Shown: piece by piece, positions 1 to 47,998 of the stretch
Layout: the number at the start of each line of letters is the position of its first letter
Numbering within the stretch: position 1 is the first letter of the stretch
Source: a virus
Reading direction: 5' to 3' (one strand)
Length of the DNA stretch: 47,998 bases
IMG/VR virus record: IMGVR_UViG_3300028284_000011
Span: 1 to 47,998 of that record
The notes under the pieces: generated by a model
Told to the model about the DNA's origin: nothing
Databases searched by the model: none
The model's input: the letters and a program-made list of their open reading frames with translations, nothing else
Translations under genes and position numbers: made by a program

Positions 1-1065
1 GGTCACCCTGTATTTAATACGCCTAAGGAAGATGTTGTGGGTCCATTTGGAGAAGCTATAGAGGTTGGTGTTATTGAACACTGGGATAACGAGGTTGACG
101 GATTAAAAGGTGACCAGGATGCTTTAAATGAATTCTATAGACAGTTTCCACGTTCAGAAGAACACGCGTTTAGAGATGAAGCTAAAAATAGTATATTTAA
201 TTTAGCTAAAATATATGAACAAATAGATTACAATGAAGACTTAGGTAATACTAATGTAGTAACTACTGGTAGTTTTCAATGGGAGAATGGTATTAAAGAC
301 ACTAGGGTTGTATTCACACCTAATCCTAATGGAAGATTTAAAATATCTTGGGTACCAGGTCAAAACCTGCAAAACAGACAAGTTATTAAAAATGGTATTA
401 AATACCCAGGTAATGATCACATGGGTGCTTTTGGTTGTGATAGTTATGATATATCAGGCACAACTGATGGAAGGGGTTCTAAAGGAGCTTTACACGGATT
501 AACTAAGTTTAGTATGGAAGATGCTCCAGCTAATACATTCTTTTTAGAATATGTAGCTAGACCTCAAACCGCTGATATGTTTTTTGAAGATGTATTGATG
601 GCATGTGTATTTTACGGTATGCCAATATTAGCAGAGAATAACAAACCTAGATTATTATATTATTTTAAAAGAAGAGGATATAGAGGTTACTCTATGAATA
701 GACCAGATAAGGTTTGGAATAAATTATCTGTAACAGAAAAAGAAATAGGTGGTATGCCTAACTCGAGTGAGGATATTAAACAAGCTCATGCTGCTGCAAT
801 AGAAAGTTATATAGATAGTTATGTAGGGTTACTTGAGGATGGTTCTTATGGTACGCTTTACTTTTCTGAAACTTTAAATGATTGGGCAGGATTTGATGTA
901 AACAATAGAACTAAGTTTGATGCCGCGATAAGCTCAGGGTTAGCTATAATGGCTTGCAATAGAAATAAGTATCATCCTAAAGCGGATATACAAAGAGATA
1001 AAGTAAATTTAAGAATAGCTAAATACTCCAATGCTGGTGGTATTTCAAAATTAATAGAAAATTAA
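1..1065 (+). CDS. terL: Terminase large subunit, C-terminal part (5' truncated)
   Basis: DNA-packaging motor and nuclease subunit. The frame is open from base 1, so the ATPase half lies before the window and the first in-frame GTG (37) is not a real start. What remains is the nuclease half. It contains CDSYDISG, a good candidate for the first metal-binding Asp of the RNase H-like nuclease fold, and further on a segment around FLEYVARPQTADMFFED and LLYYFKRRGYRG, typical of terminases of crAss-like and flavobacterial podoviruses. It is followed four bases later by the portal gene, the usual packaging order. The family call rests on recognised sequence style and context; the Walker motifs cannot be checked here. 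Confidence 0.85.
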   Translation, partial: GHPVFNTPKEDVVGPFGEAIEVGVIEHWDNEVDGLKGDQDALNEFYRQFPRSEEHAFRDEAKNSIFNLAKIYEQIDYNEDLGNTNVVTTGSFQWENGIKDTRVVFTPNPNGRFKISWVPGQNLQNRQVIKNGIKYPGNDHMGAFGCDSYDISGTTDGRGSKGALHGLTKFSMEDAPANTFFLEYVARPQTADMFFEDVLMACVFYGMPILAENNKPRLLYYFKRRGYRGYSMNRPDKVWNKLSVTEKEIGGMPNSSEDIKQAHAAAIESYIDSYVGLLEDGSYGTLYFSETLNDWAGFDVNNRTKFDAAISSGLAIMACNRNKYHPKADIQRDKVNLRIAKYSNAGGISKLIEN

Positions 1066-1069
1066 AAAT

Positions 1070-3496
1070 ATGGCTGAGTCAGTTATAACAAATTCTTTTC
1101 CAAGCCAAGTTGCTAGCGATGCAGATAAAATGGGTATGGATTACGGAACTTCCGTAGGTAGAGCTATTGAAAGCGAATGGTTTAATAGCGATAATGGAAA
1201 TGGAAGGTTTAAAAGTAATCAAGCATCATTTCATAACTTACGTTTATACGCTAGAGGTGAGCAAAGTATTCAAAAATACAAAGATGAATTATCTATAAAT
1301 GGTGATTTGTCTTATCTTAATTTAGATTGGAAACCTGTTCCTATCATACCTAAGTTTGTAGATATTGTTGTTAACGGTATATCTGAAAGAGTATTTGATA
1401 TAAAAGCTTATTCTCAAGATCCTTACGGGGTAGACAAACGAACGAAGTACATGGAATCTCTTATTAGAGATATGCAAACAAAAGAGCTAGGCGAATTTGC
1501 TTTAGCTGAGTTTGGTGTTAATTTGTTTGAAAACGATCCAGAAGCATTGCCTAAAAACAAAGAAGAATTAGACCTACATATGCAGCTGAGTTATAAGCAG
1601 CAAGTAGAACTAGCTGAGGAACAAGCTATTAATACTTTGCTTGAAGGTAATAAATATGAGTTAACTAAGAAAAGATGTAACTACGATTTAACTACTATAG
1701 GTATTGCTGCTGTAAAAAATACATTTAGCAAAGCAGAAGGAGCTAAGGTTGAATACGTAGATCCAGTTAATTTAGTATGGTCTTACACTGAGTCACCTTA
1801 TTTTGATGATATATATTATGTTGGGGAAGTAAAATCCGTACATATTAATGAAATTAAAAAAGAGTTTCCTGATTTAACAGAAGACGATCTTAAGTCTATC
1901 TCTGGTCAATCACATAAAGGTAACGGGTTCTACGATAGAACTAACACTAACTCAAGTGAAACTGATCAGAATACTATTCAAGTATTATACTTTAATTACA
2001 AAACTTACACAAACGAAGTATATAAGGTAAAAGAAACAGCAACAGGAGCTGCTAAAATTATACCTAAGGATGATCAATTTAATCCACCGCCAGAATTATA
2101 CGAAGAATACGGTATTACTAAATTATCACAATCTTTAGAAGTAGTATACGAAGGAGTAAAAATATTAGGTGGTAAAATGTTAAAGTGGGAAATTGCTACA
2201 AACATGATACGTCCTAAAAGCGATTATACTAAAGTTAAAATGAATTATAGTATTGTTGCTCCTAGAATGTATAAAGGTAGAATAGAATCTATTGTAAGCC
2301 GTATAACTGGGTTTGCAGATATGATTCAACTTACACACTTAAAGCTACAACAGATAATGTCTAGAATGGTGCCGGATGGTGTTTATCTTGATGTGGATGG
2401 TTTAGCTGAAGTTGATTTAGGTAATGGTACAAATTACAATCCTCAAGAAGCGCTTAACATGTTCTTCCAGACAGGATCTGTATTAGGTAGATCTTTTACT
2501 CAGGAAGGAGATATGAATCCTGGCAAAATACCAATCCAAGAAATAAGTACAGGGGCAGGAGGCGCTAAGATACAAAGTCTAATAGCTAATTACAATTATT
2601 ATCTGCAAATGATAAGAGATGTAACAGGTTTAAACGAAGCTAGAGACGGAAGCTCTCCGGATTCTAGAGCTTTAGTAGGTGTTCAAAAACTTGCAGCAGC
2701 TAATTCAAACACTGCAACAAGACATATATTAGATAGTAGTTTATTTTTAACTGCTGATTTATGTGAAGGCTTATCATTAAGGATATCTGACATATTAGAA
2801 TACTCGCCAACAAGAGAAGCATTTAGACATAAGCTAGGTAATCAGAATGTAGCAGTGCTCGAAGAAATGGGTGATTTATATTTATACGATTTCGGTATAT
2901 TCATAGAGTTACAACCAGACGACGAGCAAAGAGCTGTATTAGAAAACAATATACAAGGAGCTGTTCAGAGTGGTTTGATTGATTTATCTGACGCTATTGA
3001 TTTACGTGAGGTTAAGAATATTAAGTTAGCTAATCAGTTACTTAAAATAAGAAGAGTAGAAAAACAAAAGAGAGATCAAGAGATACAACAACAAAATATA
3101 CAAGCGCAAGCAGAAGCCAATGCTCAAGCTCAACAAGTAGCTGCTCAGGCTGAAGTGCAAAAGTCAGAAGCAATCACTCAGCAAAAAATATCCTTAGAAC
3201 AAGCTAAAGCTCAAATTGCAGAACAACGCCTGATGCAAGAAGCTGCTTTAAAGAAGGAATTGATGCAACTAGAGTTTCAAATGAATATGCAACTTAAAGG
3301 AGCTGATGTCAACAATCGCAAGCAAGAGCTATCCGAAAAAGAAGATAGAAAAGATGACAGAACAAAAATACAAGCATCTCAGCAAAGCGAATTAATTGAT
3401 CAAAGAGCAAAACAAGGACCACCAAAGAACTTCGAATCATCTGGTAACGATATTCTTAGTGGCAATTTCGACTTAGGTTCCTTTGAGCCTAGGTAA
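1070..3496 (+). CDS. Portal protein
   Basis: Forms the dodecameric portal vertex through which DNA is packaged and ejected. At 808 residues it is long for a portal. The central part has the conserved block MYKGRIESIVSRITGFADM and a segment DVTGLNEARDGSSPDSRALVG that I associate with portals of crAss-like and related podoviruses. From about residue 650 the protein turns into a Gln/Ala/Glu/Lys-rich coiled coil, the expected helical barrel or crown. It lies directly between terminase and scaffold. The ATG at 1070 follows an A-rich leader with no Shine-Dalgarno sequence. Confidence 0.88.
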   Translation: MAESVITNSFPSQVASDADKMGMDYGTSVGRAIESEWFNSDNGNGRFKSNQASFHNLRLYARGEQSIQKYKDELSINGDLSYLNLDWKPVPIIPKFVDIVVNGISERVFDIKAYSQDPYGVDKRTKYMESLIRDMQTKELGEFALAEFGVNLFENDPEALPKNKEELDLHMQLSYKQQVELAEEQAINTLLEGNKYELTKKRCNYDLTTIGIAAVKNTFSKAEGAKVEYVDPVNLVWSYTESPYFDDIYYVGEVKSVHINEIKKEFPDLTEDDLKSISGQSHKGNGFYDRTNTNSSETDQNTIQVLYFNYKTYTNEVYKVKETATGAAKIIPKDDQFNPPPELYEEYGITKLSQSLEVVYEGVKILGGKMLKWEIATNMIRPKSDYTKVKMNYSIVAPRMYKGRIESIVSRITGFADMIQLTHLKLQQIMSRMVPDGVYLDVDGLAEVDLGNGTNYNPQEALNMFFQTGSVLGRSFTQEGDMNPGKIPIQEISTGAGGAKIQSLIANYNYYLQMIRDVTGLNEARDGSSPDSRALVGVQKLAAANSNTATRHILDSSLFLTADLCEGLSLRISDILEYSPTREAFRHKLGNQNVAVLEEMGDLYLYDFGIFIELQPDDEQRAVLENNIQGAVQSGLIDLSDAIDLREVKNIKLANQLLKIRRVEKQKRDQEIQQQNIQAQAEANAQAQQVAAQAEVQKSEAITQQKISLEQAKAQIAEQRLMQEAALKKELMQLEFQMNMQLKGADVNNRKQELSEKEDRKDDRTKIQASQQSELIDQRAKQGPPKNFESSGNDILSGNFDLGSFEPR

Positions 3497-3528
3497 TAAT
3501 AATAGTAACATTTATATAATATTTTATC

Positions 3529-4683
3529 ATGTCAGAAGAATTAGAACAACAAGCACCTGAAGTAGAATCTACTCAGGTCGAAGAAAAACAACCTATGTCT
3601 TTCGAAGACGGGGTTATTAAAGTTGATTTAGCTGAATTTAACAAAGCTACAGAACAGGAACCTGTAGAGCAACAGCCTGAGGTTGAAGCTGTTACACCTG
3701 ATCAACCAAGCGAAGAAGTTATTGAAACACCTGTAGAAGCTGAAGAGCCTATGCAAGTTTTAGAGGAAATAACTGAAGAAGAAGTAGTAGAGCAAGTAGA
3801 GCAATTGAATGAAACGGTTTCTGAAGCAATTCAAGAACAACGCGAAACAGGTCAGCAATTACCTGATAACATTCAAAAAGTTGTTGAGTTCATGGAAGAA
3901 ACTGGAGGTACTCTAGAAGATTATGTGAAATTAAACACTGATTATGCTTCACTAGATGAAACTCAATTACTAAGAGAATACTATGAATCATCAAAACCTC
4001 ATTTAGATAGAGATGAAATTGACTTCTTAATGGAAGATAATTTCAGTTTCGATGAAGATGTAGATGACGAAAGAGATATTCGTAGAAAGAAAATGGCACG
4101 CAAGGAAGAGCTTGCAAACGCTAAAAGTCACTTAGATAATTTAAAGTCTAAGTATTACAATGAAATTAAAGCTGGTTCAAGATTGAATCCAGAACAAAGA
4201 AAAGCGGTAGAATTCTTTGACCGTTATAACAAGGAAAACGAAGAAGCAACTAAGATAGCTGAGCACCAGGTATCTACATTTAAAAGTAAAACGGAAGGAT
4301 TATTTTCTAACGAATTCAAAGGTTTTGATTTCAACATCGGAGATAAAAAATTCAGATACAAAGTAAATAATGTAGGTCAGGTGAAAGACACACAGAGCGA
4401 CATCAATAATTTTGTCAAGAAGTTCTTGAACGATAAGAATGAAATGAGCGACGCTGCTGGGTATCACAAGTCTTTATTCGCAGCTATGAACACAGATGCG
4501 ATTGCAAATCACTTTTATGAGCAAGGTAAAGCCGACGCAATGAAAAGTAGTATTCAAAAAGCCAAGAACATTGATATGAGTCCAAGAGGTGCTCATGAAG
4601 AAGTCAAAGCTTCTAACGGCTGGCAAGTACGAGCGATCAACCCTGGTGTTACTTCTAAGTTTGGAATAAAAACAAAAAAATAA
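3529..4683 (+). CDS. Probable capsid scaffolding protein
   Basis: 384 residues. The first about 110 are extremely acidic and Gln/Pro/Val-rich. A helical middle rich in Glu/Lys follows (about 150-240), then a more basic C-terminus ending KFGIKTKK. An acidic, helical, low-complexity protein encoded between portal and major capsid protein is the usual profile of a scaffold, which is expelled from the mature head. No protease motif was seen. The identification is from position and composition, not from a recognised domain. Confidence 0.72.
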   Translation: MSEELEQQAPEVESTQVEEKQPMSFEDGVIKVDLAEFNKATEQEPVEQQPEVEAVTPDQPSEEVIETPVEAEEPMQVLEEITEEEVVEQVEQLNETVSEAIQEQRETGQQLPDNIQKVVEFMEETGGTLEDYVKLNTDYASLDETQLLREYYESSKPHLDRDEIDFLMEDNFSFDEDVDDERDIRRKKMARKEELANAKSHLDNLKSKYYNEIKAGSRLNPEQRKAVEFFDRYNKENEEATKIAEHQVSTFKSKTEGLFSNEFKGFDFNIGDKKFRYKVNNVGQVKDTQSDINNFVKKFLNDKNEMSDAAGYHKSLFAAMNTDAIANHFYEQGKADAMKSSIQKAKNIDMSPRGAHEEVKASNGWQVRAINPGVTSKFGIKTKK

Positions 4684-4702
4684 TAAATTTTAAATTACAA
4701 TT

Positions 4703-6124
4703 ATGGCAGGATCATTTACAGGGAGTGCTGGAGCGTTAGCGCACTTAACTCCACGTCCAACACAAACATTATTTAATGATAACTATTTATCATTATCTCA
4801 ATTAGATTTTACACAACAATTTTTACCAGAAGTATACGAAAAAGAAGTAGAGCGTTATGGAAACAGAACAATCTCTGGATTTTTACGTATGGTAGGTGCT
4901 GAAATGCCTATGGCATCTGATCAAGTAGTTTGGTCTGAGCAAGGAAGATTACACATTGCTTATGATGATGTAACTGTTGTATCTGCAACTTCTATTACTA
5001 TCCCTGCACAAGCAGGAGCATCTAAGAACTTAATCGGTCCTGGAGCAACTATCGTTATCGCTGATTCAACTGGATTAACAGTAGAGAAAGCTTATGTACA
5101 AGCAGTAGCTACCGCAGCTGGTGTTGCAACTCTTACTATTGCAGGTTATGCTGGTGACATTACTGTTACTGGAACTGGAAACGTAAAAGTATTTGTATAC
5201 GGTTCTGAGTATGCTAAAGGAACTTCTAACGCTGGAACATCTATTGATGCTTCTTTCGAGCAGTTTAGCAACAAGCCAATTATCTTAAGAGATAAATACA
5301 ATGTGAATGGTTCTGATACCGCTCAAATTGGATGGGTTGAAGTAGCTACTGAAGCTGGAACTTCTGGATACTTATGGTATTTAAAGTCTGAGCACGAAGC
5401 TAGAATTCGTTTCGAAGATCAATTAGAAATGACTATGATTGAAGCTGAAAAAGCAGCATCTGCAATCACTCCAGCTGCTGGATTAGGTGGTGGATCTGAG
5501 ATTCAAGGTTCTGACGGGTTATTCGCAGCTCTTAATGATAGAGGTTTAGTGTATTCTGATGCAGACTTCGGTGGAGCAGCAGGATTAGCTGATTTCGATT
5601 TAATTTTACAAGAATTAGATAAGCAAGGTGCTATTGAAGAGAACATGATGTTCTTAGATAGAGCTTCAGCTTTAGGTATCGACAACATGTTAGCTGCACA
5701 AAACTCTTACGGAGCAGGTGGAACTTCTTATGGTGTATTCGATAACAACGAAGATATGGCTTTAAACTTAGGATTCTCTGGATTCAGAAGAGGTTCTTAT
5801 GACTTTTACAAGACTGACTGGAAATACTTAAACGATGCTACTACACGTGGATTAGTTGGAGATGTTGAAGGACTTATTGTACCAGCAGGAACTTCTACAG
5901 TTTATGACCAACAATTAGGAAAGAATATTTCAAGACCATTCTTACACGTACGTTATAGAGCTTCTGAAGCTGATGACAGAAAGATGAAATCTTGGATCAC
6001 TGGATCAGTTGGAGGAAACTATACAAGCGACGAAGACGCAATGAACGTTCACTTCTTATCAGAAAGATGTTTATGTGTACAAGGAGCTAACAACTTTGTG
6101 ATGTTGAAAAAGATCGCATCATAG
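4703..6124 (+). CDS. Major capsid protein
   Basis: 473 residues, the expected size for an HK97-fold capsid protein. It follows the scaffold gene by 19 bases. The N-terminus (LSQLDFTQQFLPEVYEKEVE) and the block NRTISGFLRMVGAEMPMASD are typical of the capsid proteins of this phage group. Residues about 90-180 form a Gly/Ala/Thr/Val-rich insertion that looks like a beta domain exposed on the capsid surface. Codon choice is more uniform than in neighbouring genes, as expected of a very highly expressed gene. A hairpin follows the stop codon. Confidence 0.88.
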   Translation: MAGSFTGSAGALAHLTPRPTQTLFNDNYLSLSQLDFTQQFLPEVYEKEVERYGNRTISGFLRMVGAEMPMASDQVVWSEQGRLHIAYDDVTVVSATSITIPAQAGASKNLIGPGATIVIADSTGLTVEKAYVQAVATAAGVATLTIAGYAGDITVTGTGNVKVFVYGSEYAKGTSNAGTSIDASFEQFSNKPIILRDKYNVNGSDTAQIGWVEVATEAGTSGYLWYLKSEHEARIRFEDQLEMTMIEAEKAASAITPAAGLGGGSEIQGSDGLFAALNDRGLVYSDADFGGAAGLADFDLILQELDKQGAIEENMMFLDRASALGIDNMLAAQNSYGAGGTSYGVFDNNEDMALNLGFSGFRRGSYDFYKTDWKYLNDATTRGLVGDVEGLIVPAGTSTVYDQQLGKNISRPFLHVRYRASEADDRKMKSWITGSVGGNYTSDEDAMNVHFLSERCLCVQGANNFVMLKKIAS

Positions 6125-6142
6125 GTTAACTTAATGTAATTC

Positions 6143-6169
6143 TTACCCTCGTTGTATATACGAGGGTAA
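6143..6169 (+). terminator. Hairpin downstream of the major capsid gene
   Basis: A perfect 10-bp inverted repeat (TTACCCTCGT / ACGAGGGTAA, arms 6143-6152 and 6160-6169) closes a 7-base loop, 19 bases after the capsid stop codon. No run of T follows, so it may be a partial terminator or an mRNA 3'-end stabiliser that lets the capsid gene be expressed above the genes downstream. Confidence 0.6.
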
Positions 6170-6206
6170 TTATTACTCTTATCAAATTATTAAATCATAT
6201 TATATT

Positions 6207-7025
6207 ATGGCTAAAAAAGCTACAGCAAACAAAGTAGAGGTTGCACCTCAAGCAGTAACACCAGAGCTCCAAAAGCTCCTGCAAAACCAACCATGGGAAT
6301 ACAAGGATAGAACTTATTATTTAACAACAGGTAAGTCTCCTTTAATTTTTACTATTCCTGCAAGACACAATCAAAGAAAACCTTTATTGTATTTTGACCC
6401 GGCATTAGGGTATCAAAGAGAACTTAGATATGCCACTAACCAAAGAACTCCATTTGTAGATGAGCAAAAAGGAGAAAGTACTTTAGGTAGAATCGTTATG
6501 AGAAACGGAGTACTTAATGTAAAAAAAGAAGACGTAGCGTTACAACAATTGCTATCTCTTTATCATCCTTTAAGAGGCAAAATATATGCTGAGCTAGATA
6601 AGGAAAGAGAATCAGTTAATGAATTAGACTGGATCGAATTAGAATTAGAAGCATTAACAGCAGCTAAAAATATCGAAGTAGATCATGCAGAAGCTATTTT
6701 AAGATCTGAGTATGGTGAAAAAGTTACATCTTTATCTTCAAGTGAACTAAGAAGAGATTTAATGATTTTTGCTAAAAGAAACCCAGTTTTGTTTATTGAA
6801 CTAGCAGAAGATGAATCAATACAATTAAGAAACGTAGGTGCTAAAGCTGTAGAGGCCGGCGTGTTAAGATTATCAGCAGATCAACGTACATTTTCGTACG
6901 GAGAAGGAAACAGAAAATTAATGACTGTTCCTTTTGATGAACATCCTTATTCAGCATTAGCTTCTTTCTTTAAGACAGATGATGGTATGGAAGTTTACAA
7001 AGCAATATTAAAGAAAATTAGATAG
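6207..7025 (+). CDS. Conserved virion-module protein after the capsid gene
   Basis: 272 residues, no named domain recognised. The first 20 residues are a low-complexity linker (MAKKATANKVEV...). They are followed by a compact region with FTIPARHNQRKPLLYFDP and then a helical, Glu/Leu-rich second half. Genes in this position in crAss-like phages encode head-auxiliary or tail-connecting proteins, so a structural role is inferred from context only. It is set apart from the capsid gene by a hairpin and from the next gene by a second, weaker hairpin. Confidence 0.55.
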   Translation: MAKKATANKVEVAPQAVTPELQKLLQNQPWEYKDRTYYLTTGKSPLIFTIPARHNQRKPLLYFDPALGYQRELRYATNQRTPFVDEQKGESTLGRIVMRNGVLNVKKEDVALQQLLSLYHPLRGKIYAELDKERESVNELDWIELELEALTAAKNIEVDHAEAILRSEYGEKVTSLSSSELRRDLMIFAKRNPVLFIELAEDESIQLRNVGAKAVEAGVLRLSADQRTFSYGEGNRKLMTVPFDEHPYSALASFFKTDDGMEVYKAILKKIR

Positions 7026-7040
7026 GTATTACTATAGTAG

Positions 7041-7064
7041 TTAGGCTGCTCTAGGGTGGCCTAA
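7041..7064 (+). terminator. Weak hairpin between virion genes
   Basis: A 6-bp inverted repeat (TTAGGC / GCCTAA) around a 12-base loop, extended outward by imperfect pairing, lies in the 60-base gap between two structural genes. There is no T-tract. It may be an attenuator or processing site; function is uncertain. Confidence 0.35.
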
Positions 7065-7085
7065 TCACTATAAACAATAAAAAAT

Positions 7086-7817
7086 ATGAGCGTAAGTATA
7101 GATACTGTTTACCAAAGAGTACTTGGAATACTAAACAAAGAACAACGAGGATATATTACGCCTCAACAATTTAACTTGTTTGCAAATCAAGCTCAGCAAG
7201 ATTTATTCGAACAATACTTCTACGATATAAACCAGTTTGGTAGGATATCAGGTAACAGCACTGAGTACTCAGACATGCTGACACTACTTAATGAAAAAAT
7301 TAACATATTTGAAACCTCAGGTCTTTTCACTAGATCCGGGGATTATTTCATAAAGCCAACTGACTTATATAGATTAGGTACAGTTGTATACAAAAACACT
7401 ACACAAGATGCGTTTGGAGTGGACTCTACTGAGCACATTGAAGCAGAACGTATTAACGCGAACGAATTCTTATATATAAATTCATCGCCATTAACAAAGC
7501 CTAAAAACACAAGACCAATCTACGTATCTAATTCTACTGGATTAAAAATATACGCTAGCAACGAAGTTACATCTACTTCTCTTGTGTACGCTAACTACAT
7601 TAAAAAACCTGCAAAAGTAGAATGGAAGTATCAAATGGTGTTTGGGCAAGCTTTGTACGATTCAAGCGGTTCTACTGATTTTGAATTACATCCATCTGAA
7701 GAGGTTGAATTAATATTTAAAATACTAGAACTATCTGGTATATCTATAAAAGATTTATCAGTTTATCAGGTAGCTAACAGCGAAGAGCAGGAAACAATTC
7801 AACAAGAAAAAGCATAA
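7086..7817 (+). CDS. Probable ring / head-tail connector protein
   Basis: 243 residues. The N-terminus (SIDTVYQRVLGILNKEQRGYITPQQFNLFANQAQQ, read here in pieces) is a short helical domain seen in proteins that stack below the portal in crAss-like podoviruses. The rest is a beta-rich body ending in an acidic tail (EEQETIQQEKA). It is followed three bases later by a second connector-like gene. The assignment is family recognition plus position between capsid and tail-hub genes. Confidence 0.55.
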   Translation: MSVSIDTVYQRVLGILNKEQRGYITPQQFNLFANQAQQDLFEQYFYDINQFGRISGNSTEYSDMLTLLNEKINIFETSGLFTRSGDYFIKPTDLYRLGTVVYKNTTQDAFGVDSTEHIEAERINANEFLYINSSPLTKPKNTRPIYVSNSTGLKIYASNEVTSTSLVYANYIKKPAKVEWKYQMVFGQALYDSSGSTDFELHPSEEVELIFKILELSGISIKDLSVYQVANSEEQETIQQEKA

Positions 7818-7820
7818 CAT

Positions 7821-8717
7821 ATGGGTTTAATAAATCAAACAGATGAACAATACTATGAAGGACCAGATGGTGTATGGAATAGTAATGACGAAAATTACGG
7901 AAATTATCAGTTTACCAGTATTAAAGACATTGTAAATAACTTTATGATTTCTTACGTAGGAGAAGAGAAAATTATATCTAAAGTTAAAAGAACTGATGTA
8001 GCTTTTCATGCACAGAGAGGAATTCAAGAATTTAGTTTTGATTTATTACCTTCTGTAAAATCTCAAGAAATAGAAATAGGACCTAGCTTAGGTTTTATAT
8101 TACCTAAAGATTATGTTAACTACGTAAAATTAACATGGATTGATGGAAGCGGAATAGAGCGTATTATATATCCTACATCTAAAACAAGTAATCCATTACC
8201 GTTAACACAAGATAGTAATTACGAATACTTATTTGATAACAACGGGAGTATAATTACTGCTAACGATTCTGAAACAAAGAAGAGATTTGAAAAGGCAACA
8301 GGTGATTCTCAAAATATGGATGACACTGATACAACAGCTTTAGAAAGTTTTGGAGCTAGATTCGGTGGTACACCCGAAAACATGCAGAAGAACGGCGTTT
8401 TTTACATTGATCAAATAAAAGGAAGTATATTTTTTGACTCATCAATGGTTTCAAAAATTGTTACTTTAAAATATATCTCAGATGGTTTAGGATCAGATGA
8501 GGAAATGGTTGTTCATAAGTTTGCCGAAGAAGCACTATATAAGCACATAGCTTATTCTGTATTATCTACAAGAGCTAATACTCCAGAGTATTTAGTTAGC
8601 AGAGTTAAAAGAGAAAGAGCAGCCGCAAAACGAAACGCAAAAATAAGATTGTCTAATATTAAGATCGAAGAAATTGCTCAAGTAATGCGCAACAAGTCTA
8701 AGGTTATAAAACACTAA
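7821..8717 (+). CDS. Tail tubular / adaptor protein (ring protein)
   Basis: 298 residues. It has a well-conserved N-terminal block in which QYYEGPDGVWNS and YQFTSIKDIVNNF are followed by KRTDVAFHAQRGIQEFS. I associate this block with adaptor or tail-tube proteins of many marine and crAss-like podoviruses, comparable in role to T7 gp11. The C-terminus is helical and strongly basic (RVKRERAAAKRNAKIRLSN), suited to contact with DNA or the portal. The next gene, the tail hub, begins three bases after the stop. Confidence 0.65.
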   Translation: MGLINQTDEQYYEGPDGVWNSNDENYGNYQFTSIKDIVNNFMISYVGEEKIISKVKRTDVAFHAQRGIQEFSFDLLPSVKSQEIEIGPSLGFILPKDYVNYVKLTWIDGSGIERIIYPTSKTSNPLPLTQDSNYEYLFDNNGSIITANDSETKKRFEKATGDSQNMDDTDTTALESFGARFGGTPENMQKNGVFYIDQIKGSIFFDSSMVSKIVTLKYISDGLGSDEEMVVHKFAEEALYKHIAYSVLSTRANTPEYLVSRVKRERAAAKRNAKIRLSNIKIEEIAQVMRNKSKVIKH

Positions 8718-8720
8718 TAT

Positions 8721-11700
8721 ATGCCAGAGTTACTACATACATTCAATTCGGGGAAAATGAATAAAGACCTCGATGAAAGATTAGTGCCTAATGGACAATA
8801 TAGAGATGCGTTAAACCTAGAACTTTCTACATCAGAAGGATCTAATGTAGGTGCATTACAAACAGTGTTAGGCAATACTCTTAATTCTAATAAAAGTTTA
8901 AACCCTACTACAGGAGTTATAACGAAATGGACATCTAATTTTATATCAAACTTATCTAATCCTAAAGTAATAGGTACACACAGAGATAATATAAATGAAA
9001 AGATATATTGGTTCATCGCTTCGGATTCTATCAGTGCAATAGCTGAGTATGATCAAATAGATGACGTTATAGTGCCTATAGTGGTCGACGCTCAATCTAT
9101 TTTAAATTTTAGTACAAACTACTTAATAACTGGTATAAGTGCTTTAGAAGGCTTATTAATGTGGACTGATGATCAAACGGAACCTAAGCTAATAAATATA
9201 GAGCAGTGGAGAGAAGCATCAATAGATTTCGGTACTCATACTGTTTTCAATGGTAGAGATTTTTTGGAAAGTGATTTAACTGTAATTAAGAAGTATCCTT
9301 TAACCGCTCCAGAGTTATCATTAGCTAACACTAGAGCTGTGGATTCAAACGGTGACCCTGCTGTGGTAAGCAATGTTACTTCGGCTACTTTTACACAAGC
9401 AGATCCTGGAAATCCTGCGGAAATAATTGCAAATCCGCCAGGAACATCAAAAACACTTAATTGGTTACAAACTCCTTTACCTTTTTTTAGAGTAGGAGAT
9501 ACTTTATTGCTAACTACAAGTGGAGAAGACGATGATTCAAACCCTCAAAACTACGAAGCTAGAGTTCAAATAACTTCTATCCCAGCAGGTAACGAGCAAC
9601 CTTATGCTGTTGTAAGTGTATTATCTGTTTCTGAAAATGTACAAACAGGTGATTTACAGTGGGATACAATATTAGAAGAGGATGATCCTTTATTTGAATT
9701 TAAATTCCCTAGGTTTGCTTATAGATGGAAGTATGAAGATAATCAATATTCTTCTTACTCTCCGTTTACTTCAGTAGCTTTTTTACCTGGAGAATTCGAG
9801 TACAACCCTTTAAAAGGCTACAACTTAGGTATGAGAAACAGCCTGCGTCAGTGTCAAATATCAGAATTTATAACTTCAGATATTCCCGCAGATGTTGTTG
9901 AAGTGGATTTATTATATAAAGAATCTGGTAAGAATAGTGTATACAAGATAGATACATTTAAAAAAGATGATGAAATTTGGATTGCTGATAAATTTGATAT
10001 TGAATCAGAGATAATCAGTTCTGTTATACCAGCTAACCAGCTTATAAGACCATGGGATAACGTACCTAGAAAAGCTAAATCATTAGAAGTTAGCGGAAAT
10101 AGATTAATTTTTGGTAATTATTTACATAATTTTACATTGTTAAATAATCTAAACTTACCTATAAAGCCTTTAATAGATACTGTAATAGAGCCAAATCCTA
10201 CTTATGCTACTATACCTGGAGTTGCTCACCCTTCTATAAAATCACAAAGAACATATCAAGTAGGTGTAGTTTACCATGATAAATACGGTAGACAAACTCC
10301 GGTATTTACATCGGAATCTGCAGCTAGAAAATTACCTAAAGTAGAAGCTAATTTTTACAATAGAATATCAGCTCAGATATCAAGTTTGCCTCCTGAAGGT
10401 TTTACACATTTTTCTTTTTACGTTAAAGAAAACTCACAGCCTTATTATAACTTAGCAATGGATAGATGGTATGCTTCTGATGATCAGAATGTCTGGATAT
10501 CTTTTCCTTCAGCTGAAAGAAATAAAGTAAAAGAAGATTCTTTCTTGGAGTTAAAAAAGAGACATGACACTAATGACTTCGTTTCTGAACCAGCAAGGTA
10601 TAAAGTTATAGCTATTTCAGATGAAGCTCCTTTATTTATAAAAGAAAAAATACAGTCTTACGGCGCTTTAAGCACGAACTTCTTGGAAACAGGTTTTCCT
10701 TTAGAAGATTATTCATACGTAGATATTCCTAAAACAGCTTTTGAAGAGAGTACTATATTTGATGCATCAAAGCAATCAGATTCAATAGTAAGGATAATAG
10801 GCGGATCTAATAAGTCTAATTGGTATGATATAATATCAACTTCATTTTTAGAAACCGGAGGTGAAAGATACAGAGTAGCTATCCAAGGTAGATTTGGACC
10901 AGACATAAGCTTTACATCTACAGATGGTACGTATGAAAATAGAGTAACATCAGGGCTATCAATAGAAATGGCTGTTAAAAAAACAGAGAATAAGGCCGAA
11001 TTTGAGGGAAGGTTCTTTGTTAAGCTATATAGAGATTCTACTTTAGAAGCAAACGTATTAACTACAGCTAATGCAGATGAATACGCTATAAATACTTCTT
11101 TAAAAGTAGGTTATGTAAGCGCTGCATCTAATCTAGGTAGAAGCTGGTGGCAAAATTATGGAGCAAACTGGTTTATTGACAATGCTTACGCTATTGTTGG
11201 AGGAACAGGAGACGGTTATTCAGAAACAAATGGTACGTTTAACATAGATATATCTTTCGGAGGTATTTGGCCTGAAGGTTCTGATTTTAACGTAGGTAGA
11301 ACTGTGTACAGTGAGTATAAAGACTTTGTAGACGCAATAGAATCTACAGGTACTAGATTTAGATGGAAAGAAGATGGTCAAGAAACTGTATATGAGATAA
11401 CTTCATCTAGCAATAAAAGCAGGATACGTAATTACCGTAAAAGTTCTAGAACAGCATCATTTAACGACGGCTCTAACAAAAGAAAAAGATGGTCTATAAC
11501 TGCTAAAATAGTTTCAGATCCACCATCAAATGGTTTTTCACCTGTAGTAGGCAACGCTCAAAAAGGTTCTAGCGCTTACTCTATGGAAATATTAACGCCA
11601 TTTTATTTAGAAAAAAGCTTTACTAGCACAATACCAGGTGTATGGGAGACAGAACCTATTGAAGCTACTGAATTAGAACTTTATTATAAAGCATCTAATA

Positions 11701-13088
11701 TATTACCTATAGCTAATCATAACGATGCACACTATTTACCATGGCATAACTGTTTTTCTTTTGGTAACGGAGTTGAATCAGATCGTGTTAGAGATGATTT
11801 CAATGCACCTACAATTGGCAATGGCCCTATAGTGTCTTCTATATTAGATGAACCATACGCAGAAGAAAGAAGAAGTACTGGTTTTATATACTCAGGTATA
11901 TTTAATTCTATTTCAGGTGTAAACAACTTAAATCAATTTATTCAAGGCGAAAAAATAACATTAGACTTAAACCCTAGGTTTGGATCTATTCAGAAACTAT
12001 GGTCTAGAGACACGGACTTAATTGCTTTTTGTGAAGATAAGGTATTAACTGTACCTGCTAATAAAGATGTATTATACAGTGCGGGAGGGAATGCTTCACT
12101 TACAGCTTCCAACAGAGTATTAGGCACACCAAGATCTTATGCTGGGGAATACGGTATTAGTAAGAACCCAGAGTCTTTCGCTAATTACGGCTTCAGAGCT
12201 TATTTCACAGATAAAGCTAGAGGTTCAGTTATGAGGTTATCTAGTATGCCTGGAGGTGGAGGAGATGGTTTAACACCTATATCTTCTGTAGGAATGGACG
12301 CCTTCTTTGCGGACAACTTAGCTGTGTCTACTTCAATGGTTGGAGGTTATGATGATAACAAAAAAGCTTACAACCTGAGTATCAATGGTTTAACCAGTAC
12401 TTGGGCTAATAAATTAAAAGCTAATAAGAAAGTGAACGGAGAATGGGTTGAATACACACCTACTTCAACAGTCGCAACATTTAAAGAAGACGTTAAAGGA
12501 TGGCAAACTAGAAAGAGCTTTGATAACGTTGAAGGCTTAATATCTTTAAATAATAGGTTATATACTTTTAAAGAAGGTTTATTGTGGGAACATGGAACTG
12601 CCGATTCTATTAGAGTTAATTTTTATGGTGTTCAATATGATTCATCTATAAATTTATTAATAAATGAACAACCTAACAGTATTAAGTCTTACAATACTTT
12701 AAACTATTCAGGTACAAAGTCAAGAGAATATGTGTATAGCAATGATACTTACACAGATATTTCTATAGCAGAAGTAAAAAGTGCAGGCATAATACCTACA
12801 TCTTCTAGCTTAAGCGAAACAGGATGGTACACTAAGTATATAGAAACGGACGTGCAAAAAGGAGGAGTCGATCAATTCTTAAATAAAGAAGGTAAATGGT
12901 TTCAGTATATAAAAGGCGATGAAACTTTCTTTAATACGAATAGTGATAACAATATAGATTCAAGCGATTTTTCCGTACAAGGAATTGGTAGAGCTACATC
13001 TATAACTGGAGATTTAGAGATGACATTAAATAATGTGCATGTGTATGTAAGTCCATCATGCTTTACTGATATAAATAATTTACCATAA
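8721..13088 (+). CDS. Large tail hub / nozzle ('stabilization') protein
   Basis: 1455 residues, mostly beta-rich with many Ser/Thr/Asn. The N-terminus has the conserved pattern FNSGKMNKDLDERLVPNG followed by YRDALN and STSEGSNVGALQ. This pattern marks the protein annotated as stabilization or muzzle protein in crAss-like phages, in the role of T7 gp12 or P22 gp10. Size and position after the adaptor genes match. One exact copy of the 10-mer discussed in the findings lies at 12732-12741. Confidence 0.68.
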   Translation: MPELLHTFNSGKMNKDLDERLVPNGQYRDALNLELSTSEGSNVGALQTVLGNTLNSNKSLNPTTGVITKWTSNFISNLSNPKVIGTHRDNINEKIYWFIASDSISAIAEYDQIDDVIVPIVVDAQSILNFSTNYLITGISALEGLLMWTDDQTEPKLINIEQWREASIDFGTHTVFNGRDFLESDLTVIKKYPLTAPELSLANTRAVDSNGDPAVVSNVTSATFTQADPGNPAEIIANPPGTSKTLNWLQTPLPFFRVGDTLLLTTSGEDDDSNPQNYEARVQITSIPAGNEQPYAVVSVLSVSENVQTGDLQWDTILEEDDPLFEFKFPRFAYRWKYEDNQYSSYSPFTSVAFLPGEFEYNPLKGYNLGMRNSLRQCQISEFITSDIPADVVEVDLLYKESGKNSVYKIDTFKKDDEIWIADKFDIESEIISSVIPANQLIRPWDNVPRKAKSLEVSGNRLIFGNYLHNFTLLNNLNLPIKPLIDTVIEPNPTYATIPGVAHPSIKSQRTYQVGVVYHDKYGRQTPVFTSESAARKLPKVEANFYNRISAQISSLPPEGFTHFSFYVKENSQPYYNLAMDRWYASDDQNVWISFPSAERNKVKEDSFLELKKRHDTNDFVSEPARYKVIAISDEAPLFIKEKIQSYGALSTNFLETGFPLEDYSYVDIPKTAFEESTIFDASKQSDSIVRIIGGSNKSNWYDIISTSFLETGGERYRVAIQGRFGPDISFTSTDGTYENRVTSGLSIEMAVKKTENKAEFEGRFFVKLYRDSTLEANVLTTANADEYAINTSLKVGYVSAASNLGRSWWQNYGANWFIDNAYAIVGGTGDGYSETNGTFNIDISFGGIWPEGSDFNVGRTVYSEYKDFVDAIESTGTRFRWKEDGQETVYEITSSSNKSRIRNYRKSSRTASFNDGSNKRKRWSITAKIVSDPPSNGFSPVVGNAQKGSSAYSMEILTPFYLEKSFTSTIPGVWETEPIEATELELYYKASNILPIANHNDAHYLPWHNCFSFGNGVESDRVRDDFNAPTIGNGPIVSSILDEPYAEERRSTGFIYSGIFNSISGVNNLNQFIQGEKITLDLNPRFGSIQKLWSRDTDLIAFCEDKVLTVPANKDVLYSAGGNASLTASNRVLGTPRSYAGEYGISKNPESFANYGFRAYFTDKARGSVMRLSSMPGGGGDGLTPISSVGMDAFFADNLAVSTSMVGGYDDNKKAYNLSINGLTSTWANKLKANKKVNGEWVEYTPTSTVATFKEDVKGWQTRKSFDNVEGLISLNNRLYTFKEGLLWEHGTADSIRVNFYGVQYDSSINLLINEQPNSIKSYNTLNYSGTKSREYVYSNDTYTDISIAEVKSAGIIPTSSSLSETGWYTKYIETDVQKGGVDQFLNKEGKWFQYIKGDETFFNTNSDNNIDSSDFSVQGIGRATSITGDLEMTLNNVHVYVSPSCFTDINNLP

Positions 13089-13089
13089 T

Positions 13090-14646
13090 ATGCCTACTAC
13101 TATAAATAATTTTACTGTAACAGACGTTAATCATTTGGTTGCGTCTGGTACGGATATACCTAATGCAGTTATAACTATAGCGCCTGTGAAAGGTTATTTT
13201 GTAACAGCTTCTGATTTTTCATTATCAACGCCTACTCCAGCAGAAGTGTCTGGAGCAACTTTTGTTCAAGATGGCCTTAATGTAATAATGACAGTTACAT
13301 TTGTACCTGGATCAGGACCTTCGAGCAATCTAGAAGTACCTATATGTATAAATGGAGCATCTGTTTTGATACCTATAACGCTTAACGGTGTATATAATTC
13401 TACGGTATCAAACGCTACACCTACAGGTAATGGCACTTATACTGCTAGTGGTGATTTTAATAACACAACAACTGTTTTGACAAAAACATTTACTGCAGAT
13501 ACCGGTAAGTATTTTTACTCTTTACCCACCGCTACATTGGCTACAGGTAATGCTAATAGTTATAATATATCAAACGCAACAACATCCGATGCTCATTCTA
13601 ATGTGGTTTCTTCAACATTTACAATAGATTATACATTTCCTAGCTCAAACGTTTCAGGAGATGTTATAAATTTTGTAGCAGAAGCTATAGAAATATATGT
13701 ACCTACGGTGCTTGTTAATTCTTACAGTATTAATTCTTCAGCATTACCTATAGGAGGTGAAAGCAGAGTTATAACGCTCACTGGTAACTCAGGAGCTAAT
13801 TATACTTTAGATGTACAAAATTCAGGATCAACTGTAATACTAAACACTTCAGGAGTAATACCTGCTAGTGGTGCTGTAGATATAACTATAGTGTTTCCTT
13901 CCTCCGTGGCTTCTGAAACATATACTATTACACTTAGTGGTGATTTAAACTCAAGCACTATATGTAGCTCGGGTTGTTCTTTAACCCCTAGTTTTACTAT
14001 AAGCCAATTAGCTAATGTAGATCTATCGTTTAATCTAACTTCTACAGATTCAGAAGTAACAGTTAGTGCAACTGAAGTAATTAGCATGGTGCCTAATTCT
14101 AATCTTAATTCTCAAGTGCATTATGTAACACTGTCAGCAACTGTTCCAGAAGGCGAAGAAATTACTTTAACTTCTATTCCTGAAATAACAGATTTCACAC
14201 CAGCTAGCGCTCAAGACGGAAGCACCAACGGAGGTACATATTACACTGTATCATCTTTCTTTGCTGCTTTAAATAATGAATCTGAACAATTAACGATAAG
14301 CTTTACTGTAACGGTAAACAACAGCGGATCTAGCGATGTATCTAACACTTTAGATCTTGATAACTTTATAACAGTAGAAACAATTCCTGTAATAACAGCT
14401 ACAGGTATTAGTAATACTAGTGCGGCAGATGCAACAGCAGCTTGTGCATTGAGTAATACTAATCACGAAGTGTTCTTTACACATTCTACTTTTGGTGTTG
14501 GCAAGGTAGCTTATACTACAGCTGCTTTAGATACTATCTTTAATGGTAACAACCTTTATTACAAGTTTGATGTAAACGGCGGATCTGCTGCTTTAGTTGG
14601 TACTGATGGAGTGATAGGTGATCCTGCTACTCTTTGTGGAATATAA
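13090..14646 (+). CDS. Beta-rich protein with Ig-like repeats, virion-associated
   Basis: 518 residues, almost entirely short beta strands rich in Ser, Thr, Val and Asn, with few charges. At least three Ig- or BACON-like repeats can be seen, for example VITLTGNSGANYTLDV and a related strand pattern around 100-180 and 330-430. Such domains on phage particles usually bind carbohydrate or the cell surface. It starts one base after the tail-hub stop, so it is probably part of the tail or a surface decoration. The exact family was not identified. Confidence 0.55.
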   Translation: MPTTINNFTVTDVNHLVASGTDIPNAVITIAPVKGYFVTASDFSLSTPTPAEVSGATFVQDGLNVIMTVTFVPGSGPSSNLEVPICINGASVLIPITLNGVYNSTVSNATPTGNGTYTASGDFNNTTTVLTKTFTADTGKYFYSLPTATLATGNANSYNISNATTSDAHSNVVSSTFTIDYTFPSSNVSGDVINFVAEAIEIYVPTVLVNSYSINSSALPIGGESRVITLTGNSGANYTLDVQNSGSTVILNTSGVIPASGAVDITIVFPSSVASETYTITLSGDLNSSTICSSGCSLTPSFTISQLANVDLSFNLTSTDSEVTVSATEVISMVPNSNLNSQVHYVTLSATVPEGEEITLTSIPEITDFTPASAQDGSTNGGTYYTVSSFFAALNNESEQLTISFTVTVNNSGSSDVSNTLDLDNFITVETIPVITATGISNTSAADATAACALSNTNHEVFFTHSTFGVGKVAYTTAALDTIFNGNNLYYKFDVNGGSAALVGTDGVIGDPATLCGI

Positions 14647-14660
14647 AATAAATAATATAT

Positions 14661-14987
14661 ATGGATTCTATAACATTAAACTTTAATAACGACTTAAATA
14701 CCTCTGTACAGGTTGGAGACATTGCTTATTATACTAATGACGCTAAAGGAACCGTTCTAGTAAAAATGGGGGCGATAACAAGCATTACAAGTAGCAGTAT
14801 TACATGTCAAATATCTGGAAACACTGTGAGACCTACTAATGATAGTTTTATATTGTTTACTAAAGATAACAAAGCTAATTTAACTTCGCTGGTTGGATAC
14901 TTCGCTGAGGTACAATTTAGAAACGACTCTCAAGACTACGCAGAGTTGTTTTCTGTTGGGTCTGAGGTATTTGAGAGCAGTAAATAA
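14661..14987 (+). CDS. Small hypothetical virion-module protein
   Basis: 108 residues, beta-rich, no signal peptide or membrane segment. Opening strands (SITLNFNNDLNTSVQVGDIAY) resemble a small capping or barrel domain. It is encoded between the Ig-like protein and the first internal virion protein. Function not recognised. Confidence 0.5.
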   Translation: MDSITLNFNNDLNTSVQVGDIAYYTNDAKGTVLVKMGAITSITSSSITCQISGNTVRPTNDSFILFTKDNKANLTSLVGYFAEVQFRNDSQDYAELFSVGSEVFESSK

Positions 14988-15018
14988 TACGTAATAATAA
15001 TTTATAAAACTTAATCAA

Positions 15019-15663
15019 ATGATAGGACAAGCAATAGGTGCTATTGGCGGGATTGCTTCTGGATTGATAGGATCAGGAAGAAGACGTAAAGAACAACAAG
15101 AAGCTCAAGCCGATTACAATAAAAGAAAATTAGAGTATGAAAACTTAGACACTTCTAACGTGTATAAGAACATGGAGAATACCATGGAAGACCTTACTGT
15201 TAATACGCAGGCTGCTGAGTTTCAAGCTGAGCAACAACAGCAAGGTATGGCTAATATAATGGGTTCAATGCAGCAATCTGCAGGCGGCTCTGGAATTGCA
15301 GCTTTAGCTCAATCAATGGCTAATCAACAAAACCAAAACTTACAACAAGCGTCTAGCAGCATAGCTCAACAAGAGCAAGCTAATAACAGAGCTGAAAGAC
15401 AAGAAGCTGGTAGACTAAACCTATACGAGAAAAAAGGAGAACTAATTTCTAGAGACGCTCAGCAAGAAAAGACAGAAACCCTCATGGGTATGGCTCAAGG
15501 TAGACTTTCTGCAGCAAACGAAGCTCAAGCTGCAGCAACATCTTCTATAGTAGGAGGCGTTACCGGTATAGCTGGTGGAGTATTAGGCTCAATGGGTGAA
15601 GGCAAGTTAGGTAAAGGAACTGGATTTGGCGATTGGTTAGCACAGGCCGAGGGTAATTTATAA
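15019..15663 (+). CDS. Internal virion / DNA-ejection protein (small)
   Basis: 214 residues. A Gly/Ala/Ile-rich amphipathic N-terminus (IGQAIGAIGGIASGLIGSG) is followed by basic RRRKE, a long Gln/Ala-rich helix (about 30-160) and a second Gly-rich hydrophobic segment (about 175-195). This layout matches ejection proteins of the P22 gp7 / T7 gp14 kind, which leave the virion and enter the cell envelope. It is the first of three consecutive genes of this type. Confidence 0.6.
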   Translation: MIGQAIGAIGGIASGLIGSGRRRKEQQEAQADYNKRKLEYENLDTSNVYKNMENTMEDLTVNTQAAEFQAEQQQQGMANIMGSMQQSAGGSGIAALAQSMANQQNQNLQQASSSIAQQEQANNRAERQEAGRLNLYEKKGELISRDAQQEKTETLMGMAQGRLSAANEAQAAATSSIVGGVTGIAGGVLGSMGEGKLGKGTGFGDWLAQAEGNL

Positions 15664-15677
15664 AATAAAATAAAATT

Positions 15678-17048
15678 ATGAATATAAATTTAGTAAAAGG
15701 CGAGGCGGCTGTACGTAAAAGTGCTCAACCAACTTGGGGAGTTACCGTGGACAAGGTAGCTCAAGGCTTACAAGCTGAATCAGCAAGAGTTATTGCTGAA
15801 GATAAAGCTAATAAAAAAGCTGTTAGAAGCAGAGTAGCTGGCTACATTAATAACCTAAATTCAAATTTAGATTTAACGGAGCTAACACCTGAGCAAACCT
15901 CTTCTGTTACTAACTTCTTACACGCTCAAAAGCTAGAGTACGCTAACGCAGCTAGTGCTATTGCTAAGATAGAAGATGCTTCTTCTCCTGAGTATATGGA
16001 GTTAAAAGATAAAATGGCCAACGTAAACAATTCTTTTAAGAATTTAGCAGGTCAACTAGATCAATATAAAAAAGATAGAATAGAGTATCTTAAAAACCAA
16101 GATGAAGGCAGGATATCAGAAGGTAATCCTATAAGTCATTTAAATAAATCTGCAGACATATATACTAACGCTGGCCAGATGAATATAGGAGCGGGAGGTA
16201 ATCTTTCTTTCTGGGATGAGCAAGCAGGTGATTACTCTAATTACGGATCAATACAAAAACCTTTCTTAAAAGATTACAAAGCAGGGGATGCTTTAATGAA
16301 ACTTAATGAAAGTGTTTTTAATTCTGGGCATGCTTTAACTGGAGCTAGAGAGGGTATGACTAGAAACAGACTTAAGAGCTTAATAAATCAAGGAGGTAGA
16401 GATACACTTTTATCTTTAGCTACTGATGATTTAATTGTCGACGGAGGTTTAAACATACAAGATGCTAGTTTATTCAATCCTGAAAATGAAGAACAACTTA
16501 AACAAGTTGTAATGGATTCTTACATGCAATCATTAATAGACGTTTCAAAACAAGGCGCTGCCGCTAAAAGACCTAAGACATCAATTAAGAAATCTGGCTA
16601 CGGAGGATCTTTAAGAGATGAAATAAATACAGCTGCTCCATCAATAGAGAAGGCTCAGAACATAGCTAACGCTGTAGTATCTAAAGGTTTTATTGAGCCG
16701 CGAGAATTAGTTAGACAAATTAGAACATTAAACTCAGGTTCAAAAGCTGAATTTGCAACACACGACGAACACTACTCAAGTTACATAAAGCACTACGATT
16801 TAGATGAAGATGAAGATTCATTAGCTAAGTTTCATAAAGAATACGGGAATTACCCATTTTATGAAGGTGAAGCTGAAACAACAGCTGGTATCGATATAAA
16901 TTTAGAAAATCCTCAAGCAGTATATGAGTTTATAATACAAAATAGCGGATTAAGCTCTAAGGCTCAAGGCCACTTCATAAACGAAGGAAGAAGAACAAAA
17001 AATAACCAACAAACCTCTTCAGGGGGCAGCATGTCTAAATATAATTAA
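15678..17048 (+). CDS. Internal virion protein
   Basis: 456 residues, soluble, mainly helical, with no membrane segment. The N-terminal half is Ala/Lys/Asp-rich helix and the C-terminus is a low-complexity tail (NNQQTSSGGSMSKYN). It lies 14 bases after the small ejection protein and 11 before the 2170-residue protein, a cluster typical of ejection or cargo proteins. No catalytic motif was recognised. Confidence 0.5.
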   Translation: MNINLVKGEAAVRKSAQPTWGVTVDKVAQGLQAESARVIAEDKANKKAVRSRVAGYINNLNSNLDLTELTPEQTSSVTNFLHAQKLEYANAASAIAKIEDASSPEYMELKDKMANVNNSFKNLAGQLDQYKKDRIEYLKNQDEGRISEGNPISHLNKSADIYTNAGQMNIGAGGNLSFWDEQAGDYSNYGSIQKPFLKDYKAGDALMKLNESVFNSGHALTGAREGMTRNRLKSLINQGGRDTLLSLATDDLIVDGGLNIQDASLFNPENEEQLKQVVMDSYMQSLIDVSKQGAAAKRPKTSIKKSGYGGSLRDEINTAAPSIEKAQNIANAVVSKGFIEPRELVRQIRTLNSGSKAEFATHDEHYSSYIKHYDLDEDEDSLAKFHKEYGNYPFYEGEAETTAGIDINLENPQAVYEFIIQNSGLSSKAQGHFINEGRRTKNNQQTSSGGSMSKYN

Positions 17049-17059
17049 TAATATACAAT

Positions 17060-20000
17060 ATGAACGAAGAAGCATTAAACGACTCGTTTAACCTATTTAC
17101 TAGCAATGGTTATAATGGTGATTTAGAAAGCTATAAAGAATTAATTAGCTCTAATTCAGAAGCACTTAAAGACTCATACGGTTTATTTAAAAATAACGGA
17201 TACAATAAAAGCATAGATGATTTTTCATCTTTAGTGGGAGTTACACCAGCAAAGACAAACGACTCTGCAGCTGCGGATCCAAATGTGGGGTCAGAAAAAA
17301 GTACGGGATCCAAATCGGCGAATGGTTCTTCGGAGCCAAGAGATGCAAGTGATTTTAGTAGTACTCAGGAAAAAAATATATGGCTAGAAGATTATTTTGG
17401 CAAAAATGAGCTAACCGATTTTATAGGAGATTTATACAGAGCTTTTGATCAAGGAACTGAAGCTGGAGCTTCTGTGGATGCAGCTTTTGATATATATAAA
17501 GGCAAAGACGCTACAGATGAAGAGGTAAAGAATTTTTTACAAAAGACTAGAAACATAGAAGAAAAAGGGCAAACAGACGAAATGATAGCTCTATCTGAAA
17601 AACAAGCTCAATTAAAAAAAGAAGGATACAATGGAGTTAGTGCTTTTTTCTTAAGCTGGTGGGACAACCCTACAGCTATGTTGCAATATACTGTTAGCTC
17701 TATGAGTCAAATGGGTAGAGCTCTAGAAAGCGAAGAGGTATTAGGTGCAGCTGCTGCAAGTGCAGGAGCAGGTGCTGTTGGAGGAGGAGGTACAGGAGCG
17801 TTGTTTGCAGGAATAGGTGCTGTTCCAGGCGCTATAATAGGATCAGGATCAGGTTTTTTTGGAGGCTTATCAGGAGCTATGGAAACAGCGATGACTACTG
17901 CATCGTTATTGCAAGAAGAAGCTGTTAAAGATGGTTTAAACTGGGCTGAGATGTCTGACGAGCAAAGGTTTAACTATGTAAGAAATGTACAAAATGACAC
18001 AAAACGATTTGACAATATAAAGAGCAACGCTTTAGCTAGAGGTGTAACTATTGGTGCAATAGATGGTATTGTAGGTGGTTTGACAGGAGGTGTTGGAGGT
18101 GTAGTTGAAAAAGCTGTATCAACAGGAGCTAGAAGCGCTTTAACCGGCGTTGCTAAAACTGCAGCAGCTGCCGCTGTAGAAACAGTAGGTGGAATTGCAG
18201 GAGAATTTGCTGGACAAAAAGCTGCGGGTCAAGATTATAATTTAGAAGAAGCTCTTATTGAAGGTTTTGCTGATAAAACTTTTACAAGTGTTAGTTTAGC
18301 TAAATCATTAGCAAAAGGAAATCCTAAGTATTCTTTAAACGGTCAAAAGATGAACGGTAAAGAAATGTCCGATGCCCTTAAGATTATGTCAGATGAAGCT
18401 TACGTCAAAGCCGATATTAAAATAGATAATTCACCAGCGGTACAAAAGCTAGTGGACAATAGGAGAATGAATATTTCTGCTGATCAAAGAGTGGATAGCA
18501 GGATTAATGACGTTGCAGACAGAGCTCAAGCTATAAAGCTAACGAAAGAGCTTGAGGTATTAAAAGGTAATAAAGAAGGTAATAAAACCAAAATAAAGCA
18601 AACAGAAGATTTATTAAACAACATATCTGAAAAATACAAGGATTCTGAAGTTGATGCTACTATAGAGCAAAGACAAAAATCTATAGCAGGAGCAGTTGAT
18701 AATAAATTTGAAAAAAGCTTTAACAAGTTTACAGAAGCTGCTACAGAAGCTGCAGAGAAGCTTGACTTTAAAGATGGTCCTCAAGTATTTGATGCTACAA
18801 CAGATTATGTATCAGAAATTTCTAAAGTTATGGGTATATCTTTAGAAGATGCTGCAAAGATTTCAAAAGATACAGATGGAGCATTCTTAGGTAAAGGTGT
18901 TATGCTTATAGACAAACAAAGAGCTAAAGAAGTAGGAGCGGTATCTGTTGGTACTCATGAATTACTGCATCCTATACTGAATGCTTTAGTAGGAGGAGCT
19001 AAGACCCAAGGTCAATTTGTGCAGGATTTTAAAAAGTCTATGACAAAATCGCAGATAAGCTACGTTGAAAAAGCTCTTAAAGCAAACGTGGACCCAGAAA
19101 ACTGGAATACTGAGTACATTAACTACTTCTCCGATGGTATATTAAAAAACGAAATAACATACGATAAGACCCTTTTTGAAAAATTAGGAGATGTTATAGT
19201 TAAGTTATTTAAAGGTCAAGGATTTGATAATATTTCTTTTGATAACGGTAAAGATGTATACAATTTCTTAAAGGAATACAATACTAGTATTAAAGAATCT
19301 GGATCAGTAAGTGATAAAGCTATATCAGCTATCAAAAAAGCAGAGGTTAAGAAAAAAACTAAAGTATCTGAAGTTGGTTTAGTTGGAAATATCCAAGCGT
19401 CTAAACAATTAACACCTGAAGCAACTGAAACTGTTTCTAATCAAATAATGAAGATAAAGTCTATAGCTGCGGAAAACGAGGCTTTAGCTAAAAAATACGG
19501 AAAAGAACCTATAAAATCACCTGTTCAATCTAGAATAGAAGGCAAAGTCCTAGCGGCAATAAAACCTGTAGTAGATAGAATTGTAACCAATAGAACAAAA
19601 GCTTTATATGACCCTATTGCAGCAGATGCTAAAAAGTTAGTTACACGAGAAGAATTCATGCAGTCAATGAGAATTGATATTGAAACCATGACTCTAAACG
19701 AGTATGATAAAACTAAACAAGAGTTAGAAAAGTTTATTGTAAGTAGATCATATTTAAGAGCAAACAACTTAGCTAAAAGGCTAGGTATTGAATCTCAAGA
19801 AGAAGGTGGTATAAAGTCAGACGTTGATTCCGCTAAAAATATAACAGCTACAAAAGACGAGCAATCTATAGATAGAAGTGGTAATGTAGAAAGAGGGCAA
19901 GCAACTTTTGACCAGTTAGAAGTAGTGGATGATTCTTTGATTGATGGTTTAACGGCTGAGATCAATGCTGAATTTAGAATGAGAGCCCGAAAAGGTACAT

Positions 20001-23000
20001 TGTCTGAATCAGCTATTAAAAAAGCAGATAGAAAAGAGTATAGCATTTCCTGGGTAGAAGAGTTCATTGATAAAAAATTATTCAAAAGACTATTAAGCAA
20101 GTGGGGAGCGATTGGTGAAAGTAAAGGGCAGACTAAAATACCAGGTGCTTATATTGATTTCTTAAATGATAAAGCATCGTTTGATATTATAATGAAAGCT
20201 TTACCTATTAAAAGTATTAAGAAAAGTTATGATAAACTTTTTAATATTGAAAGAATAGGTAGAGAATTATCAGCTGAAGGAAACCCTACATATAAGATAG
20301 CTCCAATAACACAAAAAACTTTTCTACAATATTTCTTGGACGGTAAAAAAAGTACCATACTAGAAAGACAAAAACAGTTAGCCAGAGAAATATTAAGGCC
20401 TGTTATCAATGAAATAATAGCGGATTACGCTACTGTTGAAAACCTGAACAGTTTAGAAGAAATTCAAAAGCTAGCTCCTGAAGATTCTGTAGACGCAGTA
20501 AGTAAAATAATATTAGATGCTCAGCTAAAAGATATACAATCAAAATTAGATAGATACAAAGGAGAACAAAAAAGTTTCGATATAATACAATTTAGCACTA
20601 CTAAAAAATTAGAGACTTTCAATATATCCGAATCTCAAACTAAAAAACTATATACATTATTATCTGAGGGTAGCTTAAAAAGCGTTAAAGCTAGAGAATA
20701 TTTATCTAAAAATTTAAATATAAAACCTGATTTACACGATGTGATAATCGGTGAAATAATATCAGAAGGAATGCTTCAAGAATTCCAAGATGCTGTTGCG
20801 GCTAATAACGGTTTTAAATATGAAAAAGCTTTACAAGCTGTTGTAGATAGGTATACAGGTTCTGACATAAAAGTTGATTTAATATCAGCAAAAAAAGGAG
20901 ATATATCCATAACTGTAGGTAAAGAAACTTATAAAATAGAAGTAAAATTAAATAATAAAGCTCAAATAGGTAGCGCTTCTTCAGGTTTATTTAAAATGAT
21001 TAAAGGCAAAGTAGTCTTTAAAACAGAACAATATAAGCTTTCTAAAAAAATAAGCGATAAAAATTTCGATACATTCTCTAATTTCCTACAGGAGTCAAAA
21101 GCCGTGTCTTACTTTGAATCCTTTATAAAAGCTGTTAATTTAGCCAACGAAGGAAAAGCTAACAAAGCAACTGTATCTAGATCAGGTCACTTAAAATTAC
21201 CAAACAAAGAATTCTGGGATACAATAAAAAGTTACATGCCCGAAAACAAAGCAGGCTATTTAAACTATATAAGTGATGAGTCTATTATTAATGATTTTTA
21301 TAAAGGAGTCGATTTAATAGAAATAGGTAAACAAGGTATATATTCTTTAAACAATAGATTAAGCAAATCTTTTCCTGTTTTAAAAGCAAAAGTAAACAAT
21401 GTTTTTAGACCAGTTAGGTCAGGAACTACTGTATACTTTAGATTATTTCCTAACCTTGAGGTCATTGAAAACGGTAAAAACGAATCTTTAGCAACAGCTA
21501 AGGGTATTGAGAATGTAATAGACGCAGTTTCTAGTGTACAAGCATCGCGATCCCAATCTAGCATTAATAAAGATTTTAACAATATTATAGAAGGAGCTAC
21601 TAATATAGATAGCAAGTCTACAGTATCAGAAGCTAAAAGTAGAATGTTAGGTAAGAATAAAGGTGAATGGAAATTCTTCATCCCACCATCTGCTGATGAT
21701 TTTGCTGGATTGATGTATAAGTTATTAGGTAAAGGTAAAGAAGGGGATGCTAACGCTAAATGGTTTAAAGATAACCTATTCGATCCTTTTGCTAAAGGTA
21801 TAACTAACTTTGAAGCATACAAGCAACAAGCTGCAGCTCAAGTAAAGGTTTTAAAGAAAAGTATAAAGAATGTACCTAAAGGCTTAGGTAAAACAAATAA
21901 AACAGGTTTTACAAATGATGTAGCTGTAAGGGTCTACTTATGGGCTAAGAGAGGATACGACATACAAGGTCTTGACGCTAAGGATCAAAAAGAACTTATA
22001 CAAGTTATTAATGAATCACCTAAGTTAAAAGATTTTGCTTTGCAATTAGATTCTGTATTAGGCGGTTACCCTGAACCACAAAACAATTGGTTAGCGGGTA
22101 CTGTTACAACAGATGCCATAAATATGGTTAACACCACTAAGCGTGCTGAATTCTTACAAGAATACCAAGCAAATGCAGATGAAGCTTTCTCTAAAGAAAA
22201 TATAAACAAACTTAGAGCTGCTTATGGTGAAGCTTATGTAGAAGCATTGCAAGACATGCTTTACCGTATGAAGTCTGGTAGAAATAGACCTAGTGGATCA
22301 AACAAGTTAACCAACACGTTTATGAATTGGGTTAATGATTCTGTTGGTACCATAATGTTCTTTAACACTAGATCAGCTTTATTGCAGACATTGTCTATCG
22401 CTAACTTTATAAACTGGGGGGATAATAATCCTGTTAAAGCAGCAGCCGCATTCGCTAATCAAAAACAATTTTGGAGTGATTTTGCAATGCTATTTAATTC
22501 TGATTTCCTTAAACAAAGAAGATCCGGATTAAAAACAGATGTAAATGCCGATGATATTGCAAGTGCTGCGGAAAGTGCTACAAACAAATCAAAAGCAGTA
22601 TTAGCTTCTTTATTGAAAGCAGGTTTCTTACCTACGCAAATGGCGGATAGTTTTGCTATTGCAATGGGTGGTGCTTCATTTATAAGAAACAGAATTAACA
22701 AATACATAAAAGAAGGTTTAAATAAAAAAGAAGCAGAACAAAAAGCTTTTTTAGATTTCCAAGAAGTTGCAGAAGAAACTCAGCAGTCATCTAGACCTGA
22801 CAGAATATCTCAACAACAAGCGAGTCCTTTAGGACGTATTATACTAGCTTTTGCGAACACACCTATGCAATACATGAGATTGACTAAAAAAGCAATCCTG
22901 GATATCAAGAATAGACGTGGAGACTTCAAAACGAATCTATCTAAGATAGTTTATTATACCGCTGTACAAAATATCATATTTTCAGCTTTACAAACAGCAT

Positions 23001-23572
23001 TATTCGCTGGGTTATTCTCGGATGAAGATGATGAAACAGTTAACGCTAAAGAATCTAGAATAGCTAACGGTATGCTAGATACTATACTAAGAGGTCTAGG
23101 TGTTGGAGGAGCTATTGTATCTACTGTTAAAAATGTAGGTATGGAGATAAAAAAGCAATCTGAAAAAGGTAGGCCTGATTATACACAAGCAGCAATTCGA
23201 ACAATTGACTTGTCACCTCCAGTTTCATCTAAGCTTAGAAAATTAATGAGTGCAGGTAGGGCTTTTAGTTATAAAAAAATAAGGGAAAAAATGACAGGCT
23301 TCGGATTAGATAATCCAGCTTACTATGCAGGTGGTCAAATAGTATCCGCTGTAACTAATATTCCTTTAGATAGAGTTATAAAGAAAGCAGATAACATAAG
23401 AGTAGCTTCTGACAATCAAACAAAATTATGGCAGAAAGTAGCGCTAATGTTTGGTTACAGTCAATGGGATTTAGGTTTACAAGAAACTACTAAAGCTAAA
23501 GGCAAAAAGAAATGGGGATCTACTGCAACTTGGAAGAAAAGCGGATGGAAAACTAAAGAATGGAAAAAATAA
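17060..23572 (+). CDS. Giant polyvalent internal virion protein (2170 aa) with protease- and nuclease-like motifs
   Basis: The largest gene in the window. Residues 5-60 hold two copies of a short repeat (ALNDSFNLFTSNGYN and ALKDSYGLFKNNGYN). Residues about 228-300 are Gly/Ala-rich and hydrophobic, and two more hydrophobic stretches lie near 1762-1787 and 1962-1985. A zinc-peptidase signature HELLH occurs at 633-637. A PD-(D/E)XK-like pattern is present at D1281...E1294-V-K1296. Long helical linkers separate these. Several enzyme-like domains on one late structural protein fit the 'large polyvalent protein' class that travels in the virion and enters the host with the DNA. Activities are inferred from short motifs only. 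Confidence 0.65.
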   Translation: MNEEALNDSFNLFTSNGYNGDLESYKELISSNSEALKDSYGLFKNNGYNKSIDDFSSLVGVTPAKTNDSAAADPNVGSEKSTGSKSANGSSEPRDASDFSSTQEKNIWLEDYFGKNELTDFIGDLYRAFDQGTEAGASVDAAFDIYKGKDATDEEVKNFLQKTRNIEEKGQTDEMIALSEKQAQLKKEGYNGVSAFFLSWWDNPTAMLQYTVSSMSQMGRALESEEVLGAAAASAGAGAVGGGGTGALFAGIGAVPGAIIGSGSGFFGGLSGAMETAMTTASLLQEEAVKDGLNWAEMSDEQRFNYVRNVQNDTKRFDNIKSNALARGVTIGAIDGIVGGLTGGVGGVVEKAVSTGARSALTGVAKTAAAAAVETVGGIAGEFAGQKAAGQDYNLEEALIEGFADKTFTSVSLAKSLAKGNPKYSLNGQKMNGKEMSDALKIMSDEAYVKADIKIDNSPAVQKLVDNRRMNISADQRVDSRINDVADRAQAIKLTKELEVLKGNKEGNKTKIKQTEDLLNNISEKYKDSEVDATIEQRQKSIAGAVDNKFEKSFNKFTEAATEAAEKLDFKDGPQVFDATTDYVSEISKVMGISLEDAAKISKDTDGAFLGKGVMLIDKQRAKEVGAVSVGTHELLHPILNALVGGAKTQGQFVQDFKKSMTKSQISYVEKALKANVDPENWNTEYINYFSDGILKNEITYDKTLFEKLGDVIVKLFKGQGFDNISFDNGKDVYNFLKEYNTSIKESGSVSDKAISAIKKAEVKKKTKVSEVGLVGNIQASKQLTPEATETVSNQIMKIKSIAAENEALAKKYGKEPIKSPVQSRIEGKVLAAIKPVVDRIVTNRTKALYDPIAADAKKLVTREEFMQSMRIDIETMTLNEYDKTKQELEKFIVSRSYLRANNLAKRLGIESQEEGGIKSDVDSAKNITATKDEQSIDRSGNVERGQATFDQLEVVDDSLIDGLTAEINAEFRMRARKGTLSESAIKKADRKEYSISWVEEFIDKKLFKRLLSKWGAIGESKGQTKIPGAYIDFLNDKASFDIIMKALPIKSIKKSYDKLFNIERIGRELSAEGNPTYKIAPITQKTFLQYFLDGKKSTILERQKQLAREILRPVINEIIADYATVENLNSLEEIQKLAPEDSVDAVSKIILDAQLKDIQSKLDRYKGEQKSFDIIQFSTTKKLETFNISESQTKKLYTLLSEGSLKSVKAREYLSKNLNIKPDLHDVIIGEIISEGMLQEFQDAVAANNGFKYEKALQAVVDRYTGSDIKVDLISAKKGDISITVGKETYKIEVKLNNKAQIGSASSGLFKMIKGKVVFKTEQYKLSKKISDKNFDTFSNFLQESKAVSYFESFIKAVNLANEGKANKATVSRSGHLKLPNKEFWDTIKSYMPENKAGYLNYISDESIINDFYKGVDLIEIGKQGIYSLNNRLSKSFPVLKAKVNNVFRPVRSGTTVYFRLFPNLEVIENGKNESLATAKGIENVIDAVSSVQASRSQSSINKDFNNIIEGATNIDSKSTVSEAKSRMLGKNKGEWKFFIPPSADDFAGLMYKLLGKGKEGDANAKWFKDNLFDPFAKGITNFEAYKQQAAAQVKVLKKSIKNVPKGLGKTNKTGFTNDVAVRVYLWAKRGYDIQGLDAKDQKELIQVINESPKLKDFALQLDSVLGGYPEPQNNWLAGTVTTDAINMVNTTKRAEFLQEYQANADEAFSKENINKLRAAYGEAYVEALQDMLYRMKSGRNRPSGSNKLTNTFMNWVNDSVGTIMFFNTRSALLQTLSIANFINWGDNNPVKAAAAFANQKQFWSDFAMLFNSDFLKQRRSGLKTDVNADDIASAAESATNKSKAVLASLLKAGFLPTQMADSFAIAMGGASFIRNRINKYIKEGLNKKEAEQKAFLDFQEVAEETQQSSRPDRISQQQASPLGRIILAFANTPMQYMRLTKKAILDIKNRRGDFKTNLSKIVYYTAVQNIIFSALQTALFAGLFSDEDDETVNAKESRIANGMLDTILRGLGVGGAIVSTVKNVGMEIKKQSEKGRPDYTQAAIRTIDLSPPVSSKLRKLMSAGRAFSYKKIREKMTGFGLDNPAYYAGGQIVSAVTNIPLDRVIKKADNIRVASDNQTKLWQKVALMFGYSQWDLGLQETTKAKGKKKWGSTATWKKSGWKTKEWKK

Positions 23573-23609
23573 ACTATATCAACAAAAACTAAAATAACAA
23601 AATTCAAAA

Positions 23610-23891
23610 ATGAATAAAATTTCTGAAAACACTGAGGTAACACTAGACGTAAAAACCTTAATAATAATTATATCGTTTGTAGTTTCAGTGGCTGGTATAT
23701 ACTTTGCTTTGCAGAAAGATATACAAATTGCTAAAGAGCTTCCTAAACCTCAAGTGACTAGAACAGAGTATGATCTTAAAGATCAGTTGATTAGAGAAAC
23801 TATCATAAACACTCAAGAGAAGGTACAAGAAAATAGTAAGAAACTAGACAAAATTGACGAGAAATTGTATGAGATAATAGAAAAAAAATAA
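23610..23891 (+). CDS. Small membrane protein with coiled-coil tail (holin or spanin candidate)
   Basis: 93 residues. Residues 17-38 (TLIIIISFVVSVAGIYFAL) form one membrane helix. A short linker and a charged helix with heptad spacing (about 55-93, rich in Lys/Glu) follow. N-terminus probably outside or inside not decidable. It begins the lysis end of the late operon, just before an exported protein and a peptidoglycan peptidase, so it may be a holin or an inner spanin-like protein. Only topology and position support this. Confidence 0.5.
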   Translation: MNKISENTEVTLDVKTLIIIISFVVSVAGIYFALQKDIQIAKELPKPQVTRTEYDLKDQLIRETIINTQEKVQENSKKLDKIDEKLYEIIEKK

Positions 23892-23894
23892 ACC

Positions 23895-24209
23895 ATGAAA
23901 AAGATTTTAATTTTAATTTTATTAACCTTCGCTTCTAGTATGTGCGCTCAGAAATACGTGCTGCTAGAAATAAATTCCAAGTGGAATGCAGGAAACCCAG
24001 CTACAATAGCTAAACTACAAAACGTAAAGCATATAAAAGCGTTTTTAGAAGATCAGCCAAAAAGCGTTAGAGATAAGGTTAGAGCTGTCCCTTTTGTAAC
24101 TATGTACAAAAACGGTAAACCCATTGGTAAGTGGGCTGCTGATATAACTTTTAAATTAAGTATATCTCCAGAGCAAATACAAGAAGCTATAAAAAGATCA
24201 AACAAATGA
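23895..24209 (+). CDS. Exported thioredoxin-fold-like protein lacking the active-site cysteines
   Basis: 104 residues with an N-terminal signal peptide (MKKILILILLTFASSMCA). The mature part ends in VPFVTMYKNGKPIGKW, which resembles the cis-proline loop and last strands of thioredoxin (P66). The place where WCxxC would be reads SKWNAGN, with no cysteine, so it should not be an oxidoreductase. The only Cys is in the signal region; a lipobox is poor. It overlaps the start of the peptidase gene, so the two are probably co-translated. Confidence 0.55.
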   Translation: MKKILILILLTFASSMCAQKYVLLEINSKWNAGNPATIAKLQNVKHIKAFLEDQPKSVRDKVRAVPFVTMYKNGKPIGKWAADITFKLSISPEQIQEAIKRSNK

Positions 24210-24592
24210 AATTAACAAACAATTTTAGCTTAAAAGAGTTTGAATGCAACTGCGGTTGTTCTATGCCTAGCTTTGTTAAAGACAATGTATTAAAACTTGT
24301 TGAAGATCTTCAAGTTATAAGAGAAAAAATAGACAAGCCAATAAAGATAACAAACGCTTATCGTTGCAAGTCTCATAACGCTAAAGTGGGTGGGGCAAAA
24401 AACTCTCAGCATTTACTAGGCAAAGCTGCAGACCTTCAGGTAAAAGGATTAGACCCGAAAGAAGTTGCTGACTTAGTTGAAGATTTAATGAAAAGCGAAT
24501 TAATAACAAAAGGTGGTGTGGGTCGATACTCTACGTTTACACATGTAGACATTCGAGGAAACAACGCTAGGTGGAATTTTACAAATAAATAA
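24206..24592 (+). CDS. M15-family peptidase, candidate endolysin
   Basis: 128 residues. It carries the zinc pattern of the VanY/L-alanyl-D-glutamate or D-Ala-D-Ala peptidase family: SQHLLGKAAD (H69, D76) and THVD (H113), plus the preceding ITNAYRC segment. This family cuts peptide cross-links or stems in peptidoglycan. There is no signal peptide, so release would need a holin or another route. Its ATG overlaps the TGA of the gene before. Position at the end of the late operon supports a lysis role. Confidence 0.8.
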   Translation: MKLTNNFSLKEFECNCGCSMPSFVKDNVLKLVEDLQVIREKIDKPIKITNAYRCKSHNAKVGGAKNSQHLLGKAADLQVKGLDPKEVADLVEDLMKSELITKGGVGRYSTFTHVDIRGNNARWNFTNK

Positions 24593-24593
24593 T

Positions 24594-24740
24594 ATGAGAA
24601 CAAAAGGAACAGGACCACAAGGATTAGGAACTAAAGGTAACAATGGATATCATATAGGATCCCCTGCTAAATGTTGGAAAACACATAAAAGAAAACCCGG
24701 CACAGTAAAAGGTGCTAAAGGAAGTTGCATTAAGAAATAA
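24594..24740 (+). CDS. 48-residue Gly/Lys-rich phage protein
   Basis: ATG at 24594 follows the peptidase stop by one base; the stop TAA is at 24738-24740. The protein is basic and Gly-rich with two cysteines in the pattern SPAKCW...PGTVKGAKGSCIKK. Short proteins with this ending recur in marine phages, but I know of no function. It is the last gene before the convergent terminator, so it belongs to the late operon. Confidence 0.65.
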   Translation: MRTKGTGPQGLGTKGNNGYHIGSPAKCWKTHKRKPGTVKGAKGSCIKK

Positions 24741-24770
24741 AAAAAAGGGGACTCGTTATGAATCCCCTTT
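24741..24770. terminator. Bidirectional intrinsic terminator between convergent operons
   Basis: The arms AAAGGGGA (24744-24751) and TCCCCTTT (24763-24770) pair perfectly around an 11-base loop. Read on the - strand the stem is followed by eight T, a strong intrinsic terminator for the leftward early operon. Read on the + strand the following T-tract is short (TTTAATT), so it stops rightward late transcription less strongly. Confidence 0.8.
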
Positions 24771-24870
24771 AATTATTGTGTATAGCACAATACTTATATG
24801 TATGAATTATTCAATTTTTTATACAGATTAGTTACTGTATGTATAAAAAAGTCATAACTTTTAGCCTTTA

Positions 24871-24920
24871 GTAAACACATATGCTTACTTTTATTTAATA
24901 TTGTAAACGTATAAGCTTAC
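24871..24920. repeat. Two near-palindromes exactly 32 bp apart, downstream of nrdA
   Basis: GTAAACACATATGCTTAC (24871-24888) and GTAAACGTATAAGCTTAC (24903-24920) share 15 of 18 bases. The first is symmetric at 14 of 18 positions. Their starts are 32 bp apart, about three helical turns, so both would face the same side of the DNA. The second touches the nrdA stop codon. The stretch 24771-24919 between the operons holds no gene; besides these it carries one copy of the 10-mer TGCTATACAC (- strand, 24778-24787). Confidence 0.55.
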
Positions 24921-26641
24921 TATCCATCACAAGCTAAACAATCTTCATTCATTGCATTAGCTGCAATATCTCCACGTAAAACACTTTCAGTTCTAGTGTA
25001 ATATAAAGTTTTAATACCTTTTTTCCACGCATCAAAGTGAACTTTGTTTAACCATTTAGGCGTTGCTTCAGACGGAAAAGCTAGGTTTAAACTTACAGAT
25101 TGATCTACATATTGTTGTCTCAAGCCTGCTTGATTAACCAACTCTAATTGATTAATTTCTTTAAAGGTTCTAAAAACTTCTTTAGCAGGAATATCATGAT
25201 CTCCAATAAGAACATCATCAAGTTCTTCTACACCTTGTACAGACCCTCCGTCAGCTAATATTTTATTCCATATACTACTAACATTCAAGCTGTTATCTTC
25301 CAGCACTTGTTCCAATGTAGGATTTTTTCTTATAAAGGTTCCTTTTGCTGATTGCTCTGTAAAGACATTAGCAGCCCACGGTTCAATACCCGGTGAAACG
25401 TTACCAGACAATTTACTATTAGATACTGTAGGTGCAATAGCTCTAAGATGGGTATTACGCATACCAGTACCAACACACCAAAGAGGTTCACCATAAACCT
25501 CAGCAAGTGCTCTAGAAGCCCGTTCGCTTTCAATTTTAATTTGAGAAAATATTTTCCTAGTTTCAAACTGAGATAATAAACCCTCGAAAGGTATACCTTT
25601 TTCTTGGAGGTACGTGTGCCATCCGAGTACTCCCAAGCCCAATGCTCTCCCTTTTTGTGCAGAGCGAATTGCATTTTCGAATCCTCTAAGGCCTTTTGCG
25701 CGTTGAATAAATTCCTCCATAACTCCATCAAGAAACCAAATGGCGTCGTGTATAAGGTTAGTGTCTTTCCATTCTTCATATTTAGCTAAATTTAATGACG
25801 ATAAACAACATACAAAACTATGGTTCTCGTCTGTGTGTAATGTAATTTCAGAACATATGTTTGTCATATGTACTTTTAAACCATTTTCTTTATATGCTTG
25901 CGGGTTGTTTTTATTAACATTACCTTTAAACATTATATATGGTTCACCTGTTGCTTTTCTTTTTCTAAGTAGCTTACTCCATTTTGTTCTAGCTTCTTTA
26001 TCTCCTTGCTCTAGTCTTCTCATAAACTTATCACCAACAACTGCACATTGATGCAAATTAAGTGATTGTCTGTTTACATCGCCTTTAGGTTCTCTTATCT
26101 CGAGCCACTCTTCAAAGTCTTTATGCTCTATATTGATATTAACAGAAGCCGCTCCTCTTCTTACTGAGCCTTGATTAGTTGCGAGTATAGTTGAATCATA
26201 TATTTTACAAAAAGGTACAACTCCATCTGATGTTCCATTGCCTGTTATTCTAGCCCCAGCTGGTCTGATTTGATTGATACCAATACCAACGCCACCTCCA
26301 TGTTTTGCTAGAAGCATCATCTCTAGATTCTTTTGCCCAATGTCCTGTATGCTATCTGCTACATCAATACCGAAACAACTAATAGGCAAGCCACGGTCAG
26401 TACCAGTATTACTAAGTACAGGAGATGCCAAGCATAACCAACCATTCCAAATATAGTTGAAAAAAGTTTCAGCCATTTCAGGTCTATATAATCTATTAGC
26501 AACCGCTTTAGAGACCCTATGGTATGCTTCTCTAGGGTTTTCTCCGTGATATAAATATCCCCCGGATATTGTTTTCTTGTACACGTCCGTATCACCCCAC
26601 GCAGGGTAATCTTCTCCTTTAATCCATTCATTATTCCACAT
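24920..26641 (-). CDS. nrdA: Class I ribonucleotide reductase, large (alpha) subunit
   Basis: Reduces ribonucleoside diphosphates to deoxynucleotides with NrdB. 573 residues, so shorter than host enzymes; the N-terminal ATP-cone is absent, as in many phage enzymes. The radical-chemistry site is present: C89 in LPISCFG, N261-I-C263-S-E265, and the second redox cysteine in VCCLSSLNL (278/279). The C-terminus ends CLACDG, keeping the CxxC that passes electrons from thioredoxin or glutaredoxin. It is the last gene of the leftward operon and lies near nrdB with two small genes between. Confidence 0.93.
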   Translation of the reverse strand: MWNNEWIKGEDYPAWGDTDVYKKTISGGYLYHGENPREAYHRVSKAVANRLYRPEMAETFFNYIWNGWLCLASPVLSNTGTDRGLPISCFGIDVADSIQDIGQKNLEMMLLAKHGGGVGIGINQIRPAGARITGNGTSDGVVPFCKIYDSTILATNQGSVRRGAASVNINIEHKDFEEWLEIREPKGDVNRQSLNLHQCAVVGDKFMRRLEQGDKEARTKWSKLLRKRKATGEPYIMFKGNVNKNNPQAYKENGLKVHMTNICSEITLHTDENHSFVCCLSSLNLAKYEEWKDTNLIHDAIWFLDGVMEEFIQRAKGLRGFENAIRSAQKGRALGLGVLGWHTYLQEKGIPFEGLLSQFETRKIFSQIKIESERASRALAEVYGEPLWCVGTGMRNTHLRAIAPTVSNSKLSGNVSPGIEPWAANVFTEQSAKGTFIRKNPTLEQVLEDNSLNVSSIWNKILADGGSVQGVEELDDVLIGDHDIPAKEVFRTFKEINQLELVNQAGLRQQYVDQSVSLNLAFPSEATPKWLNKVHFDAWKKGIKTLYYTRTESVLRGDIAANAMNEDCLACDG

Positions 26642-26642
26642 A

Positions 26643-26906
26643 TTATATTAAGTGATTTATCCAGGCTATTAGCCCATTAATATTTAAAGCAACTAAGTTC
26701 CATTGTTTTCTTGATGCTGTTTGCACTACTACAAGTATAAAGCCTATTATGTATAGCTCAGGCTGTATGGTCCATTGAGCAGCGATTAAAAAACCGCTAC
26801 CCATATAACCTATTCTACTTGATAATCTTTCTGTCGGCGTTAACTTCTTCGCTCTCACCAGTTTCGTTAGCCAATTTTTCTTTGAGCTTTTCAATTGCTT
26901 CTTCAT
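26643..26906 (-). CDS. Small membrane protein in the RNR cluster
   Basis: 87 residues. A basic N-terminus is followed by two hydrophobic segments (about 36-64 and 72-87: IGYMGSGFLIAAQW, LYIIGFILVVVQT and LVALNINGLIAWI). It looks like a conserved phage inner-membrane protein of unknown role. The start is uncertain: from 26906 it overlaps the upstream gene by 92 bases in another frame, whereas the internal ATG at about 26804 would begin just after that gene's stop. nrdA starts two bases after its stop. Confidence 0.6.
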   Translation of the reverse strand: MKKQLKSSKKNWLTKLVRAKKLTPTERLSSRIGYMGSGFLIAAQWTIQPELYIIGFILVVVQTASRKQWNLVALNINGLIAWINHLI

Positions 26907-27054
26907 AGCTGTTCATTAATTTTACTGTTTCTAATGTTCCTACCGACAAGTCTTTTAGGTAAGCGTTTTCATCTAGTAACTGTTGAACCGCTCTAACTAA
27001 TGCTTCTATTTTTTTCTCTAACAGATCTGTTCTACTACTCTTCATTCCTTTCAT
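26815..27054 (-). CDS. Small charged coiled-coil protein between nrdA and nrdB
   Basis: 79 residues, no membrane segment. Residues about 10-65 are a Glu/Lys/Leu-rich helix with heptad character (LLEKKIEALVRAVQQLLDEN). It sits 35 bases after nrdB and overlaps the next small gene. An internal ATG three codons in is an alternative start. Function not recognised. Confidence 0.6.
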   Translation of the reverse strand: MKGMKSSRTDLLEKKIEALVRAVQQLLDENAYLKDLSVGTLETVKLMNSYEEAIEKLKEKLANETGESEEVNADRKIIK

Positions 27055-27089
27055 ATAATTGTTCTTCTATTTCTTTTGTTGTTATTATT

Positions 27090-28058
27090 TTACCAAATAT
27101 CTTCGAAGTCTTCTCCTTCGCCAGCTTTAGAATAATCTGTCGGCCTGATCGCGAAAAAATCAGTATGAGTAACCCCCCCGGTAAGATGATAGAACCAATC
27201 AAGGTTAGCCGCTGCCTTGTCGTCATAAGCAAAATAATTACCCAAGTCGACGTAACCCAATTCCACAAGTTTTTCATTTGTTCTTTTCTTTATAAAATGC
27301 TTTAAATCATTAGAAGATATACCTTCTATGTCTCCCATCTCAAACATCTTGTCAATATATTCCATTTCTAAAGCAACCATATCTTTAGCAGCGGTTATAA
27401 TATCTTCTCGACATAAATGCATTAACTGATTGTCTTCGTTACACATATCTCGGTACAGCTGACATCCCATTTTACTGTGAAGAGATTCATCTCGCACAGA
27501 CCATTTCATTTGTTGACCGATACCTTTTAATAAATTACGCATCTGAAAACTATATAACACAGCAAAAGCAGAGTACAAAGATACTCCTTCAGCAAAGGCG
27601 CTAAAAACAGCAAGAGACTTAGCAATGCCAATTTTAGAATCACCCTCATAAGCGACCAAATTTTCAAATCTTTTAGCCGTTGCAGGCTCGTGTAAAAACG
27701 CTTCATAATCTTCTAAACCTAAAGTTTCATTTAAATAACTATAAGCAACAGCATGTATTGTCTCTTGTGATCCAAACACCATTGCCATTTGCTGTATTTC
27801 GTGTTTTGGAAACCAACCAACAACCTTTTGTGTCCAATAATCTGAAACAGCGCATTCAGTTTGAGCAAAACCTAATAGTATATTACCTACTAAGTTTTTT
27901 TCTTTTTTATTCATTGTCTCGTTCCAGTCTTTAATATCGCTTTGCATCGATATTTCAGTGTGTAGCCAAAAAGCTTGAGCTTGTTTTAGCCAGCCTTCAG
28001 TGTAGTACTCCGGGTACTCAAAAGGCTTGTATGCAATTCTTTTATCAAATAATCCCAT
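27090..28058 (-). CDS. nrdB: Class I ribonucleotide reductase, small (beta) subunit
   Basis: Makes the radical used by NrdA. 322 residues. The di-metal ligands follow the class I spacing: E68, E99 and H102 (SQETIH), E157 (FAEGVS), E191 and H194 (RDESLH). The radical tyrosine is Y106, four residues after H102. E68 stands where E. coli NrdB has Asp84, with the correct 31-residue spacing to E99. The ATG at 28058 directly abuts the stop of the small gene before it. Confidence 0.92.
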   Translation of the reverse strand: MGLFDKRIAYKPFEYPEYYTEGWLKQAQAFWLHTEISMQSDIKDWNETMNKKEKNLVGNILLGFAQTECAVSDYWTQKVVGWFPKHEIQQMAMVFGSQETIHAVAYSYLNETLGLEDYEAFLHEPATAKRFENLVAYEGDSKIGIAKSLAVFSAFAEGVSLYSAFAVLYSFQMRNLLKGIGQQMKWSVRDESLHSKMGCQLYRDMCNEDNQLMHLCREDIITAAKDMVALEMEYIDKMFEMGDIEGISSNDLKHFIKKRTNEKLVELGYVDLGNYFAYDDKAAANLDWFYHLTGGVTHTDFFAIRPTDYSKAGEGEDFEDIW

Positions 28059-28229
28059 CTAATCTTGTATTATAAAGTTAATAGTTTGTAGTTCATTTTC
28101 CCAAGCACTTATATATGCAAGCAGCTGAACCTTTGTGTTCGACTTGTTTATAGTTTTCATGTCACTTAAAACATTATTTAAAAACAACTCAATAGTCTCA
28201 AATTTCATTTCTGATTCTTTATCTATCAT
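28059..28229 (-). CDS. 56-residue protein upstream of nrdB
   Basis: ATG at 28229 overlaps the TGA of the gene before (ATGA). The stop TAG at 28059-28061 directly precedes the nrdB ATG. The tight packing supports a real gene. It is helical and mixed in charge (MIDKESEMKFETIELFLNN, then AYISAWENELQTIN), without Cys motif or membrane helix. Function unknown. Confidence 0.65.
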   Translation of the reverse strand: MIDKESEMKFETIELFLNNVLSDMKTINKSNTKVQLLAYISAWENELQTINFIIQD

Positions 28230-28369
28230 TGGTCTAATTCTAAAACTAAATCAACAAAAGGTAAATATACAACATGCATTGTAACATCTGGCAATTCATA
28301 AGATCTAAATCCCAATAAAATACCAGGGTATAAGCCTATCGAAATAGACCATCCTTTATTTTTTTCCAT
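28226..28369 (-). CDS. 47-residue conserved phage protein
   Basis: ATG at 28369, TGA at 28226-28228, overlapping the next gene by four bases. The sequence WSISIGLYPGILLGFRSYE followed by HVVYLPFVDLVLEL is one I associate with small proteins seen beside nucleotide-metabolism genes in marine phages. It is moderately hydrophobic, perhaps membrane-bound. It overlaps the previous gene by 34 bases. Confidence 0.65.
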   Translation of the reverse strand: MEKNKGWSISIGLYPGILLGFRSYELPDVTMHVVYLPFVDLVLELDQ

Positions 28370-28554
28370 TTATTTCTTTGTTGTGCTTGGCAGTCTATAC
28401 CATAGCGGTTATGTAATTGTAATATATCAACATATCTGACCTTACCTTTATTATCCCAGCTCCATTTAACGAACTTGTCTATCTGACGTTCAGCGTATTT
28501 TTGCCGAGCTATCCCCTTCTTTTTTCCAGGATGATCCTTATTGTCTCGTCGCAT
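28336..28554 (-). CDS. Small basic hypothetical protein
   Basis: 72 residues, rich in Lys/Arg (MRRDNKDHPGKKKGIARQK) with conserved-looking aromatic positions (WSWDNKGKVRYVDILQLHN). Could bind nucleic acid. It overlaps the nuclease gene before it by 46 bases and the next gene by 34, the style of this operon. Function unknown. Confidence 0.55.
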   Translation of the reverse strand: MRRDNKDHPGKKKGIARQKYAERQIDKFVKWSWDNKGKVRYVDILQLHNRYGIDCQAQQRNKWKKIKDGLFR

Positions 28555-28967
28555 TCTTTCTGATTTTGTGGTTTATATAATGTTGTACCCGGAAACTGAC
28601 TGACTATCAGTCGTTTAAATAGTTTCCACCTCATAGGGAAAGATTCGTTAGCTCTTCCCTTAGTTTCTATTATGAAATCTTCACCAATAAAATCAGGAGT
28701 ATATTTTATAGGTAGTATTCTTTTACAACCTCTATTTTTATATTCCCCTTTGCCATTACCTTGTCTTTCATAAACTTCGTTATCAAAGTGAAAACCGCTT
28801 AATAAAACAAAAGTTTCACCTTCATACTTAGATTTTATATGAGCTTCTTTCAAAGCTTTGTACATATACTTCTCCAACCCAGAAGCAAAGTTGATACCGT
28901 CGTACGACACCTTCTTTGCAACAACAGGTCCTCTCTTTCCGCTTTTACGTTTGAATGGCTTACCCAT
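28509..28967 (-). CDS. PD-(D/E)XK-type nuclease
   Basis: 152 residues from the ATG at 28967, chosen because it overlaps the upstream stop by only eight bases; a longer frame begins at 29048. The basic N-terminus MGKPFKRKSGKRGP is followed by a conserved SGLEKYMYKALKEA helix. Next comes the catalytic pattern YTPDFIGEDFIIETKGR, i.e. Asp then Glu-Thr-Lys, as in Holliday-junction resolvase or phage endonuclease I-like enzymes. WKLFKRLI follows. Likely resolves branched DNA before packaging or degrades host DNA. Confidence 0.7.
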   Translation of the reverse strand: MGKPFKRKSGKRGPVVAKKVSYDGINFASGLEKYMYKALKEAHIKSKYEGETFVLLSGFHFDNEVYERQGNGKGEYKNRGCKRILPIKYTPDFIGEDFIIETKGRANESFPMRWKLFKRLIVSQFPGTTLYKPQNQKECDETIRIILEKRRG

Positions 28968-29211
28968 TTTTTTTAGAGTCTTTAAGAAGTTCTTCTTGCA
29001 TATCTTCAGTATAAGCCTCTTTTGCTTTCTGGAGGTATAAAACAGCATCCATAAGCTCTTCTTGCAAGTGATTCATCCAAGTAAACATATTAGATTTATC
29101 ATCTTCAAGCGTTACGCCGTATTTTTTAAAACCTACATCAGATCTACCTACGAATTTGTCTACTACTCTTTCAACAACAGGGTCTCTAAATTTAATTTCT
29201 TTACTATTCAT
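28960..29211 (-). CDS. Small MazG-like / all-alpha helical protein
   Basis: 83 residues. The middle reads KYGVTLEDD, then FTWMNHLQEELMDAVLYL, a helix with the EExxDA spacing reminiscent of all-alpha NTP pyrophosphohydrolases. The second helix motif of a full MazG is not evident, so it may be a degenerate or regulatory member. It overlaps the start of the nuclease gene and abuts the end of the larger MazG fusion (shared base 29211), suggesting a linked role in nucleotide handling. Confidence 0.5.
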   Translation of the reverse strand: MNSKEIKFRDPVVERVVDKFVGRSDVGFKKYGVTLEDDKSNMFTWMNHLQEELMDAVLYLQKAKEAYTEDMQEELLKDSKKNG

Positions 29212-29987
29212 TACAATGTTTCTTTAACAAATGTTCCATTAATCATTTTACCTTTACGCTTGCTAATTACATCATAAGCAGAGTATACACATTGTTCTAT
29301 ACTAACACCTCTTTGATGAGCTAAGTTAGTTAAAACAACTACCATATCTCCAATAGCATCAATAACCTCAGGTTGATCGTCTTTAAGTAATGCTTGAGCT
29401 AGTTCTCCAGCTTCTTCTTGTAGCTTAACATATTGAGTGATTGGATCCCCTTTAGCATATAATCCTCTTTCTTCAGCCCATGAACGAATCTTTTTGAATA
29501 TCTTTAATTCTTTATTCTTAGCAGCCTTAGGTTTTGTTTCAGGATTAATAAACATAGATAATGCTTTATTATATATATAACATCTCTCGTTGTTATACAT
29601 AGAAACCATTGCATTTTTAAGAATCCAATCTGTAGTATCTTTATTAATTTCAAAGTTACCTTCAGAGGTTTCCCACTTAAGACCTTTGTTATCCATTAAA
29701 TTTCCTTTTAGCTTCTTTAAAGGCATTGGAAACGTTGTTGTTTGGGTTGTTACATTTAATTTCATTTTGCTTGATTTATTGATTAAATTTTTATAAGATT
29801 GTCTATCTACTTTGTATCCAAACCTTTTTTGAAGCTCTAGCTCCATAGTAGATACTTTGCTGATATCGTCTGTTTTATATAAGACTTCATATTCATTTTC
29901 AGAGTATCCTTGCTGCTGTGTTACTCTTTTTTTTAAATTACGTGTTACCCCTATTTTCTTACCGGGTATGTGATAAATGCTATACAT
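29211..29987 (-). CDS. GIY-YIG-like domain fused to MazG nucleotide pyrophosphohydrolase
   Basis: 258 residues. The C-terminal domain (about 160-258) is MazG-like: EEAGE at 191-195, then E207, D210 and D214 in PEVIDAIGDM. It hydrolyses NTPs or dNTPs to monophosphates. The first 60 residues look like a GIY-YIG fold: YSIYHI at 2-7, KIGVTRNLKKR at 11-21 with a conserved-type Arg, and E49 in STMELELQ. A linker of about 100 residues joins them. It lies between thyA and the small MazG-like gene. Confidence 0.7.
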   Translation of the reverse strand: MYSIYHIPGKKIGVTRNLKKRVTQQQGYSENEYEVLYKTDDISKVSTMELELQKRFGYKVDRQSYKNLINKSSKMKLNVTTQTTTFPMPLKKLKGNLMDNKGLKWETSEGNFEINKDTTDWILKNAMVSMYNNERCYIYNKALSMFINPETKPKAAKNKELKIFKKIRSWAEERGLYAKGDPITQYVKLQEEAGELAQALLKDDQPEVIDAIGDMVVVLTNLAHQRGVSIEQCVYSAYDVISKRKGKMINGTFVKETL

Positions 29988-29996
29988 ATTTGTTAT

Positions 29997-30824
29997 TTAT
30001 TTACCAACGCTTAGTTCTGCTTTAATTGCAGCATAAGGGTTGTAGTTATTCATTTTTATTTGATCTTTTTCAGGTATATAAACAGTGTCACACTTTTTTG
30101 TTATAAATAAACCTTTAGCTAATTCTAAATTAGGAAATGCTCGCCTAGGTCTATCTCTATATACTTTAGCTTGATCTAAGTGGTTGTTGTAAAGATGGCA
30201 ATCACCTAGTTGACCAATTAATTCACCAGCTTTTAATCCAGCTCCTTTAGCCAACATTTCTAACAACAGTCCATACATTGCGATATCGTAAGGTAACCCT
30301 AAAAATACATCTGCGGAACGTTGTTGCCACATTAAATCTATTTTACCATTATTCACATATACTTGAAAAGCGTAATGACAAGGAGGCAATGCCATATCAT
30401 TCATCTGCTGTGGAGCCCATGCGCTTATCATAATTCTTCTTGAATCTGGATTGTGCTTAATCTCTTTAACTAAATTATAAAGCTGATCTACGCCTTCGAA
30501 ATCTCTCCATTGTTTCCCATACACTGGTCCTAATGTTTCATCTGTTCTACCAGAGCGCTCGTAATCTGGTCTCCAGTATTTAACTCCGTTGTCTTCTAAA
30601 TACTTTAGATCTGTTCTCCCTTGCAATATCCATAATAATTCAGTTCTTGCCGCATTAAAACTTATTTTTTTTCCTGTAAGTAAAGGGAATCCCAATGACA
30701 TATCGTGTCTAATTGTTCTACCGAAGACAGACTTCGTCCCTGTCCCTGTTCTATCTGATTTATCCATTCCTCTGTTGAGAATTTCTGATAATAATCCTTT
30801 GTACTCATTTTCTATGTTTGTCAT
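29997..30824 (-). CDS. thyA: Thymidylate synthase (ThyA type)
   Basis: Methylates dUMP to dTMP with methylene-tetrahydrofolate. 275 residues from the ATG at 30824, which I prefer to 30875 because the first homologous residues (NIENEYKGLLSEIL) start there. Active-site C149 lies in MALPPCHYAFQ. The folate/dUMP segment QRSADVFLGLPYDIA and the C-terminal YNPYAAIKAELSVG are present. It overlaps the upstream small gene by 20 bases. With NrdA/B and MazG it supplies dTTP for replication. Confidence 0.93.
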   Translation of the reverse strand: MTNIENEYKGLLSEILNRGMDKSDRTGTGTKSVFGRTIRHDMSLGFPLLTGKKISFNAARTELLWILQGRTDLKYLEDNGVKYWRPDYERSGRTDETLGPVYGKQWRDFEGVDQLYNLVKEIKHNPDSRRIMISAWAPQQMNDMALPPCHYAFQVYVNNGKIDLMWQQRSADVFLGLPYDIAMYGLLLEMLAKGAGLKAGELIGQLGDCHLYNNHLDQAKVYRDRPRRAFPNLELAKGLFITKKCDTVYIPEKDQIKMNNYNPYAAIKAELSVGK

Positions 30825-31062
30825 AATAATATTTGCAATATTTAAAAATTTCTTGCCAGATTTCGTTTTTTCCAAATGTTCCTGGGCTTGTGTTTGTTTT
30901 TCCTTCGTTTATTATATCTATTTTCCACGTTTTTTCAGTATATGCTTTTGGTGCGATAGCAATATTGTTTCTTACACACCATCTATATGCTTTCCAGTCA
31001 TCCTCATCATATCCTGGAGAACCCATATCTATACCTCCTTTGCTTTTAGTTCCGCTACCCAT
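30805..31062 (-). CDS. 85-residue conserved phage protein
   Basis: Begins MGSGTKSKGGIDMGSPGYDE, then DWKAYRWCVRNNIAIAPKAY, a block I associate with small proteins in other marine phages. The C-terminus is aromatic and basic (YCKYYYDKHRK). It shares base 31062 with the primase-helicase stop and overlaps thyA. No enzymatic motif; function unknown. Confidence 0.65.
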   Translation of the reverse strand: MGSGTKSKGGIDMGSPGYDEDDWKAYRWCVRNNIAIAPKAYTEKTWKIDIINEGKTNTSPGTFGKNEIWQEIFKYCKYYYDKHRK

Positions 31063-32774
31063 TATTCCCAGGGCATTTTATCATTACTAATACTTAGGTT
31101 TTCATGCGGTATAAAACAACCTGATCTAGGATCCCATTTAAAATGAGCCTCTGCTCCATTCTCCCCTAAGTTCTGAAACTTAACCTTAAGAACTTTAGCT
31201 TTAACTGTTTTATTAGCGTAATCTCTGTGAACCAATATTCCATGATACGAAGCATCATACCATTCACCTCCACCTTTAATGTTGTACATAGTAGGTTCTT
31301 CAATTTTACCATCTTGTCCTTTGTACATTTTAGTAGGATGCGCAACTACGAATACCAGCACGTCATATTTCTTAGCGAAAGTTTCAATCTTAGTTAAGTA
31401 CTCCATAGTGTACCTATTAACATCCTCTGTTTTAGTTTCAGTATCTCTAACCTTATTGAATGGGTCAATAACTAAACATTTAATACCTTTACGCTTAACA
31501 AGCTCAGCTCCTTTCTTAAGTACTGATTCTAAAGTGTATCTCTCCATATCTATATGAAAGAAGTTGCTATTGCAATGATCGGCTATTTGATTCCATCTTT
31601 CAGAACCAATATCGTCTCTAGTTGGCATGCCTTGCCAAACCTTACGCATTAACTTATGAGCATGTAAATATGTCGGTGCATTCTCTGGCGAAGCAAACGC
31701 TGTTTTCCAACCATAGTTGTTATTATAACCAACAACCATCTGGTCGACAAAATCACTTTTCCCGGAAGACGGTATACCTGTGACAGTAATGAATTGACCA
31801 GTGTAAGTAGAAAAGATGTCATCAAAATTCGGCAAGCCAACCTGATATCCTTTCTTAAAGCCATTTTCAACAAAGTCAGTAATTTCGTTTTCAATGTCTC
31901 TGAATGTTGTGACATTTTCCAAAGGTACTGGTTTCGCGCCAGTGATTCTTTCAGTGAGTTTTTGTGTTCCATACTTTTGTAAGTATTCATTAGCATCTTT
32001 ACAGTCATCAAATGAAGCTATATAACATACTTCAGATCCTAGTCGCCTAACTAATTCAGTTTGTAAAGCAACTCCTGCTTCATCATCATCAACAGCTAAT
32101 ATTATACGATCTTTATCTTCAAAGTAATCTATACAAGAATCAAGATATTCTAAATTGTTACTATTTAAAGTAGCTCCATTAGGTACGGATATTGCATTTG
32201 TGATACCAGCTTCATGAAGTGCTAAAACATCCATTTCACCTTCTACAATAACACAATATTCAAATCCTATTATACTATCTATATTATAAAATACTTTTTC
32301 AGCACCTTTATATAGTTTAAAGTTTTTTCTACCATCTCTGTACTTTACATTGATTAGGTTATTACCCATGAAGTAGTTAAACTTAATAACGTTCTCGGTC
32401 TTACCGGTCTGCGGCATCCATTCAGGACCCTCAGTGACTTTTAAATCAGCAAGGGTCTGTTTGGAAATACCTCTTGTTTTAAACCAGTCTTCAACTTTTG
32501 TACCTACATCGTGTATAGCAACAGGGTTCTGAGGTCTTACATAAACCTTTTCACTCTCGCCCTTACGTTTGTAAGAATGCAATTGAAAACTAGAATTACA
32601 ATTGTGACAAGTACCTAGACCACGTTCCCAATCATAAGAAGCGCATTTAGCCTTCTGATTCTTAGGTTTTCTATCAGGGGAACAGTTAGGGCATATACCC
32701 TGCTTCTTTCCTTCTTCAAGCTTATGTTGATTGAATTCATCAATCAAAAATCCATTGATCTCTCTTGTCTGCAT
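31062..32774 (-). CDS. Primase-helicase (T7 gp4 / Twinkle type)
   Basis: 570 residues. The N-terminal zinc ribbon uses C28, C31, C56 and C59. The TOPRIM primase domain has VEGEMD (E178) and VDDDEAG (229-231). The C-terminal DnaB-type helicase has Walker A GIPSSGKS at 333-340 and Walker B CLVIDPFN, followed by VFVVAHPTK. It unwinds the replication fork and makes primers. The SSB-like, exonuclease and annealing genes stand just before it. No phage DNA polymerase is in the window, so it may load a host polymerase. One TGCTATACAC copy lies at 32511-32520. Confidence 0.92.
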   Translation of the reverse strand: MQTREINGFLIDEFNQHKLEEGKKQGICPNCSPDRKPKNQKAKCASYDWERGLGTCHNCNSSFQLHSYKRKGESEKVYVRPQNPVAIHDVGTKVEDWFKTRGISKQTLADLKVTEGPEWMPQTGKTENVIKFNYFMGNNLINVKYRDGRKNFKLYKGAEKVFYNIDSIIGFEYCVIVEGEMDVLALHEAGITNAISVPNGATLNSNNLEYLDSCIDYFEDKDRIILAVDDDEAGVALQTELVRRLGSEVCYIASFDDCKDANEYLQKYGTQKLTERITGAKPVPLENVTTFRDIENEITDFVENGFKKGYQVGLPNFDDIFSTYTGQFITVTGIPSSGKSDFVDQMVVGYNNNYGWKTAFASPENAPTYLHAHKLMRKVWQGMPTRDDIGSERWNQIADHCNSNFFHIDMERYTLESVLKKGAELVKRKGIKCLVIDPFNKVRDTETKTEDVNRYTMEYLTKIETFAKKYDVLVFVVAHPTKMYKGQDGKIEEPTMYNIKGGGEWYDASYHGILVHRDYANKTVKAKVLKVKFQNLGENGAEAHFKWDPRSGCFIPHENLSISNDKMPWE

Positions 32775-32796
32775 TTAATTGCGAAATTTAATTTAA

Positions 32797-33105
32797 TTAA
32801 AATGGTAAATCGTCAGCTTGAGGTGTTAATGATTGTGCCGGAGCTTGCTGACCATCTCTAGGCGCTGGAGCTACATTATCTCCATTTGTCCATACAACTT
32901 GTACATTTCCTAAGTAAACCTTAGCAGTTTTAGCATCGCGCTCTTCTTTAGATTGCTCTACTACTACTGGTCCTTGGTTTCCATAAGTGTCAACTTCGTC
33001 GTTAATAGTAATTGTGATTGGTAAATACTTACCTTTCTTACCTACATAGATCTTCTCTTTAGGTATTTCGTTTAAATTGATTTTTGCTTTAATAATTGAT
33101 GCCAT
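32797..33105 (-). CDS. Single-strand DNA-binding protein (SSB-like)
   Basis: 102 residues. Residues about 1-75 are beta-rich (KINLNEIPKEKIYVGKKGKY, PITITIND), compatible with an OB fold. A Pro/Gln/Ala-rich linker ends in ADDLPF, which matches the acidic tail with terminal Phe used by SSB proteins to recruit partners. It is located between the helicase and exonuclease genes. The fold is inferred; the tail is seen directly. Confidence 0.75.
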   Translation of the reverse strand: MASIIKAKINLNEIPKEKIYVGKKGKYLPITITINDEVDTYGNQGPVVVEQSKEERDAKTAKVYLGNVQVVWTNGDNVAPAPRDGQQAPAQSLTPQADDLPF

Positions 33106-33118
33106 AATTTAATTGGTT

Positions 33119-33850
33119 TTAAAGGGTTTGATTAATAAAATAATTCTGTGGATCGAAATCCGGGTTTTTGTAAAATAAATCGTATGCTTCACTAGCTTGT
33201 TTGACTTTTGCTTCTCCTTTAGCATAGAATTCAGGAGAGCAATCATATATACCTATTTGATGAGTGGTTTTGTCTATTACAACGAAAACCATCTCATATC
33301 CAAATAGTTTACTATATATATAAGCCTGGCTATTATAATTATACTTGGTAGCTGAGTATCGGAATTTTGATATATCTGCTGTAGTCTTCAAATCTACAAC
33401 TAATTTTTGTGAATGGTTCACAATATCAGCTTTTCCTTTCCAATTGTTAGCAAATAATTCTGTAACCGCAGGAACCTCGTATTCAACATCTCCATTAACA
33501 ATTAAGTCTCTGCAGATATCATTAGACATAACCTTGTCTATCATTAGCTCGAGTTGATCAACCTCATGCTGCAATAAACACATCTCTCCTCCTGATATCT
33601 CCCGATAAGCTTTAGTGTTTCTAGTAGTAGCTTCCACGATTCTAAATTTCTTGAGTTTATCAGGCTCAAGAATAGCAGTGTGGAAATAACCACCAACCAA
33701 AAACGCTGGGATTTGCTTTTGAGGATCTCTAAGAGATAGAGGGTTATTTAGAAGCGTAGAAATATTTGAATTACTTAGGAACTGTTGGCCAAACTCACCA
33801 TAGTAATGCTCATCTTCTTTTAGCTTGTCTAATTCTTTTTTTGATATCAT
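33119..33850 (-). CDS. PD-(D/E)XK exonuclease (RecE/Cas4-like)
   Basis: 243 residues. GGYFHTAIL (H57) and then GKADIVN (D142) and LVVDLKTTAD (D153, K155) form the RecB/RecE/lambda-exonuclease catalytic set. It degrades one strand of dsDNA ends to expose ssDNA for annealing. The next gene upstream is an ERF-type annealing protein, overlapping by four bases, so the pair is a two-component recombination system. Confidence 0.8.
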   Translation of the reverse strand: MISKKELDKLKEDEHYYGEFGQQFLSNSNISTLLNNPLSLRDPQKQIPAFLVGGYFHTAILEPDKLKKFRIVEATTRNTKAYREISGGEMCLLQHEVDQLELMIDKVMSNDICRDLIVNGDVEYEVPAVTELFANNWKGKADIVNHSQKLVVDLKTTADISKFRYSATKYNYNSQAYIYSKLFGYEMVFVVIDKTTHQIGIYDCSPEFYAKGEAKVKQASEAYDLFYKNPDFDPQNYFINQTL

Positions 33851-34362
33851 AATGTTTTTAGTACGTCTGGAGATATTTGGTACTTTGTTTTAATAGCTTC
33901 AACGCTTCCTCCTGACTTTATAAAGGCTTTAGCTTTTGTTAACGCAGCACCTTCTAGTTTAGGTTTAGATGCATCGTGTTTGTTTACTGCATCGCTATCT
34001 TGAGTATCATCAATTAAAAACAAGTTACCTAATGCATATTTTTTTCCATAACTGGAAGCACTACCAAACTTTTGTGGCATTTGCATACCTTTCTGAGCTA
34101 GATCAACGCCGACGATAGACGTAGCGTGTATAGCATCGGTACCATCTGTGATAGTTGCTTTAGATTCCATTATAGGAAAATCAGTTGTAGATATTAAAGA
34201 TTCATTAATAGTAACTGACACACCTAACTCTAGTAAGTAAGGCTTAGTAGCTTCTAGAATGTCTTCAGCAGATCGAAAGTTATACTTTCCGAATGCATTA
34301 AATCTACTCTTCTTCGATTTGAATTTTGTCTGGATTGTTGCCAGCTTTTCATTTAGTTTCAT
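33847..34362 (-). CDS. ERF-family single-strand annealing protein
   Basis: 171 residues. The ERF signature is visible: FGKYNFRSAEDILEA near the start, then GSASSYGKKYALGNLF followed by acidic DDTQDSDA. This family anneals complementary strands in phage recombination and repair. The C-terminal 40 residues look like a small helical partner-binding domain. The stop overlaps the exonuclease start. One TGCTATACAC copy lies at 34126-34135, coding AIH. Confidence 0.82.
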   Translation of the reverse strand: MKLNEKLATIQTKFKSKKSRFNAFGKYNFRSAEDILEATKPYLLELGVSVTINESLISTTDFPIMESKATITDGTDAIHATSIVGVDLAQKGMQMPQKFGSASSYGKKYALGNLFLIDDTQDSDAVNKHDASKPKLEGAALTKAKAFIKSGGSVEAIKTKYQISPDVLKTL

Positions 34363-34380
34363 TTATTATGGTTTATTGGT

Positions 34381-35130
34381 TTATAAATAGTCGATCACTT
34401 GATCGGGTTTAACGTTAGCTATAAGAGAGTCGATTGCTTCTTTCTTAATTTGTGATATTCTAACATTAGCGGTTGATACAGTTATTTTTAACTTATTAGC
34501 GACTTGCTTCGCTGTCATCTTATCACAGTCTAATCCAAATGATAAACGTAACACCTCATATTGCTGCTCATTTAAATATTCTCTCATTAGACCTAGTAAG
34601 TACGTGTTCAATAAAGCTATGTTATAAGGTTTAGAATCATCCTCTACTTGAAATATAGGATTCTCTTCATCATTATAGTACTCATCATAGCTTGTAAAAA
34701 TAGAGTTGAAAAATAAAGATACCATTTTGTCGTCCTCAGGATTCTTGCGTATTTCATTTAGTTTGTGTTCTGGTATCCTTACGTCACCTCTATTAACATC
34801 TATAGCTCTTCTTATTGAGCCTTTAATTCTTTTGCTTAAAAACGACTTCAAAGTTTTTTCAATGTCCTCAGAATCGTTTAAAGTCTCCCAGTTTAATCTA
34901 TCTACAGATCTTATTAATCCCATGCATCCCTCTTGTATCAAATCTGTTATATCTAATACTCCTGATGCTTGATCTGCTGTGGAAAACTTCCTAGCTAAAT
35001 TTTCTACTAGCGGCATGAATCTAACTATTAATTCATCTCTAGTATATTCTACATATTCTTTTTCTTCTGGCATAGATCGTTCAAGATCATCTTTGTACCG
35101 TATATAATTCTTTATATTATATTTTTTCAT
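34381..35130 (-). CDS. Phage sigma factor (sigma-70 family)
   Basis: 249 residues. Region 2 spans about 36-110: FMPLVENLARKFS, DLIQEGCMGLIRSVDRLN, SFLSKRIKGSIRRA. An acidic linker follows, then region 4 at about 185-235: YEVLRLSFGL, TAKQVANKLKITVSTANVRI, the -35-recognising helix-turn-helix. It should redirect host RNA polymerase to phage promoters. It overlaps the HTH gene upstream by four bases, so both come from the control element at 35740-35785. Confidence 0.88.
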   Translation of the reverse strand: MKKYNIKNYIRYKDDLERSMPEEKEYVEYTRDELIVRFMPLVENLARKFSTADQASGVLDITDLIQEGCMGLIRSVDRLNWETLNDSEDIEKTLKSFLSKRIKGSIRRAIDVNRGDVRIPEHKLNEIRKNPEDDKMVSLFFNSIFTSYDEYYNDEENPIFQVEDDSKPYNIALLNTYLLGLMREYLNEQQYEVLRLSFGLDCDKMTAKQVANKLKITVSTANVRISQIKKEAIDSLIANVKPDQVIDYL

Positions 35131-35747
35131 AATTGTTGATTAAGTAATTCCTTCTCTTTCTTAAGCTCATTACTCATATTTCTATATATGGTTCTTGTTG
35201 AACATTGTAATGAGTCTGCCAGCTTAGAAATAGTGATTTTTATATTATCATTATTTAACAGAAGCATAGCGTCATAAATTTCAGAGTCGGATATTCTTAG
35301 CCTACCAACCATACGGCCTACAATAGAAAGTTTCTGTCTCATAGTCAGTCCAGTGTAATCATTAAATATGATTTTACGAGACTTATTAGGAGGTGGAACC
35401 TCTAGATCCATGAGAGACACATCGTATGTCATGCCCTCAAGTAATTGCTCTGATACGGTAAATGTAACAAAACCATTTCTTTTTTCACATATATATTTAG
35501 AAAATTTATTAAATTTATCTTGATCGAACTGCGGATTTAAATACCACAGCACATATAAATGCCATTTTAAACTTTTATAAGTAGTAATTTTAGCTTTAGA
35601 ATTAAACAGTGTATAGCATTGGTGAGTGCCATTCTCGAAGTAACTACCCCATACATGCTCCTCTGTCGGTTTATCGCTGACAGGACCACGTCTGTAACAC
35701 ACTTGGTGCTTGTGTAGATACTCTATTCTTCGTTCAAATTGTGACAT
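35127..35747 (-). CDS. Helix-turn-helix regulatory protein
   Basis: 206 residues. The C-terminal ITISKLADSLQCSTRTIYRN (about 172-191) is a clear HTH. The N-terminal 130 residues, with several His/Trp/Tyr, are of unknown fold. The start codon lies inside one half of an inverted repeat (TGTGACATTAGC, 35740-35751), so its expression could be controlled at that site, possibly by itself. Co-translated with the sigma factor. One TGCTATACAC copy at 35609-35618. Confidence 0.72.
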   Translation of the reverse strand: MSQFERRIEYLHKHQVCYRRGPVSDKPTEEHVWGSYFENGTHQCYTLFNSKAKITTYKSLKWHLYVLWYLNPQFDQDKFNKFSKYICEKRNGFVTFTVSEQLLEGMTYDVSLMDLEVPPPNKSRKIIFNDYTGLTMRQKLSIVGRMVGRLRISDSEIYDAMLLLNNDNIKITISKLADSLQCSTRTIYRNMSNELKKEKELLNQQL

Positions 35748-35785
35748 TAGCCTCTTACTATTATATAATACTAGCTATTGTCGCA
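35740..35785 (-). promoter_or_regulatory. Control element with inverted TGYGACAWTAGC sites before the HTH/sigma operon
   Basis: TGTGACATTAGC (35740-35751) and GCTATTGTCGCA (35774-35785) face each other across an AT-rich centre (ATTATATAAT). The same arrangement, 47 instead of 46 bp long, occurs at 42739-42785 in the other orientation before the rightward operon. The HTH gene's ATG falls inside the downstream arm, so an activator, repressor or alternative sigma acting here would sit at the start of translation. Confidence 0.7.
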
Positions 35786-35956
35786 CTAGTACCTGATTAA
35801 TTTTAGTCTTCTACTATATTTTTTAAATCGTGAGACTTTATTTTTATTAGGAAGGAATCCTTCCAATGAATCTAGAAATATTTCCCTGTGAAGGGAACTT
35901 ATTGTCTGTTCTAGATACCTTAAATGATTGGATTTTCTTATAAACTTTATTTTCAT
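35786..35956 (-). CDS. 56-residue very basic protein
   Basis: ATG at 35956 overlaps the previous TGA (ATGA); the stop TAG is at 35786-35788, immediately before the control element. Rich in Arg/Lys (MKIKFIRKSNHLRYLE at the start, FKKYSRRLKLIRY at the end). Could be a nucleic-acid-binding microprotein or an anti-host factor; no family recognised. Confidence 0.6.
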   Translation of the reverse strand: MKIKFIRKSNHLRYLEQTISSLHREIFLDSLEGFLPNKNKVSRFKKYSRRLKLIRY

Positions 35957-36234
35957 AGCTTAAATTTTATTTTTATTTCTTCTATTTTATCTGTTATAGT
36001 TTGTGCTCGCGCATAATCCTCCATAGCTAAGCTTTGTTTTAGCTCTAGTTTATACGTTTCTATGCGCTGTAAGGCCATTTCTTCCTTGGTCATAGATGTT
36101 AAGTACAAATCTTCTTGGGATTCGAGCATGTTCTCTATATCGTGCTTAAATTGATTTTCATATTCTTCTTGCTTATCAAATATTAGTTTTACAATTTTTG
36201 CAGCTAACTTGTTCAGTTCTTCTTCGTTGATCAT
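35953..36234 (-). CDS. Small acidic helical protein
   Basis: 93 residues, nearly all helix, high in Glu/Lys (INEEELNKLAAKIVKLIF, EEMALQRIETYKLELKQSL). Probably a coiled-coil dimer. Shares base 36234 with the KTSC gene's stop and overlaps the next gene by four bases, so it is a middle member of a tightly coupled operon. Function unknown. Confidence 0.65.
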   Translation of the reverse strand: MINEEELNKLAAKIVKLIFDKQEEYENQFKHDIENMLESQEDLYLTSMTKEEMALQRIETYKLELKQSLAMEDYARAQTITDKIEEIKIKFKL

Positions 36235-36455
36235 TAGTATTTTTTAAATTTAAATTCACCTATAATGTACTTGTTTATATATTGACCTTTAGAAGCTACA
36301 GCTACTAAGCCATCAAACAAGTGTAAAGGTACATTAAAATAATCATATTCGTGATTGTTTTTAAAACTTAATCTCAATCTGTTTTCTTCCGTTATATACT
36401 GTGCTGACTTTATTGCTGTTGAGTTTACGGTAATGGTTTGTGTTAATGTGTTCAT
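36234..36455 (-). CDS. KTSC-domain protein
   Basis: 73 residues from ATG 36455; a TTG six bases earlier is less likely. The pattern VNSTAIKSAQYITEENRLRL, then YDYFNVPLHLFDGLV and ASKGQYINKYI matches the KTSC domain, a small beta-rich domain common in phages and plasmids and named for its Lys-Thr-Ser-Cys tetrad. Its biochemical role is not established. Confidence 0.72.
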   Translation of the reverse strand: MNTLTQTITVNSTAIKSAQYITEENRLRLSFKNNHEYDYFNVPLHLFDGLVAVASKGQYINKYIIGEFKFKKY

Positions 36456-36465
36456 AATCAAAGGT

Positions 36466-36948
36466 TTATAGGTTATTTATTGGTCTTAATATTATTTCTT
36501 CGTTGCTGTTTCTTACAGACTTTTTTTCTTGCTCGTAATAATTCCAGTATGCGGACACAGAATCGTTAGCAACTTTATACTCGTCAGGCATACACTGCGG
36601 AGGTTGGGTGAATGCGTCGCTGCTTATATTGGCAGGCAAGGTGTATAGCACTTCGCGGCATTTAGCAATAGTTAAGTGATGCTTGTTGTAGCGCTTTGTA
36701 TATTCCTGACCTAAAGCGATCATATGTTCGTATGCCCACATATAGTTTTCAGCAGATGCTCTAACCCATACCGCAGATGGGTGATTTTTATGAGTAGGTT
36801 TGTAAGGAACTATAGCTTTATCGCCATCTAATATATAATGCGCAGTACATAACAACTGAGCAGTCTCTAGGATCATCTTAACAACATGTTTATTATACTG
36901 GTATTCTGCTGCTTTTTGTGGACAATTTGATAGGTAAAATATATTCAT
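36466..36948 (-). CDS. Conserved phage protein, pyrimidine-dimer glycosylase-like
   Basis: 160 residues. Distinctive blocks: NKHVVKMILETAQLL, then HKNHPSAVWVRASAENYMWA and EYTKRYNKHH, PPQCMPDEYK. This family is frequent in phage early regions and looks distantly like T4 endonuclease V (pyrimidine-dimer DNA glycosylase), but catalytic identity cannot be shown here. Its ATG overlaps the stop of the gene before. A TGCTATACAC copy at 36641-36650 encodes LYT. Confidence 0.6.
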   Translation of the reverse strand: MNIFYLSNCPQKAAEYQYNKHVVKMILETAQLLCTAHYILDGDKAIVPYKPTHKNHPSAVWVRASAENYMWAYEHMIALGQEYTKRYNKHHLTIAKCREVLYTLPANISSDAFTQPPQCMPDEYKVANDSVSAYWNYYEQEKKSVRNSNEEIILRPINNL

Positions 36949-37127
36949 TATTTTTTATTAATTCTTAGTTTATATTTGCGTTCTCTGTAGCGTAAAGCTG
37001 TACGATCGTGGCCTCTGTTTTCAACAAAACCTGTTATTAGGTTTATAGGCTTGCCACTTCTTATTGCTTCATTCATTTGTTTACGTTGATGAGCTTTGAA
37101 CTCTGATAGTGTTAAGTTGTCTTCCAT
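36948..37127 (-). CDS. 59-residue basic phage protein
   Basis: ATG at 37127; TAA at 36948-36950 overlaps the next ATG. Sequence LSEFKAHQRKQMNEAIRSG, then NRGHDRTALRYRERKYKLRI: strongly basic second half, likely nucleic-acid binding. It starts one base after the stop of the GP88-like gene. No family recognised. Confidence 0.65.
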   Translation of the reverse strand: MEDNLTLSEFKAHQRKQMNEAIRSGKPINLITGFVENRGHDRTALRYRERKYKLRINKK

Positions 37128-37128
37128 A

Positions 37129-37734
37129 TTAATGCATTACTAAGCCTACTTTGTTATTGTTAGTGAACCACTTTGTAGCATGTAGGTCTATTTTGCTTGC
37201 GTTAGAGTAGTTTGCTGCTATTAAGTCAGATTCAGACTTGAAGATCTTGGTATGACGGTCGTGTATAGCATTTATTAAGTGTGATTGCTTGCCTGAGTCG
37301 CTGAAGATGACGTCGAAGTTATCAGGTAGATCAGCTTCTTTAAGCATTTTTACTGAGTTAGTATAACTATAAAACTTTACTTCAGGAAACAATAAAGCGA
37401 TGTCGATCCACTTATTTAGATATGCTTTGGAATAGTAATCACCGCTATCATGGACACGAACATAATCAGGTCGCTTTTTTGTTATCTCATTATACATAGC
37501 ACCTATGAACTCATCAGTCTTACTTAACTCATAACGTCTTTCAAATGCAGGTTTAACGTTGCTCCAGATATAAGCGCCTTTCTTTGCATAGCAGAATTTT
37601 ACGCAGTCACCAGCAAATGGGCATGTTATTTTACCTGATGCAGATTTATAAGCAGGTATGCCGAAGTTGAATACACGAACGCCTAAGGATTTAGATGTTT
37701 GTTTTAGTTTAGAGTTTTGTGTTAATAAGTTCAT
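37129..37734 (-). CDS. GP88-like phage protein
   Basis: 201 residues. Cysteines in CPFAGDCVKFCYAKKG, followed by VRVHDSGDYYSKAYLNKW and FYSYTNSV, match the phage GP88-type family. The Cys/His/Asp set suggests a metal site and possibly an enzyme, but its reaction is unknown to me. It is the first gene behind one of the 34-bp early promoters, so expected early. Contains TGCTATACAC at 37261-37270. Confidence 0.68.
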   Translation of the reverse strand: MNLLTQNSKLKQTSKSLGVRVFNFGIPAYKSASGKITCPFAGDCVKFCYAKKGAYIWSNVKPAFERRYELSKTDEFIGAMYNEITKKRPDYVRVHDSGDYYSKAYLNKWIDIALLFPEVKFYSYTNSVKMLKEADLPDNFDVIFSDSGKQSHLINAIHDRHTKIFKSESDLIAANYSNASKIDLHATKWFTNNNKVGLVMH

Positions 37735-37752
37735 AAGTATATTATTTAAGTT

Positions 37753-37786
37753 TATTATCGTGGGTGCTTCGTATTACGTTTGCAAA
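37753..37786 (-). promoter_or_regulatory. Early promoter-like element (before the GP88-like gene)
   Basis: Reads TTTGCAAACGTAATACG, ten bases, then GATAATA on the - strand, ending 18 bases before the ATG at 37734. Member of an eight-copy family with identical 34-bp length. Confidence 0.8.
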
Positions 37787-37879
37787 TTAATACCAGCCAA
37801 CTGTTATAAAGCACCATGCAAGGAATATGCCGGTTAGTATTAATACTATTAGCTGTGGGATTTTAGATTTATTCTGCAT
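37787..37879 (-). CDS. 30-residue membrane microprotein
   Basis: ATG at 37879, TAA at 37787-37789, just before the promoter element. MQNKSKIPQ is followed by one hydrophobic helix (LIVLILTGIFLAWCFITVGW). It overlaps the end of the gene before it by 11 bases. Length and position fit the other microproteins of this region; no sequence family recognised. Confidence 0.5.
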   Translation of the reverse strand: MQNKSKIPQLIVLILTGIFLAWCFITVGWY

Positions 37880-38222
37880 CTTCTTCGATATTGAATAACG
37901 CTTCGATTTCGTAAGATAATGACTCAGCTATTTCGTCTACGTTTTGGAATTCGATGCTGCTTAACTCAATTTGGTTATTGTAGCCTATTTCAAAATCATA
38001 ATCATAATCACTACCGTTGTTGAAATCGTAGTTGTCAAGTACGTGTTGTATAGTTTCTCGTAGTTCATTTACTGTTTCTTTAGTAATCATAGGTTTATTA
38101 ACGTTAGCTAAGGATCGTTGTGCAATTGTTAAATCATCTTTAAGGGTTTTAGCGTTTAATTCTACTGCATTTAGTGTTAATTCTAAATCTTGTACTCTTG
38201 TTTCTAGTTCTTGTTTCGTCAT
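37869..38222 (-). CDS. Hypothetical early protein, coiled coil plus acidic tail
   Basis: 117 residues from the ATG at 38222, one base after the upstream stop; an earlier ATG at 38249 would overlap that gene. The first 45 residues form a coiled coil (LETRVQDLELTLNAVELNAK), the rest is very acidic (YDYDFEIGY, IEEDAE). Acidic, DNA-mimic-like composition is worth noting, but function is unknown. Confidence 0.6.
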   Translation of the reverse strand: MTKQELETRVQDLELTLNAVELNAKTLKDDLTIAQRSLANVNKPMITKETVNELRETIQHVLDNYDFNNGSDYDYDFEIGYNNQIELSSIEFQNVDEIAESLSYEIEALFNIEEDAE

Positions 38223-38223
38223 T

Positions 38224-38460
38224 TTATTCGGATTTATTAGATTTTTCAATTATTGAAGACATATATTTATATACTTCGATTTCAGTTAGTGTTGATTTAT
38301 ATATTAGCTCTAGTTGTTCAAAGCTTATTGGGCCAGTTAATTCTTCTTTTAATTCGTAAGCTAAACGATCGCGATCGATCTCTAGCATAGCGAGCTTAGC
38401 GAATACTTTATTGCTTGCACGCTGGTGTATAGCATTATTCACTTTCTTCGAACATTTCAT
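38224..38460 (-). CDS. Hypothetical early helical protein
   Basis: 78 residues from ATG 38460, which overlaps the upstream gene by 26 bases; an in-frame start at 38529 would overlap it by far more. Sequence MKCSKKVNNAIHQRASNK and LEIDRDRLAYELKEEL indicates helical structure with mixed charge. The 10-mer TGCTATACAC (38425-38434) is inside it and directly abuts the upstream gene's stop. Function unknown. Confidence 0.55.
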   Translation of the reverse strand: MKCSKKVNNAIHQRASNKVFAKLAMLEIDRDRLAYELKEELTGPISFEQLELIYKSTLTEIEVYKYMSSIIEKSNKSE

Positions 38461-38644
38461 AGGGTGAATCTTTAATTCTTGCGTGATGTTCCATATCGAA
38501 TAGGACGCCGTAATTAACATCGCGTACATATAATTTAGAGCTTAGTTCTTTAGCTATATTTTCGGCAATGTTAGGATACAATACAGTAAGGGCATCTAAT
38601 TTGATTTTGTTTTCTGAAGTTAGTCGATCAATTAAGTATTTCAT
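38435..38644 (-). CDS. Hypothetical early protein
   Basis: 69 residues, mixed charge (MKYLIDRLTSENKIKLDA, then LFDMEHHARIKDSPYEMFEE). Its start overlaps the end of the DnaA-like gene by 17 bases. It has its own promoter-like element inside that gene (38672-38705), 27 bases upstream. No domain recognised. Confidence 0.6.
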   Translation of the reverse strand: MKYLIDRLTSENKIKLDALTVLYPNIAENIAKELSSKLYVRDVNYGVLFDMEHHARIKDSPYEMFEESE

Positions 38645-38951
38645 ATAGTTCTTTTTTTATTTGTTCATTAATATTATCTTCAGTGGTACGTATTACGTCT
38701 GCAATATTCATTTTTAATTTCAAGTACATAGCTCGATCAACGTGCATGAATATGTTATTTACACCGTGTACTACTGTTGAGTGATCTCTGTTGACTGTTG
38801 CGCCGATAGCACTGAAAGTGTGCTCTGTAAATTCGCGGCTTAACTGGTAGTATAATGCTCTGGCATCTGAATGCTCTCGGTCTCGTTTTTTAGATTTTAG
38901 ATCTACACCTGAGTGTATCTCTACTAGTTTTTTAATGTATCTTAAGTTCAT
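38628..38951 (-). CDS. Stand-alone DnaA domain IV-like DNA-binding protein
   Basis: 107 residues. LKSKKRDREHSDARALYYQL leads to NRDHSTVVHGVNNI at 54-67, which is the signature of DnaA domain IV (GRDHSTVLHA-type), the helix-turn-helix that binds DnaA boxes. The AAA+ ATPase part is absent. It could bind phage or host DnaA-box-like sites and act as replication initiator, repressor or competitor of host DnaA. The dispersed TGCTATACAC sites resemble a DnaA box. ATG is one base after the lipoprotein gene stop. Confidence 0.82.
   Translation of the reverse strand: MNLRYIKKLVEIHSGVDLKSKKRDREHSDARALYYQLSREFTEHTFSAIGATVNRDHSTVVHGVNNIFMHVDRAMYLKLKMNIADVIRTTEDNINEQIKKELYEILN
38672..38705 (-). promoter_or_regulatory. 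Early promoter-like element inside the DnaA-like gene
   Basis: ATTGCAGACGTAATACG, ten bases, then GATAATA on the - strand; same 34-bp length as the other copies although it lies in coding sequence (it encodes IADVIRTTEDN). It would drive the gene starting at 38644. Confidence 0.7.
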
Positions 38952-38952
38952 A

Positions 38953-39066
38953 TTAATATCTCCAAGCTTTAGTATTGTTTGATTTACCGCATCTATTATG
39001 AGTTCTAGTGATCGTGCAACTAGATAGGAATATAATTATAATGATAAAAGTTAGGTAACGTTTCAT
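38953..39066 (-). CDS. 37-residue predicted lipoprotein
   Basis: ATG at 39066, TAA at 38953-38955. MKRYLTFIIIIIFLSSC is a lipoprotein signal with lipobox LSSC (Cys17), leaving about 20 exported residues (TITRTHNRCGKSNNTKAW). Small phage lipoproteins often block superinfection or modify the cell envelope; that role is an inference here. A TGCTATACAC copy (39068-39077) lies just upstream of the ATG. Confidence 0.65.
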   Translation of the reverse strand: MKRYLTFIIIIIFLSSCTITRTHNRCGKSNNTKAWRY

Positions 39067-39078
39067 AGTGTATAGCAT

Positions 39079-39345
39079 TTAGTCAAGTTGGTATCCTGTG
39101 GATAGTACAGCTTTGTCGGTTAGTTTTTGTTTTTCAATTTGTTCTTCTACATTGTCTAGAAAGTAATCTATACTCGCTAGCATTTCTTCTTTATTTCTTG
39201 ATCCGAACGATGTTGTAGGGCTATGCTTTAGTAGGCTTTCGTCGCTGCATCTGTATCCGCTAGCTAATTGGTCATTATATGTTCGCCATTCAATATACTC
39301 GTATTTAACGCCTCTGTAATTAAAAGTGGTTTCAGGTATTTTCAT
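39079..39345 (-). CDS. Hypothetical early protein
   Basis: 88 residues. Beta-like first half (TTFNYRGVKYEYIEWRTYND), helical second half with acidic patches (EEMLASIDYFLDNVEEQIEK). No motif recognised. It lies seven bases after the gene before it. Confidence 0.6.
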   Translation of the reverse strand: MKIPETTFNYRGVKYEYIEWRTYNDQLASGYRCSDESLLKHSPTTSFGSRNKEEMLASIDYFLDNVEEQIEKQKLTDKAVLSTGYQLD

Positions 39346-39352
39346 AATAATT

Positions 39353-39658
39353 TTATTTTAATGTTGTTTGATCGTGGTATGCTTCTTTAAATTCATAAGT
39401 AATATCTTCCTCGAACTTCTTGAAAGAGTTTACGCCGTATAGTTTTTCGTATAGTTCTTTGAAGCCTTGGTATCTACAGTACTGATCGTTTATATAGTAT
39501 GCTATTTCGACATCGCTTATTTCGTGCTCATAAACTTTTTCACGATCCATAACGTTACTCCATACGGTTGCTTCTACTTTGAATAAACCTAAGTCTTTAG
39601 TGAATCCAGTGCTTAAACTGTAACTTTTGTCCTCGAATGTTTTAGTTATTTTACTCAT
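39353..39658 (-). CDS. Hypothetical early protein
   Basis: 101 residues, rich in Tyr/Glu/Lys (SKITKTFEDKSYSLSTGF, VEIAYYINDQYCRYQGF). Beta-rich start, helical end. No domain recognised. A 133-base noncoding gap with a tRNA-like element separates it from the gene upstream. Confidence 0.6.
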   Translation of the reverse strand: MSKITKTFEDKSYSLSTGFTKDLGLFKVEATVWSNVMDREKVYEHEISDVEIAYYINDQYCRYQGFKELYEKLYGVNSFKKFEEDITYEFKEAYHDQTTLK

Positions 39659-39679
39659 ATCATTTAATTTAATTAGTTA

Positions 39680-39787
39680 GTGACTAGTGAGGAATCGAAC
39701 CTCATACTCGTCAGTAGTAATGCCTCGTTAATTAGCTCGATGTCCCACGGTTACTGCTTCAAACGCACTGCATACCATACCTAGCCG
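39680..39787 (-). tRNA. tRNA-like element, atypical or degenerate
   Basis: On the - strand a canonical T-arm is present (TGAGG-TTCGATT-CCTCA, 39688-39704), followed by CTAGTCA plus C as a 3' acceptor strand. CGGCTAG about 100 bases upstream pairs with it at six of seven positions (one G-T wobble, end mismatch). Between them I find only a short D-arm-like hairpin with GGT in its loop. A seven-base loop GTTTGAA on an imperfect stem (possible UUG, Gln) and about 48 bases that fit no normal variable loop follow. It may be a degenerate tRNA, an interrupted tRNA or a tRNA mimic. Confidence 0.4.
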
Positions 39788-39791
39788 TTGT

Positions 39792-39965
39792 TTACTTGTT
39801 TAGTTGATCGTATATTTTACTTACTACTCGGTGCATAAGCTCAGTGTGTATAGCATTGTATTCGTCGCCGTCTAGTGACGCTTCGGCTAGTTGCCAGTCG
39901 CATGCACTGTGAATCTTAGGTGTCATTTCTTTAGCGATTCGGTTTACTTTAATTTGCATGTTCAT
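39792..39965 (-). CDS. Hypothetical early protein
   Basis: 57 residues from the ATG at 39965, one base after the upstream stop; a longer reading from 40019 would overlap that gene. Sequence MNMQIKVNRIAKEMTPKIHS, then AIHTELMHRVVSKIYDQL: helical, no motif. It contains TGCTATACAC at 39846-39855. Confidence 0.55.
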   Translation of the reverse strand: MNMQIKVNRIAKEMTPKIHSACDWQLAEASLDGDEYNAIHTELMHRVVSKIYDQLNK

Positions 39966-39966
39966 A

Positions 39967-40227
39967 TTATATACAGTTTTTTTGGTTAAATTCAAATAAC
40001 ATTTTGATACGATCTTCAAGGTTTTTAACTAACACTCGCTTGTAGTTGTAGTTGGTTGTATTCCACTCAGTAGGTTCGGCTACTTTGATTTTCTTGTTGA
40101 TCTGGTATAGTAGTTTACTTTGTGACTTAGTACTTACTCTTATGTATCCGGAAGGATATGCGACGCCTACTCGCTTGTCGCTTAATGTGAAGTAATAAGT
40201 GTCGTTGATTATTTTATTTAATTGCAT
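39967..40227 (-). CDS. Hypothetical early protein
   Basis: 86 residues, basic, beta-then-helix (YYFTLSDKRVGVAYPSGYIR, NYKRVLVKNLEDRIKMLFEF). It is the first gene after the promoter-like element at 40251-40284, 23 bases away. Function unknown. Confidence 0.6.
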   Translation of the reverse strand: MQLNKIINDTYYFTLSDKRVGVAYPSGYIRVSTKSQSKLLYQINKKIKVAEPTEWNTTNYNYKRVLVKNLEDRIKMLFEFNQKNCI

Positions 40228-40250
40228 AGTATTATTATTTAGTTCGTATA

Positions 40251-40284
40251 TATTATCTTAGGTGTGTCGTATTACGTTTGTAAA
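40251..40284 (-). promoter_or_regulatory. Early promoter-like element
   Basis: TTTACAAACGTAATACG, ten bases, GATAATA on the - strand; 23 bases before the ATG at 40227. Confidence 0.8.
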
Positions 40285-40288
40285 TCTA

Positions 40289-40597
40289 TTAAGAATATTC
40301 TTCGTTCGCAGAGTTAGCATCAAAGTATGCCCACATACACTTGTTTATAAATTCTTTAGTATCTACACTTGCTCTTTCAATAGGAAAGTTCCATACCATT
40401 TTCTCGTAGAATTGTGTTAAACCTTTATCGCGGCAACTCCATTGACTATCGAACGCAGTGTAATCATCACCTTGCATAAAGTTCAAACCTATTATTCTGT
40501 GTCTACAATTGTACTCTATATACATCCATCGATCGTGTTCTTCACTCCAAACATGTTCTACTTTAGTTACTCTATCTGTATCTTCTATGTTACTCAT
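40289..40597 (-). CDS. Hypothetical early protein rich in Trp/Cys
   Basis: 102 residues. Repeated aromatic residues (HVWSEEHDRWMYIEYNCRH, SQWSCRDKG, CMWAYFDAN) and three Cys suggest a compact, perhaps metal-binding fold. The ATG overlaps the stop of the 58-residue gene before it (ATGA). No family recognised. Confidence 0.6.
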   Translation of the reverse strand: MSNIEDTDRVTKVEHVWSEEHDRWMYIEYNCRHRIIGLNFMQGDDYTAFDSQWSCRDKGLTQFYEKMVWNFPIERASVDTKEFINKCMWAYFDANSANEEYS

Positions 40598-40770
40598 AAT
40601 ATTCTTTTTAGTTGTTCTTTAATTAATAGTATATCTTCGTCACTTACTTCAAAGTCGTAATCAATATCTCGTTCGCTTAAAATGTTCCACATAGCGTCGT
40701 GAAAGTTGTCGCCTACTATTTCATCTAAGCGATAAGCGATCTCTTTTATTTCATCACATGTTATCTTCAT
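40594..40770 (-). CDS. 58-residue acidic early protein
   Basis: ATG at 40770, TGA at 40594-40596 overlapping the next start. Strongly acidic and helical (MKITCDEIKEIAYRLDEIV, DIDYDFEVSDEDILL). Acidic early phage proteins can mimic DNA or inhibit host enzymes, but nothing specific points to that here. One base separates it from the zinc-binding microprotein upstream. Confidence 0.6.
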   Translation of the reverse strand: MKITCDEIKEIAYRLDEIVGDNFHDAMWNILSERDIDYDFEVSDEDILLIKEQLKRIL

Positions 40771-40771
40771 A

Positions 40772-40867
40772 CTATTCTTCTTCGTTAAATTCCGCCCACT
40801 CTAGGCAATCTCCACATCTTTCATCACTCAGGTAACTCGGTCCTGCACCGCAACAATTACTTATCAT
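40772..40867 (-). CDS. 31-residue Cys-rich microprotein
   Basis: ATG at 40867, TAG at 40772-40774. MISNCCGAGPSYLSDERCGD then C: CC...CxxC spacing fits a zinc knuckle. Very short phage proteins of this kind (starting with a CCGA-type motif) are familiar from other phages. It has its own promoter-like element 23 bases upstream. Confidence 0.6.
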   Translation of the reverse strand: MISNCCGAGPSYLSDERCGDCLEWAEFNEEE

Positions 40868-40890
40868 ATTCTTTATTTTTTATTCATTAT

Positions 40891-40924
40891 TATTATCTAC
40901 ACCGTATCGTATTACTTTTGCAAA
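40891..40924 (-). promoter_or_regulatory. Early promoter-like element
   Basis: TTTGCAAAAGTAATACG, ten bases, GATAATA on the - strand; 23 bases before the ATG at 40867. The first half overlaps the end of the 52-residue gene upstream, whose stop TAA is part of it. Confidence 0.82.
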
Positions 40925-41070
40925 TTTATTTTCTCTTTTAAATCCCACAATCTATAGTATCTAACTCTCACTTCGGGTTCTCTATCGTCTTGGTAGTCAT
41001 CATTTAATTGTTCCATTAATGTCTCTATAGATAGAGTAAGATCACTTATTTCTTGTTTACTGAATTGCAT
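40912..41070 (-). CDS. 52-residue early protein
   Basis: ATG at 41070, TAA at 40912-40914 inside the promoter element. Helical and charged (FSKQEISDLTLSIETLMEQL, REPEVRVRYYRLWDLKEKI). Function unknown. Upstream, 41071-41150 is noncoding and holds two copies of GGTATTACA and a TG-rich stretch. Confidence 0.55.
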   Translation of the reverse strand: MQFSKQEISDLTLSIETLMEQLNDDYQDDREPEVRVRYYRLWDLKEKINLQK

Positions 41071-41150
41071 AGTTTAAGGGGGTATTATTTGTTTATAGGG
41101 TAAAAAGGTATTACAGGTATTACACTGTGTCTGTGAGTGTGTGAGGTACT

Positions 41151-41330
41151 TTAAATCACACTAAATAGATCATTTGCTAGTTCTTCTTCAGTTTCGTCGC
41201 CTTCTATAGTACAGTTGATTTCTACAAAGTCTTTGATTTCTTGTTTTACTTCACTTTCACTAACGTAGGAAGACATGAATTTGAAGTGATCAATGGTTTC
41301 TTCATTCCAATAGAATTTTGAGGTTTTCAT
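41151..41330 (-). CDS. 59-residue acidic early protein
   Basis: ATG at 41330, TAA at 41151-41153. Acidic and helical (TSKFYWNEETIDHFKFMSSY, then EGDETEEELANDL). The promoter-like element at 41376-41409 lies 45 bases upstream. No domain recognised. Confidence 0.6.
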   Translation of the reverse strand: MKTSKFYWNEETIDHFKFMSSYVSESEVKQEIKDFVEINCTIEGDETEEELANDLFSVI

Positions 41331-41375
41331 AGTAGTAATATTTAGTTAGTTATTTATTTATTTTTCTTACATTAT

Positions 41376-41409
41376 TATTATCGTATGGTGGACGTATTAC
41401 TCTTGCAAA
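41376..41409 (-). promoter_or_regulatory. Early promoter-like element
   Basis: TTTGCAAGAGTAATACG, ten bases, GATAATA on the - strand; 45 bases before the ATG at 41330. Confidence 0.8.
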
Positions 41410-41444
41410 ATTTTTAATAGAATAATCACCTAAACTTAGTTATA

Positions 41445-41528
41445 TACCGAAAGTACCGAAAATGCTATACGCGTTGCTATACACACTACGTGGTAGTGGT
41501 ATTGTTTTTTTAAGCAGATGTACCGAAA
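41445..41528. other. Candidate replication origin or control locus
   Basis: Noncoding apart from the last bases. It has TACCGAAA at 41445-41452 and 41454-41461 and a third copy at 41521-41528 inside the next gene. TGCTATACGC (41463-41472) and TGCTATACAC (41475-41484) lie on the + strand, 12 bases apart. Next comes a hairpin CACTAC-GTG-GTAGTG (41482-41496). Iteron-like repeats beside DnaA-box-like sites at the place where the 10-mer changes strand is origin-like. Origin function is an inference. Confidence 0.45.
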
Positions 41529-41650
41529 GCTTCTATTGCTCGTTGCATTCGTAGTTGATCTTCAGTGAACACTACTTCTTCTTTGTTTACTCGTGTTATT
41601 TGTACACACTTAGTACCGTCAGGTCGGGTGATGATCTCTTTTTTATACAT
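41510..41650 (-). CDS. 46-residue early protein
   Basis: ATG at 41650, TAA at 41510-41512. Sequence MYKKEIITRPDGTKCVQITR, then EDQLRMQRAIEAF: a beta hairpin plus a helix. Five bases after the membrane microprotein gene. No family recognised. Confidence 0.55.
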   Translation of the reverse strand: MYKKEIITRPDGTKCVQITRVNKEEVVFTEDQLRMQRAIEAFGTSA

Positions 41651-41654
41651 AATG

Positions 41655-41768
41655 TTATACTGGAATGTATGGAGTGGATGTTTTCAATCCCCAGATTATT
41701 AGTGTCCAAAATATTGTAGTTATCACAACTACCATTATAAAAAACTTTGTTTCTTCTGATATTTTCAT
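41655..41768 (-). CDS. 37-residue membrane microprotein
   Basis: ATG at 41768, TAA at 41655-41657. A short charged start (MKISEETK) and one membrane helix (FFIMVVVITTIFWTLIIWG). It starts one base after the stop of the gene before it. Possibly a membrane-targeted early function; unknown. Confidence 0.55.
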   Translation of the reverse strand: MKISEETKFFIMVVVITTIFWTLIIWGLKTSTPYIPV

Positions 41769-41769
41769 A

Positions 41770-41976
41770 TTATATTTGTTTTAGTAATTCAGTTAATCTT
41801 TCAGTATTAGTGTAGTTTAGTTTGTCATCAAACCAATCTTGATCTACTATGTTATTGTTTAAGAAGTAATCGAATATGTTGTTTTCGTTTGTTACATTAT
41901 CTTCACTTCCCCAGTATTCTGGATTTGTATTTAGTTTGTTAATTTCGTTTGTTATTACATTTTTAGTTACTTGCAT
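41770..41976 (-). CDS. 68-residue early protein
   Basis: Rich in Asn/Asp (NTNPEYWGSEDNVTNENN, then FLNNNIVDQDWFDDKL), acidic. The promoter-like element at 42001-42034 ends 24 bases before its ATG. Function unknown. Confidence 0.6.
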   Translation of the reverse strand: MQVTKNVITNEINKLNTNPEYWGSEDNVTNENNIFDYFLNNNIVDQDWFDDKLNYTNTERLTELLKQI

Positions 41977-42000
41977 AGTTTATTTATTTATTTACATTTA

Positions 42001-42034
42001 TATTATCTTTATGTATTCGTATTACTTTTGTAAA
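42001..42034 (-). promoter_or_regulatory. Early promoter-like element
   Basis: TTTACAAAAGTAATACG, ten bases, GATAATA on the - strand; 24 bases before the ATG at 41976. It begins just after the stop codon of the upstream gene. Confidence 0.8.
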
Positions 42035-42039
42035 AGAGG

Positions 42040-42357
42040 TTATTCAGCAACCTCTTCTACTTCAACAAATGTTGCAAGATGTCTAACATTTGAAGGTAAG
42101 TTTGTACTTTGAGACCAGTAACCTCTCTTGATCCAACAAGGCATTATTGATAGTTTAGGTAACATTGCATTTAATACCTCATCATGATTATAAGTACATA
42201 CTTGTTTCTTATTATTAGTAAAGGTTATTACTTGATTTCTACCTAACCAACTTTTTCTTACTACAAAGTTCTTTCTTACAATAGGTGGGAAGATCAATGC
42301 TTTCTCTTCATTAGACATTTGTGCAATCGCATTGGTAATCATTTCTTGATTTGACAT
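42040..42357 (-). CDS. First gene of the leftward operon, hypothetical
   Basis: 105 residues. MSNQEMITNAIAQMSNEEKA is helical; the rest is beta-rich and basic with two Cys and several Trp (VVRKSWLGRNQVITFTNNKK, IMPCWIKRGYWSQS), then an acidic end (VEVEEVAE). As the first gene behind two tandem promoters it should be the earliest product. A host-takeover role is plausible but unsupported by any motif. Confidence 0.62.
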   Translation of the reverse strand: MSNQEMITNAIAQMSNEEKALIFPPIVRKNFVVRKSWLGRNQVITFTNNKKQVCTYNHDEVLNAMLPKLSIMPCWIKRGYWSQSTNLPSNVRHLATFVEVEEVAE

Positions 42358-42393
42358 AATTTATTTATTTAAGTTATTATTTATATTCACTAT

Positions 42394-42427
42394 TATTATC
42401 GTTGAACACTCGTATTACTTTTGCAAA
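42394..42427 (-). promoter_or_regulatory. Early promoter-like element (proximal of a tandem pair)
   Basis: TTTGCAAAAGTAATACG, ten bases, GATAATA on the - strand; 36 bases before the ATG at 42357. Confidence 0.83.
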
Positions 42428-42479
42428 TTTATTTATATTCTAAATTCATAATTCAATATTCATATTCTTTATTCACATA

Positions 42480-42513
42480 TATTATCGTAAAGGCATCGTA
42501 TTACTCTTGCAAA
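42480..42513 (-). promoter_or_regulatory. Early promoter-like element (distal of a tandem pair)
   Basis: TTTGCAAGAGTAATACG, ten bases, GATAATA on the - strand. No gene lies between it and the copy at 42394, so the two probably act together on the first early gene. Confidence 0.78.
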
Positions 42514-42738
42514 AAATTGCCAATATATATACAGAAAAATGTAAATTAGTACCGATAGTCCGCGTGGTACGTCCGCAAAACGATCCGAAACCCGATCCTG
42601 GATCCTGAAAAACGCAGGGGGGCTGGCAAAAATAAAAGCAATTCCGCAAATTGAAAAAAAAATTGTATAGCGTAGCGTAATACTTTACTTCTGTATATCT
42701 CACAAAAAATTTTTTCAGTTTTTTTTTACACTTATTAG
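42514..42738. other. Intergenic control region with a GC-rich island
   Basis: No convincing gene. About 42549-42630 is much richer in G/C than its surroundings: GTACC...GGTAC arms, GATCC three times (42582, 42594, 42601; the last two are part of a tandem GATCCTG) and six G at 42617-42622. It is flanked by A- and T-runs, including AAAAAATTTTTT (42704-42715). Near 42664 is a degenerate copy of the 10-mer (CGCTATACAA, - strand). It could serve replication or packaging; function unknown. Confidence 0.45.
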
Positions 42739-42785
42739 TGTGACAATAGCTAGTTATATTAATATAGTAGTAGGCTACTGTCGCA
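42739..42785 (+). promoter_or_regulatory. Control element with inverted TGYGACARTAGC sites before the rightward tail operon
   Basis: TGTGACAATAGC (42739-42750) and GCTACTGTCGCA (42774-42785) around TAGTTATATTAATATAGTAG. It is nearly the same as the element at 35740-35785, on the other strand. It lies 38 bases before the ATG at 42824, so it is the likely promoter or operator for the late tail genes and perhaps all rightward transcription. Confidence 0.7.
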
Positions 42786-42823
42786 TTTTTAAAACGAATC
42801 AATAACATGTAATCATACATTGT

Positions 42824-43072
42824 ATGAGACAACAACTTTCACCGACTGCTAGAAGAGCGAAAGCGGCAAGAGATAAAGCGTATGCGATGTCCCCTGCAAG
42901 GAAAGCTAAGAAGGCACATGCTCAGCGAAAAAGAAGGGAGAATCCCTCAGAAGCGGAAGGTCAAGACTATGACCACAAGAGGCAAGCGTTTGTTTCTGTT
43001 AAATCTAACCGTGGTAACGAAGGTCAGGGAACGCAGAAGGAAAGCGGAGCGAATTATTCAACAGATACATAA
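42824..43072 (+). CDS. Small basic protein, HNH-like remnant possible
   Basis: 82 residues. The first half is Arg/Lys/Ala-rich (LSPTARRAKAARDKAYAM, ARKAKKAHAQRKRRE); the second half has GQDYDHKRQAFVSVKSNRGN, reminiscent of the D-H/N spacing in small phage HNH-type proteins. Likely DNA-binding; nuclease activity is speculative. First gene after the rightward control element and slightly richer in G/C than its neighbours. Confidence 0.55.
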   Translation: MRQQLSPTARRAKAARDKAYAMSPARKAKKAHAQRKRRENPSEAEGQDYDHKRQAFVSVKSNRGNEGQGTQKESGANYSTDT

Positions 43073-43081
43073 TATTATAAC

Positions 43082-43801
43082 ATGGCAAGACTCAGTACGT
43101 ACGGCGTTGATGCAAAACCCAGTTTAGGAGATAAAGTAATTGGTACAGATACGTCTGCTGGAGCGAATTTCGCAACTAAAAACTACTCATTATATGAGGT
43201 GATGCAAATGTTCAACGAATTGAACGCATTGGCAGTTGCAGATCAAGCATTATTCTTCTTTCAGACAGATATATCAGAAGGTAGAGACGCAGGAACAGTA
43301 AGTTTAGCTTCAGGAGGAGGCGTAGGCTCTGCATTTGCTTCAGTTACAGAGCTTATGATTAGCAAATCAGCGGGCGGCGGGAAAAACGTCACAAATTGGT
43401 TGAAACTATTCGTAAAAGGAGACGTCATATTGGCGGAAGCCGGTAATATTAACAACTTTGGTACATATCATGTGGTATCGGTGGTTGAACATGCTACAGA
43501 AAAAGACTTCTATGTAGTAACCTTATCAAATCTCGCATCAAACGGCGTAATGGCTCTAGATGCTCATTATATATTCAGCGATTTCGCAGACCCTAACAAA
43601 ACAGGTGACTTGCATTTCGTCCATAATCAAATTTCAGCATCGTCAAGCTGGACAATTACACATAATCTGGGGAAACATCCTACCGTATCTATTGTAGATT
43701 CTGGTGGGAACTGGGTTGTAGGCGATATAGTATACACGAGTACAAACGAACTAACTATTAACTTTACAGCAACCTTCTCCGGGAAGGCGTATTTAAACTA
43801 A
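43082..43801 (+). CDS. Tail-fibre-associated structural protein
   Basis: 239 residues. The C-terminal domain (about 180-239) has ITHNLGKHPTVSIVDSGG and GDIVYTSTNELTINF, a domain common at the ends of phage tail-fibre and receptor-binding proteins. The N-terminal MARLSTYGVDAKPSLGDKVI is a typical attachment segment. It sits ten bases after the small basic gene and is followed after four bases by a second fibre gene. Confidence 0.65.
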   Translation: MARLSTYGVDAKPSLGDKVIGTDTSAGANFATKNYSLYEVMQMFNELNALAVADQALFFFQTDISEGRDAGTVSLASGGGVGSAFASVTELMISKSAGGGKNVTNWLKLFVKGDVILAEAGNINNFGTYHVVSVVEHATEKDFYVVTLSNLASNGVMALDAHYIFSDFADPNKTGDLHFVHNQISASSSWTITHNLGKHPTVSIVDSGGNWVVGDIVYTSTNELTINFTATFSGKAYLN

Positions 43802-43805
43802 AAAA

Positions 43806-45008
43806 ATGGCACAATATTTATCGAATATTGATTTAAACAAAAATCAATTACAAAACGCAGTAATTCACCCGTTAGGTACAGAACCAGCAGGGGTTGAAGG
43901 ACAAATTTATTACAACACAGCAACAGGAGGCGCATCGGGTCTTAAAATACATAATGGTACTAGCTGGGTTTCAGTAGGAGACATACAATCCGTATCTTCT
44001 GGTACAACACCACAGTTAACAGTAGCTGATCAAAATGGGCCTAACCCTGTTTTTAGCATTGTAACTGGAGCGGTAGCAAATGCAGGTACAGCTCTTGCTA
44101 CAGGAGATCAGATATATGACTTCGTAATAACAAACGCTGCTAATGTTACTTTAAACACAACTTCGCATGACTATTTATCTATAAGTGGTCAAGAAATCAC
44201 ATTAGGAGCTATTAGTCTAGCTGATGACACTACAGGTACTTTAGCTATAGCTAGAGGAGGCACGGGGCAAACCACAGCGTCCGCAGCAGCTAACGCATTA
44301 TTAAACACATCTCAAGGAGGAGCATTGTCAATTGGAGATAGTTCTGATACAATTACTGTTCCTGGTAACTTTGTTGTTACAGGTACAACTACTTACTTAG
44401 ATGAGTCTATTCAGATTGTAGAAAACAATACAATTTCTTTCGAAGGTACTACAGTTGATGCTTTTGAGGTAAAACTTACATCAGAGGATGCTACAGTATC
44501 TGATAAAACAATTACGTTACCAAACGCCACTGGTACAGTTGCATTAACTTCTAACATAAGTGATGATACAATTACCATTACAGCTGGAGATGCTTTAACA
44601 GGTGGAGGTACTTTCACTTTAAATGGATCAGCTACTGAAATTACTGTTGATCACGCTGATACGTCATCTACGGCTTCTACGAATAACTCTAACTTGAATG
44701 TTGTTCAAGATGTTGATGTTGATGACTATGGTCACGTAACAGGGTTAGAGTCTATTGATTTAACTGCTCAGATCAATGCATTAATAGATACTAAAATTTC
44801 AGCAACATCGTATGAAACAACTATTACAGATACAGACGATATTAATCATGCGTTAAATACTAGAGATGTCATTGTGCAGCTTTATGATGCAACTACTTAT
44901 GAAACAGTATTTTCAGATGTTACTAGAACAGATGCAAATAACATAAATGTAGCTTTTGCATCAACACCTACTAATTCTATTAAAGTACTAGTTCAGAAAA
45001 TAGGATAG
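43806..45008 (+). CDS. Tail fibre protein
   Basis: 400 residues. It begins YLSNIDLNKNQLQNAVIHPL and GQIYYNTATGG, a segment common in phage fibres. It then has IARGGTGQTTASAAANALLN, a well-known fibre repeat linker. The C-terminal 90 residues repeat the ITDTDDINHAL/IVQLYDATTYETVF domain style of a receptor-binding head. Beta-rich, Thr/Ser-rich and low in charge. Recognises or connects to the host surface. Confidence 0.72.
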   Translation: MAQYLSNIDLNKNQLQNAVIHPLGTEPAGVEGQIYYNTATGGASGLKIHNGTSWVSVGDIQSVSSGTTPQLTVADQNGPNPVFSIVTGAVANAGTALATGDQIYDFVITNAANVTLNTTSHDYLSISGQEITLGAISLADDTTGTLAIARGGTGQTTASAAANALLNTSQGGALSIGDSSDTITVPGNFVVTGTTTYLDESIQIVENNTISFEGTTVDAFEVKLTSEDATVSDKTITLPNATGTVALTSNISDDTITITAGDALTGGGTFTLNGSATEITVDHADTSSTASTNNSNLNVVQDVDVDDYGHVTGLESIDLTAQINALIDTKISATSYETTITDTDDINHALNTRDVIVQLYDATTYETVFSDVTRTDANNINVAFASTPTNSIKVLVQKIG

Positions 45009-45029
45009 TAATAAAAAAAAGATTACTAT

Positions 45030-47998
45030 ATGGCAATTAAATTTTTAAATACAGTCGCGGTAGATACTGACATTCTATATGTAGATACATCTAACGATAG
45101 AGTTGGTATCGGGACGGATAGTCCACAAGCTAAATTAGATGTTGACGGTGACACGTTTCTTGCATCTAGACATATAAAAATATCGGGAACAGGTATTAAC
45201 ACTTATTTCACTGCTGCTACTCACGACAGTTCAGGAACAGAAGGATTACTCAATAAACTATCCATTAAATCTGTAGGTACATTTTTTGATCATGGCGCTC
45301 TTGCTATTACCAACACTGCTGTTGCGGAGCCTTTAGATACAACGATAGTCCAAGAAACAATATCTTCTGGTGACACAGATTGGAATGTATTAACCCTACC
45401 AAAAGAGTCAGGGACATTTGCTTTAGAGAATTGGGTTACATCTAATTTTGCTCCAAGCACTGGAGGCTCTTACTTACCACTTACAGGCGGTACATTATCA
45501 GGTAATTTAACAATTACCAAGAGTAGCGCAACTATGAAAGTCTCGGAAGCTGGAGGCGGTGATATAAGAATGGTGGCAGGTGGAGCAACTGGCTATATAG
45601 GTACTTATAATAACACCTCTATGCAGATCATGCAAAACGGAGGTAATGCTATTTTTATAGATACATCTAAGAACGTTGGTATCGGGACTACTAGTCCTGG
45701 CCAAAAACTAGAGGTCAACGGAAATATACAGTTAACAAATAAAGCTAATAGTATATTATTAGGTTCAGCTGGAGTTAATGGAACTTGGGGAGCACCTAAA
45801 ATATCAAGAATAGATGCTAATATCATTATATCAGATTACAGTGGTGTACAGTTAGGCGGTTTTAATGGAACTTCTTATGGACCTAGAATGACTATTAAAG
45901 GATCAGGTAACGTCGGTATCGGGACTACTAGTCCTGGAGTTAAGTTACAAGTAGGGGAAAACACATCAGGACTAACAGGTACAACATCTATTTTTCAAGA
46001 AGGTGGAGCAGAAGTTGGTTTATACGTAAAAGCCAGAGTCAATAGAGCAAGCTTACTTGTAGCTGATAATGACACTGGTGTTTACATTTCAGCAGAAGGT
46101 GGTAAGGGGTCTTTTGGTAGAACACAAGGTGTTTCTACTGCTAACATAAATATAGATGGAAGTGGCAACGTCGGGATCGGGACGATTAGTCCTAGCAGTT
46201 TATTGCACATTCACCAAACAGGTAGCGGAACAAACAATTCAATAATAACAGAGGATGATGCTAGAAAAATATTTATTGGTAGGGATTCAATAAAAGCAAC
46301 AAATCTTAGTGACAATCCAGCTGAATTATATATACAGCAAGATGGAGGAAACGCAACTTTTGGTAATGACATTAGTCTTGGTGGCAATTTAACTTTAACA
46401 ACTAATGCTAGGTATTTAAGAGCTGAGGATAACGCTGGAACAACAACTAGATTACTAGGCATAAACGGAAGTAATACTACATACATAGGACCTATTGACG
46501 CATACGCGGGTGGTGGTATTTTTTATGGTGCTTCCGCTAATGTATCCTCTCATACATTATATACTGGGGCTAGCGCTAGATTACACATAAATTCTTCCGG
46601 CAACGTCGGGATTGGAACGACTAGTCCTTTATCTAGGCTACATGTTATATCAAGAGAGATTAACAACGGGGCTAACAAAGGTATTAGGATAGAAAATTAC
46701 AATGGAACCAAGGACTATAGTATTCGGACTGGCGTTTCAGGTTCTGAAAACACTTCTCTAGCATTTTATGATGAAACAGCTGGGGCCAATAGAATGGTTA
46801 TCACCTCAGCAGGTAACGTCGGTATTGGAACTACTAACCCTAATACTAAACTCCACGTCGGCGGTATTGTTCAGGTGACGGAAAGCAGTAACACAGCTTT
46901 TTACGGAGGTAATTATTTAAGAGTTTTTAATAGCCAGGTTTACACTATGAGAAACTCTGCTGGCAGTCAAAGATTTGCTTTTGATAACAGTAGTGGTTCT
47001 TTGTCGACTTATAATTCTAGTGGTGCAAGAACAACTTACCTCAACAACACAGGCAGCTCCTATTTAAACGGCGGTAACGTCGGGATAAATACAACTTCTC
47101 CTTCTAGTTCAAACATGCTTGAAGTGAATGGGCAAGTTAGAGTTGTTGGAGCGCAAATGATTGGAGATTCTACAACATCTAATGTTGTTGCGAGTGGAGT
47201 ACAGTTGCATATTAAGAATGGTGGCGAAGCTAAAATAAGGTTAGAAGATAGTGACTCGAGTAATTTAGCTTTTGATATACTTGTAAATGAAGGGGCTGGA
47301 TTTTCTATAAAAGAAACAATAGGAGGTGATCCCGGAGATGATACTAGGCTTTTTATACAAGAGACCACAGGTAATGTCGGTATCGGGACGACTAGTCCTT
47401 TAAACAAGTTGCATGTAGCAGACGGTAATATTAGGGTACAAGGTCCAAGCAATGTTTCTGAAATAAAATTACAAACTAATGGAACTGAATCATATAATCC
47501 ATTTGGTATAATTAGAGCCTTAAGAGATACTAACACAGGAGCCGCTGATTATGGTAGTAGTGAACTTAATTTTTTAACAAACGTAAGCAGCGTTTCAACT
47601 CCTACAGTAAGAATGGTTATTGATTCTGACGGCGACGTCGGGATCGGTACGACTAACCCTGGTAGTAAGTTACACGTAAATGGAGGTATATATGCTACGA
47701 ACTACCTAAGCGTTAGTGGAGTTAATACAAACTTTAACCTTTACAATAACGGTACAACTTATTTAAATGGTGACACAACCGTTGATTCTACATTCTTAGT
47801 CACTAACGGTAACGTCGGGATTGGAACGACTAATCCTTCTCAACTACTTCACGTAGCTGGTAACATGAGGCTACAGAATCAGTTATATGATTCAACAAAT
47901 TCATTAGGTTCTAATGGAGAAGTACTGACAAAGGTTTCTGCAGGTACAGAGTGGAAAGTTCCAGCGGTTAATGCACAGATGCCAAACAACACAGCTCC
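45030..47998 (+). CDS. Long tail fibre with ten NVGIGTT(S/N)P repeats (3' truncated)
   Basis: The frame opens at ATG 45030 and stays open through the last base (989 complete codons), so the gene continues beyond the window. Ten repeat cores begin at 45102 (starting VGIGTDSP), 45672, 45909, 46167, 46602, 46815, 47076, 47373, 47634 and 47811, all in frame. Each is followed by a K/L-L-x-V strand, 59 to 190 residues apart. This unit builds trimeric beta fibres. A Gly-rich SYLPLTGGTLSGNL linker occurs near residue 150. It is the likely host-range determinant. Confidence 0.78.
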   Translation, partial: MAIKFLNTVAVDTDILYVDTSNDRVGIGTDSPQAKLDVDGDTFLASRHIKISGTGINTYFTAATHDSSGTEGLLNKLSIKSVGTFFDHGALAITNTAVAEPLDTTIVQETISSGDTDWNVLTLPKESGTFALENWVTSNFAPSTGGSYLPLTGGTLSGNLTITKSSATMKVSEAGGGDIRMVAGGATGYIGTYNNTSMQIMQNGGNAIFIDTSKNVGIGTTSPGQKLEVNGNIQLTNKANSILLGSAGVNGTWGAPKISRIDANIIISDYSGVQLGGFNGTSYGPRMTIKGSGNVGIGTTSPGVKLQVGENTSGLTGTTSIFQEGGAEVGLYVKARVNRASLLVADNDTGVYISAEGGKGSFGRTQGVSTANINIDGSGNVGIGTISPSSLLHIHQTGSGTNNSIITEDDARKIFIGRDSIKATNLSDNPAELYIQQDGGNATFGNDISLGGNLTLTTNARYLRAEDNAGTTTRLLGINGSNTTYIGPIDAYAGGGIFYGASANVSSHTLYTGASARLHINSSGNVGIGTTSPLSRLHVISREINNGANKGIRIENYNGTKDYSIRTGVSGSENTSLAFYDETAGANRMVITSAGNVGIGTTNPNTKLHVGGIVQVTESSNTAFYGGNYLRVFNSQVYTMRNSAGSQRFAFDNSSGSLSTYNSSGARTTYLNNTGSSYLNGGNVGINTTSPSSSNMLEVNGQVRVVGAQMIGDSTTSNVVASGVQLHIKNGGEAKIRLEDSDSSNLAFDILVNEGAGFSIKETIGGDPGDDTRLFIQETTGNVGIGTTSPLNKLHVADGNIRVQGPSNVSEIKLQTNGTESYNPFGIIRALRDTNTGAADYGSSELNFLTNVSSVSTPTVRMVIDSDGDVGIGTTNPGSKLHVNGGIYATNYLSVSGVNTNFNLYNNGTTYLNGDTTVDSTFLVTNGNVGIGTTNPSQLLHVAGNMRLQNQLYDSTNSLGSNGEVLTKVSAGTEWKVPAVNAQMPNNTA

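Follow-up and report, generated by a model that had tools for sequence, protein, structure and literature searches.

A strand-polar 10-bp word under DNA-level selection in marine Bacteroidota podovirus-like phages

The 10-bp word TGCTATACAC recurs throughout a large clade of marine Bacteroidota podovirus-like phages (IMG/VR relatives), where selection targets the DNA word itself, with synonymous codons fixed while flanks and linker residues vary. The word is polar, evenly spaced along the early genes, arranged in tandem pairs beside early promoters and present in variants that differ between lineages. By analogy with operators and stoperators, its most likely reading, held tentatively, is a polar binding site that would halt RNA polymerase and mark the early promoters; we infer all three parts of this reading, namely the factor, RNA polymerase as its target and a role in early shut-off. 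Such a site would represent a layer of control spanning the genomes of an abundant marine phage group, invisible to gene annotation and strong enough to reshape coding sequence.

Abundance of the word and selection on its DNA sequence

The window, the whole 47,998-base stretch analysed, is a partial genome of a podovirus-like phage. Its + strand encodes a terminase, a portal and a crAss-muzzle-like protein, while its - strand encodes RNR, thymidylate synthase, a primase-helicase, an exonuclease, ERF and a sigma factor (34381–35130). Nine degenerate 51-nt repeats encoding GNVGIGTTSP-like units lie in the tail-fibre region that closes the record (45094–47856, + strand). The nearest named relatives by portal protein are a Manatee Spring podovirus, Maribacter phage Panino, the elemo phages and Cellulophaga phage phi38:1. 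The closest of the named relatives by this protein, MW202828.1 (L301), carries at 43745–49889 at least 11 copies of the 16-bp sequence GTGTCGTTAACGACAC, a perfect palindrome, most of them at early-region gene boundaries.

Of all 10-mers in the window, TGCTATACAC is the most frequent, with 10 copies on the - strand and one on the + strand for about 0.1 expected, and TGCTATACA is the top-count 9-mer. Allowing up to one mismatch, 15 matches were counted against 3.7 ± 1.9 (maximum 9) in 100 dinucleotide shuffles of the window, and a strand-specific order-4 Markov model predicts fewer than 0.05 copies on the copy-rich strand, where 10 are seen. The places and strands of the 11 exact copies and of a one-base variant at 41463, as given in the original prediction, were all verified.

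Exact sequence matches on the - strand run through the early genes, occupying the variable linker of the primase-helicase gene (32511–32520), the ERF recombinase gene (34126–34135, read as AIH), a gene for an HTH protein (35609–35618, CYT), a pyrimidine-dimer-glycosylase-like gene (36641–36650, LYT), the GP88 gene (37261–37270, AIH), two small early genes (38425–38434 and 39846–39855, both AIH) and a short gap separating two early genes (39068–39077). The reading frame thus varies, as had been claimed, and so do the surroundings: the flanks are nearly information-free, with no strongly conserved column among 155 non-redundant single AC-type sites of the clade.

Codon usage confirms that the DNA is what is conserved. 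Among genomes carrying the motif, Ala-Ile-His is encoded as GCT-ATA-CAC in 47 of 63 tripeptides (7.5 expected), Val-Tyr-Ser as GTG-TAT-AGC in 28 of 65 (0.6 expected) and Cys-Tyr-Thr as TGC-TAT-ACA in 16 of 24 (2.1 expected), and Leu-Tyr-Thr uses the word-matching codons in 21 of 59 (3.0 expected). No comparable excess was seen in motif-free genomes, where the numbers are small. The check proposed beforehand, conservation at synonymous sites in related phages, therefore came out in favour of the word. It is kept in early genes even where the protein sequence must change: in the hypervariable primase linker it appears in varying frames and peptide contexts across relatives, and a GT-type genome carries TGCTATACGT in the same linker.

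Across the fetched IMG/VR loci, redundancy included, the early strand carries 239 copies and the opposite strand 87. The 32 whole records, which were picked for carrying the word, mostly hold 5–12 copies each, the reversed pattern being almost absent. One 129.5-kb IMG/VR record (G010, L276-L282) apparently consists of two distinct but related phage genomes joined end to end, which may be a misassembly. The form of the word is constant within a genome: most use TGCTATACAC, one group uses TGCTATACGT(G), one group has only TGCTATAC, and some have none. The forms (AC, GTG, relaxed 8-mer or none) are lineage-specific.

Layout along the genome

With positions measured from the start of the primase gene, the word has a density of 3–5 copies per 10 kb across the early region, nearly all of them on the early strand. 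Most of the late region has about 0.15–0.6 copies per 10 kb, still several-fold above chance, with a much weaker enrichment on the sense strand of the late genes. In non-redundant counts, the early (-) genes hold 44 - versus 7 + copies and the + genes 22 - versus 6 + copies (16 versus 5 after a few small ORF calls within the early region were subtracted by hand). The word therefore tracks the genome strand and runs antisense to late genes, as at 12732–12741 of the window (an exact - strand copy within a late + gene), which excludes a plain transcript-sense rule. GC skew was discarded as an origin marker because it merely tracks gene strand.

Single copies, read with early transcription, stand about 1 kb apart along the early genes. 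Their spacing is more even than random (Fisher combination p 1.5e-10, a value that takes the genomes as more independent than they are, some being close relatives; p<0.001 for phi38:1 alone). Many genomes have a copy after the last early stop codon and ahead of the terminator hairpin, and in 20 of 71 at least one copy falls no more than 700 bp from the end of rnrA. The window copy at 24778–24787 (- strand) was originally described as reading away from the early genes; it is in fact on the early strand, 136 bp past rnrA, the last early gene, and directly precedes a hairpin and T-run resembling an intrinsic terminator (approximately 24739–24770, - strand).

Many relatives carry an inverted copy in thyA, downstream of the primase, with exact GTG-TAT-AGC codons and conservation at the codon level. 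In the window its place is taken by TGCTATACAT, a one-base variant in inverted orientation where the MazG gene starts (29978–29987, + strand, found as a match with up to one mismatch). The MazG-like protein itself (29211–29987, - strand) has an N-terminal T5orf172 (GIY-YIG-like) domain and is conserved in the clade.

Intergenic cassettes at the start of the early region contain tandem pairs of the type GC-gt-AC with a 12-bp period, a value partly imposed by the search pattern, although the search came after the window pair at 41463 and the G026 pair had been noticed; close-pair spacing ranges from 9 to 14 bp. The window pair, TGCTATACGC-gt-TGCTATACAC (41463–41484, + strand), is followed immediately by a terminator-like hairpin (41484–41498, + strand) and then a T-run. 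Hairpins often follow intergenic copies (mean fold z -1.0 versus -0.4 after single sites). The tandem pairs sit just upstream of early promoters and point the opposite way. In 63 of 78 cassettes, the GATAAT of an early promoter-like repeat on the opposite strand is no more than 70 bp away. The repeat adjoining the window pair (41357–41412, - strand) is one of eight copies, the others beginning at 37734, 38653, 40232, 40872, 41982, 42375 and 42461. This 56-nt element consists of TTTGCAAAnGTAATACGA, about 9 nt and GATAATAATA, and its copies lie upstream of small early genes between 37734 and 42516 on the - strand; in many relatives its GATAATATA core is one of the most strongly enriched words. 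A host element was rejected, as the tandem form of the word occurs only at chance frequency in bacterial genomes (4 matches in 257 Gb).

The same layout is found with another word in cultured phages. Maribacter phage Panino carries CACTATCA with a strand split of 24:2, sense in early and antisense in late genes, its two inverted copies lying directly downstream of the primase. Cellulophaga phage phi38:1 carries it 15:1, again antisense in late genes, and its inverted copy (at 5309) lies downstream of the primase and polymerase genes. CACTATCA is absent from phi46:3, phi10:1, Gundel_1 and JQ. The earlier suggestion of a primase site is disfavoured by this pair, since the two phages share one word despite unlike primases, a TOPRIM primase-helicase in Panino and a prim-pol type in phi38:1. 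Because both phages are in culture, what reads the word is directly testable.

Possible functions of the word

The original prediction had proposed a recognition site. A polar site selected as DNA is upheld by conservation in the clade, synonymous sites, lineage variants and the isolates with another word, while two of the specific options named for it, a DnaA-like box and an extended -10 promoter, gain no support. In the reading we favour, with some reserve, TGCTATACAC would be the asymmetric site of a putative sequence-specific DNA-binding factor, more probably encoded by the phage than by the host, which would act on RNA polymerase in a polar fashion. The tandem copies beside early promoters would be candidate operators, and the single copies about 1 kb apart would be stoperator-like, halting or weakening early transcription in an early shut-off. 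The copy before the terminator would stop early transcription ahead of it, the late-region copies would stop early-direction read-through running antisense into late genes, and the inverted copies in thyA or mazG would stop late-direction read-through entering the early region. The much lower enrichment on the late-gene sense strand would spare late transcription. Like the operator words of heteroimmune phages, the word takes different forms in different lineages. Points against a polar block include the tandem copies, which point away from the adjoining promoter, and the far late copies, for which antisense read-through over tens of kilobases would be needed.

The closest parallel is offered by the operators and stoperators of cluster A mycobacteriophages such as L5 and Bxb1 (PMC6550527, PMC9283540), which are likewise asymmetric dispersed sites in one main orientation, densest in the early arm, with extra copies at the early promoter and words differing among relatives. 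Many dispersed asymmetric sites are co-oriented in the early arm here too. Cluster A stoperators follow transcription in both arms (PMC6550527), whereas the late copies here are mostly antisense; the present word is also 10 bp long, nearly invariant and mostly intragenic, compared with sites of 13–14 bp, its promoter tandem copies are inverted and the hosts are Bacteroidota. Cluster A systems also have a cognate monomeric HTH repressor and a lysogenic lifestyle; here no repressor, integrase or lysogeny module was found among the proteins scanned (part of the ORFs of an incomplete record). With late copies antisense and no repressor found, the word was not assigned to the stoperator systems. 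If a polar transcription block is correct, stoperator-type control reaches far beyond mycobacteriophages and beyond lysogeny.

A strand-polar signal of the Chi type is the simpler explanation of the strand rule, but it does not account for the promoter association or the early enrichment. The word would then be a polar replication, recombination or degradation signal on one genome strand, either Chi-like for host AddAB/RecBCD or reflecting fork or packaging polarity, which is possible though rather unlikely. Like Chi hotspots, it is a short, exact word without conserved flanks whose polarity tracks the genome strand and not gene direction. Its even spacing, the inverted copies adjoining the primase in three phage groups and the sharing of CACTATCA by Panino and phi38:1, which have related flavobacterial hosts, are consistent with such a signal, as is a virion tail module that tracks the motif-rich genomes and could reflect host range. 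The concentration in early genes, the tandem pairs hugging early promoters and the use of different forms by close relatives are all unlike Chi, and the chance-level tandem form in bacterial genomes and the other Cellulophaga phages lacking the word also count against it. In a broader version, of comparably doubtful standing, the word would belong to a genome-strand-polar signal new to phages: a lineage-specific short word, evenly spaced along one DNA strand throughout the genome, flipped in polarity beside the primase and promoter cassettes, with a putative translocating reader, in a design common to several Bacteroidota phage families with different words. A Chi-like role, if true, may reveal unknown Chi words of Bacteroidota.

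The remaining explanations are less probable. An RNA-level element in early-strand transcripts, either a processing site or an antitermination signal, would fit the early-sense bias and the hairpins after intergenic copies, but is improbable. The motif is no more open in RNA folds than control contexts (0.467 versus 0.488, p=0.30), and the unconserved flanks, the antisense late copies and the lack of any Rfam match speak against it as well. Phage T5 and phiKMV-like phages have single-strand interruption sites at a short word distributed on one strand. Similar nick sites, suggested here by a short exact word largely confined to one strand, are still less probable given the early concentration, the promoter-adjacent tandem copies on the other strand and the absence of any nickase found to track the word. 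An extended -10 promoter, one of the options first raised, is not supported, given the lack of a conserved -35 or other flank and the late copies that oppose gene direction.

Least probable of all, and very much so, is a phage DnaA-box system in which the 107-aa protein at 38628–38951 (- strand) would bind the word at an origin and at titration sites. The protein named in the original prediction does have a genuine DnaA domain-IV HTH (profile match to PF08299, E=7e-14), the word shares eight of nine positions with the box TTATNCACA (CTATACACA) and the tandem copies look iteron-like. Every copy nevertheless breaks the first base of the box, which is always C here, the CAC core is disrupted in the GC and GT variants, and close pairs are 9 to 14 bp apart. 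The domain occurs in only five of 50 relatives searched, many relatives without it carry the motif, and phi46:3 and Gundel_1 have the domain without any such word. The sites have neither the TTATNCACA consensus nor, in most of the relatives searched, a phage-borne DnaA-type reader alongside them, and the protein was rejected as a general reader.

Candidate reader proteins

Among the genomes compared, no gene tracks the word perfectly and the reader protein was not found; a literature text search for the word returned unrelated papers only. The recognition helix of a conserved 206-aa protein with a C-terminal HTH (35127–35747, - strand) fails to separate the motif types and was dismissed as their determinant. 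A small basic protein beside the cassettes (42824–43072) was set aside, as it is also found in the motif-free G034 and, weakly, in elemo.

The best early-gene correlate of the motif is a GP88-family protein (PF17338; 37129–37734, - strand). On a tree of four early proteins, GP88 against the AC form gives 19/5/3/39, and GP88 losses coincide with loss of the word (L024, L028), the switch to GT (L113) and the relaxed form (L109-L114). As the sole factor it was rejected, being missing from motif-rich and tandem-bearing near-full-length genomes and from Panino and phi38:1; tandem-bearing genomes without it suggest that GP88 may be linked cargo. The virion tail module splits motif-rich from motif-free genomes as well as GP88 does, so a host factor is also conceivable. 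A fold search with GP88 and the HTH protein gave no PDB match below E 1e-3. The GP88-family protein has a conserved Cys cluster, and its phage homologues are mostly from mycobacteriophages (107 of 118 records), some of them in the leftward right end characteristic of cluster A.

Follow-up and report, generated by a model that had tools for sequence, protein, structure and literature searches.

A recurrent early-region element and a phage-encoded sigma factor proposed to read it in a group of Bacteroidota phages

Sigma cascades run by the phage itself are known from SPO1 and T4, which encode the sigma factors gp28 and gp55, respectively. The promoter of phage T7 has the sequence TAATACGACTCACTATAG and is conserved from -17 to +6. 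Among bacterial promoters, those of the sigma-28 type have the consensus TAAAGTTT-N11-GCCGATAA (PMC2859248), and the sigma-A box of Flavobacterium psychrophilum is TAnnTTTG at -12 to -5 (PMC9723704). Nothing direct was found in the literature on promoters of the phages considered here. We analysed a viral DNA stretch of 47,998 nucleotides (IMG/VR record IMGVR_UViG_3300028284_000011; hereafter, the window). Its portal protein matches those of podoviruses of Flavobacterium, Cellulophaga, Maribacter and Tenacibaculum and of one uncultured phage at approximately 26-53% identity, and its 1455-aa structural protein has a Crassvirus muzzle C-terminal domain. Scanning the whole window against Rfam and for tRNA genes gave no match.

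The repeated element and its predicted start site

Scanning the window with TTTGCAAAAGTAATACG-N10-GATAATA recovered all eight elements of the original prediction at their positions, on the minus strand and with a constant length of 34 bases, against a chance expectation of zero in 100 dinucleotide-preserving shuffles. Taken in order, the copies have 1, 3, 2, 0, 1, 1, 0 and 1 mismatches to this pattern, and the window holds no further match at up to three mismatches. A profile scan also gave two weak plus-strand scores, both within genes. The predicted promoters, each from -39 to the predicted +1, are as follows (distances are from GATAATA).

37747..37786, minus strand: predicted early promoter, copy 1; 18 nt from the ATG of a gp88-like gene (37129-37734)
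38666..38705, minus strand: predicted early promoter, copy 2; ATG 38644 lies 27 nt downstream
40245..40284, minus strand: predicted early promoter, copy 3; ATG 40227 lies 23 nt downstream
40885..40924, minus strand: predicted early promoter, copy 4; a 31-aa Cys-rich ORF (40772-40867) lies 23 nt downstream
41370..41409, minus strand: predicted early promoter, copy 5; ATG 41330 lies 45 nt downstream
41995..42034, minus strand: predicted early promoter, copy 6; ATG 41976 lies 24 nt downstream
42388..42427, minus strand: predicted early promoter, copy 7; ATG 42357 lies 36 nt downstream
42474..42513, minus strand: predicted early promoter, copy 8; in tandem with copy 7, without a start codon of its own

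Thus, seven of the eight copies end 18-45 bases before an ATG, as had been proposed, and copy 8 (42480) forms a tandem pair with copy 7, 52 bases upstream of it. A profile of 199 copies gave the consensus TTTRCAAAC-NN-AATACGA-N8-nGATAATATAwwTG followed by an A-rich stretch, and 399 non-redundant copies agree with this consensus. The 34-bp unit initially described is therefore constant in length but falls short of the conserved unit, which spans about 40 bases and adds TATAwwTG after GATAAT. Likewise, the ten bases reported as variable do vary, except that the first is mostly A throughout the family and that, at the last (-13), many genomes have one fixed base, which is not the same from genome to genome. 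GATAAT occupies motif positions 28-33 in 394 of 399 copies, and the box is indeed unlike the Bacteroidota -7 sequence TAnnTTTG.

Start codons point to a likely start of transcription. Among the 399 non-redundant copies, all 26 ATGs at motif position 40 open a frame of 40 codons or more, compared with 13 of the 174 ATGs at position 38; a second peak of start codons falls at positions 59-62. Nearly every copy has a purine at position 40, usually preceded by T. Since start codons peak exactly at position 40, this position is the likely +1, which puts GATAAT at -12 to -7, the usual distance of a -10 box; its exact placement is inferred from sequence and start-codon phasing. The genes that would be leaderless include the phage sigma gene described below and families recurring between genomes. 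Taken together, the elements are very probably promoters. Their designation as early promoters is supported by the single strand, the location in the early module, the fixed distance to start codons and conservation in the phage family, from which we infer an early or middle temporal class. The many same-strand copies with genome-specific bases do resemble families of repressor sites, and one might read them as repeated protein sites (iterons, immunity operators or stoperators) instead of promoters. We regard this as very improbable, given start codons phased at positions 40 and 59-62, the canonical -10 distance, the purine at +1 and the fact that the copies nearly always point into a following gene.

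Two further possibilities were considered and rejected. The element shares with the T7 promoter the string TAATACG and a G 17 bases after its first T, but the phage start site would lie 29 bases after that T, and the positions corresponding to -10 to -1 in the T7 register are variable. A search of ten genomes for single-subunit RNA polymerase (PF00940) returned nothing, as did its control. A virion RNA polymerase similar to crAss gp66 was sought in a 2170-aa protein, which lacks a DxDxD string and matches nothing in Pfam significantly.

A phage sigma factor and its helix-turn-helix neighbour

Two adjacent genes of the window encode candidate readers of the element.

34381..35130, minus strand: sigma-70-family factor with regions 2 and 4, proposed promoter reader (Pfam Sigma70_r2, 1.7e-7; Sigma70_r4, 9.7e-6)
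35127..35747, minus strand: helix-turn-helix (HTH) protein, possible co-factor, overlapping the sigma start codon (HTH_11, 3e-5, just under the cut-off)

The product of the first gene has a fold match to sigma-A and, with regions 2 and 4 and the sigma fold, belongs to the sigma-70 superfamily. No match to it was found among 50,697 phage records, and this phage collection yielded no cultured member of the sigma-bearing group. Relatives are encoded at 61 IMG/VR loci, mostly with 50-78% identity. The best single-sequence match in the PDB is sigma-28 (1rp3, 1.2e-6); with the sigma alignment as a query, sigma-A chains score about equally. In region 2.4 the phage sequence KRIKGSI/KRIKGAI aligns to LRIKGAI of sigma-28, so that a RIKGAI-type region 2.4 is shared with FliA, and residues K95, F97, K100, R101, G104, R107 and R108 are invariant among the phage proteins. 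The score against the FliA/WhiG family TIGR02479 is 39.3 bits, below NCBI's cut-off of 189.6, by which the protein does not count as an orthologue of FliA.

Within the sigma-28-type -10 core CGATAA, GATAA is present in nearly all phage copies and is preceded by C in 182 of 399 (~46%); the GCC of the -10 sequence GCCGATAA is not conserved. Upstream, 278 of 399 copies have CAAA (-35 to -32) in place of TAAA, located one base further upstream than in the sigma-28 register, and the spacing is correspondingly one base longer. The phage motif also has the extra block AATACGA (-28 to -22), which could be a protein site, so that the embedded operator of the original prediction may or may not exist, and a -13 base that varies by genome. 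Judged from sequence, the likeness to sigma-28 promoters is a resemblance and not membership.

The distribution of the element follows that of the sigma gene. A motif search in related flavobacterial phages, which had been suggested as a check, covered 16 sigma-bearing genomes. In 15 of these it found 4-13 strong copies per genome, confined to one strand; the contig of the sixteenth (G014) does not include the early region. There were no matches in six cultured or named sigma-less relatives, two of them covered to 50 kb, or in the reversed-sequence control. In these genomes, the blocks are separated by N10 in 104 copies and by any other spacer of 6-15 bases in two, and the distance from TRCAAA to AATACG is 3 in all copies. 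Among 49 further contigs, those of at least 55 kb with at least five motif copies all encode the sigma factor, except G031, in which the motif copies lie within the first 3 kb and are directed off the contig end. This co-occurrence is confounded with phylogeny. In four genomes (G001, G002, G003 and G005) a motif copy adjoins the sigma gene itself, which suggests autoregulation.

The HTH protein has an AlphaFold model with pLDDT of 89, and its fold search found no solved match. It is present in almost all motif genomes but was not detected in G009 and G070, both of which have the motif and the sigma gene, which favours the sigma factor over the HTH protein as an indispensable reader. Genome-specific bases suggest a reader that differs between phages. 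The -13 base has a within-genome identity of 0.73 versus 0.32 in shuffles (z = 35); positions -31, -36 and -26 are also genome-specific, to a lesser degree, and the spacer hardly so. However, the sigma proteins hardly vary from region 2.4 to 3.0, including the residues expected to read -13, and no sigma residue tracks the -13 base through its roughly 12 changes on the tree. Before correction, the association with -13 is higher for the HTH protein than for sigma, and highest for HTH columns 163 and 137; after a rough phylogenetic correction, no column of either protein clearly tracks this base. A co-factor or host differences may be involved in its variation.

Candidate readers of the element

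Comparison with flavobacterial sigma-A promoters bears directly on the proposal that the element is a phage-adapted host promoter. Both have a TTTG-like upstream block and AT-rich surroundings, but in the phage the -10 sequence is GATAAT at -12 to -7, the spacer is too long and the extra AATACGA is strict. TAnnTTTG is absent from the appropriate place, and TATAwwTG at positions 33-40 could not serve as the -7 box, because +1 would then fall after the leaderless ATGs at position 40. The sigma-less relatives show a 5.4-fold enrichment of TAnnTTTG in intergenic stretches before genes (64 in 18.4 kb, p = 4e-25), whereas the sigma-bearing genomes have 0.69-fold (22 in 42.6 kb, p = 0.09). The two groups differ with p = 3e-17; they are different lineages, and phylogeny confounds this comparison. 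The contrast speaks against the host-promoter proposal and, more strongly than any other observation, suggests that the usual reliance on host sigma-A does not apply to the sigma-bearing group. Host sigma-A is probably not the main reader. No consistent host promoter for making the first sigma was found in these genomes, and in most of them TAnnTTTG is missing from the sequence just upstream of the early module or of the sigma gene; an exception is G017, with TATCTTTG 25 nt upstream of the sigma gene.

A separate candidate element precedes other genes of the window.

3512..3528, plus strand: candidate late promoter element ttatataatattttatc, abutting ATG 3529
6192..6206, plus strand: candidate late promoter element aaatcatattatatt, abutting ATG 6207

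This element is AT-only and ends in TATY or ATTATATT right at the ATG, as in ttatataatattttatc followed by ATG. It is conserved before many orthologues of the two genes in sigma-bearing genomes and is absent before comparable orthologous genes of sigma-less genomes.

We moderately favour a reading in which the eight elements would be early or middle promoters, some giving leaderless transcripts, of a podovirus infecting Flavobacteria, and the phage-encoded sigma would, somewhat more probably than not, be their reader. The host core RNA polymerase would take the phage sigma (34381-35130) in place of host sigma-A, and the resulting holoenzyme would recognise TTTRCAAAC (-39 to -31), AATACGA (-28 to -22) and nGATAATA (-13 to -6). 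Transcription would begin at the purine six bases after GATAATA (+1, motif position 40), producing transcripts that are leaderless from AUG or, most often, have an A-rich leader of some 19-22 bases. Two parts of the motif resemble a sigma-28-type promoter, namely the -10 sequence GATAAT, in many copies CGATAAT, and the core CAAA (-35 to -32). As in the SPO1 and T4 cascades, the phage sigma is encoded in the early/middle region and there is a separate late element; here, by contrast, the promoters are on the early strand, in some relatives at the sigma gene itself, and no characterised sigma member is known from these flavobacterial phages.

In a T4-like scheme, the motif would be a strong early promoter for the host's own polymerase and sigma-A, possibly helped by a host activator on the upstream boxes, and the phage sigma would serve the late AT-only element. 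Many copies before small early genes are typical of immediate-early promoters read by the host, and such a scheme would solve the start-up problem of the first sigma; the distinct late element and the rare chromosomal copies in Flavobacteriaceae described below also fit it. We nevertheless consider it rather unlikely: TAnnTTTG does not occur at -12 to -5, sigma-less relatives use TAnnTTTG without this motif, and the lack of a site with at most one mismatch in 393 of 400 Flavobacteriaceae genomes would be odd for a promoter read by sigma-A; the genome-specific bases suggest a variable reader. The two upstream blocks, which together span 18 bases and exceed a usual -35 element, might alternatively be bound by a further phage-encoded protein, comparable to T4 MotA, as an activator of RNA polymerase carrying either sigma; this could be the HTH protein (35127-35747) or another, possibly injected one. 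The overlap of the HTH and sigma genes, the presence of the former in almost all motif genomes and the uncorrected association of its columns 163 and 137 agree with such a role. Yet G009 and G070 keep the motif where the HTH protein was not detected, and the -13 association does not stand out after phylogenetic correction, so that we judge an activator of this kind improbable.

Copies in bacterial chromosomes and implications for the phage group

An exact-pattern scan of bacterial genomes matched 10 stretches, most of which contain either several copies of the motif or genes from these phages and look like mis-binned phage contigs. A copy directly downstream of tRNA-Asp (L321) lies at the end of its contig, ahead of a gene related to genes of these phages, and could stem from an integrated or mis-joined phage. 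An exact copy precedes a MORN-repeat gene on a Polaribacter contig (L322/L330), and a different contig (L332) has a weaker copy before another MORN-repeat gene. At up to one mismatch, 7 of 400 Flavobacteriaceae genomes have a site, and the reversed control has none. At least one of these eight sites is within a coding region (L336), another precedes a MORN-repeat gene (L339), and at three (L334, L335 and L337) the ATG of a small exported protein is at motif position 60, the frame of L334 looking broken. A looser scan of 148 genomes returned 25 sites versus one in the control, many of those examined being inside genes. In several cases the chromosomal copies are at a phage-like distance from the start codon. 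The Flavobacteriaceae with sites yielded weak matches to the phage sigma and no close relative. Conceivably, a phage-like promoter precedes Flavobacteriaceae accessory genes for MORN-repeat, DUF285-like and small exported proteins, and infection would supply the reader that switches them on; we advance this idea tentatively and consider it unlikely.

Portal relatives are found in at least 599 IMG/VR stretches, indicating a common group of marine Bacteroidota phages whose transcription is almost undescribed. If our reading is correct, this group has swapped host sigma-A promoters for a promoter and sigma pair of its own, and would make leaderless early, possibly also late, mRNAs in hosts without Shine-Dalgarno initiation. 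The pair would then be a candidate orthogonal promoter/sigma system for Bacteroidota and would offer a handle on how such a phage begins transcription without a host-type promoter.

Elements outside the early promoters

Two further features of the window:
42740-42784, with neighbouring blocks to about 42600, minus strand: repeat region separating the late module from the divergent early one
3512-3528 and 6192-6206: AT-only element that ends directly at the start codon (ATG) in each of two late genes

The intermodule region comprises an imperfect inverted repeat, GcGACAgTAG..CTAtTGTCAC, followed by the blocks AGATATacAGaAGTAA and CCAGCCCCC, and both repeat and blocks are present again in many relatives. 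It may represent an origin, an operator or the first promoter. The AT-only element is conserved among relatives encoding the phage sigma factor and is a candidate late promoter that would yield leaderless mRNA.

Other genes and coding repeats

40772-40867: 31-aa Cys-rich ORF (MISNCCGAGPSYLSDERCGDCLEWAEFNEEE), immediately downstream of promoter copy 4
45110-47430: five ATCGGGAC-N4-AGTCC repeats, from a dyad scan
8721-13088: gene with a C-terminal Crassvirus muzzle domain (PF25729, 2.5e-8)

The ATCGGGAC-N4-AGTCC repeats are coding repeats within a tail-fibre-like ORF and not promoters. The phage that encodes the muzzle domain is a podovirus, a relative of Flavobacterium elemo and Cellulophaga phages.

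The HTH protein, and a possible start of sigma synthesis

35127-35747: HTH protein gene, overlapping the sigma start codon

The structure model of the HTH protein is confident (pLDDT 89), and a fold search with it retrieved no match among solved folds. In the related phage G017 (L095), the HTH gene is located farther from the sigma gene, and a host-type box, TATCTTTG, lies 25 nt upstream of the sigma ATG; this box is possibly a host promoter that initiates sigma synthesis.

Promoter copies in bacterial sequences

L321 4600-4790: motif and leaderless HAD-like gene (MKKIIYIDMDGV), right after tRNA-Asp at the end of a contig

Relatives of this HAD-like gene were found in stretches of related phages (L093 and L106). 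The L321 stretch could be either an integration junction or a mis-assembly. Promoter copies are also found on Flavobacteriaceae chromosomes (L330, L332, L334, L335, L337, L339, L354, L356 and L357), upstream of genes for MORN-repeat, DUF285-like and MGIFDFF-type proteins and for small exported proteins. Several of these copies lie within clusters made up of small accessory genes.
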